Below are positions 1 to 64,000 of a stretch of DNA of 64,000 nucleotides, one piece after another. Made by a program: the position numbers and the translations under genes. A model generated the notes under the pieces. It ran no database searches, was not told where the DNA came from, and saw nothing but the letters and a program-made list of their open reading frames with translations. Origin of the DNA: Halichondria panicea (Eukaryota; Porifera; Demospongiae; Suberitida; Halichondriidae); contig NC_087377.1 in assembly GCF_963675165.1 (NCBI RefSeq), positions 11,270,632 through 11,334,631 of the forward strand, written 5' to 3'. Every line of letters starts with the position of its first letter. The first letter of the stretch is position 1.

Positions 1-1500
1 AGTCGCGTGATCCCCTACTGTGATGTCGACAAATTTTAACGAGCGTGGGCGAGAGAAAACCTCAATAACTGTCCTCCCACACAGTACTTGGAGCGCATTT
101 ACCAGGAACATAATCTGTTATGATGAACAGTACAGTACAGTATAGTACAGTAGAGTCAGCCTTCGTGAGACCTTTAGTCAGTAGAGGAAGTATGAAAGAC
201 TAGAGTAGAGTAGACTAGACTATACTGCTGTAATAATTATATCTACTAGTCAAGTGAGTCTGTTCTGAACTCAGGAAAAAAAACTGAGCTAAATTTAGAT
301 ATAGATCTAGATCTTTAGTTTTTAGTCTTTACTAGGTAAGCCCTCGTCTACGATGTCTCCACGCTTGATTCTGGCTTACTATTTACGATGCTAACAGCTT
401 TTATGTTAGAGTTTGTGTTAGAGTTTGCAATGCGTAGGCGATTGCCTACGTTCATTTTCACTCGTCTACCACTCGTCTACCGTCACGCGACTTAGCAAGG
501 CAGGCTCTCTTTTTTCTTTGTCTTTTCCTTCTTTCTTTCTTTGTTCCTCCAATTAGTCCCGTATTTTATCTTATTGAACTATGACAAAGAACAGAAAAAG
601 AAGAGGCTGCGAAGGAGGCTAAATCAGAGGCTAATTGCTTGAGCTGCACCGTGCCTGTCGGACCTCCTCTGAACCGCTGTACGTACATACATACATACAT
701 ACACCACCCGGACCACGTGCATGCTAACTAAGGGACTCGCTTCGCTCGCCCCAATAATACTTTTTATGATGCATCGATGGCAGAGAGAGAGATACCGACA
801 CAGAGGGCACTCCTATGACTTAAATTTAAGCTGAGAAATAGATTTAAGCTGAGACAGCAGCCCAAGAAGAGCACAATAACTGCTGCTGTGCAAGAGTTTT
901 GGAGTAGACATAACAATAAACGCCCTCCTGGATTAAACGCCCTCCTCTTTTAAATGCCCCCTCTAAAGACTTCGATCTGAAATAAACGCCCTCCATTTGA
1001 GAAGCCGTTGTGGAAATGACTGGCTTTTGTTTTGTCTGATTACAACCATATACCTTTTGATCACCACAATCAAATATCATCATCTGCACCTGATTCACTG
1101 CTCTACAATATCTATAACAATGTATATTCTGCAACAGCCCATAATTATAGATCACATGCTCAGAGTTCTCGTGAATACATGCTTTGTGCACACCTGTTAT
1201 ATATGTATTGTAGACTGTAGTGTCTGGAAAGTGTGGACAAAGATTTCCTCTGGTCCACGGAAAACGGTCAAAGAACCAATTTTTAACACCCTGACAGGAA
1301 GTGGAACCCATCTTCCCCACGACAAAGAACTTATAGAAGCAAAGAACTTGCCAATACCACGATTAAACAGCCAGTATAAAATTATAGGTATATATACACA
1401 AGCAATTTCTAATATAATTATGCATCGTTCATGCATACACCAAGAATGAAAAGGCCGCAATTCTACACTGGTTTCAATGCCTAAAACAATGCATGGGATC
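1..1500. other. non-coding stretch with simple repeats
   Basis: I see no gene here. The long open frames around 844-1460 on both strands overlap each other, lack splice-supported continuation and resemble no family I know. A pyrimidine-rich tract lies near 508-548, a TACA microsatellite near 680-705, and four short copies of an AAACGCCCTCC-like word lie at about 918-992. Confidence 0.5.
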
Positions 1501-1706
1501 TACCGTATAGCAGGTAATTTTCGTGGGGCAAAATATTTGTGGTTTTTGTGGTTGGAAGTCTGACCACGAATATTTTACCCACGAATGAAGCGACCTTGCC
1601 TGCAGTGCAAGCAGCTACCACGAAAATATTACCCACGAAATGTCTCAATAATTATATTGCTAAACCACGAATATTTTGTCCCCCAAAAATTACCCGCTAT
1701 ACGGTA
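1501..1706. mobile_element. MITE, about 206 bp, TACCGTATAGC termini
   Basis: The ends are inverted copies of TACCGTATAGC(A/G)GGTAATTTT. The interior is filled with repeated ACGAATATTTT / CCACGAA words in both orientations, so the element can fold on itself. The outermost TA may be the target dinucleotide. A relative of about 205 bp with the same TATAGCGGGTA core lies at 35011-35215 and a shorter one at 38502-38614. There is no coding capacity, so it is a non-autonomous element. Confidence 0.7.
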
Positions 1707-2501
1707 AAACCTTTTACTATATATGCATACTGCATGCATGCATGTATACGCCTTTTACTTGAATTTCACATGCACATGCATGTGCCGTGTAACTCCTCAA
1801 AAAGACAGTGGTCATGCAGTATATAAAAATGTTAATAATTATTGTTAGAACTGATTCATATTTGAAGTTTTGATTGAAATCAATCACTATATAAATGCCA
1901 AGGCAATGGTTTCCGCTTATAATTATAGTGGCTTATAAGTAAATTATGCTCAAAAAGTTAATAGTCAGGCAGTAACAGACATGTTGCAGGCATATCATGG
2001 TCAGCGACTATACATCTTGCTCGGAATGTTGCAGCATCAGGGTTGTGTGTACGCCAAAGTCTTAAAGCCTCTCTCATTGCTTGTAGAACGAAAGCCATAG
2101 AGATCAAAGGGAAAATATGCTGACAAATTCCATAGACTAGGATCTACAACTGTAAAACCATAGCCGTGCTCTATTCCTGTGCATGGTAGTTTGGTAGTTA
2201 GAGCACGGCTGGGGTAGTTAGAGCACGGTTCATTTTTAAGCCATAACAACTGCTCTATGGTTGCAATGTAAGTCTATGAAAATTGTTAGAATTATTTGAT
2301 ATAATGTGCAAAGATTAAAGGCGTAAGCAGTCATCCCACGAATATTGTGCAATGAAATGTATTCAGAGGCCATTCCACGAAATATAAGTACCTCGAAAAT
2401 TTCGCACTATACAGTATGACATCATCAAAACAATGAATAATGAATAATGAATCCCGCCCTTCCTCATTAGCAGGTTTACTGCTCCCGGATGAGATAATTA
2501 T
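1707..2501. other. intergenic, upstream of receptor A
   Basis: No gene is seen. A short direct repeat of GTAGTTAGAGCACGG occurs at about 2193-2228. The stretch near 2320-2410 carries CACGAA/AATTTCG words like those in the neighbouring MITE and may be a degraded relative. The receptor A promoter should lie in the last few hundred bases, but I recognise no motif. Confidence 0.35.
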
Positions 2502-4242
2502 ATGCAAATGGATATCATGAAGAGATTGGGAGCTGTGGTCTTTTACTGGTTGGCATTAACTCTTCGGATAAATGGTATTTATCATATAGATTTTTCAGCC
2601 AGTTTACTTATACTCTTCCTTAGCAACCTTCCTGGTGAGTGATGAGAGGCCATGTCCAATGGAGAGAGTCACGTTCACCTGTACTGCTCCTGGAGCTCTC
2701 CTTAGATGGTCACCATCTGATATTCTCGATGTTGACCCTGAGTTCACTCCCCTCAACACACCAGTACCAGATTACAATGTGACACTGACTGCTTTTGATG
2801 ATACTGGTTTAACATCCACCTTCTCAAGAGTAGCAAAGAACGGAGTTATGGTGACTTGTCTGGACCCATCCAATGACGTGATTGGATCAGCGACCATTCA
2901 GTTGGCTGGTGAGGAACTCTATCACTCAAGTATAATGTATAATTATACTCCCAACATGCACACGCAGTTCCCCCTTCCTCCCCTCAAGGATTCAGTCACT
3001 CTGTTGAGAGCAGGTCAGTCATCAATGAAGTCAGTGTGACTGTTGGTTGGGACCCTCCTACTGAGACTGGTGGTAGAGATGACCTCACCTACACAGTGAA
3101 CGTCTCACCTCCGGCCCAGCTCTCTGCTACTGTTCTCACATCCACCTCTGTCACGGTGACTGCTCAATACAATGTGGACTACACTGTCAGTGTTGTGGCT
3201 ACCAACTGTGCTGGGAACAGTACAACTGCTGAGTATAACTTTAGGATTGGTGAGTTGACAAGCTAGATTATTCAGGCACCAGCCAACTCGTGAGTTATTA
3301 TCCTATGTTTGCATGTGTATTTTAATTCTCATGCAATTTTCAGCTCCTCCAATGAGGTGCACAGTTCCACTATCCCCACCATGGAATGGCACTATCAGTG
3401 ATCATTCAGTACCAGCTCCTCTAGGTACACAAGTGACCTTCCAGTGTGATGATGGGCTGTTCCCTGAGGGGATAATGACTGCCACCTGTATAGCTACAGA
3501 AGAGTCACAGTGGGACAAGAACCCGGGGGAGATTTTCTGTAGAAATGAATCCAGTAAGCTATATCTAATTTGTATATAGTCATCTATACACCATTCCTTG
3601 CAGTTTTCTGTGTCCTGCCTGCCCCTCCACTCAATGGAACATTACTCAACACCAACTCTCTGAACACTAACCTAATAGAGGGCTCAGTTCTTACCTTCCA
3701 ATGTGATCCTGAGTTCTCACCGGTGTACACAGTGACTGTCACTTGCAACAACTCTGGTCTCTGGGACCCTGACCCGGCTCTATTGGAGTGTATATATATT
3801 TGTACGTATGCACGAGTAGTATAAACAAGCTGGCACATGCATGCACAATGATAAAAAGCCCTCTTATCATTATACGGTACATTTACAATACTTTTTTTGT
3901 GTTATGCCCCCCCACTGTTGAAACTCCCTACTCAGTCTGATATTCTTGTTCTTATTTGGCTCCCCTGTCACACGCACAGTTCCGCCACCCACCCTATCCA
4001 CTGAAGAAGCTATTTCTGTTAGCGTGGTTGTCACGGTAGTTGTTTTCATAGTCATTGGATTGCTCGCTGGACTCCTAGTGACACACATTTGCTCTCGTAA
4101 GAAGGCAGTATACTATCCAGCAACTGAAGGACAAGCTAACGTAAGACCCACTGTACCACCTGGTCCTGTATATGAGGAGGTGTTACCCAAAGAGGAAATT
4201 GAACTGAACACTAATCAGGCATATGGACCAGTTGGATTGTGA
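2502..4242 (+). CDS. receptor A: Ig-like/FN3/2xCCP type I membrane protein
   Basis: Putative cell-surface receptor, modelled as six exons: 2502-2574, 2624-2908, 2968-3249, 3344-3553, 3604-3801 and 3980-4242 (436 aa). All joins are phase 1 and the frame closes exactly. Exon 1 is a signal peptide (hydrophobic run AVVFYWLALTL). Exon 2 is an Ig-like domain with paired Cys around VTFTCTAPG and VMVTCLDP. Exon 3 is FN3 (SVTVGWDPPTETGG). Exons 4 and 5 are CCP/sushi modules with PxNGT, FQCD and W-xx-NPGE/DPxP-C signatures. Exon 6 has one membrane helix (about 20 residues of V/I/L/G) and a basic stop SRKK. The tail carries PVYEEV and NQAYGPV tyrosine motifs. It is closest to receptor B, which has the same exon order. 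The acceptor of exon 6 and donor of exon 5 were chosen to keep phase 1 and the last CCP cysteine. Ligand and partner are unknown. Confidence 0.85.
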
Positions 4243-5494
4243 AACTTACATGCAAGACTATAGTGTGCAAACATTGTATAGCCACAAATATTAAAACAAA
4301 GGCTTATAGAAATAACCTTGTAATAGCAATTTTAGGTATCATAATCAAGTATATTATAGTTATAGTAGTTTGAGGGTGTATTGGCCTTGATTCAAGTTGT
4401 ACCCGGGGGCAGTACAAACTGCACATGGTTCACACTTGCACTAAGGATCCATGGTGTACGTACAGGTTTTGTGTGTGTTTGTGTGAGTGTGCATGTGATG
4501 TGTGTGTTGTAACAAAGCTTTAACAAAGAAGTACAACAGAAACCGCAAGTAAGGTTAAAAAATACAATGATTATTTTATTAACTAAAGTTACTTGTGTTT
4601 GGAATGATGCAGCTGAGCACCATGCATGCATGCAGGGATGAATTTCAGCCGGGCTTAATTGGAAGCAGCTTTTTGAGGTGGATATCGAAACATTTGGCCA
4701 GGCAATGGAGGTTATCTGTTGGGATTTCTGTGTCGAGCTAGCGCTGGTAATCGCTGATTTTTCATTATTCCTCTTCCTTAATTCCTCCATACAAAATGGT
4801 CCGCCTGAGTTAGTATGAAGAATAATCTATTGTAAAACTAGTGCGTTGATACTGATTAGATAGAGTAAAAGTGGCCCAGCTTCTGCTGGCATATTCATGA
4901 CTTGATCATGAGGTTCTTTATAAAGGCATAGAAGAGTATTTTCTTTTTTGGCACTAGAGGCTAGTGCTACCTCAGGTATATAGCCTCGGTCCCGGGCCGA
5001 TTTTTTTAAAATATACTAGCTAGAGGCAATGAGGTTACCTCAGGTAGTACTATCAGTACAACTACAAACTGGTACACCAAACAGGTTGAAAAGAATAATA
5101 GGAAAATAAAAGCATAATTTACCAAGCCTATACGGTATGCTACGGTAGTGGTGCAGTGCTTTTTTTCGTCAGCTGTCCCATTCTCAATCTCAGGTATGTT
5201 ATACGCACTGGCTAGGTATCATAGGCATAGGCCTCCATTCTCTTATTAAAACAAAGTAGATTTTCAGTATTAAAATGGCTCACACATTCTGCATGTACAT
5301 GTATATATATAAGGGATTGGCTGGGAATGACGTCGAGAAATACCAGCAAGAAAGTACATGTGAATGACGTTGAAACGGATTGGAGTTATGCTCTCGTCTG
5401 ATTTCTTGTTCCCACGTTTTTTGGTGTAGTCTGGTCAAACTGTATAGTCTTTGCTTTAGCATTTAGGTATTTTGCGCTATTGTTTATGCCACAT
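4243..5494. other. intergenic; nothing recognised
   Basis: 3' flank of receptor A and upstream flank of duplication block 1. It contains a GT-rich microsatellite-like run near 4466-4508 and AT-rich sequence. A reverse-strand open frame near 4392-4790 has biased, low-complexity composition and no splice partners, so I do not call it a gene. Confidence 0.4.
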
Positions 5495-5913
5495 TGTAGT
5501 ACCAAATTATGCTGCACTAGTACAAATATTTCCCTTTTCACCAATAAATATTTGTTACCATATATAAGGGAGCAATGAATTGCATTCCGAATAAACGATG
5601 TGTGGTGACTATTAGATTCCCAGACCATGGCATTCGCAAATATAGCAACATAGACTATAGCTCTTCCATGAAGCTCGCACATCAACAAGCTAGGGGAGCA
5701 CAACAATGGTCATCACATGTGAACTACAGTACATCAAATTATGGTTAAGCTTGTAGTATACCATTGTACATAATAAGATTGTCTACAGTACATTACATTG
5801 AATGTTAACTTCCTCTGTAGTGGTCGGTTGCTCTACTTCAACTTCCTCAGCAGCGGTAGTATGTTGTTGTACACCAACTTCTCCTACAAGGGGCCTTGCT
5901 TCTGCTAGAGGCT

Positions 5914-6774
5914 TTAATTTGCTTCTGCTAGGGTAACCCCAACTTCCTCTGCAGTAGGCCTTTGTTCAGGGTGGTCATTGAGGCATTTAATCACAAGAGG
6001 ATGCAGGCTGTGATTCTTTCCCATCTTATGGATAGCTGGATTTCGTCGCATGAGCTCTATCTTTCCTTCTGACATTTCCTCTTTTGTTGGTGGTGGAATT
6101 GCGTTAATCCCAGGACGGTCACCACAATGAAAGTATAGAGAATAAGGACACCAAATGAAAAGATGTCAAGCTTTGTGTTGTAGTCAAGGTGCTCAGCTTG
6201 ATATTCAGGAGGCATGTACAAAAGACTTCCTGGAGTATCGGATAGCGTCGATATTGATGGGTCTGCATATTTTACGACACTAAAACTTCCGATCTTGGCT
6301 GTGAGACCGTCCTCAGTCAGTAGAATGCTGCTAGGACAAAGGTCGCAATGGATTAGTGGAGGGGTCAGTGAGTGGAGGTAGTGATGACCTTTTGACACGT
6401 CATGCAGAATGTGGATTCTATCGGAGGTACTTGTATCGGGATTTTTCTCGATAAAGTTGGCCAAGTTTGAATTAAGCCTCTCCATTATCAGACTGATGTT
6501 GTTCTTGCTATAGCCATATTGGACTCCAATTAACAAATCCGACCACGTTGGGGTGGTTCAAACTACTTAGAATGCGACACTCTTCGAGGAAACTCAGGCA
6601 ATAGTCGCCAGCTTCGAGCAACATGTCGTAGAGCTTCTTTGCGACGCATTTCCGCCCGTTTACGGTAACTTCAAAGACTACTCCGTAGGACCCAGAGTCT
6701 ATTTGGTCCCCCTGTCCCTCCACCTGGACCACCAGAGCATCCAGATCTATCTTTGAGTTTGTTTGAGACGCCAT
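5914..6774 (-). pseudogene. TKL-like pseudokinase, copy 1, frameshifted
   Basis: Protein-kinase-fold gene beginning MASQTNSKID at 6774. The Gly-rich loop GSYGVVFEV and the Lys motif KCVAKK are present. Compared with copy 2 (17384-18393), four extra bases near 6530 shift the frame after HPNVVGFV, and two extra bases near 6120 shift it again after FGVLILYTFI. The catalytic core is also degenerate. HRD is HCD, the metal-binding Asn position reads CPSS before ILL, and the DFG position reads IGSFS. The family fold is therefore kept without normal phosphotransfer residues. The end at 5914 is the first stop after NDHPEQRPTAEEVG in the original frame. A broken copy of an already catalytically impaired gene. 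Confidence 0.8.
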
Positions 6775-6934
6775 ATACGGGGAAAAAGTCCTGAATGTTG
6801 TGCTATTAGATCTAACTAATTATCTGAATAATTGTCTGCAGCAGTTAGTCTATAGAGGAGAATTAAGAGTGCATGGTAAACACAAATAGTTGTGCTGATA
6901 CTGCACATGGAATAAGTGAGTATTTATTACTTAC

Positions 6935-7103
6935 TTTGATATTTCAGAACGAGTATCATTACCACCACAACTATCACTACAATCAGCAACTGGTATGGCA
7001 ATTATCACCCCCGCAACGATGCCGACAACACACCGATCATTACAGCCGCCCTCAGCCACTGGAATGACGGGCTCCTCGGTATTAGGTAGAGTGGAAACAG
7101 CAG
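6935..7103 (-). pseudogene. orphan copy of receptor H membrane exon
   Basis: Nearly identical to exon 8 of receptor H (19515-19682), including the Thr/Pro stalk, the EGGCNDRC segment, the Val/Ile helix and both splice sites. It is 169 rather than 168 bases: an extra A in the helix (around 6984, CAGCAACTGG against CAGCACTGG) shifts the frame. No neighbouring receptor exons exist here, so it cannot serve as a receptor. It belongs to duplication block 1. Confidence 0.75.
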
Positions 7104-7396
7104 CTGGGAGAGAGGAATTGTTACAAGATACAACACTTTCATCGTGATTATTATAACTATTATGTATAATGTCAAAATGTATCTATGGATGCACATGCAG
7201 ATATGCATGTATTGTACCAGTAGCAGTTTCCATCTGCACAATATACTGCGCTCAAGCAATCTATGGCTATACAAGTAAGTTGGATTCTATCTGACACTCG
7301 CGCTTAAAACTTCATTGATTGCTTCTATTGAAAAGAGACCCCTCTCAATCCAGTCCTTTCTAAAGCATTCACGAACTGGTGAGTCAGAGTGAAGTA

Positions 7397-8340
7397 CTAG
7401 TATAAATGCATAATAATTAACACAACAATTATCTGGCCAATACTATCAAAAACCACTTGAGGTGAGCAAAAGACCTTCCCTTTAAACCAACTGCCTTTGT
7501 CTACTATCTCAGGGTAGTACATAAGAGCCCCTAAAATGTGATGGAGGTAGTACAACGCTACCTTAACCTCCTCTTCCATTTTGAGTATTCTGCCAATTTC
7601 CAAGCATTCGTCAAGAGAAGCTATTCTGTGCGTAGAATAATACTTAAAATAAGCCATGCAGGGCGTATTGGTAGTGATGCATCTAATCTATCATTTATTA
7701 ATTTCATGATAATTATGGTCTTGTAGAGGATGGGTATCCAAATCTTCTGTTCCATCTTGGTTATTTAGCGCCAAAAATTTTATCCCCTTCTGGATTAACA
7801 ATTACTTGGCTGAAATTGTCTGTGATGTGTTTTAATTCTCTGTGCTTTTGTTTTAATTGTTCTTCAACTGATACTGTACCTTCCTCTATAGTTTATCCAA
7901 ATGAGTACCAACTAGTGTTGCAACAGGTCTACTAGTAGTATAGCTGGCAAACTGATTGGATGCTGTAGCAGATGTATTTTGATCAATACTAGATATTGCT
8001 GTCAGTACCTGGGAGATTGTATTCTCGACGATATTCTCACAGAATCGAACGGAGTGATAACAGTGCTGTCTCGATTGAAAAGAATTATGTAACGCTGGTC
8101 CATGCAGAGGTTTTGACAAGTTGAAGAAGACAAGATAAGCTGCTGGCCCACCAATATTATTAATGAAGGGATCATTTCTAGAAATCCCGGCCGTGCACCT
8201 ACATCGTGAATGTTAACAAGCATACTAGATTCTACTATTTCGGCAAACTTTGTGTAATCATCAGTTTGAAGCTTTTCCATTACTTTATCAACTTTTGAAG
8301 CAAACCGTTGACAAAACAATTCAAGTTGATAAGAATGCAA
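7397..8340 (-). pseudogene. Roco-like (Roc-COR type) GTPase remnant
   Basis: Several reverse-strand reading frames follow one another with frameshifts. The first has IHDVGARPGFLEMIPSLI, then GPAAYLVFFNLSKPL, then ISQVLTAISSID and VATLVGTHLDKL, then EEQLKQKHRELKHI and NPEGDKIFGA, and finally DECLEIGRILKMEEEV, ALYYLHHILGALMYYPEI and FCSPQVVFDSI. I read these as the switch II / beta-strand part of a Roc-like GTPase domain, a TxxD-like nucleotide base motif (GTHLDK), and the start of a COR-like region. This order fits sponge and cnidarian Roco-like proteins as I remember them. At least three frame changes and a stop at 7886 make it a pseudogene. No Walker A region is visible upstream. Confidence 0.55.
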
Positions 8341-9266
8341 ATAAAATTAACGTATTTGATTTCTCCATAATTATGCTGACTTGACTGGAGCTCAAAATTT
8401 CGCTTTGCTGTCTATATAGAATAGGATCATTGCAAAAACATATATTTTCTCACTTGTCCATATATAAGCTTGATTGATTTTGTCACCTTCGAAGATCACC
8501 TAACCCTATAACTCTAACCCTTCCCATCTCCCACCTACAAATTTAAACTATCAGTAGCCTATTTTCAACCACTGTCTCATTAGCAGTTAAAGCAGTCCAT
8601 GAAAGTGTATAGTTCGCTCAAACAGCGAAATTTTTGTGTCCACACACACACACCAATCACTCTACATGTACATGTATATATATATCCCTGCTGCGCGCTA
8701 AAAACAAGATGTGACATCTTTACCTATAATTATATACTATTAGGCAAAGATGTCAAATTCATAGCTGAGTCTATGGCTACAGATTATTATTATTATGCAA
8801 GCTAATGGACTCTCCGGCCAGTTATGGGACAGCACGGGACAGCACAATGAGTTTATTATCAGTGTGGCTTAATTGCCTTGCACTGAAATAGTGCACGTAA
8901 AGATTTTAATGAAACTGTTACTTGCTAAATTATTGCACTAACTGTGAACTAGCATATATACTGTTGGTATTTTTTACCAGCTGCTGTGATCAGTGTGATC
9001 ATAAAAGGATATACATCAACTGTTTACAGTAGAGGTGAATGCAATCGTAAACATTATGATAAGCAAACAAACAGTTCAATGCATATAGCTAGCTGCTAAT
9101 GTACGTCTTGATAATGTTTGTTTTGGCTTCTATATAAGTATGATAGTCATTACACAATCTCGATCACTTTCAATTGTACAAAGACAAAAGAGAAATGTCT
9201 TGATAATGGACCTTTGGCCCTTGTATGGTTAAATGCTATGCAGATGAGCAAATGAGTTTCACAGTT
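8341..9266. other. intergenic; nothing recognised
   Basis: AT-rich sequence between the Roco-like remnant and the 3' end of receptor B. It has a CACA run near 8641 and no convincing coding exon, RNA or transposon end. Confidence 0.4.
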
Positions 9267-10933
9267 CTATAATGGTCCATACGCCTGGTTAGTGTTCAGT
9301 TCAATCTCCTCTTTAGGTGACACCTCCTCATACACAGGACCAATTAGTACAGTAGATCTTGCATTAGCTTGTCCTTCAGCTGCTGGAAAATGCAGTGCTT
9401 TCTTATGGTAGCGAAGGTGCATCACTAAGAGTCCAGCGAGGAATCCAATGATCGTGAACAGAGCTGCCGTGACAACCACACTAACGGAAACAGCAATACC
9501 AAGATCAGTACCAGTGAATAGAGTTGGGGATTGAGCTGCATAATAGGTAGGTGCATGGCCGCTCAATTTGATTACAGTATAGGTAATGTATATTTACTTG
9601 CCTCTACAGACAATCTCTCCTGGGTTCCTGTCCCACTCTCCTGTAGTGAGACAGGTGGAAGTCAATATCCCCTCGGGAAACAGTCCATTATCACACTGAA
9701 AGGACCCTTGTGCACCAGGAATAGCTGGTAAAAAATGATCACTGGTAATGGTACCATTCTGTGGTGGGTCCAGTTGAGCAGTGCATCTCATTAGAAGAGC
9801 TAAAATTATTAGCATGTTATAATTATACCAACAGCTGATTCGTAAAACTCACTAGTTGTTGGAGGAGCCTGGGTTTGTTGCAATTTACCACACTCGATAG
9901 TTTCAGAGTTTGGGTTCCACAATAGTGTACCGTGATCACATGTCACCATCATAACAGAAGACACATACCCAGCATCACACTGGATTGTTACTGTGGATCC
10001 TGGCAATCTGCTAAAGACTGATCCAAACACTCCATTCATGGGGTTGGTCAACACAGGACAGCTGCCTGCGAAGGAATCGGAAATGTGCATATGTGTTGAT
10101 TTTTTAATGCTGCCAGCTTACCAATCATAAAGCTGTACTCAGCAGTTGTACTGTTCCCAGCACAGTTGATAGCCATAACACTGACAGTGTAGTTCACATT
10201 GTATAGAACTGTCACAGTGACAGAGGTGGATGTGAGGACAGTAGCAGAGAGCTGGGCCGGAGGTGAGATGGTCACTGTGTAGGTGAGGTCATCTCTACCA
10301 CCAGTCTCAGTAGGAGAGTCCCAACCAACAGTCACACTGACTTCATCTGCTGAACTGCTCTCAACAGAGTGACTAACTCTTTGAGGAGGAGAAGGGGGAA
10401 CTGTGTATAGGAGATAGTGTATGCATGTGTTATTCACAGTGAGTAACACATAATTTGACTCACCAGCCAACTGAATGGTCGTTGATCCTATCTCATCATT
10501 CGGTGGGTCCAGACAAGTCACTCTGACTCCATTCTCGGCTGTTCTTGAGAGGGTGGATGTTAAACTAGTATTGTTGAAAGCAGTCAGTGTCACAGTGTAA
10601 CCTTGTTGCATCAGAGCCATATTGAGTTCATTTATCCCACGATCAACAATGATATTTACAGAAAGATCAGATAGGGACCAACTTATGAGAGTTCCAGGAG
10701 AAGTACAGGTGAACGTAACTATCTCCATTGGACATGGCCTCTCATCATTCACCAGGAAGGTTGCTGACAAAGAATGACTCACATTCAATTCTATATATAC
10801 GATTAGTCTAATATCTATCATGCCTTTGATCTCCGTAGAGTTGTGTCTTACCAGTGCTAAAACTTGTCAGGAAACAAGACAGAAAAAACTTCAAGAAGAT
10901 AAAGTCACATACAGGTAGATCTGCATGTAGCAT
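9267..10933 (-). CDS. receptor B: Ig-like/FN3/2xCCP type I membrane protein
   Basis: Paralogue of receptor A on the opposite strand, modelled as complement of 10852-10933, 10464-10763, 10122-10400, 9853-10065, 9602-9799 and 9267-9535 (446 aa, frame closes). Exon 1 gives a signal peptide (FIFLKFFLSCFLTSF). Exon 2 is Ig-like (VNDERPCPMEIVTFTC). Exon 3 is FN3 (VSVTVGWDSPTETGG). Exons 4 and 5 are CCP modules; the second is nearly that of A (NGTI, FQCDNGLFPEGI, WDRNPGEIVC). Exon 6 has a helix (AVSVSVVVTAALFTIIGFL), a basic stop and the tail boxes PVYEEV and NQAYGPL. All introns are phase 1. The donor of exon 5 is AG|GCAAGT, a GC-AG intron chosen because the nearby GT would break phase and run into a stop. 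Confidence 0.85.
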
Positions 10934-11381
10934 ATTGTCGAAAGTATAGACAACAACATACACTGAATAGGCCTTTCACTCCACTGAATAATTTTCTGGA
11001 AATTGTAATTATGATGTCATTTCCTGGGAATTAAGGGACAAAAATACAATCAAGCATTATGTACCATATAGCGGGAAATATTCACTATTTGGCTTAAGAG
11101 CTCCCATAAGAAAATTTCGAAGTTGTAATAATCGCGTTTCAATGCAAGAGAAACCACACCCACCACGAGCTTTGCATGTGAAATACGGGTGTATGGGAGT
11201 TTCTCCCAGTGTTTTCGTTAACTGCACCGTCGAAAAACGCACATTTCTCGTTATACGATATTCCTATTCCCTAAAGCGGGTTTGTGATGAGCATGACTAA
11301 AGTGAATTAGATGGGGAGATGAGAAACAACCAGATTTTGACTGCAACGTTCTCAAATTGCGGAAATGCAAAGAGTGAGCTG
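10934..11381. other. upstream flank of receptor B
   Basis: Promoter-proximal DNA of receptor B. The word CCATATAGCGGGAAATA near 11064 resembles the terminus of the 205-bp MITE family, but no matching inverted end was found, so I do not call an element. Confidence 0.3.
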
Positions 11382-12052
11382 CTGGGGCGGATCTAGTAGG
11401 TAGCAGAGGGTGCTCAAGCACCCCCTGACCTTGAACAAATAGCTGTAGACCTACCTATAAAGTATTACAGTATAGTGTCTTTTAAAGCTCTGATAAAAGC
11501 TTGACTGCTGCACGTTACCGTATACTGCAGTGCTGACTAAGACTTGACAAGTAAATACGGAGTGCAAGGAGCCTCTGCAATGCAAACTAGTTGGGCGGAG
11601 CCCGACCGTCCCTGACGGAAGGTCGGGTTTCAAGCCTATGAGGATTTGTTTTGCTGATGTGATAGCAGCTATGAATAAGCTATGAATATTATTATTCTGA
11701 AGTGGGTGTTAACCAATTTTACTATGATTTTATCTGGCTTGCGGTTGTGCAACCGGACGTGACACCGACCACATTAGAAATGCTGCAATCTGATTGGGCT
11801 GCAACTATAGTTGCAGCAAAGACAAATCCCAGATAAGCTTGAAACCCTACCACCTGTCAGGGACGGTCGGGCTCTGCCCAACTAAATGCAAACCACACCT
11901 AATCAAAAAATTATTAATGTGACACTGATACCGCACCAACCAAAAATGACGTCAAAAGGGGGTGTAACCCTAGATTTTCGCGTGCTATACCGTGTGGGAT
12001 GTTCCTCCTCTTGCGCAGCACCTACCTACCACTTTTTTTAGATCCGCCACTG
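11382..12052. mobile_element. MITE, 671 bp, 5-bp target duplication
   Basis: The termini are inverted: CTGGGGCGGATCTA at the left and TAGATCCGCCACTG at the right. They are flanked by AGCTG at 11377-11381 and again at 12053-12057, a 5-bp target duplication. The CAGxGGCGGATC-type end matches the element at 28088-28522. A second inverted-repeat element (11589-11883) is nested inside. There is no coding capacity. A hAT-like origin is inference from the terminal sequence. Confidence 0.75.
11589..11883. mobile_element. nested foldback element, about 295 bp
   Basis: Inverted ends start AGTTGGGCGGAGCCCGACC and continue for about 28 bp (CGTCCCTGAC) with few mismatches. The interior ends also pair (GGTTTCAAGC near 11626 with GCTTGAAACC near 11836). 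No clear target duplication is seen directly at the ends. Confidence 0.65.
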
Positions 12053-12557
12053 AGCTGCGCATGCAATTCGAAATAGTTTAACACAATCAAGTATGTGTAC
12101 ATCGTCGCAACCGATTAACCTCGCATTCGAAACCCGAGCGATACCTTCTACCAATCCAGTGAATAAGTCGCAGCAGCACAGGCCGGTAGCAGCAAACTAC
12201 CGTATAGCGTGAGGGGCTTAATTTTGGTCCCAGCTTAGTATGCCATGAGAACCTGTATAGCTCGACTCACCTTTGAGGGGTAGGGCAGTGGACAGCATGG
12301 CCTTCCTTCACAAGCACCTCGTTGATGAAGATGTCCTCCTGGCTTGTCGTATCGTACAAGTCGACACGTAGGGAATTCCCCACATGAGAGTACACCTGAG
12401 CAGGGATACAAGCGTTATACAAGGGGTATTTCCCAACATGCCTATAATACATTATCACCTGACGGTTTAGTCTTACGACCTAAAAATAGGGTTTGGCCAA
12501 TTCACCGTACAGAGTTGTTCACAAATATAGTGGCGCTCAGCTGATAAATGTTTAATT

Positions 12558-12649
12558 TGTAGTAAGCTGTGAGATCACACACATGCAGCTGCACAAGTAG
12601 CTCATGTGTAATTTGTAGCTAACTGTGTGTGATCTCACAACTTACTACA
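12558..12649. repeat. hairpin, 26-bp arms, 40-bp loop
   Basis: 12558-12583 (TGTAGTAAGCTGTGAGATC...) pairs with 12624-12649 with one mismatch. The loop includes CTGCACAAGTAGCTCATG, which recurs near 12748. It lies just upstream of the minisatellite, within the same Tudor-gene intron. Confidence 0.7.
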
Positions 12650-13030
12650 ATATCAGCCACTTAGAGCCCCACTATATCTGCATAGCTAAAATATTTGATT
12701 ATGTGGTCTATAGCCGCTAACAATGCAAACAGCCATTTAGACTGCTGCACAAGTAGCTCATGCGTATATTATCTCCGGGATGAAACGGCTGCCTTGCGAG
12801 ACTACTAACAATAAATAAGCTCTATAGCAATGTACAACCCTTTTCACCTCACTTGAAATGCAAACTTTACTAGAGAAAACATAAGTCAACCACTAGCTAT
12901 GTACACAGGGGGGGTCCACTGTAGGCTCTGTACACTAGCTACAGTGCACATGCACAGTGGGACCACACTGTAGGCTCTGTACACTAGCTACAGTGTACAC
13001 AGTGGGACCACACTATAGAAGCTCTGTATA

Positions 13031-13237
13031 GAGTAAGTTGCAAAACTCCGTCAGACATCAAAGTGCGTCAGGTAAAAGGGCGTGTAACGCACAAACAAAA
13101 CAAGAACTAATTACACACACTGACAGATGGCCATGGGCCTATTATCCAGCGAAAACTTGGATAGGCCAAGTCACTTCCATGCAGTCCGAGCAGTGATAAC
13201 TTGAAAACAACTACTGACGGAGTTCGGCGACTTACTC
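13031..13237. mobile_element. MITE, 207 bp, TA-flanked
   Basis: Ends are inverted GAGTAAGTTGCAAAACTCCG TCAG-type sequences of about 24 bp (right copy has a few mismatches) with TA on both sides. It sits inside the minisatellite. No coding capacity. Confidence 0.65.
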
Positions 13238-13391
13238 TACTAGTCTACAGTGTACTGTTGTACACAGTGGGACCACACTATATAGGCTCTGTACACTAGC
13301 TACAGTGTACACAGTGGGACCATACTATAGGCTCTGTACACTATAGCTATACAGTGTTACTATATAGTGTACACAGTGGGACCACACTATA

Positions 13392-14018
13392 CAGGGCCGT
13401 AAGAACCAGGGGGGCCGGGGGGTAACTGCCCCCCTGGTTTTCAGACAGTGAAATGGGGTGGGGCTCTTCTGCAGAGTCCAGCAGATCACAGTCCTGATAT
13501 TATATATGTGCCTTTCTAACCACATTGGTTAAATTCATGTGGTTTGTTGCAACAACGTACACTGTAAAGTAAGTTGATCCACATGCAGCTGAAATTTATA
13601 TAGCTAGAGCTCACTATGGCACAATATTCATTCTTCAGTACCTCAGCCTGCCCATGATGAAGAAGGTAGGCGAACTAAGACCTTCTTGTTACAAAGCTCG
13701 ATGACTTCCCATCGTCTATTCTTGCCTTATATACACAAGTTGCTAACTGATTCGCTTGACTTAGAAGCAATTGCTCGTGGTTTTGCTTCCACTAACACAC
13801 GCCGAATAAACTATTTTGCTATAGCTCTCACATGCAGATTATTTTATTTTTATGCATCTTTCTCCTGTTTATCTCTGAGAACATACAAAATGTAAAAAGT
13901 TCGCCTCCGGCGGGACGGGAGGTGGAATTTCCCCCTCCCGGACCCACCCCCTGCGTCGCAAGGAGAGGGTCCATTCCTTTTTTTGCCCCCCTACCTAAAA
14001 AATCTTCTTACGGCCCTG
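13392..14018. mobile_element. MITE, 627 bp, 5-bp target duplication
   Basis: Inverted termini CAGGGCCGTAAGAA / TTCTTACGGCCCTG are flanked by CTATA at 13387-13391 and 14019-14023. It is inserted within a minisatellite unit. GC-rich internal arms resemble those of 28088-28522 in style. No coding capacity is supported. Confidence 0.75.
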
Positions 14019-14393
14019 CTATAAGCTCTGTACACTAGCTACAGTGCACACTGTGGGACCACACTATAGGCTCTGTACACTAGCTCACAGTGGTACCCAT
14101 GACACTGTAGGCTCTGTACACACGTACTGCAGGTAAATTAGGATAACGTATTTCAGCTTTTTGCCTCACCTGAATCATGAGGTATTTGCTCATTGTGAGT
14201 TGCTTGAACCTGTCGTTAGCCTCAGCTGACCACTTGCCATCTGATGAGCTCTGAATGGTGGGTTTGACGGAGGTGAGGAAACACTCGATGGCCTGCATAT
14301 CGAGCTCTGTGTCATTGGAGGAGAGCTCATACCATACACTAGTATTTACCATCTCCACGGTACAATAGTCCACAAATACCACATGGCATAGAC

Positions 14394-14534
14394 CTGTGAG
14401 GGTGTGTGTGGGCGGTGTGAGGAGTAGGTATAGGAGTGAGTATAGACATCTGAGGGTGTGTGGGTGTGAGGGGTGGTGTGAGGTTGTGAGAGTGTGGGTG
14501 GTGTGAGGTTTGTGAGGGTGTGAGTGGTATGTAC
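14394..14534. repeat. CACACC/GTGTGAGG simple repeat in Tudor gene
   Basis: On the reverse strand this is a run of CACACCCTCACA-like words. It fills exactly the place where the first-half Tudor exon is expected. Confidence 0.7.
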
Positions 14535-14660
14535 CTCATTTGTCTCCTCGACGACCTCCATGCGTGGACAACGAGTGCTGATACTGTCCAGTAGCCGTCT
14601 CATGTTCGTCGTGGCAACCTGGTCGGCCAACTGGGCCCAGAAGTGGCCAGCATCAATGTA

Positions 14661-15062
14661 CTGCAGGATTGATCAGTATGCAACGTGGCTTTAATCTCAC
14701 AAAGGTCAAACAAGAATAATAATCATAAGGTCATTATTACACTTAATTAATGCACATACCGAATATTTGCTGGTGAAAAAACTTTGAGTGTTCTAGCAAG
14801 GATTGTGAGTACTAGTTGCGGATTATATTTCGCATATGTTACATGTATATACTCGTAAAAAAGTTTAGTAATAAAAAAGAATTTAGAATAGCTAAGAATC
14901 TTACGGAAATCTTAATTTAAATATTGTACGGTCTGTTACTCTACCGTGTCATGTTACGTGTAGGTGTTTCAAGTGCATACGTGCACAGCTACAGCAAACT
15001 GTATCTGACCGATTATCATCACACGTACGACACTGTCACTATTCCCATGGAGACTACTAACT
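14661..15062. other. intergenic; nothing recognised
   Basis: AT-rich DNA between the Tudor fragment (reverse) and the secreted-domain pseudogene (forward). No feature is supported. Confidence 0.35.
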
Positions 15063-16162
15063 ATGTCTTCTGTACTCCTAATATTTTGCTGCCTCCTTGG
15101 TCTGGGGTCAGCCTGGAACCAACCGAGCACCTGCTATGTTAGGAGCCAATGCTCCAGTGGAACTGAGACACAGCTAACAAAGATTAGTGAATCACTCGAA
15201 TATCTATCAGAGCTGAAACACATTCGTGAACCACTGGAAACTATTGCCGACAGATTACTGGGTAAATGCGTAAGATATATTGCTCACAGTCAAAATTGAC
15301 TCAAAAAGTGTGTATATTGCTGTAACTACAATAATCTGTCTCTTAACTGTTGCAGATGCTGAAGGAAATGCAAGTGCACCGGTGTCAACTACCAGCATGC
15401 CAACAGCAGCCACATCAACCATCGAAGCAACAACTGCTACTACCAGTGAACCAACAGCAATGACCACAGACCCACCAACTGATTCTGATTGCGGTGGACC
15501 AGGATGGACGAGAGTGGCCCACATTAACATGACTGACCCCAACTAACAATGCCCTCAAGGACTTCAACTGACAGACTATTCGATAAGATCATGTGGTCGT
15601 ATGCCAACGGGAACGTCTGCCTACGGTGTTTGCTCATCTGTCATGTTTCCAGTGGGTGGTGTCCAATACAGGCAGGTGTGTGGGAGAGCAATAGGTTATT
15701 GGTTGGGATTAAACTATGCATTCTGGGGATACCATACTGGAGGTAGGCATACTGTCGATGTTGCATATGTCGATGGACTCAGCGTCACGCATGGGCAATC
15801 TCCACGCACACATATCTGGACGTTTGCCAGTAGTCTGTTCATTGGAACCAGTATATTGACCGCCGTCATTATCGCTGTCCTTGTGACGAGGGGAACACTT
15901 ATGGTTCTCCTCCATTTGTGGGAAATGACTATTTTTGCGATAGTGTGGCCATACCTACTAACTGGATTGTAAACCCGTATCGTTTCTATTTCAACATGCG
16001 CTGTGGAATGGTCAGTCGAGCTTCAACACATTCCTCCGTGGTTTACGAAAACTCTATCAACTAGCTCCAACTACTGATGACATTGAGCTACGAATGTGCT
16101 TCTATGATACCAGCACATTATCTAACACGGGACTTCAGTTCATGGAACTATACGTCAGTTGA
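15063..16162 (+). pseudogene. secreted stalk plus CGR...YVDG...HIWTFA domain, broken
   Basis: Exon 1 (15063-15261) encodes a signal peptide (SSVLLIFCCLLGLGSA) and a short helical stretch. Exon 2 (from 15356, phase 1) has a Ser/Thr-rich mucin-like stalk followed by GGPGWTRVAHINMTDPN. A TAA at 15544-15546 then interrupts the frame, which continues QCPQGLQL, SCGRMPTG, RQVCGRAIGYW, AYVDGLSVTHG and RTHIWTFASS. Further pieces RCPCDEGN, PPFVGNDYFC, ALWNGQSS, PPWFTKTL and DDIELRMCF / LQFMELYVS follow in shifted frames. I recognise this domain from secreted proteins of sponges and cnidarians but know no established function. One nonsense codon and at least three frameshifts (near 15865, 16000 and 16075) make it a pseudogene. 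Confidence 0.7.
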
Positions 16163-16398
16163 AGCGATTATATGAAAGAGTAAATGATAAATTTTGCTGA
16201 CTCTTAGACATTTTCTCTATATAAGTTTAGCTGAGTGAGAACATAATTATATGAACACTATAATACAAGTACCTATAGTCTTGTATTGTAACACTAGCTA
16301 TAATTTTATATTGTTGCATTTTGATTGAAGAAGCCACAGCGCATTAATGGTATTATGCATGGCTTATAATAGCTAATATGTACATGTAGTACACTCAC

Positions 16399-16547
16399 CT
16401 CATCTCAACACAGGGTGCAAGCAAAATGGTGACCAAGTGGAGGAGTGCAGGGATGTTGGGCATGAGGGTGGTGTGCCTAGCGATGCATGTATTGCCTGAG
16501 GGGTTTAACACCACATAGCCTGCCATCATCAGTCTATAACGACGGTC
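16399..16547 (-). CDS. single TDRD9-like C-terminal exon
   Basis: One exon with clean acceptor and donor (phase 0 in, phase 2 out) encodes DRRYRLMMAGYVV, RHTTLMPNIPALLHL and LLAPCVEMR. From memory this resembles a conserved segment near the C-terminus of TDRD9-type Tudor helicases. It lies upstream of the Tudor exons at 12271-14660 on the same strand, which is the wrong order for one intact TDRD9 gene. It is either part of another, mostly missing copy or a rearranged fragment. Confidence 0.4.
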
Positions 16548-17383
16548 CTGCATGTGGTTCACTGTTGACCACGATACAATTTACTGAGTCTCGCTAGATA
16601 CGGGCCTGTCGGTATCCCCTGGCAATGGTCATCTGGTGGAAGGTCACTCCCCACTCCAAGTTGGTACCAAATTATATGCTTTGCTGCACTCCTACACTCC
16701 TACAAATATTTCCCCTGTTACTTTATTTTATTTTATAACAATTCAGCATAACAGCATAGGATAATTATACACAATTAGCTGGTTGCTAAATATAAAATGC
16801 ATCCTAAAGTGTACATGCAGACACACTGACAGTAACTATATTGCATGTGTGTACTAACAAGTTTGTTCCATAAAGTTTCAGCGTGTGGGAAGAATGAGTA
16901 TTGGTACATTGATGTTCGAAATCTAATTGGTACCAGGGAGAGACCATTAACTGAACGGCTATTGTAAACAATCTCTCTTCTTACCAATTAAATATTAACA
17001 TAATTTATAAGGGAGCAATGAATCGCATTCCGGATATACTGCAAGGTGTGTGGTGACTATTAGATTACCAGACCATGGCATTCGCAAATAGACTATAGCT
17101 CTTCCATGAAGCTCGCACATCAACAAGGGGAGCACAACAATGGTCATCACATGTGAACTACAGTACATCAAATTATGGTTAAGCTTATAGTATACCATTA
17201 CATAATAAGGTTCTAGTAGGTATTTGTCTACAGTACATTACATTGAGTGTGAACTTCCTCTGTAGTGGTCGGTTGCTCTACTTCAACTTCCTCAGCTGCA
17301 GTAGTATGTTGTTGTACACCAACTTCTCCTACAAGGGGCTTTGCTTCTGCTAGGGTAACCCCAACTTCCTCTGCAGTAGGCCT

Positions 17384-18393
17384 TCATTCAGGGTGGTCAT
17401 TGAGGCATCTAATCACAAGAGGATGCAGGCTGTGATTCTCTCCCATCTTATGGATAGCTGGATTTCGTCGCATGAGCTCTACCTTTCCTTCTGACATTTC
17501 CTCTTTTGTTGGTGGTGGAATTGCGTTAATCTCAGGACGGTCACCAATGAAAGTATAGAGAATAAGGACACCAAATGAAAAGATGTCAAGCTTTGTGTTG
17601 TAGTCAAGGTGCTCAGCTTGACATTCAGGAGGCATGTATAATAGACTTCCTGGAGTATCGGATAACGTCGATATTAATGGGTCTGCATATTTTGCGACAC
17701 TAAAACTCCCGATCTTGGCAGTGAGACCGTCCTCAGTCAGTAGAATGCTGCTAGGACAAAGGTCGCAATGGATTAGTNNNNNNNNNNNNNNNNNNNNNNN
17801 NNNNNNNNNNNNNNNNNNNNNNNNNNNNNNNNNNNNNNNNNNNNNNNNNNNNNNNNNNNNNNNNNNNNNNNNNNNNNNNNNNNNNNNNNNNNNNNNNNNN
17901 NNNNNNNNNNNNNNNNNNNNNNNNNNNNNNNNNNNNNNNNNNNNNNNNNNNNNNNNNNNNNNNNNNNNNNNNNNNNNGGAGGGGTCAGTGAGTGGAGGTA
18001 GTGAAGACCTTTTGACACGTCATGCAGAATGTAGATTCTATCGGACGTACTTGTACCGGGATTTTTCTCGATAAAGTTGGCCAAGTTTGAATTAAGCCTC
18101 TCCATTATCAGACTGATGTCGTTCTTGCTATAGCCATATTGGACTCCAACAAATCCGACCACGTTGGGGTGGTTCAAACTACTTAGAATGCGACACTCTT
18201 CGAGAAAATTCAGGCAATAGTCGCCAGCTTCGAGCAACATGTTGTGGAGCTTCTTTGCGATGCATTTCTGCCCATTTACGGTAACTTCAAAGACTACTCC
18301 ATAGGATCCAGAGTCTATTTGGTCCCCCTGTCCCTCTATCTGGATACCCACCAGAGTATCCAGATCTATCTTTGAGTTTGCTTGAGACGCCAT
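17384..18393 (-). CDS. TKL-like pseudokinase, copy 2, truncated tail
   Basis: Starts MASQANSKID at 18393, matching the start of copy 1. Visible kinase elements are GSYGVVFEV, QKCIAKK, HPNVVGFVGVQYGY, LIMERLNSNL, LHYLHSLTP, SSILLTEDG, KIGSFSVAK, PGSLLYMPP and LDIFSFGVLIL. The DFG position is GSFS, and copy 1 reads HCD at the HRD site, so normal catalysis is unlikely. The reading frame crosses a 200-N gap (17778-17977). Compared with copy 1, the flanks abut without missing bases. The TGA at 17384-17386 replaces the CAA of copy 1 and cuts off the subdomain XI Arg. In-frame sequence continues to 17228 as RPTAEEVGV and TTAAEEVEVEQ, an acidic Thr/Glu tail, so the full gene probably ended there. Function is unknown; a scaffold or regulator is inference. 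Confidence 0.7.
17778..17977. other. assembly gap of 200 N
   Basis: Exactly 200 N. The bases before (GGATTAGT) and after (GGAGGGGTCAG) join with no loss when aligned to copy 1 at about 6350-6362. The size is therefore a placeholder. Confidence 0.95.
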
Positions 18394-19060
18394 ATACGGG
18401 AAAAAAGTCCTGAATGTTGTGCTATTAGAATAATTGTCTGCAGCAGTTAGTCTTATATATAGATCACCATGCATGCACCTTATGGTTGGTCATGTGAATC
18501 ACATGATCAGAGCTTTCATATATAACATTCCTATGAAATTCGTGGCAGGTTACTATGCACGTGGCCCGGCTTTTACCCACAGAAACCATACTTTTATAAT
18601 CACGTACATGCATGCATGTACATATAGTTATAGATAATTATTGTAAAATATCCATGTCGACCACTATAGCAAAAATCAAAAGTATCTCTGACATGCATAC
18701 ATGAATATAATCATTATCATAAATTATGCCGATAATAAGTATAATTATACATTATATATTTTTAAGTCACAATGCTAAAACGACACATTTATATAGCTAC
18801 TGCATACATCTGCATGCATGCAATGCTATATATGCATAATGGGTTACGGACTTACAGACTATAAATGTCTTCGCTGATCAGATGTTAATATAATAGTTTT
18901 GCCACTGATAAATTATAGTTAAACATGTTACATTGAACAAAATAGGAAATACTGCTTCTGGAACGGTAAAAATTGTAGAGTTATTTGTATATACATGTAT
19001 GTATGCAGCTACCAGCTTGAGAGTAATTTCATAACTATACTGGGTCCAGGCTGCACGACG
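18394..19060. other. intergenic between pseudokinase 2 and receptor H
   Basis: AT-rich DNA with many ATGCATGC words. No gene is seen. Most of it has no counterpart in duplication block 1. Confidence 0.4.
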
Positions 19061-22000
19061 CTAGAGCACCTCTGCAATGTTAAAATGGGATTTGTACGTA
19101 TAAATATAGAAATCTAACACAGTAACATGTATAATTATACATACCAATATTGACTTCCGGAGGTTCTTCTTTGTTCTCAGTAGTACGAACTGCTTCAGTT
19201 ACCGGTGGTAGTTTTTTAATTTCCTCTCTACCATAACTGCACAATGACAGATGTATAATAATTATTAAGTTTTAATCACAAACAAAATAAAAATGCAACG
19301 TACGACAGTTTTGATTGGGTATGTAGCTCTACTTATGACTTGAATTTATGAAATTACCGTTGCTCTTCCATTTGAACAGAATACTTTTTCTCGACATCTA
19401 CAGAGGAGAATATTAAGTGTTTAAATTATAAGCATGATAAACACAAAGAAAAACATTTGCTATAGTTAATTGTGCTGATACTGCACGTGGAATAAGTGTG
19501 TATTTATTACTTACTTTGATATTTCAGAACGAGTATCACTACCACCACAACTATCACTACAATCAGCACTGGTATGGCAATTATCACCCCCGCAACAATG
19601 CCGACAACACACCGATCATTACAGCCGCCCTCAGCCACTGGAATGACGGGCTCCTCGGTATTAGGTAGAGTGGAAACAGCAGCTGGGGAAAGAGGACCTT
19701 GTTACAAGATACAACACTTTCAATCTTTAGCGTGTATGATTATTATACTTATATATTGCATGTATAATCCATCAGATGGAAACTGTGTTTAGTACTGGTA
19801 CAATACATGCATATATCTGCATGTGCATCTGTATAGCACAATACTGCATATAATTATAACGCTCAAGCAATCTATGGCTATATACAAGTAAATTAGATTC
19901 TATACAAAGTACTGATTGAAACTTTTACTTGTAAAATTTCTAGACACAGCTAGAACGACATCTACAGCTTTGTCTGCATTGAGGACAATTCTGATAGTAA
20001 AGTGGTACTGTGTGTCAGGGTTCAAGCCATTGAAAGTCACGCTGTACTGCTCAGAGTAGCCAGTGTAGTCGGCCATTATCGTTGCTGAGTCAGCAGGGTC
20101 AACAGTTGAGATGATTTGCAGCTGCTCGGGTTGGTAAGAGGTGAGGGGAAGAGTGATTGTGACAGTGTGACTGGTTTCCATTGGTTCATCCTCTTCCACT
20201 CCAGAAATGTACAGGTATGGCACTGGAATAAGAATTTCAGTCGCAAATAATTGTGTGAAGTGGTTTGGATAATTAGTTTAAAAAATATTAGACGCTAGCT
20301 AGCTAACTATCCATTTGCTTGCATGGTTTCAAATCGAAAACCGGCCATTGGTATTCACTTACCAATAAAGGTGGCTTCTGTAGTTTCCCTGCATTGATTG
20401 TCTTGAAAGGTTATAAAGACATCAATAACATCTCCTCCAGGTAGCTCAACCTCAACGTCAAAGTACTTTCCAGTTACACTCTTCACAGGAGAGATCTTTC
20501 CGTTATATTTGGTATGTCGATAGGTACGAGTTGGAACAAAAGGCTCGGAAACATTCTGAAGAATTATTATTATGCCTTTTGTATAGATTTGATTAGATGG
20601 AAATGGTGAATTGTGAAAATCAGGTGGCTTAGAACAAAGATAATAACATGCTGTGTTGAGATTATTATAACAGACAAACTGCTCACAGGTATAATGGCAT
20701 ATTATTATTATACATTCGTGGGTGCCAAATTTGGCGTGTGCAAGGGTCTCACCTCTAGTGTGGTGCGAAGAAACACTGTGCCATTCACCAAGGAGAAGAT
20801 TGAAGTAAAAATGGGGCCCTCAAGCACTGCGTGATGAGTCAAAAGCAACTTACTGTAATCGCATGCATGCATTATTAGATTTGTGGTACCAGCTACATCG
20901 ATACAATTGAATATTTATATCTGTATATACTTGTTGTAATACAATCTGGAAGCCCCAAGGGGAATACCTGACAAATCAGCATCAAAGCTCATTGGAGCAC
21001 TCTCTGCGCCCTGAACCAGATCAGGCGTAGTGATGGATGCGACGAAGGTATAGTTGAAACGACAGACGTTCAAGCCACTCACATACACTATCGGCAAAAC
21101 ATTCGAGTTAGTAGAATTTGACCACCCATCTGCTATGGTATCCACTCGGTAGCTACCAACACAGTGATCATCGGGTACAGACAGGGTTAATTTGACCGAT
21201 GACTGGGATAGTTGTTTTATGGAGTCAATAGTCGGAGTAGGAACACCTAGACAAAATGTGTGTGCATGTGTGCATGTGACTGTGTAAGCACGAACTACCA
21301 ACTGCAAACTACCAACTGCGAACTGTTAAGTACTATCAACTATCAACTGTGAACTAGAGCAACTACATGAACTGTTAAGTATCAACTATCAACTATGAGT
21401 AGCACTCAGGGCCATGCACACAAGCAGCAACACCTATAATTACACTGCATTAGCTACATTAAGTTGTAAACGATGTATCAATCGAAAAATTGCATATGAA
21501 ACAGTAACAGGTATATTCCTGTAAAATGTTAAGTATCAACTATCAACTATGAGTAGCACTCAGGGCCATGCACACAAGCAGCAACACCTATAATTACACT
21601 GCATTAGCTACATTAAGTTGTAAACGATGTATCAATCGAAAAATTGCATACGAAACAGTAACAGGTATATTCCTGTAAAACGTTAAGTATAATAAAGCAA
21701 ACAGACTCACTTAGAATTCTAATGGTGACATTTCCAATAAGTTTCGATGTGGAGGAAGAACCTGCTCTGCATTCCACCATCACACCATCCAGACTAGCAT
21801 TGGGAATAATCTCAGCTGTGGAGTTTAGGGTGGGACCATTCTTATCACTGACGTTAGTGATGAAGAAATCACCACATGCCTCTGTGGTACTACTTGGGGG
21901 ATCATGTGAGACAAGACATTGTGGGGTTCCAGTGACCTCCCAGCGAGTTACACCCGCACTCGTGTAGTTGTGAGAACAGACGAGAGATAATCGATCTCTT

Positions 22001-22752
22001 GAGCAGACGATGACTTCTCCATTAATAGTATCGATGCTAGTGCTCACTGCTTCTGTAGTGACAAACAAAAGAATTTGATACTTTTGAGGAGAAATTAGTT
22101 GCACCATTAACACTTAATGATTTGTGAACACAAGATATGCATTTGAATAATGTATATAGCACCGTCCAAGATGAAAATTTAAACTACAAAATAATGGTTA
22201 CTGTTATTATTATAACGTGCAACTCTATCAGTGGTCAATTATATACTGCTAGCCTACTGTACATGGCTAGCAGAACACTGAATGTTAAATAATTAAATTG
22301 ATAATTAGTAAAATTGAACGCCTTGCAGGTGTGGCAGAGGAGACAAAACTTCAATCACCAACCAGTAACCTCCCATGACAATATATCACTCCAAAAAGTA
22401 ACAATTAATGACCAAAAAACAGGCGCTAAACGTTTCCTGGCTACTGTATATTAAATATAATGTTGCTATCCGTAAAACTGATCATGACGCATACAATTAT
22501 GTTGCTATCCGTAACTTCTTTGATAAAAATATACCTGACCATAAAACAATATAACACAATAGACTCCAAAATACACAATTCTAGCAATTCAGCACTCACC
22601 TGAGCCTCTAAGCAGGTGAATCACCACAAATATGAAAACCTATTAAAGTGAAGAAAAAAGAGAAGATCACACTGGTTGCATTGAAAGATAGCTACAGAAG
22701 CATTGCTATATAGCTTAGGCTGTCTGCTATTTTTTAGTACCTTATTCAGCAT
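19061..22752 (-). CDS. receptor H: Ig-like/FN3 type I membrane protein
   Basis: Eleven exons on the reverse strand: 22741-22752, 22600-22639, 21711-22052, 20968-21246, 20753-20826, 20363-20555, 19929-20222, 19515-19682, 19358-19397, 19145-19236 and 19061-19071 (514 aa, frame closes). The signal peptide MLNK/VFIFVVIHLL is split by a phase-0 intron, as in receptor G. Then come an Ig-like exon (VCSRDRLSLVCSHNYTS, WEVTG), an FN3 exon of 279 bp, a 74-bp plus 193-bp pair forming one FN3-like domain with a phase-0 internal intron, and a further beta-sandwich exon (HTVTITLPLTSY, YHFTIRIVLN). A membrane helix rich in Val/Ile follows. The tail has EKKYSVQMEEQ and RYGREEIKK. The exon lengths 279 and 74 are identical to those of G, so G and H form a subfamily without CCP modules. 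It diverges from receptor C across 22753-24132. The last 11-bp exon rests only on splice and phase fit. Confidence 0.8.
21376..21688. repeat. tandem duplication, about 156 bp x 2, intronic
   Basis: Two nearly identical direct copies (starting AAGTATCAACTATCAACTATG) lie back to back in intron 3 of receptor H; only a few bases differ. A shorter ACTATCAACTGTGAACTA-like array precedes them at about 21290-21376. Confidence 0.8.
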
Positions 22753-24132
22753 AGTGGATTGGTTCTCGGTTATTTAATAGAATCTCAGAAAACAAACTTG
22801 AATGGTAAAACTGGCACTCAACTGAATCGATTTGTACCTTGTTTCATTAATGATCATAACCGAAATATTAATGTGGGTGAGGGCGACCTTATTTTGAGTA
22901 TGTGTAAAAGTAGCCTCGATCCCAAGCCGAGTTTTCGCTTTTATAACGGTTAAGCGAACAACTGGGCCGGTACTAGTTGTCTGCGCATGCGTCAAATTTT
23001 TATTGTATATTTGTGGTCGGAAAAAATATTTAATAAATCAATAATTGAAATTTGTACACAGAAAATGCACAGAGTGAGTACACAAAAGATGCACATAGGG
23101 AGCTGCTTCACAAAGGCCTGGGGAGTTGCCAGTTGTGCTGCAGCACAATTACAGTGACCCAGGGCAACTTCAGGATGATTGAATGCCTTCAAATTACGTT
23201 TCAAAAAGATTTAGCAGGCTGCTGGACTTCTCTGATTCTAGGCCCCAACTCGTAACTCATTACTTGAGAAAACGTAGATTCTCTTGATGTCTCTGAGCTA
23301 CCCAGCAACGCTCAAATGAGCAGGTCAAACTCCAGTCCTGTGTCTGTGAGTATAGGACAATATTAAAAGAAACCAAAGACGGTTAAACCCTTACCTCAAA
23401 CTGTCCAGTCTCGTCCGTTAGTATAGCCAAGAGGAGCAGCACTGTTGGGATAGCTGGATATTAGCCATTGCTCCTGTACAGAGAAGTAGACATTTTAAAT
23501 ACGTGTAGATCTATACATATTACATTTCTCGGTTATAGTGTCATTGTCGACGAGCTGATGATGGCAGCACCAAGTTCTCTAGCTCACACTCTTCACTTGA
23601 TCCACCATATTAATGATGAAACTATAGTCTACCTACATTCTTGCCAAACATGAACAAGACTTGATAGCATAGCCGGCCATAGGGCCCACACAAAAATATC
23701 TGACCTTAACAAGCTTGACAAAGCTTTATACCTCTTCCCTTGTTGTTTAGTCTTCAGAATAAGCTTCAGAGAAGAGAGAAGCTTCAGCTAAGAGCCATTC
23801 CAATCGATTCCAATAATGATAAAACGGGAACTGACTTCTAGTACACGATAGTACACGAATATAAATGTCACGAAAGTGAACGAGAATATCCATTTGTCAG
23901 AATCTGACAAACGATTGACACATGCGCAGACAACTAGTACCAGGCCCAGTTGTTCGCCTAACCGTTATAAAAGCGAAAACTCGGCCTGGGATCGAGGCTA
24001 GTGTAAAAGTAGCCACGATTCCAGGCCGCTTGGGAAAGACTATTGAAGGGGCTGGAGTCGAGGCTAGTGTAAAAGCAGCCAATAATTGTTGGAGAACAGA
24101 TTATTTATAGTTTGCAAGAGAGAAACTGAATA
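22753..24132. promoter_or_regulatory. symmetric intergenic region of divergent receptors H and C
   Basis: The start codons of H (reverse, 22752) and C (forward, 24133) face away from each other across 1.38 kb. An inverted repeat of about 88 bp occupies 22910-22997 and 23913-24002 (CTCGATCCCA(A/G)GCCGA, TTTTCGCTTTTATAACGGTT, GTTGTCTGCGCATG cores). Each arm lies about 130-160 bp upstream of its start codon. The right arm is followed by two further GTGTAAAAGTAGCC-type words up to 24080. A shared or mirrored promoter is inference; the arms may equally be ends of an inserted element. Confidence 0.55.
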
Positions 24133-25553
24133 ATGATAATACACTGGGAGCTACTGTTAGGCCTTTGCCTGACAATCAAAGGTGAGATTACTGAACCAGC
24201 AGATATATAGTTTAAAAGATAATCATCAATCAATTCACCATAGTGCACTGCACACTCGTCACGAACTATGAAGGAAGAGCTTGTCCTGCTGGAGTGAATA
24301 CTCTTACTTGTGAAGGTCGCACAGACGATGTTGTTTCATGGACTACTGCAGCTCCTACTGGAACAGAGCAAATACGAATGGATGCATTTCTACCCATTGG
24401 CATCCTAAATGAAACAGAAACAGTATCTGGCCTTCTTGGCAATATGTTCTTCTCTGGAGAAATTCTTGTCAATTTCATTCCAATTAATCAATCGAGCTTG
24501 TACGCCTTCAATACAACGTACTCCATCAATACAACACAGCCAGTTACACTGACATGTAGCAATTCAACAACTGACCTTGGAACAATAGAAATTGAGTTAG
24601 CGAGTAAGTCATTTCCTTATAATTTCAGTTGAGTATGTATCTCTATTTCAATATAGTGGCTCCTTCACCACCACAAATGTTTATACAACTTGGTGAACAA
24701 GGTTTGATCAACACTGTTGATGTCACCATTGGTTGGGACGCTCCTACTGAGACTGGTGGTAGAGATGACCTCACCTACACAGTGAACGTCTCACCTCCGG
24801 CCCAGCTCTCTGCTACTGTCCTCACATCCACCTCTGCCACTGTGACTGCTCAATACAATGTGGACTACACTGTCAGTGTTATGGCTACCAACTGTGCTGG
24901 AGAGAGTGTACCTAGAATGTACAGATTTAAAATTGGTAAGCTGCATAGTAAATGAAATTAGAGATTGGTTTATTTCAGAGTACTGGTATGTACAGATTCC
25001 TGTGCTATTCCAACCGCCCCTTCAAATGGTTCCATTGGACCAGTAACAAGCAGGACTATTGGATCTAGAATGACTTTCCAATGTGACTCAGGATTCATTC
25101 CCACTCAACAAATGATTGCCACATGCTTAGACACGCTGGTATGGAGTCCAGACCCTTCAACGTTTGCTTGTAGAGCACAAACTCTTGTTGCTGGTGAGTT
25201 ATAAGTGAATCAACATCTCGTTGATAACTCACATTTTCTGTATAGATGCATTTTCCATTTCGATGTTTACTGGATTAGACGTGACTCTGAGTGTGGTAGT
25301 GTCGTCGGCAATCGCAATTCTGATTGGACTAGCAATTGGAGTGTGCGGCACTTATCTACTCATGCGTAAAAGAATCGTCAGTCCAGACAATAAAGAAGTT
25401 CCTGTTACTCTTGTTACAATAGAAAGTCCATTACACGAAACCCCACCCACATTGCCTCCACCACGACAAGGGAGTCCGTTGTACGAGGAGGTTTACACAG
25501 AATCTGAATTGGAGGTCAATTACGCTTACATGAGGGCTTCTGAGTTTCAGTAA
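24133..25553 (+). CDS. receptor C: Ig-like/FN3/CCP type I membrane protein
   Basis: Five exons: 24133-24181, 24244-24603, 24657-24935, 24996-25193 and 25246-25553 (397 aa, all joins phase 1). Signal peptide WELLLGLCLTI. Exon 2 is a diverged Ig-like domain (ACPAGVNTLTCEG ... PVTLTCSNST). Exon 3 is FN3, almost identical at nucleotide level to the FN3 exons of A and B over TETGGRDDLTYTVNVSPP and onwards. Exon 4 is a single CCP (CAIPTAPSNGSI, MTFQCDSGF, WSPDPSTFAC). Exon 5 has a helix (TLSVVVSSAIAILIGLAIGV), MRKR stop-transfer, a Pro-rich juxtamembrane segment with TPPTLPPPRQGSP, then LYEEVYTESELEVNYAYM. The tail keeps the YEEV box but ends in NYAYM instead of NxAYGP. The PPLP-type segment could bind SH3 or WW domains (inference). 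Confidence 0.85.
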
Positions 25554-26652
25554 ACAGTAATTATTGCATTGTGATGTTCATCTACATTCATGACCATTGC
25601 TTATGTACAGTAATCATTGTACATATCACCTCATTTCAAACTATAATAATAGCTATAATTATTGTATAGGGTCTGTAATCTCATGACTTTGTTGATATGA
25701 TTGTTGTCGTAACAAGCATGATAAAAATTCAACATGTTGTCAAACTTGAGCCCATTTGAATACCTTACCAGCCAACTAATTGACTTGATTTTTCCATTCT
25801 CAAGACATTATGAGCAATCACATGCATGAGCTAGGTCAGGTATACGACTTATTCAGTTGTCCGTTCAATGGACCAAATGAATAAAATTACATCAATATAT
25901 TTGGGCGTATGACATGGCAACTTATTACGAGCAGAGAGATCTAGACGGTTTACCTTTAGCACAATAACTGCCTTGCCATTGCAGTATAAGTCAGTAACCA
26001 TTATTGTGTAACACAGGCTATCTGGCCTGCTATTTAGTTAGATTCAACTAAATTACTTTCACAGTAAATATTGACATTAATTAACATGTGTGTTCTTATC
26101 ACCATGCATCATGTGTCAGTCACATAAATATGACACTTACATAATACATAAATTAAATAAATAAGATTACATAGAATAACATAACTAGAATAGGCTATCA
26201 TCGTCCTGGCAGGGTCGCCAAATGTAACACAGGCTATCTGGCCTGCTATTTAGTTAGATTCAACTAAATTACTTTCACAGTAAATATTGAGATTAAACGA
26301 GAATGTATAAGTCAGTAACCATTATTGTGTAACACAGGATATCTGGCCTGCTATTTAGTTAGATTCACTAGATTACTTTCACAGTATATATTGACATTAA
26401 TTAACATGTGTGTTCTTATCACCATCATGTGTCAGTCACATGACACTTACATAATACATGAATAAGATTACATAGAATAACGAATAGGCTATCATCAAAA
26501 TTATACATATCACCTCCTTTCAAACTATAGCTATTGAATAGGGTCTATAATTATAAAGTAATCTCATGACTTTGTTGATATAATGATTATAATAATCGTT
26601 GCTGTAACTGGCATAAAAATGTTGTCAAACTAGAGCCCATTTGAAGACCTTA
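25554..26652. repeat. 3' flank of receptor C with direct repeats
   Basis: A block containing GTGTAACACAGG(C/A)TATCTGGCC, TGCTATTTAGTTAGATTCA and TTACTTTCACAGTA(A/T)ATA is present three times, at about 25983-26212, 26222-26300 (partial) and 26304-26490. The flank near 25735-25860 (CAAACTTGAGCCCATTTGAA and following) recurs near 60675-60800, so 3' DNA of C was copied elsewhere. No gene is seen. Confidence 0.65.
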
Positions 26653-27364
26653 CAGTGCTTGCAGCCTAGAGAGTAAAAAACGCGCTTGTATAAGCCTATA
26701 GAGAGTAAAAAACGCAAATTTGCTGGTATTGGTACATAAATGTGAATATCTTGTGATGGGTAAGAACTTTTGCTGATACCATTTACTTGTGTAGATAAAA
26801 GAATACTCTAAAATATACCCAAAATTGTTTCCAAAGGTGGTGGGTATGTGTTGGTTTATAAGAGCAAAAATGTTCTATGGTGGACAATCGCTTAGCGATG
26901 GAAAAGACCAATCGTTGTCGGCTAAGGTAAGAAACTCTGGCACAACATTCCTGAATAGTTTATCGAACATAATTATATGCATGATTTCGTAAAGTTTATA
27001 TATGTACACAAACTCAATTATCGAGTTTTTTGGGTGCCTTTTCGCTTAGCGATAGAACTCAAGCAAATTTGTCAGCTAATTGTTTTTTGTTTTTGCACAT
27101 TAATTGTTTTGATACAAAAAATTTGTCCAGAAATACTGATGTTGCACACAATCATTTCTTTACGATCACCCCCATTTTCATCTAAAATGATTTTCCACTA
27201 CAACAACTTTTGGGGAAATATTTTCAAATAATTGTTAATATTCATTCACCTATAAAATGGTATCAGCACAATTTCTTAGAAATGTTCCCATCTTGAGATA
27301 CATTTAAGTACAACTACTCACCTATAGCTATTGTGGTATTTTACTCTCTACGCTGTAAGCACTG
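26653..27364. mobile_element. TIR element, 712 bp, TA-flanked
   Basis: Inverted ends begin CAGTGCTTGCAGCCTAGAGA (left) with AGTAAAA following; the right end is their complement with two or three differences. TA flanks both sides (26651-26652, 27365-27366). CAGT termini with TA target sites suit the Tc1/mariner/pogo class. Inside, CGCTTAGCGAT occurs twice. The longest frames are not transposase-like, so it is non-autonomous. Confidence 0.7.
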
Positions 27365-27379
27365 TATCTGTATGATTCA

Positions 27380-27620
27380 ATAGTGAAAGGCTGAGCATGT
27401 ATCATGATTAAGGCTTCTCCAGGACTTGTGCTGCCTGAGCCAGTAGATATAGAACCACTGCATGTACTGGCCCGGGTTGTATACTGGAGGGTACGACTGT
27501 CAGCTATAAGTGCACTGTTGATGATGATGGACATTGGTAGTTGTTCAACTGTCCCAACAGCTCATCTAGGACCATTCTATTCTACTACTGTTCTCACATC
27601 CACCTCTGAAATCGCTAAAT
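27380..27620 (+). pseudogene. relic of receptor D exon 2 with an FN3 scrap
   Basis: 27414-27530 matches receptor D exon 2 (GGACTTGTGCTGCC, GTAGAT, GGTTGTATACTGGAGGG, ACTGTCAGCTAT) with many changes. 27585-27612 matches the FN3 exon word ACTGTTCTCACATCCACCTC. There is no open frame. Confidence 0.65.
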
Positions 27621-27891
27621 TTTGAGCTGGTTAACCTGATTTTAGGTGTTATTACTCTTTAACTGATTAAAATATAGGCACTCTAACGTGTTGGAGTGCC
27701 TATAAATAATTGCTGTCACATGATAATTAATGAATGCATGCATGCAGCTTGACTTATACATCATGTGACTGTGCATGTGAGAAATGAACATTACTAGATT
27801 ATAGTTCTTCTTTTGAGTTGTGCTTAGTCCATATAACTATATACACTTGCAACCAAAATTGATAATCAAGCTTTCTGAGGACATCAGCACC

Positions 27892-30800
27892 ATGCAGAAA
27901 ACAATGTATGACAGTGGATACCAAGGGGACCGACACACACTACCTCGTCCTGGGATGGTGACAAGTCTACACGATACCTCATCACCAACGTCTCTAGTGG
28001 TGAGTGCATGCATGGTTAGTGATAATAAATGCAAACTGTATAGTGATATGAATTCTCGCGCAGAATAAACATTTTAAGCTCTGTATGCAGGGGCGGATCC
28101 AGGGGTGATTTTGAGGGGCTGAAGCCCCCCCCTTTTGAAAAAACTACCATGTGTTGTAGTCTGACTCTACAACAATTTTGCCACCAATTATGCATCTGTA
28201 GACTCACTTGAAATCACTTGAGAGATGCTAGACAACAGCTACTAGGAGTATAAAGGATCTAGGGTAGCTAGCTGGACGTACCTAGCTAGCTAGCTAGCTG
28301 TACGTACGTACGTACATCTGATCAGTACAGTATCACCGTAGTATTAAAAGTAAGTGCAGAGGTCAACGTATTCTACTCATTAATATGAAAGTTCAAAGGT
28401 CAAATCTTGCAAAAAAAAATTGCCTCCGGCGAGGCTGCCCTGGGCGGCTCTGCCGCCCTCGTACGGGGCTTCGCCCCTTTCTAGCTAGCCCCCCCCTTTT
28501 GTTTTTCCTGGATCCGCCCCTGGTATGATTAGCTATATATATAGCTCTAATCCTAGGCTATCCTGCCTGCATGCATGCACTCAGAATATGCATGGTACAT
28601 CTAAATAATTATACTGAAAACCGTCATTTATTATATAAAACTATAATTTGATATAATACGAAACAAGACTGCATTTAGCTTGAAGGGGCATATACCGATA
28701 TACTTGATTAACACCCAAATTGATTATTTGCATGCGTTTAGCTATATGCATATCTGGGACTTTAATTTGCACAAAGGAGCTCAGAATGCGAACGCTACAG
28801 AAGAATGGCTGTGACCACATACCGAGGACTATATATATCAGGACATGGAGGACATCATTTGTCCTTTCACACTATCTCACACCTATATTATGCTGCAGGA
28901 TTTACATTGAACTGAATTGACATAGGGGCATACTTTCTAAAAATGTATCTTCTGAATAATTGTAACCAACCATCTTATTCTGCATCTAGTTAGCCTACAA
29001 TGTCATGCTCGTATAAGGTACGTCTAACTAACATAAAAGCTGTCTCTGCCGTTTTGAAAATAAAGCATTGGTGATTTTTACTGTACTTTTAAGAAGCTAT
29101 ATACCACTTCCTGAAAATATTTTCTAATTATAGAGTGTAAGCCTAAATAATATTGAACCGGTACATACGTGTACAGCAAATCTAGTAAGTTTTTTGAATC
29201 AGGGTTTACCTGCCAAATGATTTTGTATGAAGTGACTTGTGTACATGGGACGTATATGTGTATACATTTAACTTGTACACATTAACACTTATAATTACTT
29301 CAAAGGGCACGTTATTCACACCTCTATAGCCTATAATTATTTAGTCTTGATATGATTATGATGAATCTGAAATAAGTGCTACCTACTCTGCAATGAAACT
29401 TGGTACTCGTATAATGAAAATGTACTCGGGTCAAATGCACACAATTCAGGCATGTGTGTGTATTATTGCTTACGTATATATTATTGTATTCAGTGCATAT
29501 ACAGCTAGTATTATAAATCAGAGATGTGGTCTGCCTTTGTATATGGACACAATGTTGTGTAGTATTATAGTTGATGTGGCCATTATTATCAATGATAAAT
29601 CATGCCATAACAATACTATATACAGCAACTGGCATCTGCAGACAGAGTGGAAGCTGGAAATGCCAATCCATTGTCTGGTGGAGTACTACGCTGCCCAAAA
29701 CCTAGAGCTACACAAGATAAGAGGAGTGAACAAGAACATTCTGTATTCAATGTAGGTGTATTTATAAAAGGTGATTATTACTTATATTAATGTAGAATGA
29801 ACTTGTGCAAAAATTGAAGCGAAGAAATACAATTAATGGTGAAGAGAGTGGCGTTCAACTTAAAAGGATGCCTGATAAAGTGAGTGCTATGGTGATCATA
29901 TACATGTGTTTCACGACTAATTAGATATACTACCCTAGCTAAGAGGAGGATATGCACTCATTATATATCCTCTGCTACCGTGGTTACTCCGAGGTGTAGC
30001 CAAGGGGTATGTAACTATGGTAGCATTGGATTTTGCAGCTGTCAAAGAGCATATCAAAACATTTGTCAAATGTATGTAAAAAACATGTAAAGTTGTCATC
30101 AAACATTTAATCTATAAGTATACAAATGCACTAAAAAGAAGGAATTTTACCTTAAAAAGATTTTAGTATGCTCTCTATTCTATAATCTAGCTATTACTCT
30201 TTCCAATGATACCTCACATGCAGTTTATACATGAGCTGGATATAGTGTTCTTCAGTTGAAATATACTATGAACAGTGATGACAGTTTTACATTGAATTGC
30301 AGTGACTGGAAAGGGAGGGACTGTCCCATACTTTACATAATAAAGTTTTGTGGGAAGGGTGTTCGGGCTGCCTAGCCACCAGTAATTCCTAAGGATTCAT
30401 ATGAATGTGGGTTGGCTAGTTTCCTGTAAGTGTTAATGCTTGTACTTTTGCCATAAGCTAGTGCATGTAAGTAGAGCTAGCTAAAGTTTTTTGTGCCAGC
30501 TAGACTACTGTATACCTACTGAGGATGACAGATCAGCTCAAGTAACAGCCAGCATAGACTACTGTAAGATAGAGCCGATGTCAAGTTGCCAAGACAAGCA
30601 AAAGCCAAGCCCAGGAACTGAAGAAAACCCCTGAGAAACCCTATCCTGGTGGGATTTACCGACACTAATGATCAATTAAGAGATAGTTAAAGTATATATC
30701 GGATATGATGAAGAGTAGAGTAATTATGAATGGTAGACTTAGTGGATTGGATGAAAATCCGAACAGTGACACTTGACACCTGATTACAGACTTAGTTTAT

Positions 30801-33800
30801 TCTCTTTTTCATTTTATTTTGAGTTAGGAACCAAGGTTAACGTATATCTGGTCTGCAAAAGAAAGGTACAGGTGCTAACTTGAATCTAGGCTACCTTGTT
30901 TGCTAATTACATGCACTGCACTTACTGCATGACAGGAAATGACAAATATGACTAGCTATGACGCGAAAACGTCACAAATATTTGAGTGGGTGGTAAAAAT
31001 TTTAATTTGACATTTCACATTGCTATGGCTAGTTGAGCAACACATCGACTCCTACAGATACTCAAGAGCCTCCTTGGTCCAATTAATCGTTGGCCATTAG
31101 ACGTCCCTTATATACGGGGTTGTAAGCTCTTCTTGAGGATAAAATGTATCTAAACCACGCCCATGGATTCATGGCCATCTTGTTGGAGAGAGCAGCTATC
31201 GTGTTTCTGCGTCGCTTTTGAGTCTTAGTACCGTCAAGCATGGCTCCCGTTTTCTTAAACAAAATTAATGAAACTGAAACTTAAAAAACACCTTGAAAAC
31301 TGTGCATACCTGAGGCTGCATATATGTTATTTTTCTATGTATATATCATACAGCTGTTAACCAAGAGATCAATTAGTGGTGACGTATATAAATGTGGTAA
31401 GTCGATCCATGCACATTTAATTTAATACTTGTTGTACAGGTACAGGAAAACACTAATACAGTCACTGCATCGCAAGTAATGGCTGCTGACAATATTACAA
31501 CACGCCAGCCAACAGGTGCAAATCCTAATCGTTCAAGAACTACACGCCGACCGGCACCCCCTATTCTTCCCAAACCAAGGAAAAGAAACAATAGTGACCA
31601 CATACCAGTACAAGAACTACACGATGCTCATCAGGGGCTGGAGGAGTTGTCTCTTACTCATACAGAACATCGTCACAGGGAGGGACAGATGACTATTCAG
31701 GTATACTGCAGAAATGATATGTACATAGGTTATTTTATGCACGAGGGATGTACAGCTAATACAATTCAAGCTATCCTGAGGGGCGTAGCAAAGCCCATCG
31801 GTTTGTATTAGCAGTACAGCACGAAGGCGTGGCATAATAACCTACTTATTGCTGATTTTGTAATAATTTCAAACATCAGAATCTAAGGATAAACCAATCA
31901 GATTGCAGGATTCTGAATCTAACTCAAACTTGAGGGGTTCAGTCTTGAATGATTGACCTCTCCTTTGACCTCTGATCCCACCAGAGTGACACCCGACTGC
32001 ATTGGGATTCGCTATGCATCAATGCACTCCAGTTTTTTATTCCTTTACTGATCGAATTTTACAAAGAGCTAGGGAGCGTGCTAGGATTCTGTATAGTAGA
32101 TTGGATAGTAGTGCGATTATCCTTTGAAGTTTTGCTGAGCTGTTCGATTATGACACTAAGGTTTAAAACCAGCTATAATACAGCATGTAGGACGAGTAGT
32201 CCATTGGTAGACCTTCTGGACTATCTTGGTAGTCATAGAATATTTTCAAAGACGAAGCAGTAAGCCATTTGTGTACACCACTGCACAAGTCTGACATGAA
32301 GATGCGCTACAATGCTTGCTAAGCAGTTAGTTGACCAGAGTGCAGCTTTTATAAAGGCCACAAATACTTCTATCGAGGCAGCAGCAAGGCATAAATCACC
32401 TGGTCACAACAATTGACCCACGTCCATCTCTAACCACTTCATTGGGGGCAGCGATAAAATCAAGCTAATTTGGTGGGTTGGGCTGACTTTTTGAACCACA
32501 AATGCAAACTAAAGCGACGGAACTTTCTAAGTTTGCAATCAACTGAGAAAAGCTAATAATTATATAGGGTGGTGCTTCAAGTTGAAGTGGTCCTGCATTT
32601 GGGCTATGTTGACCACAACCACCTGGGGTGATATTGATGTCACCCAGGCATCATTATATAGCTATACATAAATATACCCTGTAGCAGTAGTACAATCCTC
32701 CCCAATCTTATTCCGTACTGGCTTGATCCCCAAATGAATACACCCATACAGGCTGCTGGCAGTGAAACACCAACTGATGCAATTCCTAAAACGTCAGCTG
32801 TACATAGACCACCCATCACCCCCCCTCCCAAGAAGAGAAATTCAGTGAAAATTAAAGACCAAACAGCAAAAGATGCTCAGGTGTCCCTTACTGACACAGA
32901 ACATCTTCTTCACGATGAAGGACAAATGACCATTCAGGTAATAGCAGAAATGATAAGTGGCTAATGTCCCAACACGCATAATAATGCAGGATGTTTGCAG
33001 TCCTAAAATGGAGACGCCACAACTGCAGCAAAGTACTGTTTGTTCAGCTATATACAAACCAGCCATCAGACCCAGACCAAGAAGGTCCATCAGTTGTGAC
33101 AGTGAGTCTGACAAGAAAGGGGAGAACAACAAGGAGCGTTCTAAATCATTGCTGCTCTGTGTAAGATAATTATTATAATTATATACTGTAACATGCAGTG
33201 ATTCGTGTGAATACGGCTCCTCATACAGTTATACATGCTCACATGTACCATGAATTGTATGTATGCACATGCATGTATATATAGGGTAATAAAGAGGTGG
33301 AGCGTCAACCATCGTATGGGCCGGAGTATTCCGAAATACAATCAACAACACAGCCGTATGCGAATATTTTCTCACTTCAGAAAATTGTAACCATGACCAC
33401 CCAGGCTGAACAAGCTAATTTATGTCATAACTCAACATTTCCACAAGAAAGTTTGTACAAAGCTACCAGGCAAGCGATCACTGATGCTGGAAATGACGAG
33501 TCTACTACAACAGGAAGACAAGCAAACCAGGTGATGCATGTAGCTGTTGAGCAATAGCAGTTCAGTATATACAAAAGAAATTTCTTATGAAGAGAGAGAA
33601 GTCCTTAATGTATTTCACATGACTTGAAAGTTGTAACTACGAAGCACTTCAGATGCTCTGCAGAAAATTAAAGTATAATGTTTTTTAACAGACCTAGCTT
33701 GCATGGTGTACGTAAAACAATTAATTATCAATACCATTTTTAGGCCAGTAGTGAACTACAATTTGTCGGTCATAAACAAGACTTCAGTGAAGCTACCAAA

Positions 33801-36345
33801 CAACCGATCAACGCTAAAAAGGACCGGTCCACTGCAGCAGGGACCCGAGCAAACCAGTTTGATGTAACTGTCAAACAACTTGCACCACTTCAGAAAGAGA
33901 GAGAGAGAGAAGCTGCACATCAACAGGAACTGGAAGAAATGAAACAACTGTACATGGTGAGTGGTTTTGTGTAGTCGAATTAGTACTGCAGTTGTGAATC
34001 GATATAATTATGTATAATTATGTTGTTAGGGTTGTTGGCGTATATAATATGTAATTGTATTATTGTACTATACCTTGAATAATTAATTTTTAACGACTTA
34101 TAATTATATGTATAAAAAGAACAAGAGAATAATCCTTGAAGACAAGTACAAAGGGATGATTGATGAGTTTAAGGAATGGCATGAAGAGAGAATGAGTGAT
34201 TTGAAGAAAACTCACCAGGTATATATATAGGTGCATGCGAGGCTCTGCGTTATTGTATGATGATATACGCATGATTTTACTGAACCTGAGTGCAGATTTT
34301 TTATTTTGTTTATTTTTTTATTGTTAGAATGAGCACAATGAACTAAGGAGACAATTGACTGACGAGTTTCATACTACATTAGCTGTCCAATCAGCTGAAC
34401 TAGATGCAACTCACGCCGAAAATGCACGTCTACTTACAACAGCTGATCAGACCCTGTTGGATCATCAGAAACAATTAGTAGAGTTACAGCAAGAGTTGGC
34501 TCCCAAAGTCAAACAGTATGAAGCTGACATACAACAGTTGATCACAGATAATGAGGTAAAGAGCATGAAGAAAAAATTGAATTACAGAGTATTGTTGCTT
34601 AAAGTTAACTTGTTGTGGCAATAATAATAATTTCACACGATGAGCATCACAACATAAGTTCAGCCTGGTGTATCATGCATATTCAAATTTGCAGGCTAAC
34701 CTTCAACGTCAGAAAGATGAAACAAAAGCGGCCACAGCGTGTCTGCTTACAGCACTTGATCAGGCTAAGATGATGGATCACCGGAAACAGCTATTAGAGC
34801 TGCAGCAGGAAAAAGAGGAAAAAGAAGAGTTGGCTCACAAAATCAAGCAGTATGAAGCTTACATACAACAGCTGTTGGCAGATAACGAGGTAAATAGCAG
34901 GAAGGAAAAATTTATTATTATTATAGAGTATAATTATTGTGAGGGTTTAAAGTTGTTTAAACGTTGTCAATATAAATTCCAATGCTTCAGCCAACTATAA
35001 CTACATGCAGTATAGCGGGTATAGTTCATTTCATAAATTTTCGCTGAATGACTGTTAGAAAGGTTGCCCGAATCTGAGGTTTTTTATAGCAGCCATTTTG
35101 CAGCATGCATGCATGCCAATATTAAATTCGTGGGTATAACAATGTTTGTGGTACATGATGAATCAGCGAAAACCGTGAACATGCGTTTTTACACCCTCAA
35201 AATATACCCGCTATAATTATGGTATTCCGTTTTTCAGCCTGATATGTATCATTTCAATATTTTCAGGATAACCTTCAACGACAGAAAGATGAAAACCAAT
35301 GGGCAATTCAACAATTAGAGGTAAGAAAAATATCCCGTGTGCATTGCTGCTATTCATGGTCAATCAATTACTTTCTTCAGGCTAGCCTTGAAAATTATCA
35401 AAATGAAAACCACAAGCTTTCTGCTATTAATCAAGAGCTAGAGGTAAGAAGAGTCTTAATTCGGCTATAATTATTCTGCTCTTAAACAGGTTAGCCTTCA
35501 GCAATGTCGTGAACACACCCAACAGTTGGAGGTAAGTTCAAACAAACATATGAAAAATGTTAAATTTCGTCACCATGCTACCTATATAGGATAAGTTGCA
35601 CAACCAGGATGAATTGTCTCCCTACGTCCTTCCTCAAAGTCCAGACCTTAGAGAATGTGAGGGGGTGGGGTCATACGGATCTGTTCATCGTATCCAACTG
35701 AATGGGATTAGCTGCATTGCCAAACGTATTCACGACATTTTGCTTGGTCAAGGGAGAGAAGAAGGAGTAAATTTAGAAGACAAACGAGCAGCTTATATCA
35801 AGTTTTATTGCGAGTGTGTGTTACTGAGTCGATTGCGCCACCCCAACATTGTCCAGTTCATGGGTGTGTACTACGGGCCACAGAGAGATTACGGGAGAGA
35901 GCTCACATTAGTAATGGAGCGCCTGTACATGAATCTCGAGGGCTGCCTAAAGCAATATCGAAACATTGCAATGTGGTTAAAAGTATCTATTCTTCTAGAC
36001 ATTACCCAAGGCTTACTCCATCTTCATTCTCAGGGTATTGTTCACCGTGATCTGACAGCTCCCAACATTCTCCTCACAACGAGCTTTCACGCTAAGATTG
36101 CTGACCTTGGCGTCTCAAAAATCATTAATGTCCACCCTCTGGCTGCCTCCAAACAGTCGATGATTCCCGGTACTCTTGGGTATATGCCTCCTGAGGCACT
36201 GGCTGAAATCCCCGTGTATGGCTATGCTTTGGACATCTTCTCTTTTGGTGTGCTAACCTTGTTTGTCCTTCTTCAAGTGTATCCTCAGTACTATGACAAT
36301 CTTGTAACCCCCGAAGGATTGACTCTCAAAGAATCTCATATTTAA
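27892..36345 (+). CDS. coiled-coil protein with C-terminal TKL kinase domain
   Basis: Fifteen exons, all starting and ending in phase 0: 27892-27999, 29626-29751, 29796-29879, 31440-31700, 32752-32937, 32990-33160, 33285-33530, 33744-33956, 34120-34218, 34328-34555, 34695-34889, 35267-35320, 35381-35443, 35490-35531 and 35590-36345 (943 aa). Exons 4 and 5 are related (both Pro-rich, ending EGQMTIQ). Exons 8-14 are Glu/Gln/Lys-rich coiled coil; exons 10-14 repeat a module (LQRQKDE, HRKQLLELQQ, KQYEA.IQQL). The kinase domain has GVGSYGSV, CIAKR, HPNIVQFMG, IVHRDLTAPNILL, KIADLGVS, GTLGYMPPEAL and DIFSFGV, so catalytic Lys, HRD and the Asp of DLG are intact. A TAA at 36343-36345 interrupts subdomain IX-XI. 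In-frame sequence continues to 36528 (SKWIGMLSFDNP, LIRQCLQDVPARRPT). It is either a nonsense allele, a sequencing error, or a truncated kinase. Confidence 0.8.
28088..28522. mobile_element. MITE, 435 bp, CAGGGGCGGATCCAGG ends, 5-bp duplication
   Basis: Perfect 16-bp inverted ends CAGGGGCGGATCCAGG. GTATG occurs directly before (28083-28087) and directly after (28523-28527). Internal GC-rich segments (GGGGCTTCGCCCC) fold locally. It lies in intron 1 of the coiled-coil kinase gene. The terminal sequence is of a type widespread among hAT-like MITEs in animals. Confidence 0.8.
35011..35215. mobile_element. MITE, 205 bp, TATAGCGGGTATA ends
   Basis: Inverted ends TATAGCGGGTATA / TATACCCGCTATA, with internal TTTTCGCTGA / TCAGCGAAAA pairing. 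It is in the intron between exons 11 and 12 of the coiled-coil kinase gene. Same length class and core as 1501-1706. Confidence 0.7.
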
Positions 36346-36528
36346 AAACGTTCAAAATGGATCGGCATGTTGTCATTCGATAATCCGTTTCTTCCACTAA
36401 TCCGTCAATGTCTTCAAGATGTGCCTGCACGAAGACCAACCACTATTAATCTTAATTCCGAACTGATTCGAATTGCTGAGACGTACCCTAAGCCTTACCA
36501 AGATATTATCGATATGCTATCACATTAA

Positions 36529-37408
36529 TGGTAAGACAAAATAATGTAATTATACATTATACAGATCAATGATTTATGCTCTGTATACATATGCATGTGT
36601 TATGCAGGCCCAACCACAGCATGGTTTTTCCGACTACTCTTCATAGCTCTCTCTCTCTCTGTCTGTTATGCAGGGCACACTCAGACAGTAAATATTACTT
36701 ATAGATAATTAGTCCTGCATCTGATGATTATGGCCAAAATCTGACGATGATGTATTCCTTTAGTTCACCAGTATTTTTTTGGAGTGAATTATTTTGTGTT
36801 TACAATGGTAAATGCATGGTTTTGGTTTATCTACAATGAAACTTAGTTCCACATAATGATCATTAATTGAGAAAATGGGGGCTTGTCTAGTACTGCTTAG
36901 CCTATCATAATTTAATATGTGCTGGAAATAGCGAACCTAGAATGTACAGATTTAGAGTTGGTAAACTGGTTCTGAAATTAGACTGAGATTGCTCATTTCA
37001 AATTAAACCATGTGCAGATTCCTGTGCTATTTTAACCGCTCCTTCGAGTGGTTCCATTTAATAATTGCTGTCCAATTATACTCTCATTCGCAGAAATAGC
37101 AGAAATTAATACTCGCGAAAATAATTATGTCACCTTAAAATACATACCTATGTATGACAGCAGCAACTTATTACGAGCAGATAGATCTATAAATTAATTT
37201 TAGACTGTTTACTGTATGTATACCAGGAGCACCTGTTTTTCAGGTCCGACAACTGCATGTGCGCCTAAACATTAAGTTACGGTGCACGATTGTAGAGTTG
37301 ACTAAAAGTGCATGCATGTGATCATGAATGGGTCATCAAAATAATATTTATAATATGTCAATGATCTTTTCCACCTCAATTCCCTTTATACAAGTATAAA
37401 TTAACAAA
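36529..37408. other. intergenic between kinase gene and receptor D
   Basis: A CT-rich run lies near 36645-36660. A relic of receptor C lies at 36925-37060. The region near 37160-37300 (GTTTACTGTATGTATACCAG and on) recurs near 61017-61080, showing that the upstream DNA of D was duplicated with the relic at 61422. Confidence 0.45.
36925..37060 (+). pseudogene. relic of receptor C, FN3 end and CCP start
   Basis: Matches 24898-25035: the end of the FN3 exon (CCTAGAATGTACAGATTTA), the following intron, and the start of the CCP exon (GATTCCTGTGCTATT, CGAGTGGTTCCATT). No open frame survives beyond this. Confidence 0.7.
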
Positions 37409-39896
37409 ATGGTGCACTTCAGAAGTAATCATTGTCTTGTAAGTGTAGCTGTGTCATTGCTGAGCCAAGGTAAAGATTTATATAGTCCTAGGTTTATGAA
37501 TGTTTAGTGCATGATTAGTGTCAATGTTTTTTCCTGCAGGCTACCCCAGGACTAGTGCTGCCAGTAGAGAGAACCACTGGACTGGGTTGTATACCAGAGG
37601 GCAGGACTGTCAGCTATGAGTGCACTGCTACTGATCCAGTAGATCCTCCTGTGGCTAGTACGGTTTGGCAGGGAACTGCCCTCAACTGTCCTTCAGCAAG
37701 TGATACAATAAACAATCGGATCACTCTATCTCATAATCAATTTCAGTCTGGAGGCACTGCTGGTGTTTGTGGTGGCTTGTCTGCAATGAGTACTGGATTT
37801 AGTAGAAATGAATACACCTCAAGATTGATTCTAACAGCCTCTAATGAGTTGAATGGAATGACTGTTATGTGTAGTTTGAGTATTTTTATAGTTGGAAATG
37901 ACACCGTAATAGTTGGAGGTGAGTAACATAATTATGACTATCTGACTGTACCATAACCTTTGCCATTCCAAACAGCTTCTTCCCTTCCTCCTCTAAGTGT
38001 CATGGTTGACGTCACTTCTTCTTTGTCCTTCACATTCAGTTGGATTCCACCATCTGATACCAGCAATGTGGGAGGATACCTGTTTAACGTGACTGGAGAG
38101 GATTGTGGTTGTGTAAGTATGAAAACCAGTGCTGAAACTACCAATGTCCTGTGTTCTGGTTGGACGGTCAGTGGTCAGACCTGCTCCTTTGAAGTGAGGG
38201 CCATATCAGAAGACTGTGGGTTCACCAGTGATTCTGTTGCACTAGCCATCTCACTGCGCGGTGAGTTCATACACACAGCTATATACATGCATGCACTATA
38301 TAAAGAGGTATCGTTCTCGTAGTACCATCCAGTCCAACTGGGCTACAAGTGATGGCAATGTACAATCAGTATAGAAGCACAGCGTACATTGAAGTGGACT
38401 TTATGGGTGTGGTGAGTTGAATCAGTGACATTCTCATACTATAACTATAATTATGACCTTGAGTTTTCCTCATAAATTTCGATTTACTGTCACGTGTAAT
38501 CTATAGCGGGTACATATATACTTGGTGCCTAAAACTTTTCTGGCAAATCTATGTGATGCCGGTTCCAAATTAACTTCGATTACTTCATTCACCATTGCAT
38601 GCTTACCTGCTATAATGTAATCCACGAAAAGCATATAGTTTACTTGGTTTGTATGGCATAAGAGCTATGAAACTGTTAACTTTGACACATCCTGTCTAGA
38701 ATTGATTACTGTGACCAACGGTGGTGTGTGAAAGTGCTATAACTGGCTTATCGCATAATGTGATAAGGCCTTTTGTTAGTACGGTACTATAATATAGATT
38801 TTCCCTTCTTGTAAGTAAATATACTGCTCACATTCTAAGCAGTCCATCCCTCTACTTGGTGCTAACCTGGACTCTACTATCAGCTACACAGTCACATTAA
38901 CAGGAACTAGAGCCACCCTTCAATTTAATGGAGTTAACTGTAACACTACCAACTACTGCACACTCAGAGTGAGTGGGTCCCAGCTTTCTCCGGCTGACCG
39001 CTATACTGTCAGTGTTGTTGCGTCTAATATCTTTGGCCAAGGAGCACCAGTTACCTTTGTAAATCCAGGTTAGTAGTAAACTATTATACTATTCTGAGCA
39101 TTCAGTGTCATGTTTATTGTAGCTATTGTTGACAGCTTAGATAATGAAACAACAACAATGACGAGTGTATAATTGTATAAAACTTGCTATCAATAGTTGG
39201 AGTGTGTCTGATGGAATGTGACCCTGAAGTCCTGGGAAAAAGCCCTTCATCTCAAAGAAGTACTGGCTCAGTGCATGGCTGTTCTCAATGGAGTGGTAAC
39301 CTACAGTGGTGTGGTTCTCGGCTCTGTTGCTACCTTAACATGTGACACTGAGTATAGTATTACTAATGAGTATAATAGGACCTGTATGAGTGACGGTCAC
39401 TGGAGTAAAGGAACCCTGAGATGCGAGCAAGAAACTACAGCAGGTGAATGCTATACGGCTATACAAACTGTGACCTGTTGATTGTGCTTATACTAAAGAA
39501 TGCTAGCTATACAAACTGTGACCTATTGATTGTGCATGCATGCCTATACTAACTATACAAACTGTGAGATTGTGCCTATAATAACTAAAGATAACATTTA
39601 CTTATTAAATGGATGTGAATGTTCTTGCAACTATAGAAAACAATCTTTCTTTTGGAGTATCTATTGCTGTTGCTGTTATTCTGACGTTCCTGTTGACCCT
39701 GGCTCTAGGAATCTCCATTGGTGTTTTCATTGTGTTGGCAGTGAACAAGTGGAGGAGGTCTGAAAATATAACTCTGCAAACTGAAACTGAAACTGAAATG
39801 ATACCACCTCCTGTGATATACGAAGAACCTAATGACATTAAACCTGACCCCTTCACTCAGGAGAACGTTGCTTATGAGCTAGTAAAACCCAATTGA
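37409..39896 (+). CDS. receptor D: Ig-like/2xFN3/CCP type I membrane protein
   Basis: Seven exons: 37409-37469, 37550-37918, 37976-38260, 38323-38411, 38843-39068, 39258-39443 and 39637-39896 (491 aa). Exon 1 carries a weakly hydrophobic signal (CLVSVAVSLLSQ). Exon 2 is Ig-like (GCIPEGRTVSYECTA, TVMCSLSI). Exon 3 is FN3 (SFTFSWIPPSDTSNVGGYLF). Exons 4 and 5 form a second FN3 with an internal phase-0 intron. Exon 6 is a CCP (LNGVVTYSG, ATLTCDTEYS, HWSKGTLRC). Exon 7 has a helix (FGVSIAVAVILTFLLTLALG) and a tail with VIYEEPNDIK and VAYELVKPN at the extreme C-terminus. The exon 2 acceptor was taken at CCCCAG|GA and the exon 6 acceptor at CTCAAAG|AA because only these keep phase 1; both are less canonical than nearby AGs. 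An AATAAA lies at 40061, about 165 bp after the stop. Relics of D are scattered at 27380, 45230 and 61422. Confidence 0.75.
38502..38614. mobile_element. short MITE relative in intron of D
   Basis: Ends TATAGCGGGTA / TACCTGCTATA, about 113 bp. It appears to be a shortened member of the 205-bp family. The call rests only on the termini. Confidence 0.45.
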
Positions 39897-40157
39897 CTAT
39901 ATTATTATTTTAGTGAACGAAGTGGTTTTATAATTATATGGTAGATCAGATCATGACACTTTTGGTAATTAGTTTGTTCTCTGCAAAATAGGTTCTTATA
40001 CTAGTAAGAAATGATTTTATAGCAACTGCTTGTTTAAATAGCTGCTATAACAATAATCAAAATAAAGTGCATGGTGACTGTTGACAATAGAAGTGAATGC
40101 TATATCGTATACCATATTGAATCAACAAACAATTAAGTACTATTTCAGTTAAATTAA

Positions 40158-42407
40158 TTAAGCTGTATATTTGAGTTCTCCATAAGCCTGGTTTGACTGC
40201 AACTCAATGTTTTTCTTTGCCATCTGGGGTGGATAATCATTGTTGTACACAAATCTCTTTTAAGTTAATTTTCTCACTTGTCCATAAGCTTCATTAGACA
40301 CCACTTGAATGTCTTGTGTTCTTTGTGCTGTTACTAGACCGACTTCCTCGTATACTGGACCAGCTGCGACTTTTGGAACTTTATTGTCTGACAGTTGGGT
40401 GCTACCTATTGATAAAGAGTCAGTTTTTAATAACATGAAACAACCTTTTGCCCTCACTTTTTGTTTTCTTTACTAAGACTATGAACACCACAACAACCAG
40501 TACCACCACCACAAACAGACTGCCAAGAGAACCACCAGCTATAGCCCCAACGTTATCAGCCAGTAGAGCTAAGACGGAAATCAACAACACATGTATAATC
40601 ACCACAATGATACAATGCTATTATACACAGCTTAGTATATACGCAATTGTGCATGTAGTATATTGACTTTAAAAAAGGCTATTAAAAGTACTCACGGACA
40701 GTTGTTGGGGACACACACATGATGGTGCTAGGCTCAAGGTTCCAGACTCCAGCATTAGTGCAAATGATGGTGTTGGATCCAGTCAGTGAGAGTCCATTGT
40801 CACACTGGTAAGTCAGCACTGTTCCCTCCAACACTGTCTCATTCAACCCCTCATAGTTTACTATAGTTCCGTTGGAGGGCTGCTCAGGTAGAGAGCAGTT
40901 GACTGTGAAATTCAACATATAGGGTATACTAAAATTATGCTATAGCACCGTTGACTGTATTATATTATAGCTACACAACAGAAAAAACTAACAGACATTA
41001 AAATAGTATGTTTAGTACCTGGCCTTTCCCTGCACACCAAGCTCCCAGGATTCTCCACCCACTCTCCCCTACCCCCCACATCAGTGCATATGCTGGTCCT
41101 CACATCAAGGGGAAACAGTCTCTCGTCACAGCGATATATAACTTCTGAACCCAATGAGAAAGGTGGTGGGACACCACTGATGTCCACACAACCTCCAGAC
41201 GGTGTGGCAGGAGAACTACAGGTGACTGGGGGATCTAATGCATGCATGAGATCAACATTCCTTTTAGAGAGTTAAGTGCCCATGTACACTGTAAAAACAC
41301 TCTTTTTTTATGAAAAGTGTGCTCAGCGTATATGCGACATTTTAGCCGGTGTGCTCAGCACACTTCAGTGTATGATACCTGTAACTGGACTGTTGCAGTC
41401 AACGGTCCCAGGGTCAGGAGACCATCCATTAATGCCACAGGTTGAGGTTCTCACTTCATTGTCTCCACTACAAGTGAAGGAGAGCATGGATCCACCAATA
41501 GTGACAGGAGGTGTGTTGATGATGGTCACACCAGCAGCAGTAGACGGTGTGGGGCACACCACTGTATTACAAGAAGGAGCTATAGTATATCAATGTTGTA
41601 AGAATTTAAAGAGTACTAATTGAAGTAGCTTACTTAGATCAACAATTAAACTTTCATTCATTCCAACACAGTTGACAGCTCTGACGGTCACATTGTATAA
41701 AGTGTTGTAGGAGATGGTTATCTGTGTGGAGGTGGTCTCCACAGTGACTGGTGACCCAGAGAGAGGTGTTGGGGAGATGGTGAGAACATAGCTGACAGAC
41801 ACACCACCAGTAGAGGAGGGGGAGTCCCACTCCAGAGTGATATTAGAGGAACTGGGTTGGTTTAGAGTGAATGATACTCTTGGGTTGAGTAGAGGGGAGG
41901 GTGGATCTGTGCATGAGTGTATTGATCCATTGTTTGACAGACAAAGAACTCACCAGCCACAGTGATAGTGAGAGGACCTTCTCGTGAGCTCTCTCCATCA
42001 CACAACACCATAGTACCTTCTACAATGGAGGCCTCAGACAGTGAGACGAGATTGGCAGTAACCATTCCTCCACTAGAGTCAGTGAAAACACTACGGAATG
42101 CTGGATTACCTTGTGTGACATCAGTGTTGCTGGTGTCCACAGTTATGGTAAATACTTGCAGTTGTGGAGAAGTGACCATCCATCGTATGAGACTACCAGG
42201 CAGAGTGCAGGTGAAGGTGACAGTGTCATCAGGACAGGCCACAGTGGAGGTGGATGTCAGTGTGGCTGAACAATGATAGCTCTATAGAGTCAAAGTTTTA
42301 GACTATCTATAGCCAAACAATAGCAAACAAATAATTATATAAAAGTCCTTACCTGCAACACTAGTAGCAAACAACTGAATAGTGATAATAACTGCTTTTA
42401 CTTGCAT
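40158..42407 (-). CDS. receptor E: Ig-like/FN3/3xCCP type I membrane protein, two-exon tail
   Basis: Nine exons on the reverse strand: 42353-42407, 41954-42265, 41634-41906, 41379-41561, 41019-41234, 40696-40902, 40458-40568, 40278-40405 and 40158-40223 (516 aa, frame closes). Signal peptide KAVIITIQLFATSV. Ig-like exon (ACPDDTVTFTCTLPG, TMVLCDG). FN3 (NITLEWDSPSSTGGVSVSY). Three CCP exons (AGVTIINTPPV/LSFTCSGDNE; TCSSPATPSGG/VIYRCDE; NCSLPEQPSNGTI/LTYQCDNG). The membrane exon has GGSLGSLFVVVVLVVVVFI and KKTK. The tail is split: the first exon has AAGPVYEEVGL and SNEAYGQ, and the second has KKNIELQSNQAYGELKYTA. The second tail exon is placed by a clean AG acceptor, a phase-0 join and an identical layout in pseudogene F. 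Its NQAYG box matches the single-exon tails of A and B. E ends tail-to-tail with D. Confidence 0.85.
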
Positions 42408-42654
42408 CGCAGGATTGCAGGAGGCCTGATCTAGATCTAGGACTCATAGAAAATAGCATTTAATTAAAAAGAACACACCTCTTTTCAGACTAATTTTAGT
42501 AATAAAGGAAGCCAAGAAAACCACATGCACCATACAAATTAGTGTAAGATCAGAAAAATAATATTATTTTGCATACTTCCACCCACACATTCAGTAGGAG
42601 ACCATCACAAAACTCAAACACAACAGTGTTTGCACAAAATACACCCTCAACTAT

Positions 42655-42840
42655 AAATAATGAAAAGCACCCTGGCTGCTGATGGCTTGGCTCCTCAGGG
42701 GCAGTGCAGTTGACCTTGTAGGACAGCACGCAGTTAATAAAGTAACAGCACTATGTATAGTACTGAGATCAGGCTCTCGTACTCCATTTTGTCCATCTGT
42801 TGTGCTAGTGGCAGTCAGAATACCCATGGGAATGATTGCT
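42655..42840 (-). pseudogene. relic of a CCP exon pair
   Basis: 42679-42720 matches the CCP start of F/E (GGCTCCTCAGGG, CAGTGCAGTTGAC), and 42768-42830 matches F near 43700-43755 (CACTCTATTTTGTCCATCT-like, GGCAGTCAGAATACCC). An internal duplication scrap downstream of F's tail exons' flank. Confidence 0.5.
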
Positions 42841-42887
42841 ATCTTATACCATATTGAATCAACAAACAAGTAGTTCAGTTCAATATA

Positions 42888-44955
42888 TTAAGCTGTATAT
42901 TTGAGTTCTCCATAAGCCTGGTTTGACTGCAACTCAATGTTTTGCTTTGCCATCTAGGGTAGAATAATCATTATACACAAAGCTCTTTTACGTTCATTTT
43001 CTCACTTGTTCATAAGCTTCATTGGACTCCACTTGAATGTCTTGTGTTCGTTGCGCTGTTGCTAGACCGACTTCCTTGTATACTGGACCAGCTGCGACTT
43101 TTGGAACTTTATCGTCTGATAGTTGGCTGCTACCTATTGAACCAAGTCATAAAGAGTCAGTTTAACATGAAACAACCTTTCCTTCACTTTTTGTTGATAA
43201 TTACTAAGACTATGAACACCACAACAACCAGTACCACCACAAACAGACTGCCAGGAGAACCACCAGCTATAGCCCCAGCGTTATTAGCCAGTAGAAAAAT
43301 CAACGACACATGTATAATTATCATACATCTCACCACAATGCTTACACAGCTTATGCAAATGTATGTATTAAAAAAAGAGGCTAATTATAAGTACTTACGG
43401 ACAGTTTTTGGGGACACACACATGATGGTGCTATAGGCTCAAGGTTCCAGACTCCAGCATTAGTGCAAATGATGGAGTTGGGTCCTATCAATGAGAGTCC
43501 ATTGTCACACTGGTAAGTCAGCACTATTCCCTCCAACACTGTCTCATTCAACCTCTCATAGTTCACTATAGTGCCGTTGGATGGCTCCTCAGGGACAGTG
43601 CAGTTGACTGTGTAGATATAGCATACGCATGCAGTTAATAATATTCGAGCATGCACTATACCTGGCAAAGCCCTGCACACCACAGCACTTGGATCAGGAT
43701 CCCACACTCTATTTTGTCCATCTCTTGTGCAAATTGCAGTCAGAATACCCGTGGGAAAGTGTTCATTATTGCACTGATATGACCTGTGACCCTTCTATGT
43801 AAGACTGACCACTAGTGTTCATAATGCCCATAGAGGGGGACCCGGGAACTGGGCAGGTCACTGGGGATTCTGTAAGAGATATACAGCTTGATCTATATGC
43901 AAACTTATCAAACTTACTCATTGTTGGACACAAGAACTCCTCAGGGTCAGGATTCCATCGTCCATCATTGCCACAGATAGAGGTTACTATCTGATTATCT
44001 TCAGAACAAGTGAAGGCAAGTGTGGAGTCCACGGTAGGTACACTGGGTATCTGGACAATAACCACACCACTAGCAGCAGAGAGGAAGGAGGGACAGGAAA
44101 CTGAGTATTATAGAGTGAAGTATTAGTTGTGGGGACAGTAATTTAACATTTGCTTGCCTATGGAAGGTATAGTGAACCGCATTGAGGCATCTCTCATTCC
44201 AGCACAGTTAACAGCTCTGACAGTCACGTCGTAGGGTGTGTTAAAAGAGACAATGATCTGTGCGGAGGTGGTCTCCACGGTGATTTGTGACCCAGAGAGA
44301 GGTATTGGGGAGATGACGAGGACATACCTGACAAACACACCACCAGTAGAAGAGAGAGGGTCCCACTCCAGAGAGATATTAGAGGAACTGGGTAATTGGT
44401 TTTGAGTGGAGGACATTGTTGGGTTCAAAGATCTGTGTAAAATGTGTGTCTATATTATTATATCCTAGCTCTAACCACAATAAACTTTACTTACCTGCCA
44501 CAACGATGGGTATTGGACCTTCTAGACAGTTCACCATAGCTCCACCAGCGCTGTCACCATGGTGAGGGTGGTGAGTGTCGATATGATCAAGACTCCATTG
44601 TGTCCGGAGTAATCAGCCCGGAACATGACCCCATCAGAGCCAATCTCCCTTGTTACAATACTGTTACTCACTAATCCAGATGCACTGGCCACATCCATAT
44701 AATAATTATAGTACCAGGTAGAGTGCAGGTGAAGGTTACAGTGTCATTAGGACAAGTCATGCACGTTGCATGGGACTTGGTGTCAGTGTACAAGTGGCTA
44801 TATAAAATTCGATCTATTAGAAGCAATGATAATTATACATATCTATACCATATCTGGGCAGAAACAATCTATTATATACCTGCACTGAAAGAAGAGAGTA
44901 ATACGCCACACACTAGAACTGCCCTCAAGCGATCCAAGCAGATTTCCTGTGTCAT
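42888..44955 (-). pseudogene. receptor F: decayed paralogue of E
   Basis: Same exon order as E. The signal peptide exon is intact (44880-44955, DRLRAVLVCGVLLSSFSA). The Ig-like exon starts well (TCPNDTVTFTCTLPG) but then has tandem stops near 44690 and two frame changes. The FN3 exon (44160-44430) and first CCP (NGTI-less, FTCSEDNQ, WNPDPEEFLC) are readable. The second CCP breaks after EGSQV near 43790. The third CCP has a 2-bp insertion near its last cysteine (about 43430). The membrane exon has lost the CTTAG acceptor used in E and has one extra base near 43198. Tail exons are intact, with PVYKEV, SNEAYEQ and NQAYGELKYTA; the last exon is 42888-42953. An alternative acceptor four bases further in would offset the membrane-exon shift, but the other breaks remain. 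Confidence 0.8.
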
Positions 44956-45229
44956 GTCTAGAAGTCTAGATCTAGTTGCATTGAAATAATTATAGCCCTT
45001 TGTTTTATGTAGGACAGGACTTCCTATATATAGTGTCATATAATTATATATTTCCTGTGAGGGTTAGCTAATAGTGTTGCACTTCTATAATGATGCTTAC
45101 CTAATATCTAATTTATGACAGTTCACCCAGGTTGCATGTGTGGACAGAGTCATTAACACAGCTTAACATTTTTATCAATGGGTTACACGAAAAAACATTG
45201 TTAAAACACAATGATGCATTTCAGATGTA

Positions 45230-46145
45230 TAGCCATTGTGTGGTTGAATTGAAAGTGCATGACATTGTAGTAATTGTTGTGTCATTGGCCAAGGTATAGA
45301 TTTCAAAAGTAAAAGACTGAGATTGTTAACTCCTACCCCAGCATAGATCTATAGATAGTCCATATTTCTAACAATCGCTGACTCATCTTTCAGGTTTTAG
45401 ATGTGTAGAATGACAGAAAAACACCAGTAGAGTTATCGGAGGGCAGGACTATCAGCTATGAGTGTATATACGTACTATCACTGGTCCACTGATTTCAAGG
45501 AATTAAGGAATTCATTGCTAAACGAATTCACACGAATTCCATTAATTCAGAGGACAGGCTCTTCTAACAGCCACTTTACATGACAGAAACTGCATGGCTA
45601 CTGCAAATAGTTATATAGGCTTGGTGAATTTTGCTAATTATGGTTTGATCTATCCGCTCCTCTGTGACAGTATTGGGAAGTATAATTATGTACACATGCA
45701 ATATAGCACTTTTTTATCCGGCCAACACTTATATATGCCATGCATGTTAATATGTGGTTAGACCTGCTTATTTGAACTGCAGACTGCATGTATCTCAAGA
45801 CTGTGCATGGTGCGTTTGATTACCATGCAGTGATTCTGTTGCATTAGCCACTTCACTACACGATGTGAACTTTTATACTGAATCAGGCAATTGTATTCAT
45901 AGTACCATCCGGGATGATCCCGTCCACCCAACTGGACTGGCAATGTACAACCATTATAGAGTATGCATGGCAGCACTGAGTACTTCAAGAAAATTCATTG
46001 GTGTGTAGTGAGCTGAATTATACACGGGAGGTTAATTATACGCTCATAAGAATAGTTGGAGTGTGTCTGGTCGACTCTGGTGGAATATACGACCCTGAAA
46101 AACAAGCTCACCATAATCAAAGAAGTGCTGGCTCAGGGGCTGTAC
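45230..46145 (+). pseudogene. degraded copy of receptor D
   Basis: Successive matches to D in order: signal exon (GTTGTGTCATTGGCCAAGGT near 45276), exon 2 (GGAGGGCAGGACTATCAGCT near 45437), end of exon 3 (GTGATTCTGTTGCATTAGCC near 45832), exon 4 (GTACCATCC near 45901), and the CCP flank (GTTGGAGTGTGTCTGG near 46056, GAAGTGCTGGCTCAG). No usable frame remains. Confidence 0.7.
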
Positions 46146-46885
46146 CAATGTGATTTTTAGTAGGTACATATACGTATATAGCAGTATCCAATTGGTTTTT
46201 TATAACGCCAAAGATTTTCGTTGTAATTACACTAGATCTATTATAGTGTTGCATTAATATAAAGTTATAGCTATATATACGTTTATTAGATTTGCTTTGC
46301 TCTAGTTTTACTTACTTGTAATGCCATTGCAGCCTTTTCAGAAGAGTGCGATGGCAAACTTGAGCAAACTCGTCCATAGAGTGTTGCTATACTCTACTTA
46401 GTAGTTTTAGTTATGCACTAGCTATATAATTATTAATTGGTAGTTGCCATAGCATCCATTAATTGAAATTTAGTAACAGTAATGGTCAATCATTTCCCAC
46501 TCTTCATTCAGCAGTCATTATAGTTATACACTTGTTTCGTTAATGATATTTACCTAATATTACATTTTTGCATATTTATAAAGGCAGCATGTCATGACTT
46601 TATGTCCTGCCATGTATTAAAAATCTACAGTCAAAAACAATCTAGAGCTATAATTTGCTATGATAAGTATTGATATGATAAGTATTGATATGCGATCGTA
46701 GCAGGCTCGACTTTTGACTTTAAGTGTACTGTATTCATGTGATTGCGTGTTCAGCCTCCTCTGCATTCCTCAGTGTATATTGTACTAACATGTACTCAAA
46801 ACCAACATTCCTAATCAGCCACATAATCATCCCATATGGAAGTACACAGTTACACAGGTGAACTACCTCCCTTAACTGAATCTTA

Positions 46886-47150
46886 CGGAAGCCCATTAGG
46901 GCAATTCACTTCCTAGTTAGGAAGGTCAGAGGTCACCACTAACTCGGAAGTGAAGCCACGTGGAAGTAACGCGACTTGGAAGTGAAGCCGATTGGAAATC
47001 CTAAAAATGAAGTTAATAGCCGTGTTGTATATAGGCATGAATAATAGTTGCTAGCAGTTGCTAGACTTGCTAGAGCTGTTGTTTGCTGTAATTTTATTAT
47101 CTAAAGTCTATTTAGAAGCTAAACTCCAATTGGCTTTACACAAGGTCAGA
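46886..47150 (+). repeat. left terminal inverted repeat
   Basis: Pairs with 51190-51445. It contains GGTCAGAGGTCACCACTAAC, which recurs internally at about 47143-47163, and repeated GGAAGTGAAGCC words. Confidence 0.8.
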
Positions 47151-48426
47151 GGTCACCACTAACCTGGAAGGAAAGCGATTTGTAAGTGAAGCAGATTGGA
47201 AATTCCAAATGAAGTCAATAGAGATTCTGTGCATGATAGATTCTGTAATCTATTGTTTTTGCAATGTTTTTATTACTGTTTGCAGTCTGTAGAAGCGATA
47301 TGGAGTTTGCAATGCATTGCGCATGCAGAGCACAATGCCATGTGCTCATTATAATTATTTATAAGGTTTACCTCCGACGGCAGTTATCGCTTCAATAACT
47401 ATGGCCAAGCTTTTATATAAATGTATAGACTACAGAATCTCTATTGACTTCATTCGAATTTCCCATCTGCTTCACTTCCAACTTGCTTTTGTCATGTTCC
47501 AGGTGGCTTTACTTCTGAGTTAGTAGTGACCTTTGACCTTAGATGGGCGTGGCCCGCCTCCAAAAGGGGAGACGGGTTGCAGCCCTATCTAGCATTTGTT
47601 CTTGCTGCAGAAAAACATGCAGCACCAATCAGATTGCAGACTGCCTACATTACGTAAGCAGTTTGCATTCAGGAATGCATATGCACCAATCAGATTGTAT
47701 AGCCCTTACCTAATGCATTTTTGTTGGCTTCCCAGCCCCTCCCCGCAAGCTGAGCTTTGTGGTTAGAGGCGCGGCTAATTGGGGCGAGCGAAGCGAGTCC
47801 TACCTAGTCTTCAACGTTGCAATTTTGTCTGTATGTATGTATGTATGTATGTATGTATGTATGTATCCATACGTCATGGACCGGCACAATGATTTGCTTT
47901 TGGGACTCATGATCCTTGCCGACTTCCACCGTTGCAATTTTGTCTGTATGTATTTGCTTTTGGGACTCATGATCCTTACCGACTTCCATTGGACGTATTT
48001 GGCCAAAATGTAGCAGCAATTGCTGAAGCCAAAGTCACTGCTGACAACCTAATCTCTGCACAGCCCTTCTCATGTTCTTTTATTATTATTATTATTATTA
48101 TTATTTTATTATGATGGTACTGTCATGAACTCAGTTACGCGACCTTGATAACTACCAGTGCGAATGTAAAATGCTTCTACTACGTATACTAAATTAATAA
48201 CCTTGAATTTAAATACAAAATATTTCTTTTAATTCGTAAAACAAGCATGTTTTCTTACGCTCGCCCCACAATGTTCAACATTCTCCTAGTGATATTCATA
48301 GTTAGTACGCGATGCAGCAGAACGAATGCTAGATAGGGCTGCAACAGAGGAGGTACGACAGGAAGCGATGTATCACTGCTAAATTGACATTCTTTAAATA
48401 ACGCGCGCACACTTGCCACGAACAAA

Positions 48427-49455
48427 ATGTCTTCCCAGCAAAACGTAGACAGCGACATTGCTAGAACTCCTTTGTCAGTCTCTAGTCCCTTGTCATCAGT
48501 AGAAATTGGACTTGACAGATTGATCACTATTTTGAAGATAGGAATAAAGTTTGCTTATATCATCCCGTCCTTCTCAGTGATCTATGTGATTTGCGACAAG
48601 TTAGAATTCAGTTCCTTGATAAATAAGACCAAGACAGTGCTAGTGACTCTCCTGTTGTAATGATGGATGCCTTCATCAGAGCTGATCCCGAGCTAGACAA
48701 AATAGTACCTCCTTTCACTATTCAACTCAAAGATTACTGCTTCGTATCGGCAAGAATTCCGTCCACTACATACTGATATAGTGCTAGTGATCATACAAAC
48801 TATAATTATAGAGACGCATAATTATATGAAATTGTGTACATCATACATATAGTTTTTAGTACAAATAATTATTCCGAATGTAGGTGGAAGAGTTTTGCAA
48901 ACGTGTGTACGTCAAACACCTTGAATCTACACCAGATGGACCCTTCATTATCTGGGGATGGACAGAAGAGAGTATGGATGAGAAAAATGCCTCTGATGAC
49001 GATCCAGCGTTGGTGTCTGACAGTTTGTCAACAGAATCAGATAAAAGTGATGACGAGTGTGCAGTCTCGAAAGAAATTAGCACCGTCAATTTTAAGTGTG
49101 TTGGTGTCACTCATGACCCCTTGTATCAAGAAACTTTGAAGCTAGCATTTGATATGTTGATCAACGAAAAAAAGAATGTTCCAGTGAGATTAAATCCCGA
49201 ACCTAACAATCCGTATGATTCTCATGCAGTGGCATTTGAGTGTGAGATAATTGCTGGCTGTTGGAAGGTGTTTGGGTACCCAAGGAACTGTGTGATTTTG
49301 TATTGAGTGCTATCGACAAGGGGGACATTCTTAACGTTGAATTTTCATGGATTAAATATAAAATTATTCGAAGTACTGGACCTGGATACTACACAGCTGT
49401 TAAAGTTTCTAAACGAAACGATTGGCACTCTCAATGCGACACCATGTATCATTAG
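48427..49455 (+). pseudogene. transposon-borne HIRAN-domain gene, broken
   Basis: The first part (MSSQQNVDSDIARTPLSVS) is followed by pieces in shifted frames (DLCDLRQVRIQFLD; MDAFIRADPELDKIVPPF). From an acceptor at 48881 the frame reads VEEFCKRVYVKHLES, an acidic stretch, then FKCVGVTHDPLY, KNVPVRLNPEPNNPYD and AVAFECEI. That is the HIRAN signature (small beta domain that contacts DNA ends in helicases such as HLTF). The frame shifts near 49280 between KVFGY and PKELCDFVLSAI. Convergent to the transposase-like gene. Probably the accessory gene of the element. Confidence 0.6.
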
Positions 49456-49520
49456 ATTGAACAATCAGTCCCAATTCATAATAATGTCTGATACATAATA
49501 ACTTAAATTTGTAAATAATT

Positions 49521-50840
49521 TTAATATGAATGTTCAACAGTTTGGATTTGTGATGTAGAGGGAGGTGGTACATTTGCAGCATGCTTATGAAATTTGGGCC
49601 GTAGAAATGGTGTTCCTTTCACAGGCCAATCACATCTTCCAGAATCTAAACTTGCAGCTGCACATTGTTCAGAGCGTGGCAGTCTTGGGGGACGCTTCTT
49701 TTTAGATGGCTTGTCAAAAGAAACACGTTTTCCCTCGTAAAACCTGTCGTGAGCAGATGTGAAATACTAAAATGGGAGGTTGTCATCGATCCGCTTTTCA
49801 AACTCAATGCACACTTTTCTCCAGGCAAATTGGGCCTATTTGACAGTAAAATGAGTGCCAACCATGTCACGCATTACGCTGAAAAAGCATTCAACGTCAT
49901 CCGTCGTGCTTGCTCGAGGATGTTCAGGAGAAAGATCCAAGCATCGCCTCCATTCACGTGTCTCAATGTCCGCGACCAGAGCTGTTAGCACTTCCCTTGT
50001 GAACCCACACACTGCAGATACGCTCCTGTGATACAAAACCCTCAATTAGTATGCAAGTGTACACTGTCAGCACAAGCACAATACCTTACTATGCATGTAC
50101 GTACGATTAAAAATACCTTTGGAGGGTACATGTATGCATACCTGTTAACTTCAAAAAGAGAGTAGTTGTAGTTACACTCATTAGCCCAAGGCATCAGTTC
50201 TTCAAGTATGAGGTTAAGCATCTGATAGTTCCCCTTACATCGCTGTAATTGAGACAGTCCTCTTGTGTCACATGATTGCCTCCATCCTAAGACAGCACGG
50301 ATGTATTTGGCCTCATATTCGTACCTCTTGCGAAGCAAATTCCAAACTCTGTTTCGGCAAGCACTTCCTACTATAGAGATTACTAATGAGTGTCAGTTAT
50401 GCCATACTTACCTGATCTTTCACTGGAATCAGGATTACAATCATGAACAAAATCAGCTGCAATTCTCCAAAATTCTTGGGATTTTGTGGTAGGCCATTGA
50501 TTGCTGTGCCCTCTTGTCCGTAAATAGTTAACCAAGACTTTCGTCTCACTTTCAGTCCACGGTGATTTGTGATTCTAATAAATAATACGGAGTGGCTAGG
50601 GTCGCATGAATAATACTAATATTGCATGTACTACAATTAAACCTACCACTTTTACTCCGACATCAATGGTAAAAGTTAACTTCTTCCTTAGGTCATCAAC
50701 TAAGGAGCTAGATCTAGATGTTTGCGTTGTGGTAGTAGTTGACTGACAAGGGTCAGGTTTCCTGCTCTTCCTCTTTATTCTCCTCTTTTTATTGGGCCTT
50801 ACAGGAGTCATCACAGACTGAGGAGGTTTGCTTATGGGAG
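49521..50840 (-). pseudogene. Myb/SANT-like transposon protein with two in-frame stops
   Basis: Reverse-strand exons: about 50630-50840 (basic, KKRRIKRKSRKP), about 50402-50575 (HKSPWTESETKVLVNYLR ... EFWRIAADF, a Myb/SANT-like trihelix), about 50142-50380 (CRNRVWNLLRKRYEYEAKY), then 49521-50048 (EHPRASTTDDVECFFSVMRD). In the last exon a TAG follows HFTVK, and the same frame resumes AQFAWRKVCIEFEKRIDDN. A second TAG follows NLPF, and the frame resumes YFTSAHDRFYEG and DKPSKKKRPPRLP. Two TAGs in an otherwise open frame suggest an inactive copy. No DDE triad was identified, so calling this the transposase is inference. Confidence 0.55.
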
Positions 50841-51189
50841 AATCCACTCTAGCTCTATCAGTATGTGCACTGCAACTTCTGTCAGATCTACTTCCATTCC
50901 CAGTTCTTCTGTTTAGTTCTGTTCATTGCACTGTTTATTTCAGAGGTTATTTGGGGTTAATCTCTCCAAGTGTGTTGTTAGTAGAAGTACTTGCTTGGTA
51001 CCAAATATCAACTGCTAATTTTGTACGGTATTGAAGTAATACAAGAGCCAAATCCAATATGTTTTCAATGTAAAAACAGAGCAACAAAACTAATTAAAAT
51101 GGATCTCGTGACCGTGTCGCACCTCCTCTGCAACCCGTCTCCGTCTGGGGCTGCAACCCGTCTCCCCTTTTGGAGGCGGGCCACGCCCA

Positions 51190-51445
51190 TCTACTTTGAC
51201 CTCCTGTAAAGCCAATTGGAAGTTTCGCTTCTAAAGAGACCTTAGATAGCAATAAAGTAAATCACAGCTCTATGGCAACTGCTAGCAACTATTATTCATA
51301 CCTACAACACGGCTAATAACTTCATTTAGAAGTTCCAATCGGCTTCACTTCCAAGCCGCGGTTACTTCCACATGGCCTCACTTCCGAGTTAGTGGTGACC
51401 TCTGACCTTCCTAACTAGGAAATGAATTGCCCTAATGGGCTTCCG
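51190..51445 (-). repeat. right terminal inverted repeat
   Basis: Reverse complement of 46886-47150 with small indels. It ends GGGCTTCCG followed by TA. Confidence 0.8.
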
Positions 51446-51861
51446 TAGAATCTCAATACTGAGAAATACCACAAGAGGGAGTAGATGCTCTAGAGTTGGG
51501 GTGTGATATTAGATTACCACAAAGGGGAGTAGATGTAGCTAGAGTTGGGGTGTGATAGCCTATTATTCCCAGGTTATTCCTCCAGATCGAGCACAACATA
51601 AACCCCATGTTGTTGCACAAGTAACATCAAACTATAAATAGTGGCCACATGACTTTATATCTATTAGCACTATAATTATTAAGGAGATAAAAAGAATGTA
51701 CCTATTATGCTCAAAATGATGTCAGCATAATTTACCAACCCTCTAGTACTACTGCTGACTGCCATAAGCAAATAGGTGTGTAGGGGGGGGGGGGGGGGTC
51801 TCCCTGGGGAAAACAATATTGCATGGAACATTTAATAATTAGGGTAGACATACCATATCAT

Positions 51862-52481
51862 TAGTCTCGAATACCCGCCTCAACCTAAAAGCTTGAGTCT
51901 GGTCCAACTCACATATGAACTTTGTTCTGCACAGTCAGCAAAGTCAAGTGGACTACACGCCCACAAGCATAGTGATAAAGCCACAAGCCACCGCATGTTA
52001 GGGACAGAACATACACAGAGGGCTATATCAGACAGTGTATCAATTAAGGCTAGGAGTTGAAAGCCTACGAGAAAAACACTGAGCTTGAAGCCATCAATTG
52101 CACAGAGCTAGAGGGCCATGAAACCATGGTCGACGGTCACATTCACATAAATGAGCATTTAGGCTGTTAATTTCGACAAGGTGTTCCAAAGGTCCTGTTG
52201 CTAGTCTGGAGAGTTCTAGTATCATATCCTTACAACTCTCTCCATGAATTTTCCTACGTCGCCTTCTGCATGTCTGGGGCTAATTCTTTCTACTAGTAAC
52301 AATCCATGCTGCTGTGGCGGTTAGCTATAATGATATTCATGTAGACTATAATTTTATTCATGTTCCACACCCACTTGTGGCCAATTAAATGTCCAAGAAA
52401 TTCCTGGACACACTTGAACCAAACCACAATGTGAGTTTGACCAGACTCAAGCTTTTAGGTTGAGGCGGGTATTCGAGACTA
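51862..52481. mobile_element. MITE, 620 bp, 9-bp target duplication
   Basis: Inverted ends TAGTCTCGAATACCCGCCTC continue AACCTAAAAGCTTGAGTCTG for over 45 bp with at most a few mismatches. CCATATCAT occurs directly before (51853-51861) and directly after (52482-52490). A 9-bp duplication suits Mutator-like elements. No coding capacity. Confidence 0.8.
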
Positions 52482-52490
52482 CCATATCAT

Positions 52491-53557
52491 GTTGGCCACA
52501 TGCCAGGAACACAAGCATGCAGAGAAGTTACAATGAGTAGTATATACCTGAACACATAATAATTATACGTGAACAAAAATCAATGAATTGCCAATTGTGA
52601 GTCTGTGTATATATACTTGTACCACGGCTCGTTCACCCCACTGGTTCTCTCTGCTGCTAGAGGAATTGGTCCAGCCCCTCCATTGGGTGAGATGCAGACT
52701 AAATTTCTCTCTACTAAGATCGGCTGTAATGTGCATCCGTGACTCCCATCTACCTTTTCTTCCGAAGTCAGTACAGACTCTATTGACCTAGCCGTCCACG
52801 AAGGCCAGGTGCAATCTTTTTAACTCAACCGTATAACAATAATTAGATCTAAACATGTATATAACTTTCCTTTCCTTTACAATGTATTGTCACACATACA
52901 CATGATTATATGACCAGTTCACCTGATAAATAGTTAGCGTGTGAAAAGCCAAGTTATTGCCTGCTACAGTACATTGTTCTTCCCACTGACAACTGTTTGG
53001 GGTGTGCCATTGGGGAGGGCATCGAACACCAGTGAATATATGCCTTCATCAGAGATGTTAGGAGAAAATGATTTTGGAGTAGGACTCCTACACTGTGTAC
53101 ATGTTGTGTATGCATGGATTGGTTCAGCATCTGGGCAAAGTGGGAGTATTTAGTAAATGGGGTGCTTTCCGTGCAAGGCTTATCTTAGCCACAATTCTCA
53201 GATAACATGGTTGTTCCTTCTACCAACACTGAACCCACCATAACAGTTACAGGCTATACAGTGCATGCACATGCACATACAGGCAGCAGGCTTATCCACA
53301 CTGAGACAAAATGAAAGTTTACTGAGTAACACCAATAGGATATGTATATATAATTATACATATGATTTCTATTGATGATCATCCTCTCGATCTGTATATA
53401 CTTAGCAAATCAACACTCGTGACTGTCGACTAACTAATTTGTTTTGATAACTCTAGCTCATATAAGTTAACAAATTATTGTAAACACAAACTAAATTGTT
53501 TACATTCTGACTAATTGTGTACACAGCTGAATGTTGCAGTACAGAAATATAATCAGG
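52491..53557. other. intergenic; nothing recognised
   Basis: Between the 620-bp MITE and the hairpin at the 3' end of receptor G. Short frames near 52588-52791 and 52941-53153 show no family resemblance or splice continuation. Confidence 0.35.
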
Positions 53558-53719
53558 TGTACAGAGGATTTCAGGTTGGTTGGCAGAAGTTAAAAGTTGA
53601 AGTGCACTCAACCATGACCACACACACTGTATGTTTCTCCCTACTAATGAAATTGGTGGTCATGGTTGACTGCACTTCAACTTTTAACTTCTGCCAACCA
53701 ACGTGAAATCCTCTGTACA
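53558..53719. repeat. hairpin, 64-bp arms, 34-bp loop
   Basis: 53558-53621 pairs with 53656-53719 at 62 of 64 positions (arm starts TGTACAGAGGATTTCA). It lies two bases beyond the stop of receptor G, so it would fall in that gene's 3' UTR. Could be a very small foldback transposon or a precursor-like RNA hairpin. Confidence 0.85.
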
Positions 53720-53721
53720 TC

Positions 53722-56056
53722 TCACTCTAGACTAATAATGATAGTGTGCCCTATAGAGTATGTGGGCTCTAACCATGCAACCTCAATGTTTACTACACAA
53801 GCACCACATTCACATGCAGCCCACACAAGGTAAAGTACCTGCAAGAAATTGTCTCCCATGTGCACATTGCTAAGCCTGGATCCCCTATATTTCAAATCTT
53901 GAGGCACAGCATAATCTGATTCTTCCTTAATGACACATGGTCTGTACAAATATAAATCAGGTGATAAGCTGATATAATTATAGTACAAAAGGAAAGACTT
54001 ACGTTTCCTGATGAGCAATTTCTTTGAAATATAGATCGTTGGTTCTACCTACAATGATATAAAAATTATGTAAAAAGAGATTGTTGGGGGAAACATTTTT
54101 CTCATGGTATATATAGTGTAAAGGGAGAGAGATATCAAAATGATAGTTTAGTTTATTGCTTTGGGGAGATAGTAGTGTGACCACCTACGTCGAGTGATGA
54201 CGATTACGATTATGATAATGATTATGGAAAAAAACAGAACAGCAATGCCACCAATAGACCCTGCTACAACTGCAACTGGGAATGTTGATTCTCCTCCACC
54301 ACCACCTGCATGCATGGAGAAAATTGGTGAATTCGATCGAATTTTAGCAAGTTGAACGTACCTCCCAATGTTGTCAAACTGAATTCTCCAGTGAAAGGAG
54401 GAACGACATCATTCGATTGGTCGCTGGTCAAAACAATTCTAATGGTGTAGGTGTAGAGGACTCCGGCAGTGAGGTCAGTGAAAGTCACCATGATTTGGTT
54501 GGTTGTGGAGGGGAAAGGGAGGGTGATTGTATCCGAGTGAGGGGGAGAGAGGATGGAGACAATAAGCAGGTCACTGGGAGGGTAACCAGTGAAGGGGAGC
54601 GACAAACAGAGTGTGTAGTTAGTTTCTGATGGTGTGACTTCTTGTGCGGAAATCACTGTAGCTGGAACTGAAACACAGCACCTCAATAGTTACGTTGTGT
54701 ATGAACAACAAAACAACCAGTCTTACCAGTCACAGCAGTGGAATTGATTGCAGAGCAGTCCTTGTTCCTGAACATCACACACACTGTGCAAGTATCTCCA
54801 GGAGATTGGTCTGAGAAATCGATTACAACTGAACTCCCATTAAATGATGTGGTAGGAACACAATCCTCTCCACTCGATATGTATCCAAACATTTGAATGA
54901 GTGCAATTTCAATCGAAATATCCTGAAGACAAAGTTACAATTTTAGCGAGATAATAATGCAGAGGCATGCACAAATCATACCTGAACTATTACTTTGAGC
55001 TTCAAAACTTCCTTTTGGAATATGAAGGAGGTGGATACTGCTGGAGTCACCAAGTCTAAATATGACACCCACAATTAATGGCATTAAGATAAGTATGCTG
55101 TCATTACAAACATACTTGGATTGATCACAGTGATATTTAAGGTGTCTGAAGATAACGGTCCATTGAGTGTGAGTGGTTTCACAGTCACTGTCTGAGTCTC
55201 ACAGTAAGGGAGGCTCTCTCCAGCTAATGATAGAGATGTGTTTGTGGTATTGTACACTGTTTCATTCAGGGTGATGCTGTAGCCAGTGACACATCTCTGG
55301 TAAGGTTGGTCCAATGGGTCCCAGTCCAGAACAGACCCTAGAGCATCAGTTCTCAGATTTGCTATCCAGGAAGTTACAGACGACATATTTAGATCTGTAA
55401 AAAGTAAACATTTTGTGATTGTGAGTATGATGATCTTGTTGATTATTTACCTATCACATTAAGTGTGGTGTTGCCAACTTGTGGAGACAAAGTACCACCA
55501 CCAGCAAAGCATTCAACCAGAGTACCGTCCAGTGCCTCAGTCACAGGTATATGAACGATGGAACTCACTGTGGAGCCAGTATTGTCACTGATCATGATGA
55601 TGGTGAACGGACTCAGATCACAAGGCTGTTCTGAGCCTGAATCAAAATCGTGGCTCACTATAACATTGCAGGATATAGTTCCACTAATTGCCCATCGAGT
55701 TTGTGCACCCTTTATATGACTACAAGTTAGACAGACTAACTCTCCAGGACAAACTGTTAACATAGTTTCTTCTTCAGTAATGTTTGATAGAAATGCTGAA
55801 TTTCCATATACAGCATCTAGACAATAGCACACATGGACTCATTATATGCATTGCATTGTCTTATTTCTCTGTAAATCTCTATAAATATTAATTGTAGATC
55901 TATAGTCTAGCAGTTTGTCTATCTGCTCACCCAGTTGATTTGCTAGCAGTGTCCATGAAACCAGGACCAACAGGATAATCTATACGTATATAGGCAGTAA
56001 AAACTATACAGGTACCACGTTTTCTCTTGTCTTACCTTGCAACTTGGTATACTCAT
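53722..56056 (-). CDS. receptor G: Ig-like/FN3 type I membrane protein
   Basis: Ten exons on the reverse strand: 56036-56056, 55931-55979, 55451-55816, 55116-55394, 54982-55055, 54727-54922, 54362-54667, 54185-54305, 54003-54044 and 53722-53941 (557 aa). The signal peptide MSIPSCK/IILLVLVSWTLL is split by a phase-0 intron, as in H. The Ig-like exon has VCPGELVCLTCSH and TRWAISGT. FN3 exon (VLDWDPLDQPYQRCVTGYSI), then a 74+196 bp split FN3-like domain, then a beta-sandwich exon (YTLCLSLPFTGYPPSD, YTYTIRIVLTSDQ). After a Gly-rich stalk comes the helix (GSIGGIAVLFFSIIIIIIVI) and TRRR. The tail has NDLYFKEIAHQ and EESDYAVPQDLKY. The last 38 codons (after DNFLQ) may be intron read-through, because a good GT donor sits there and no convincing terminal exon was found. 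Confidence 0.75.
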
Positions 56057-56094
56057 GATAGCTCTACTAGAGCCTCTAGAAAAGTTTTTGTTTC

Positions 56095-57535
56095 AAATCA
56101 TTTTGCTCCGGAATGAATGACTCCCCTAAATACATGTAATGACTCCCGGTCACTCCTACCTGGCCTAGTCACCAGTGACTCCCGGTGTCATAAAATTTTG
56201 GGCCCCCCATGTTTAGGCCCCCCCGGGCCTAGAATTTTAAAATTTTGGGCCCCCCCGGGCCTAGAATGTTAACATTTTAGGCCCCCAGGGGGTCCAATCT
56301 GTTAAAATTCTAGGCCTCCCACTGTGAGATTAGGCCCCCCTCTTTTCTGCACGATAGAAGATAAACGAACAGAAATCTTTATCTATGATAGAACGAAGTC
56401 AAAGAATTATGGTAAGGTTAGCTCTATTAGTTACAAAGCATCAAAGAGACTGCATGCATGCAAAGACTCTGTATCAAAGTAGCAAAATTGTTTGCATTAT
56501 TATTCTATCATGGAATTCAAAGTGAAGGAAGATTTACCTTTCAAGTTACTCTAGCCTCGAGTTACTCATACCTATAAGAGTTAAATGCTTTGATGCAGCT
56601 CTGCAATGTTGGATCTGCCTGTAAGACAATCGATGTTGTGCATAGCTACCGCCATATTTGCAACTTTTTTTGTGCTTACTTTCTCAGCCAAATTTCAAGA
56701 CAAAACATGGCGGCGTTATCCCCAAGCGGCTGGTCGCCAAAGGAGGCAAAATTTTGTGAATTCACAATAATTATAAAGTATAAAGCACACAATTTTCAGT
56801 GCAAAGACAACAATACATATCTTCCTCCATGTTTTCCTACATAGAAGATGTAAATTGTTGTGGGGATGCTCCAATAGCATCACTGGCTCAGCTCTCAAGT
56901 AATGTGGAATCATAGATATAGAAGTCAAGAGAGAAACTATAGTGGAATCACAGTACATGTACATGCAAACAAGTGAGCCCGCCCACTTATTACAAGGGCG
57001 CTTCTCTCATATGCCCTTGCTATATAAACTAAGTTTCTTGTGTAAAGCTGTTTTTGTTCATTGTTTGAAGATTATAGCATGCAGTAGTGTCAGGCTTGAT
57101 AAGCCTTTTGGAGCTTAGTAACCCAGCTCAGAAGCAGCAACCTTAAAATCCGGGATATCTGAGGTGAATAGCAGTTTCCTTTCGGGACAAGGGTAATCTT
57201 GGACAGTCCTGACCAATTCGGGACAGTTGGCACCTATTTGCTTCGTGCTGCATATGACATGGTGCAGTGTGATGGCTGTGAGACCAGTGGTACTACTGTA
57301 CATGCATGAAATGTGTGTGTGTGAGGAGAGCTGAATTCAGTAACTGGCACTGCATGCATAGACTGTGAAGACCATAGAAGACTGTATTGGTGTATTTTGA
57401 GAATGCACTGTCACATAATGTTACCGCTGTTGTGCTGTTAATGGGGGGCCTAAAATTTTAAGAGGGGGCCTAAAATGTTAAAATTCTAGGCCGGGGGGGG
57501 GCCCAATCTCATGGGGGGCCTAAAATTTTATGACA
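56095..57535. repeat. GC-rich inverted-repeat block of GACTCC and GGCCCCCC words
   Basis: 56095-56190 carries repeated ATGACTCCC(C/G) words. 56190-56345 carries repeated (T)TAGGCCCCCC and GGGCCTAGAATTTTAA words. 57437-57540 carries the complementary GGGGGGCCTAAAATTTTA words. The outer parts are therefore an inverted pair around unique AT-rich DNA (56350-57435). I see no gene in the unique part; the reverse frame near 57115-57303 is unsupported. Confidence 0.6.
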
Positions 57536-58074
57536 CCGGTCACTCACGCCTAGGAATAAATGACTCCCCCGGTCACTGACTCCTAGTCACAAATGACTCC
57601 CCCCTGGAAAAAATGACTCCCCCGAAATTTATATACGAACATCCATAGAGCTAGAGATTTCAGGGCTATAGATCTACTAAGTACATCCTCAAAACCTGTC
57701 ACAGTGTGACTATACAATCAAGCTCAAGACTGTTATCAGGACTGCATGCATGCTATCTGTGAGAGGCCTGTTTAATAATACAAATGTATTGACTATAATT
57801 ACAGCTGTTCCTTACTGTAAACTGGTTCAGTCTAGCTATGCTATCATATCAGTTAGTACCTATAGTACTTATACTACATTGTACACTCTGTTCACATTTT
57901 CACATGTCTCACGGTCACTGTAAAGCAAAACTTATAATACAACAACATCCATCAAAATAACTAGATCTACAGTGCATGAAAAACAAACAAAACAACAGTG
58001 CAAATTAATAATTATTACAGTGTATAAACAAAAACAGCTAGTGGAAGATAACGAAATGCTAAAAAATTCTACAA

Positions 58075-58397
58075 CTATATATAGGACAAAACCAATCTCT
58101 AAGTGGATACGAACACATTTATAATGATACCACACATTACACGTGTCGCACTGGACCATTTCATCATAAGAGTCAGGGCGGAGACAAGGGCAGTATATCG
58201 TAATTACTATGCTGGAAAATCTTTCTGGTCTCTTGCGGCTACTAACATCTTTTGACTTTGGAAATCTTCTGAGTTTCTCATTTTCAAAGCAACGCACAAG
58301 GTGTGGCCTCATTTTGTCTTCTTCATTTAGGGTGATGGTATCCAGATTGTCTCCTTGCAATGCGTGGTATGCAGCGGCAATTGCAAACAAACCACAG
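58075..58397 (-). pseudogene. inverted partial copy of C48/PHD gene
   Basis: Encodes CGLFAIAAAYHALQGDNLDT through CDTCNVWYHYKCVRI on the reverse strand, almost identical to the forward copy. It lacks the upstream peptidase residues and loses the last PHD cysteines (after CVRI the forward KVSPLGDWFCPTC is absent). Confidence 0.75.
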
Positions 58398-58909
58398 CAC
58401 TTATCAAGGGGGAACTTTTCCTCTTTGATAGCTGCTTCCAATATGGGAAAGACCTGGAGCCAAGTGCTGAGTTGCAAATCGCACAGATGTATAAGCCTTT
58501 AATAGCGCACAATGGGCTGTTACTGTCTGTGGCCTCCATTCAACAGCAGAGCAGTGGCAGTAACAACTGTGGTTTGTTTGCAATTGCCGCTGCATACCAC
58601 GCATTGCAAGGAGACAATCTGGATACCATTACCCTAAATAAAGAAGACAAAATGAGGCCACACCTTGTGCGTTGCTTTGAAAATGAGAAACTCAGAAGAT
58701 TTCCAAAGTCAAAAGATGTTAGTAGCCGCAAGAGACCAGAAAGATTTTCCAGCATAGTAATTACGATATACTGCCCTTGTCTCCGCCCTGACTGTTATGA
58801 TGAAATGGTCCAGTGCGATACGTGTAATGTGTGGTATCATTATAAATGTGTTCGTATTAAAGTATCTCCACTTGGAGATTGGTTTTGTCCTACTTGTAGA
58901 TCTAGATAG
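58355..58909 (+). CDS. C48 (Ulp1-like) peptidase end plus PHD finger
   Basis: The frame reads LFLFDSCFQYGKDLE, ELQIAQMYKPL, then QQQSSGSNNCGLFAIAAAYH, which fits the Asp / Gln / Cys part of a C48 cysteine-peptidase active site (the catalytic His would lie upstream and is not seen). It is followed by a linker (PHLVRCFENEKLRRFPKS) and a PHD finger: CPCLRPDCYDEMVQCDTC, NVWYHYKCV and WFCPTC. The first 20 or so codons lie in the palindrome arm and read antisense sequence, so 58355 is an artificial start; real coding begins near 58398 or in an upstream exon now lost. Proteins with this combination occur in transposons of invertebrates (memory, not checked). Confidence 0.6.
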   Translation: MQCVVCSGNCKQTTALIKGELFLFDSCFQYGKDLEPSAELQIAQMYKPLIAHNGLLLSVASIQQQSSGSNNCGLFAIAAAYHALQGDNLDTITLNKEDKMRPHLVRCFENEKLRRFPKSKDVSSRKRPERFSSIVITIYCPCLRPDCYDEMVQCDTCNVWYHYKCVRIKVSPLGDWFCPTCRSR

Positions 58910-59479
58910 AATTTTTTTAGCATTTCGTTATCTTCCACTAGCTGTTTTTGTTTATACACTGTTAATTTGCACTGTTGTTTTGTTTGTTTTTCATGCACTG
59001 TAGATCTATTTAATGTAAGTTATTTTGATGGATGTTGTTGTATTATAAGTGTTGCTTTACAGTGACCGTGAGACGTGTGAAAATGTGAACAGAGTGTACA
59101 ATGTAGTATAAGTACTATAGGTACTAATAGCTAGACTGAACCAGTTTACAATAAGGAACAGCTATAATTATATAGTCAATACGTTATTCTATATAACATT
59201 TGTATTAAACAGGTCTCTCACAGATAGCATGCATGCAGTCCTGATAACAGTCTTGAGCTTGATTGTATAGTCACACTGTGACAGGTTTTGAGGATGTACT
59301 TAGTATAGCCCCTGAAGTACGTCTCTTTAGCTCTATGGCAGTGTTCGTATAAATTTCGGGGGAGTCATTTTTTCCAGGGGGGAGTCATTCGTGACTAGGA
59401 GTCAGTGACCGGGGGAGTCATTTATTCCTAGGTGTGAGTGACCGGGAGTCACTGGTGACTAGGTAGGAGTGACCGGGAG

Positions 59480-59760
59480 AGACTTAGTGCCGAGCATTAA
59501 GCGTATCCCATATCATTATAGGAGAGACTTAGTGCCCTCAATCATAAAGCATATCCCATATTATTATAGGAGAGATTTAGTGCCGATCATTAAATGTTTC
59601 CTATAGTATAATAGGAGAGCTTTAATGCCAATGGACATTAATGCTCTCCTATATACCTGGGGAAATTGTTTAATGCACATGCATTATAAAAATGCCTCAT
59701 AGTATATAGGAGAGATATAGTGCCGACGAGCATTAAAGCTCTCCTATATACTTGGGGCAC
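59480..59760. repeat. cluster of TATAGGAGAG...TTAGTGCC repeats, both orientations
   Basis: TATAGGAGAGA(C/T)TTAGTGCC recurs at about 59480, 59516, 59567, 59608 and 59697. Complementary GCATTAA(A)GCTCTCCTATA occurs at about 59641 and 59733. Adjacent forward and inverse copies can form hairpins. It directly precedes the Pro-rich frame at 59752. Confidence 0.75.
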
Positions 59761-60310
59761 TTTTTTCCTTCAGTGACATATTATCCGGACCCTTCAATGC
59801 CCCAACCACCTATCACTCCAATGCCTCAACCACCCGTGACTCCAACCCCTCAGCCACCCCTCACTCCAATGCCTCAGCCACCTGTGACTCCAACGCCTCA
59901 GCCACCCCTCACTCCAATGCCTCAGTTACTCCTCACACCAATGCCTCAGCTACCCGTCGCTCCAGGGCCCTCTGTCGTCTCTCCACTGTTCATCGATCGC
60001 GACTGTATTGCTTTTTTATTGGAGATGTTTTCTAATAGTACTAGCCAGCAACTCAGGACACTTCTGGAAGTAACTGGTCATGACTTGAATAGAGTTGTGG
60101 ATATTTTCCCGCTGTCTGTCTACAGAAGTTGCTGCACAAAGTCCAAATCAAGAAGACAGCAAGTGAGAGCCCTCGTTTGAGAATTGATGAAGATGAAGAT
60201 GAGGACGATTGGGTGTTTTCAGCTATTGCCTTCTACAAAAGCTCCAGGGTTATGAAAGATGGACAGCTTATAGGGTAGCGATCATTGGGCAGCCAGGAAT
60301 TGATCTGGTA
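59752..60310 (+). pseudogene. Pro-rich repeat, CUE-like and HECT-like remnant
   Basis: After a tandem MPQPPxTP repeat (about 59790-59965, 24-bp nucleotide units) the frame gives CIAFLLEMFSNSTSQQLRTL and LEVTGHDLNRVVDIF, which resembles a CUE/UBA-type ubiquitin-binding helix bundle. Then shifted frames give RIDEDEDEDDWVFSAIAFYK and, after another shift, YRVAIIGQPGIDL before a GTAAGT donor. This matches the start of the HECT-like domain of G2E3-like proteins (AIxFYK; xxFxGxPxxDxGG). At least two frame changes (near 60105 and 60275). The HECT catalytic part is absent. Confidence 0.5.
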
Positions 60311-61421
60311 AGTATGGCATGTTACACTTGTGTTAAAATACCCCGGCCTGGTACATTACTCACGCCAGTTTGAATGTATACATGTGCACATAGGGGATCA
60401 CGTTTTGTAAGTGGCTATATATATGACCACATTCCCATGTATTCAGAGTCACTAAGTGGTTGAACCTACATGCACATGTTGTACGCAATACAGGGCTGCA
60501 GTTTGCAAGCACTTAGTCGCTAACTGGAACTACGAAACTTGATCCCCGAGTATACGTTGAAGTTAGCCACCTTATTTTATAGGCTCCTGGTTTAACTGTT
60601 CGCGAAAATATTATTCATTGATTTTACAATCGTTTTAACATCGATTCGACGACAGTTATTTTCAGTAGTGTTTGTCAAACTAGAGCCCATTTGAAGAGCT
60701 TACCAGCCAACTAATTGACTTGATTGTTCCATTCTCAAGACATTATGAGCAATCGCATGCATGCGCTTGATCAGGTATCGATATATACGTTGTCCGTATA
60801 ATATTCAAATGGACCAAATGCTCAATATAATTATTTGTGCCCATTGACAGTGGGAACTTATTAATTACGAGCAGATTTATCTATAGATGGTAATTTACTT
60901 TATAATAGCAATCACTACTATGATAATGTATAGCATAATTATAACTTAAACAGCGTTTTCCATTGCAGTGTGTACATGCAGTAAGTAAGTATAATTAGTA
61001 TACACATCTAATTTTAGACCGTTTACTGTATACCAGGAGCATGCACCTGTTTTTCATGTCCGACAACTGTGCGCCTAAATATTAATTTTTGCTGAATCAA
61101 TATTTCATATAACTTGCCTTAAAAGGTACGTGTCTAGATTGAATTAGTCCTCTGTGTATTGTCATAATAGATCTAGCTATGTGTGCAGTTTTAGTTAGAG
61201 CTCTAAATCTCTCAAGAACGTCTGTAAAGAGGAATACTGATTCAGCAAAATTCATGTTAGGTGCACGATTGTCGGACCTCCTCTGGGTTTATTGTAGCTA
61301 CACAAACACTTACATGTATACCCAAAACTATAACAGTTGTTGATCATGAATGGGTCATCAAAATAATATTATGTCAATGATCTTTTCCACATCAATCTCC
61401 TTATAAGTCACATAAAACAAA
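60311..61421. other. intergenic with copied flanks of receptors C and D
   Basis: 60670-60800 copies the 3' flank of receptor C (25735-25865). 61017-61085 and 61350-61420 copy the 5' flank of receptor D (37200-37265; 37340-37408). No intact gene is seen. Confidence 0.6.
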
Positions 61422-61650
61422 ATGGTGCACTTCAGAAGTAATCATTGTATACTTGTAAGTGTATAGCTGTGTCATTGCTGAGCCAAGGTAGGGATAATAC
61501 TATATAATTATGGTATGAATGTTTAGTGATTAGTGTCAATGTTTAGTCCTGCAGGCTACCCCATGCAGGACTAGTGCTGCCAGTTGAGAGAACCACTGGA
61601 CTGGGTTGTATACCAGAGGGTATGACTGTCAGCTATGAGTGTAGAGTCAA
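61422..61650 (+). pseudogene. relic of receptor D exons 1 and 2
   Basis: ATGGTGCACTTCAGAAGTAA at 61422 matches the start of D, but small insertions (TATACTTG, TATAG) break the signal peptide. 61552-61645 matches exon 2 (ACTAGTGCTGCCAGT, GGGTTGTATACCAGAGGG). Homology then stops abruptly at about 61645. Confidence 0.75.
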
Positions 61651-62407
61651 CGATCAATATTCGAGACGATCAATAATCGGTGCATGCCGATTGCTTTAAA
61701 GTGAGAAGTGCACAACAAATTTTTTTTCCATGTACAGGTGGGCCAGGTCCTCTCTGCAACATCTGTGCAAAAAAAAATCCAACTCAGAGTCTTGCTGTAG
61801 GCAGTGGTAACTGCTGAAGTACACAAACCGAGATATTAATGTTCACAATAAATTACTTGTTTTCGACAAGAGGATATAACTCCCGTCTAGTGTATAGCTA
61901 GAGAAAACTAACTACATAAAACTGTAGAGTAGCTAGCCTTTGGGCTTGAACTGGCACAAAAACTGATATCTAATCTTTCTGCTGTTGCGTTATCTGAGCT
62001 GTTTTGTTGTACTACTATACACAATGCATGTTCGTTTCTGCGCATGCGCACTGTACTCTATTGCCATGTGGATCATTGATGTGTTCTTGGCAGCAGACCC
62101 TATATTAACTAAGGTATGTCTGTATAGGATGACAATGAGGATAGTGCCAACTAATGAGAATAAGTACTAGCTATCTATGATATAGATCCATGAGAGATGA
62201 AAATAAACCCAGCCTTGGCCTTGAACCCTTAAACCTATTTAGCTAAACCATAACTCAGTGTTTTGCCCACTTGGCTATCAAGGCAGCACATGAAATTGCT
62301 GTAAACCTTTCATGTAGCCTTCTGAATGATTTGATTTGAATGATGTTCTATTTTATTAGATTAATATCAGAAGATTGGTTGCGTCATATTAAGTATATGC
62401 TGTAGGC
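61651..62407. other. intergenic; tRNA-like relic
   Basis: Reverse strand 62215-62288 has an A-box-like TAGCCAAGTGG and a B-box-like GGTTCAAGGCC about 50 bases apart, with a GCCTTGA start. D-stem pairs, but T-stem and acceptor pairing fail, so it is a tRNA-derived relic at best. Nothing else is recognised. Confidence 0.3.
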
Positions 62408-63040
62408 ATGCAAGCGTTAAAACTAAGGACGATTCAAAGTAATCCGAAAAAGCACTTCCATTCTCCACCAGCTATTGTAAGAAGTCGAGATGTAAGCTAC
62501 AAACTTTGGACAGAAGAGAACATGTCTCGTGCTCTATATGCAGTTGAAAGTAAAGGCTTGACTACAACTCAAGCTGCCATTGAGTATAATGTCCCTCGGT
62601 CTACCTTGTGTGATAGAGTTAGTCACAAAGTAGAACCTGGAGCGAAAAGTGGGCCAAGCAAGTACTTAAATGATATAGAAGAATGTGAACTTGTTGATTT
62701 TCTCCTGCGGTGTGCCAAAATCGGATACCCAAAGTCTCGTAAACAAGTCATGGGTATTGTTCAGAGGGTATTAGACGTTAACGGTGTCATGCGTGTTGTA
62801 AGTGATGGGTGGTGGACCTCATTTAGCAGACGTCATCCCAGGTTAACCCTTCGTAATCCCTCTTCTCTCAGTAGAGCACGTGCAGCTGCATCAAATATCG
62901 ACACACTCAATGACTATTTTGATCTACTCGAGGAAACAATTGATATGTACGATTTACGAGACCGTCCTGAGCTATATTTCAACATGGATGAATCTGGGAT
63001 GCCTCTTAACATTAGCTCTAACACAGCCGTATGCGAATAT
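62408..63040 (+). pseudogene. pogo/TIGD-like transposase, N-terminal half
   Basis: Frame from ATG 62408. Residues about 38-80 (TEENMSRALYAVESKGLTTT, QAAIEYNVPRSTLCDRV) are a psq-type HTH. Residues about 90-155 (SKYLNDIEECELVDFLLRCA, GWWTSFSRRHPRL) match a Tc5/CENP-B-type HTH. YFNMDESGMPLN is the first strand and Asp of a DDE domain. Homology then breaks inside an exon of the coiled-coil gene copy, and the frame ends at 63080 in that sequence. The remaining DDE domain is absent, so it cannot catalyse transposition. Confidence 0.75.
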
Positions 63041-64000
63041 TCTCCCACTTCAGAAAATTGTAACCATGACCACCCAGGCTGAACAAGCTAATTTATGTCA
63101 TAACTCAACATTTCCACAAGAAAGTTTGTACAAAGCTACCAGGCAAGCGATCACTGATGCTGGAAATGACGAGTCTACTACAATAGGAAGACAAGCAAAC
63201 CAGGTGATGCATGTAGCTGTTGAGCAATAGCAGTTCAGTATATACAGAATAAATTTCTTATGAATAGCTCCAAGAGAGAGAAGTCCTTAATGTATTTCAC
63301 ATGACTTGAAAGTTGTAACTACGAAGCACTTCAGATGCTCTGCAGAAAATTAAAGTATAATGTTTTTTAACAGACCTAGCTTGCATGGTGTACGTAAAAC
63401 AATTAATTATCAATACCATTTTTAGGCCAGAAGTGAACTACAATTTGTCGGTCATAAACAAGACTTCAGTGAAGCTACCAAACAACCGATCAACGCTAAA
63501 AAGGATCGGTCCACTGCAGCAGGGACCCAAGCAAACCAGTTGGATGTAACTGTCAAACAACTTGCACCAGCAGTTCAGAAAGAGAGAGAGAGAGAAGCTG
63601 CACATCAACAGGAACTGAAAAAAATGAAACAACTGTACATGGTGAGTGGTTTTGTGTAGTCGAATTAGGACTGCATGCAGTTGTGAATCGTCAATACACG
63701 TATATATATGATAATGTCGTTAGGGTTGTTGGTGTATATTTATGAATAATGACTTTTTAAAGACTTATAATTATATGTACAAAAAGAACAAGAGAATAAT
63801 CCTTGAAAGACAAGTACAAAGGGAGGATTGATGGCATGAAGAGAGAATGAGTGATTTGAATAAAACCTACCAGGTATAGGTGCATGGGAGGCTCTGCGTT
63901 ATTGTATGATGATACGCATGATTTTTACTGAACCTGAGTGCATTATTGTTCTTATTAACCTATAGAATGAGCACAATGAACTAAGGAGACAATTAACTGA
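63019..64000 (+). pseudogene. partial copy of coiled-coil kinase gene, exons 7-10
   Basis: About 95% like 33345-34361. The exon 7 copy (from 63019, to 63203) lacks its first 60 or so bases, replaced by transposase sequence. The exon 8 copy is 63426-63641 and open. The exon 9 copy (from about 63788) has an extra A (CTTGAAAGACAAG) and a 13-bp loss, so it is frame-broken. The exon 10 copy starts about 63967 and runs off the window. Whether a kinase copy lies beyond is unknown. Confidence 0.75.

What the first reader, a model, noticed from the sequence alone, without database searches (positions are those of the whole stretch)
2502..56056. A receptor family with conserved ITAM-like cytoplasmic tails
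Seven intact genes and one pseudogene share signal peptide, Ig-like, FN3 (and in six also CCP) exons, one helix and a short tyrosine-bearing tail. In A and B the tail has PVYEEV, 13 residues, then YGPV/YGPL. E and F have PVY(E/K)EV followed by two AYxxQ/AYGEL boxes. C has YEEV then YAYM; D has YEEP then YELV. Ectodomains vary in domain number while tail boxes persist, as expected for a signalling receptor family. Spacing is longer than a canonical ITAM, so binding to SH2 proteins is inference. This is my best candidate for an undescribed system in the window.
Basis: partly seen in the sequence, partly recalled or inferred. Interest (0 to 1): 0.8.

Follow-up and report, generated by a model that had tools for sequence, protein, structure and literature searches.

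The report
Giant receptor cluster with constant tyrosine tails
The window holds part of a very large family of cell-surface receptors, mostly on one chromosome, whose outer parts vary while a short tyrosine-bearing inner tail is kept almost unchanged, as expected if many different sensors feed one signalling route.

Summary
Genes A, B, C and E splice to full open frames. D has a frameshift, F is broken in two exons, and two relatives without the boxes (G and H) are also present, so "seven intact genes and one pseudogene" is not confirmed.

The system is far larger than the window. Two capped searches give 185 A-type tail or membrane-segment loci, all on contig C1 between 11.25 and 14.93 Mb. 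D-type tails (57 matches) lie only on C1; E-type tails give 38 of 40 matches there. Box pN/pS is 0.09-0.28 depending on the sample, against 0.85-1.10 in the adjoining 24 codons of the same exon, with pS no lower in the box. The second tyrosine shows 0 amino-acid and 9 synonymous steps. Ectodomain types recur with different tails.

The boxes are not canonical ITAMs. A SHARK-like SH2-ANK-SH2 kinase and a SHP2-like phosphatase are encoded. Best reading: a phosphotyrosine-signalling recognition-receptor superlocus. Ligand and function are inferred; the taxon was not verified.

The parts
2508..4242 (+). Gene A: SP 2508-2574, Ig-like 2624-2908, FN3 2968-3249, CCP 3344-3553, CCP 3604-3801, TM/tail 3980-4242
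   Evidence: splices to a complete ORF; Pfam Sushi, fn3 below cut-off
4162..4233 (+). A tail box GPVYEEV..NQAYGPV
9267..10933 (-). Gene B: SP 10933-10852, Ig-like 10763-10464, FN3 10400-10122, CCP 10065-9853, CCP 9799-9599, TM/tail 9535-9267
   Evidence: splices to a complete ORF
9270..9341 (-). B tail box GPVYEEV..NQAYGPL
24133..25553 (+). Gene C: SP, Ig-like, FN3, CCP, TM/tail (LYEEV, then NYAYM)
   Evidence: splices to a complete ORF; its tail matches nowhere else in the genome at the search's sensitivity
25449..25550 (+). C tail with boxes
37409..39896 (+). Gene D: SP, Ig-like, FN3-like exons, CCP (out of frame), TM/tail (IYEEP, then NVAYELV)
   Evidence: tail family of 57 matches
39804..39893 (+). 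D tail with boxes
40158..42407 (-). Gene E: SP 42407-42353, Ig-like 42265-41954, FN3 41906-41634, CCP 41579-41379, CCP 41234-41019, CCP 40902-40696, TM 40568-40458, tail exons 40405-40278 and 40223-40158
   Evidence: splices to a complete ORF
40263..40382 (-). E tail boxes 1 and 2 (PVYEEV, NEAYGQ)
40161..40223 (-). E tail box 3 (NQAYGEL)
42888..44955 (-). F: copy of E with Ig and second CCP exons broken; tail boxes PVYKEV, NEAYEQ, NQAYGEL still readable
54148..56056 (-). G: Ig-like and FN3-like exons and TM, no YEEV or NxAY box seen
19510..22113 (-). H: Ig-like, FN3-like exons and TM, no box seen; a kinase ORF lies further downstream on the same strand
   Evidence: kinase

Best explanation
The window is part of a receptor superlocus on contig C1. 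Type I membrane proteins built from an Ig-like domain, FN3 and CCP modules carry one of a few cytoplasmic tail types, each with two to four tyrosine boxes: [VIL]YEE[VP] near the middle and NxAY[G] near the end. The tail is a common output module. Ligand binding by the variable ectodomain would cluster receptors, a Src-type kinase would phosphorylate the boxes, and SH2 proteins (a SHARK/Syk-type tandem-SH2 kinase, or SHP2, Crk-like or PTB proteins according to tail type) would carry the signal to an engulfment, rejection or tolerance response. Shown: the gene array, exon modules, selection on the A-type tail block, ectodomain/tail recombination, and presence of the candidate readers in the genome. 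Inferred: surface expression, phosphorylation, partner identity, ligand and biological role.
For: The A-type tail box has 254 candidates and 150 scored, all of them on C1 at 11.25-14.93 Mb; the adjoining TM-juxtamembrane segment has 231 candidates and 150 scored, all on C1; their union is 185 loci. 115 of 150 TM-juxtamembrane matches have a listed box match next to them; of the other 35, 30 carry a readable box, one of them with a stop inside, and 5 do not. Box pN/pS 0.088 against 1.10 in the adjoining 24 codons (52 tails); 0.277 against 0.85 in the 29 divergent tails; 0.157 against 1.04 over 81; bootstrap ranges 0.12-0.20 and 0.95-1.14 (80 distinct tails). pS in the box is not lower than beside it, so homogenisation alone does not explain it. 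Ig loops have pN/pS 0.8-1.17 against 0.2-0.35 in most framework windows (17 sequences). Ectodomain swaps: L054 and L055 join A-type Ig-FN3-CCP3 to E-type tails; L025 joins an E-like ectodomain to an A-type tail; 20 of 31 matches to E's last CCP exon are followed within 700 bp by a listed A-type tail or TM match. Readers: SH2-ANK-SH2-kinase on C9 whose N-SH2 and kinase pieces match ZAP-70/SYK among solved structures; SH2-SH2-PTP on C3; 71 SH2 and 9 PTB matches.
Against: No RNA, protein or polymorphism data. Tails were largely collected by similarity, so conservation is partly ascertained; the fairest sample (29 tails) gives 0.28, not 0.09. The E-type box shows no purifying signal (0.95) in 9 tails. 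The whole Ig domain has pN/pS 0.59 and only 3 of 103 pairs exceed 1, so strong positive selection is not shown. Box spacing and +3 residues do not match canonical ITAMs. Many members look broken. SH2 genes exist in animals generally, so their presence is weak evidence of a link.
Confidence: 0.62

Rival explanations
1. The boxes are endocytic or sorting signals (YxxPhi read by AP-2), and the family are scavenger or uptake receptors rather than phosphotyrosine signallers.
For: Box 2 fits YxxPhi in the tails read (YGPV/L/I, YGHV, YGQM, YGEL) and box 1 fits in A, C and E. The +3 position of box 2 is the one that varies, among hydrophobics.
Against: D-type box 1 is YEEP or YEDP, without a hydrophobic +3. 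Residues at +1, +2, -1 and -3 (E, E, A, N), which AP-2 is not recalled to read, are as fixed as the tyrosines.
Confidence: 0.2
2. They are adhesion proteins; the tail anchors the cytoskeleton through PTB or SH2 adaptors and there is no immune-type recognition.
For: Ig, FN3 and CCP modules are common in adhesion proteins; a 2025 review ties sponge IgSF mainly to adhesion (PMC11999971, passages seen). Box 2 resembles NxxY, and PTB domains are encoded.
Against: Copy number, tandem array, many broken copies, loop-focused variation and ectodomain/tail exchange are more typical of recognition families.
Confidence: 0.12
3. The tail looks constant only because the copies are recent or homogenised by gene conversion.
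For: Some blocks are recent duplicates (D-E-F block at 93% over 7.6 kb about 30 kb away); several tails are identical.
Against: Synonymous divergence in the box equals or exceeds that of the adjoining codons, which change freely at the protein level.
Confidence: 0.05

Closest known systems
Hydractinia/Podocoryna allorecognition complex (Alr genes)
   Same: Clustered, duplicated Ig-type membrane proteins on one chromosome; the 41-gene family is cited in PMC11999971 (passages) and 22 clustered ALRs are reported in Podocoryna (PMC13119343, passages).
   Different: Here FN3 and CCP modules, far more copies and near-constant short tails. Huene 2022 was not held, so Alr tails were not compared.
ITAM/ITIM receptors of vertebrates, including paired receptors
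   Same: Two tyrosine boxes in a short tail; similar ectodomains with different tails.
   Different: Spacing and +3 residues do not meet the ITAM consensus (recalled); no homology tested.
Drosophila Draper with Shark, Ced-6 and Corkscrew
   Same: A tail combining a box read by a tandem-SH2 kinase and an NPXY box (PMC9008705, passages); SHARK-like and SHP2-like genes are present here.
   Different: Draper's ectodomain is EGF-type (recalled); box 2 here is NxAY without the proline.
Oyster CgIgIT2
   Same: Invertebrate Ig receptor with a tyrosine activation motif (PMC11999971, passages).
   Different: Described there with five Ig domains and a classic ITAM.
Sponge SRCR and other immune-receptor expansions
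   Same: Large receptor repertoires with FN3, Sushi and Ig combinations (PMC6208332, PMC8242945, passages).
   Different: Those passages concern other receptor classes and do not describe these tails.

Membership tests
Canonical ITAM (recalled consensus YxxL/I, 6-12 residues, YxxL/I) | L or I at +3 of both tyrosines | tested here: not met
   Box 1 +3 is V in 52 of 52 and 28 of 29 A-type tails, P in most D-type tails read; box 2 +3 is V, L, I or F
Canonical ITAM | 6-12 residues between the two YxxPhi boxes | tested here: not met
   Y-Y distance 17 in 73 of 79 A-type tails measured (2 of 81 skipped), i.e. 13 residues between boxes; 18 in most D, 22 in most E. C has 11 by reading of its sequence
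Canonical ITAM | Dual phosphorylation and binding of a tandem-SH2 kinase | not testable with these tools
   A SHARK-like kinase is encoded; no binding data
NPxY/PTB-binding tail (recalled) | N at -3 and P at -2 of tyrosine | tested here: not met
   N at -3 is kept but -2 is Q, E, V, L, A or Y
Ig superfamily (exon 2 domain) | Ig beta-sandwich fold with the cysteine pair | tested here: inconclusive
   No Pfam Ig match; invariant C, W, C in 18 sequences; AF2 pLDDT 78; Foldseek best E 0.011; VIA-align Z up to 9.1 to Ig domains. Fold likely, sequence membership not shown
SHARK kinase (C9:5252500-5260000) | SH2, ankyrin repeats, SH2 and Syk-type kinase in order on one strand | tested here: met
   Pfam on the separate exons; SYK/ZAP-70 dominate the solved-structure matches of the kinase piece; transcript continuity not shown
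Alr family | Sequence or structural homology to Alr proteins | not tested
   no Alr sequence was at hand

The most novel reading that the evidence does not exclude
This is a histocompatibility-type superlocus of an early-branching animal: much of C1 from about 8.6 to 17.7 Mb holds hundreds of recognition receptors that exchange ectodomains between a few tail types, giving paired receptors with different outputs (Src/SHARK-type YEEV tails, Crk-type YEEP tails, three-box tails), and it governs self/non-self discrimination.
Probability: 0.27. Interest if true: 0.93.

Novelty: new variant of a known kind. Interest (0 to 1): 0.72.

Why it matters
A dense cluster of receptors with variable ectodomains and a constant tyrosine output gives a concrete candidate locus and a biochemical handle (two short peptides) for that question, and would place tyrosine-tail recognition receptors with ectodomain/tail exchange early in animal evolution.

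Tried and rejected
Gene conversion as the whole explanation: rejected, because pS in the box is not reduced. Canonical ITAM: rejected on +3 residue and spacing. Strong positive selection on whole ectodomain domains: not supported (pN/pS 0.52-0.59; 3 of 103 Ig, 3 of 157 FN3 and 19 of 305 CCP pairs above 1). E-type tails as a second selection test: no support. A C-type tail family: none beyond C itself. Literature searches for sponge receptors with ITAM-like tails, sponge allorecognition Ig receptors, and sponge chromosome-level clusters listed no paper that by title, abstract start or passages seen describes this tail family; the library is open-licence only, one search returned no paper, and Huene 2022 is not held. 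Dropped rows: six of 35 loci (L070, L071, L076, L077, L094, L098; L098 does carry a box); two of 81 tails in the spacing count. L041 gave no tail by my pattern. One of 32 typed positions (11694192) is a slip not found, hence 20 of 31. One search shows D and G only exon by exon.
Full report
The finding. The window is G000:C1:11270632-11334631 of a 131-Mb genome in 39 contigs.

Observation. The tails of A, B, C, D, E and F read as stated. A, B, C and E splice into complete open frames. D's CCP exon is out of frame relative to its neighbours, while the same exon reads further in one frame in L045. F has a disrupted Ig exon and a disrupted second CCP exon. G and H have Ig/FN3-like exons but no box that I could see. 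In E the second and third boxes lie on separate exons.

Domain evidence. Pfam finds Sushi in A, C and E; fn3 is over its cut-off only in E; no Ig model matches. An AlphaFold model of the exon-2 domain from 18 family sequences has pLDDT 78 and pTM 0.68. Foldseek has no match at E<=0.001, its leading matches being largely Ig domains, and VIA-align gives Z 8-9 to TCR, MuSK, PDGFR and other Ig domains. I take the Ig fold as likely.

Scale. A 24-residue tail query returned 150 scored of 254 candidates, 88-100% identical, all on C1 at 11.25-14.93 Mb. A separate TM-juxtamembrane query that excludes the box returned 150 scored of 231, all on C1. The union is 185 loci; these are loci, not genes, since a few genes have two tail exons (L037), and both lists are capped. 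The Ig exon query gave 127 matches, 126 on C1 and one on C32, some being fragments of one exon. D-type tails: 57 matches, 49 at E<=0.001, all on C1 at 8.6-12.9 Mb; some tails hold two box pairs. E-type tails: 40 matches, 28 at E<=0.001; 38 lie on C1 and 2 on C6. The C-type tail matched only itself.

Selection. In 52 A-type tails the box (24 codons) has pS 0.277 and pN 0.024 (ratio 0.088); the adjoining 24 codons have pS 0.247 and pN 0.271 (1.10); the TM segment 0.55. These tails were found through the box, so I took the 35 TM-juxtamembrane matches without a listed box match: 30 carry a box (one with a stop inside) and 5 do not. In the 29 read by pattern, Y1 is kept in 28 (one C) and Y2 in 29, and the ratios are 0.277 against 0.85. 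Over 81 tails they are 0.157 against 1.04, with bootstrap ranges 0.12-0.20 and 0.95-1.14 on 80 distinct tails. Parsimony steps (amino acid/synonymous) are 247/73 beside the box and 54/124 in it; Y1 has 1/2, Y2 0/9, and the juxtamembrane tyrosine 10/1. The steps are not independent, so the Fisher p value there is only a guide. D-type tails: 0.29 against 0.84 (10 tails picked by box); E-type: 0.95 at pS 0.078 in 9 tails, no support.

Ectodomain. Pairwise pN/pS is 0.59 (Ig), 0.55 (FN3) and 0.52 (CCP). Within the Ig exon two stretches approach or slightly pass 1 (0.79-1.17 and 0.60-0.70) while most other windows lie at 0.2-0.4 (17 sequences). This fits relaxed or mildly diversifying loops, not strong positive selection.

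Exchange of outer and inner parts. L054 and L055 have the A-type Ig-FN3-CCP-CCP-CCP ectodomain with an E-type tail. L025 has an E-like ectodomain with an A-type tail. DNA of window D-E-F matches many C1 places through E's ectodomain, but its TM/tail part only in the near copies at 11.34 and 12.90 Mb; 20 of 31 matches to E's last CCP exon are followed within 700 bp by a listed A-type tail or TM match. CCP-rich ectodomains also carry E-type tails (L056-L060).

Readers of the tails. 71 SH2 and 9 PTB matches exist. On C9, N-SH2 with ankyrin repeats, C-SH2 and a tyrosine-kinase domain follow in order on one strand; the SH2 piece matches ZAP-70 and SYK among solved structures beside ankyrin proteins, and SYK/ZAP-70 fill ranks 2-25 for the kinase piece. 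C3 holds SH2-SH2-PTP. An SH2-PH gene lies at C1:8.635 Mb near D-type tails. In flies, Shark binds Draper's activation motif and Corkscrew a Draper isoform's inhibitory motif (PMC9008705, passages). A Syk-family kinase of Amphimedon is used as outgroup in PMC9601881 (passages).

Mechanism. Shown: array, modules, conserved A-type box, exchange, candidate readers. From recalled SH2 preferences, pYEEV suits Src-type SH2 domains and pYEEP Crk-type, and two boxes could engage tandem-SH2 proteins; the fixed N at -3 suggests a PTB or other reader of box 2. These are inferences. The strongest rival is YxxPhi sorting, which fits box 2 everywhere and box 1 outside D.

Known systems. It works like Alr-type complexes and tyrosine-tail immune receptors, but membership in either was not shown, and the canonical ITAM definition is not met. 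I rate it a new variant of a known kind. The searches listed under Tried and rejected found no description of this tail family in the open library.

Noticed in passing
window 22113-17384 (-): H's Ig/FN3 exons and TM are followed on the same strand by a protein-kinase ORF (17776-18489; the ORF overlaps a 200-N gap at 17778-17977), suggesting an Ig/FN3 receptor kinase.
   Followed up: partly
window 7182-5917 (-): A TM exon nearly identical to H's (CNDRCVVGIVAGVIIAIPV) precedes another kinase ORF (6060-6557), possibly a second receptor kinase.
   Followed up: partly
window 34328-36525 (+): Coiled-coil-like ORFs followed by a kinase domain (35590-36342).
   Followed up: partly
window 37400-44960 and G000:C1:11337664-11345260: The D-E-F block has a tandem copy about 30 kb away at 93% identity and partial copies at 12.90 Mb.
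   Followed up: partly
L103 (C1:8634200-8637200): SH2 plus PH gene, DAPP1-like by eye, beside D-type tails; a second SH2 match lies near another D-type tail at C1:8.613 Mb.
   Followed up: partly
window 53560-53720: Long inverted repeat just downstream of G, like a small transposon.
   Followed up: no
window 58331-58906 and 62393-63079 (+): PHD-finger ORF and a Psq-type HTH ORF.
   Followed up: no
L036, L053, L056, L058, L105: Some tails carry extra or duplicated boxes.
   Followed up: no
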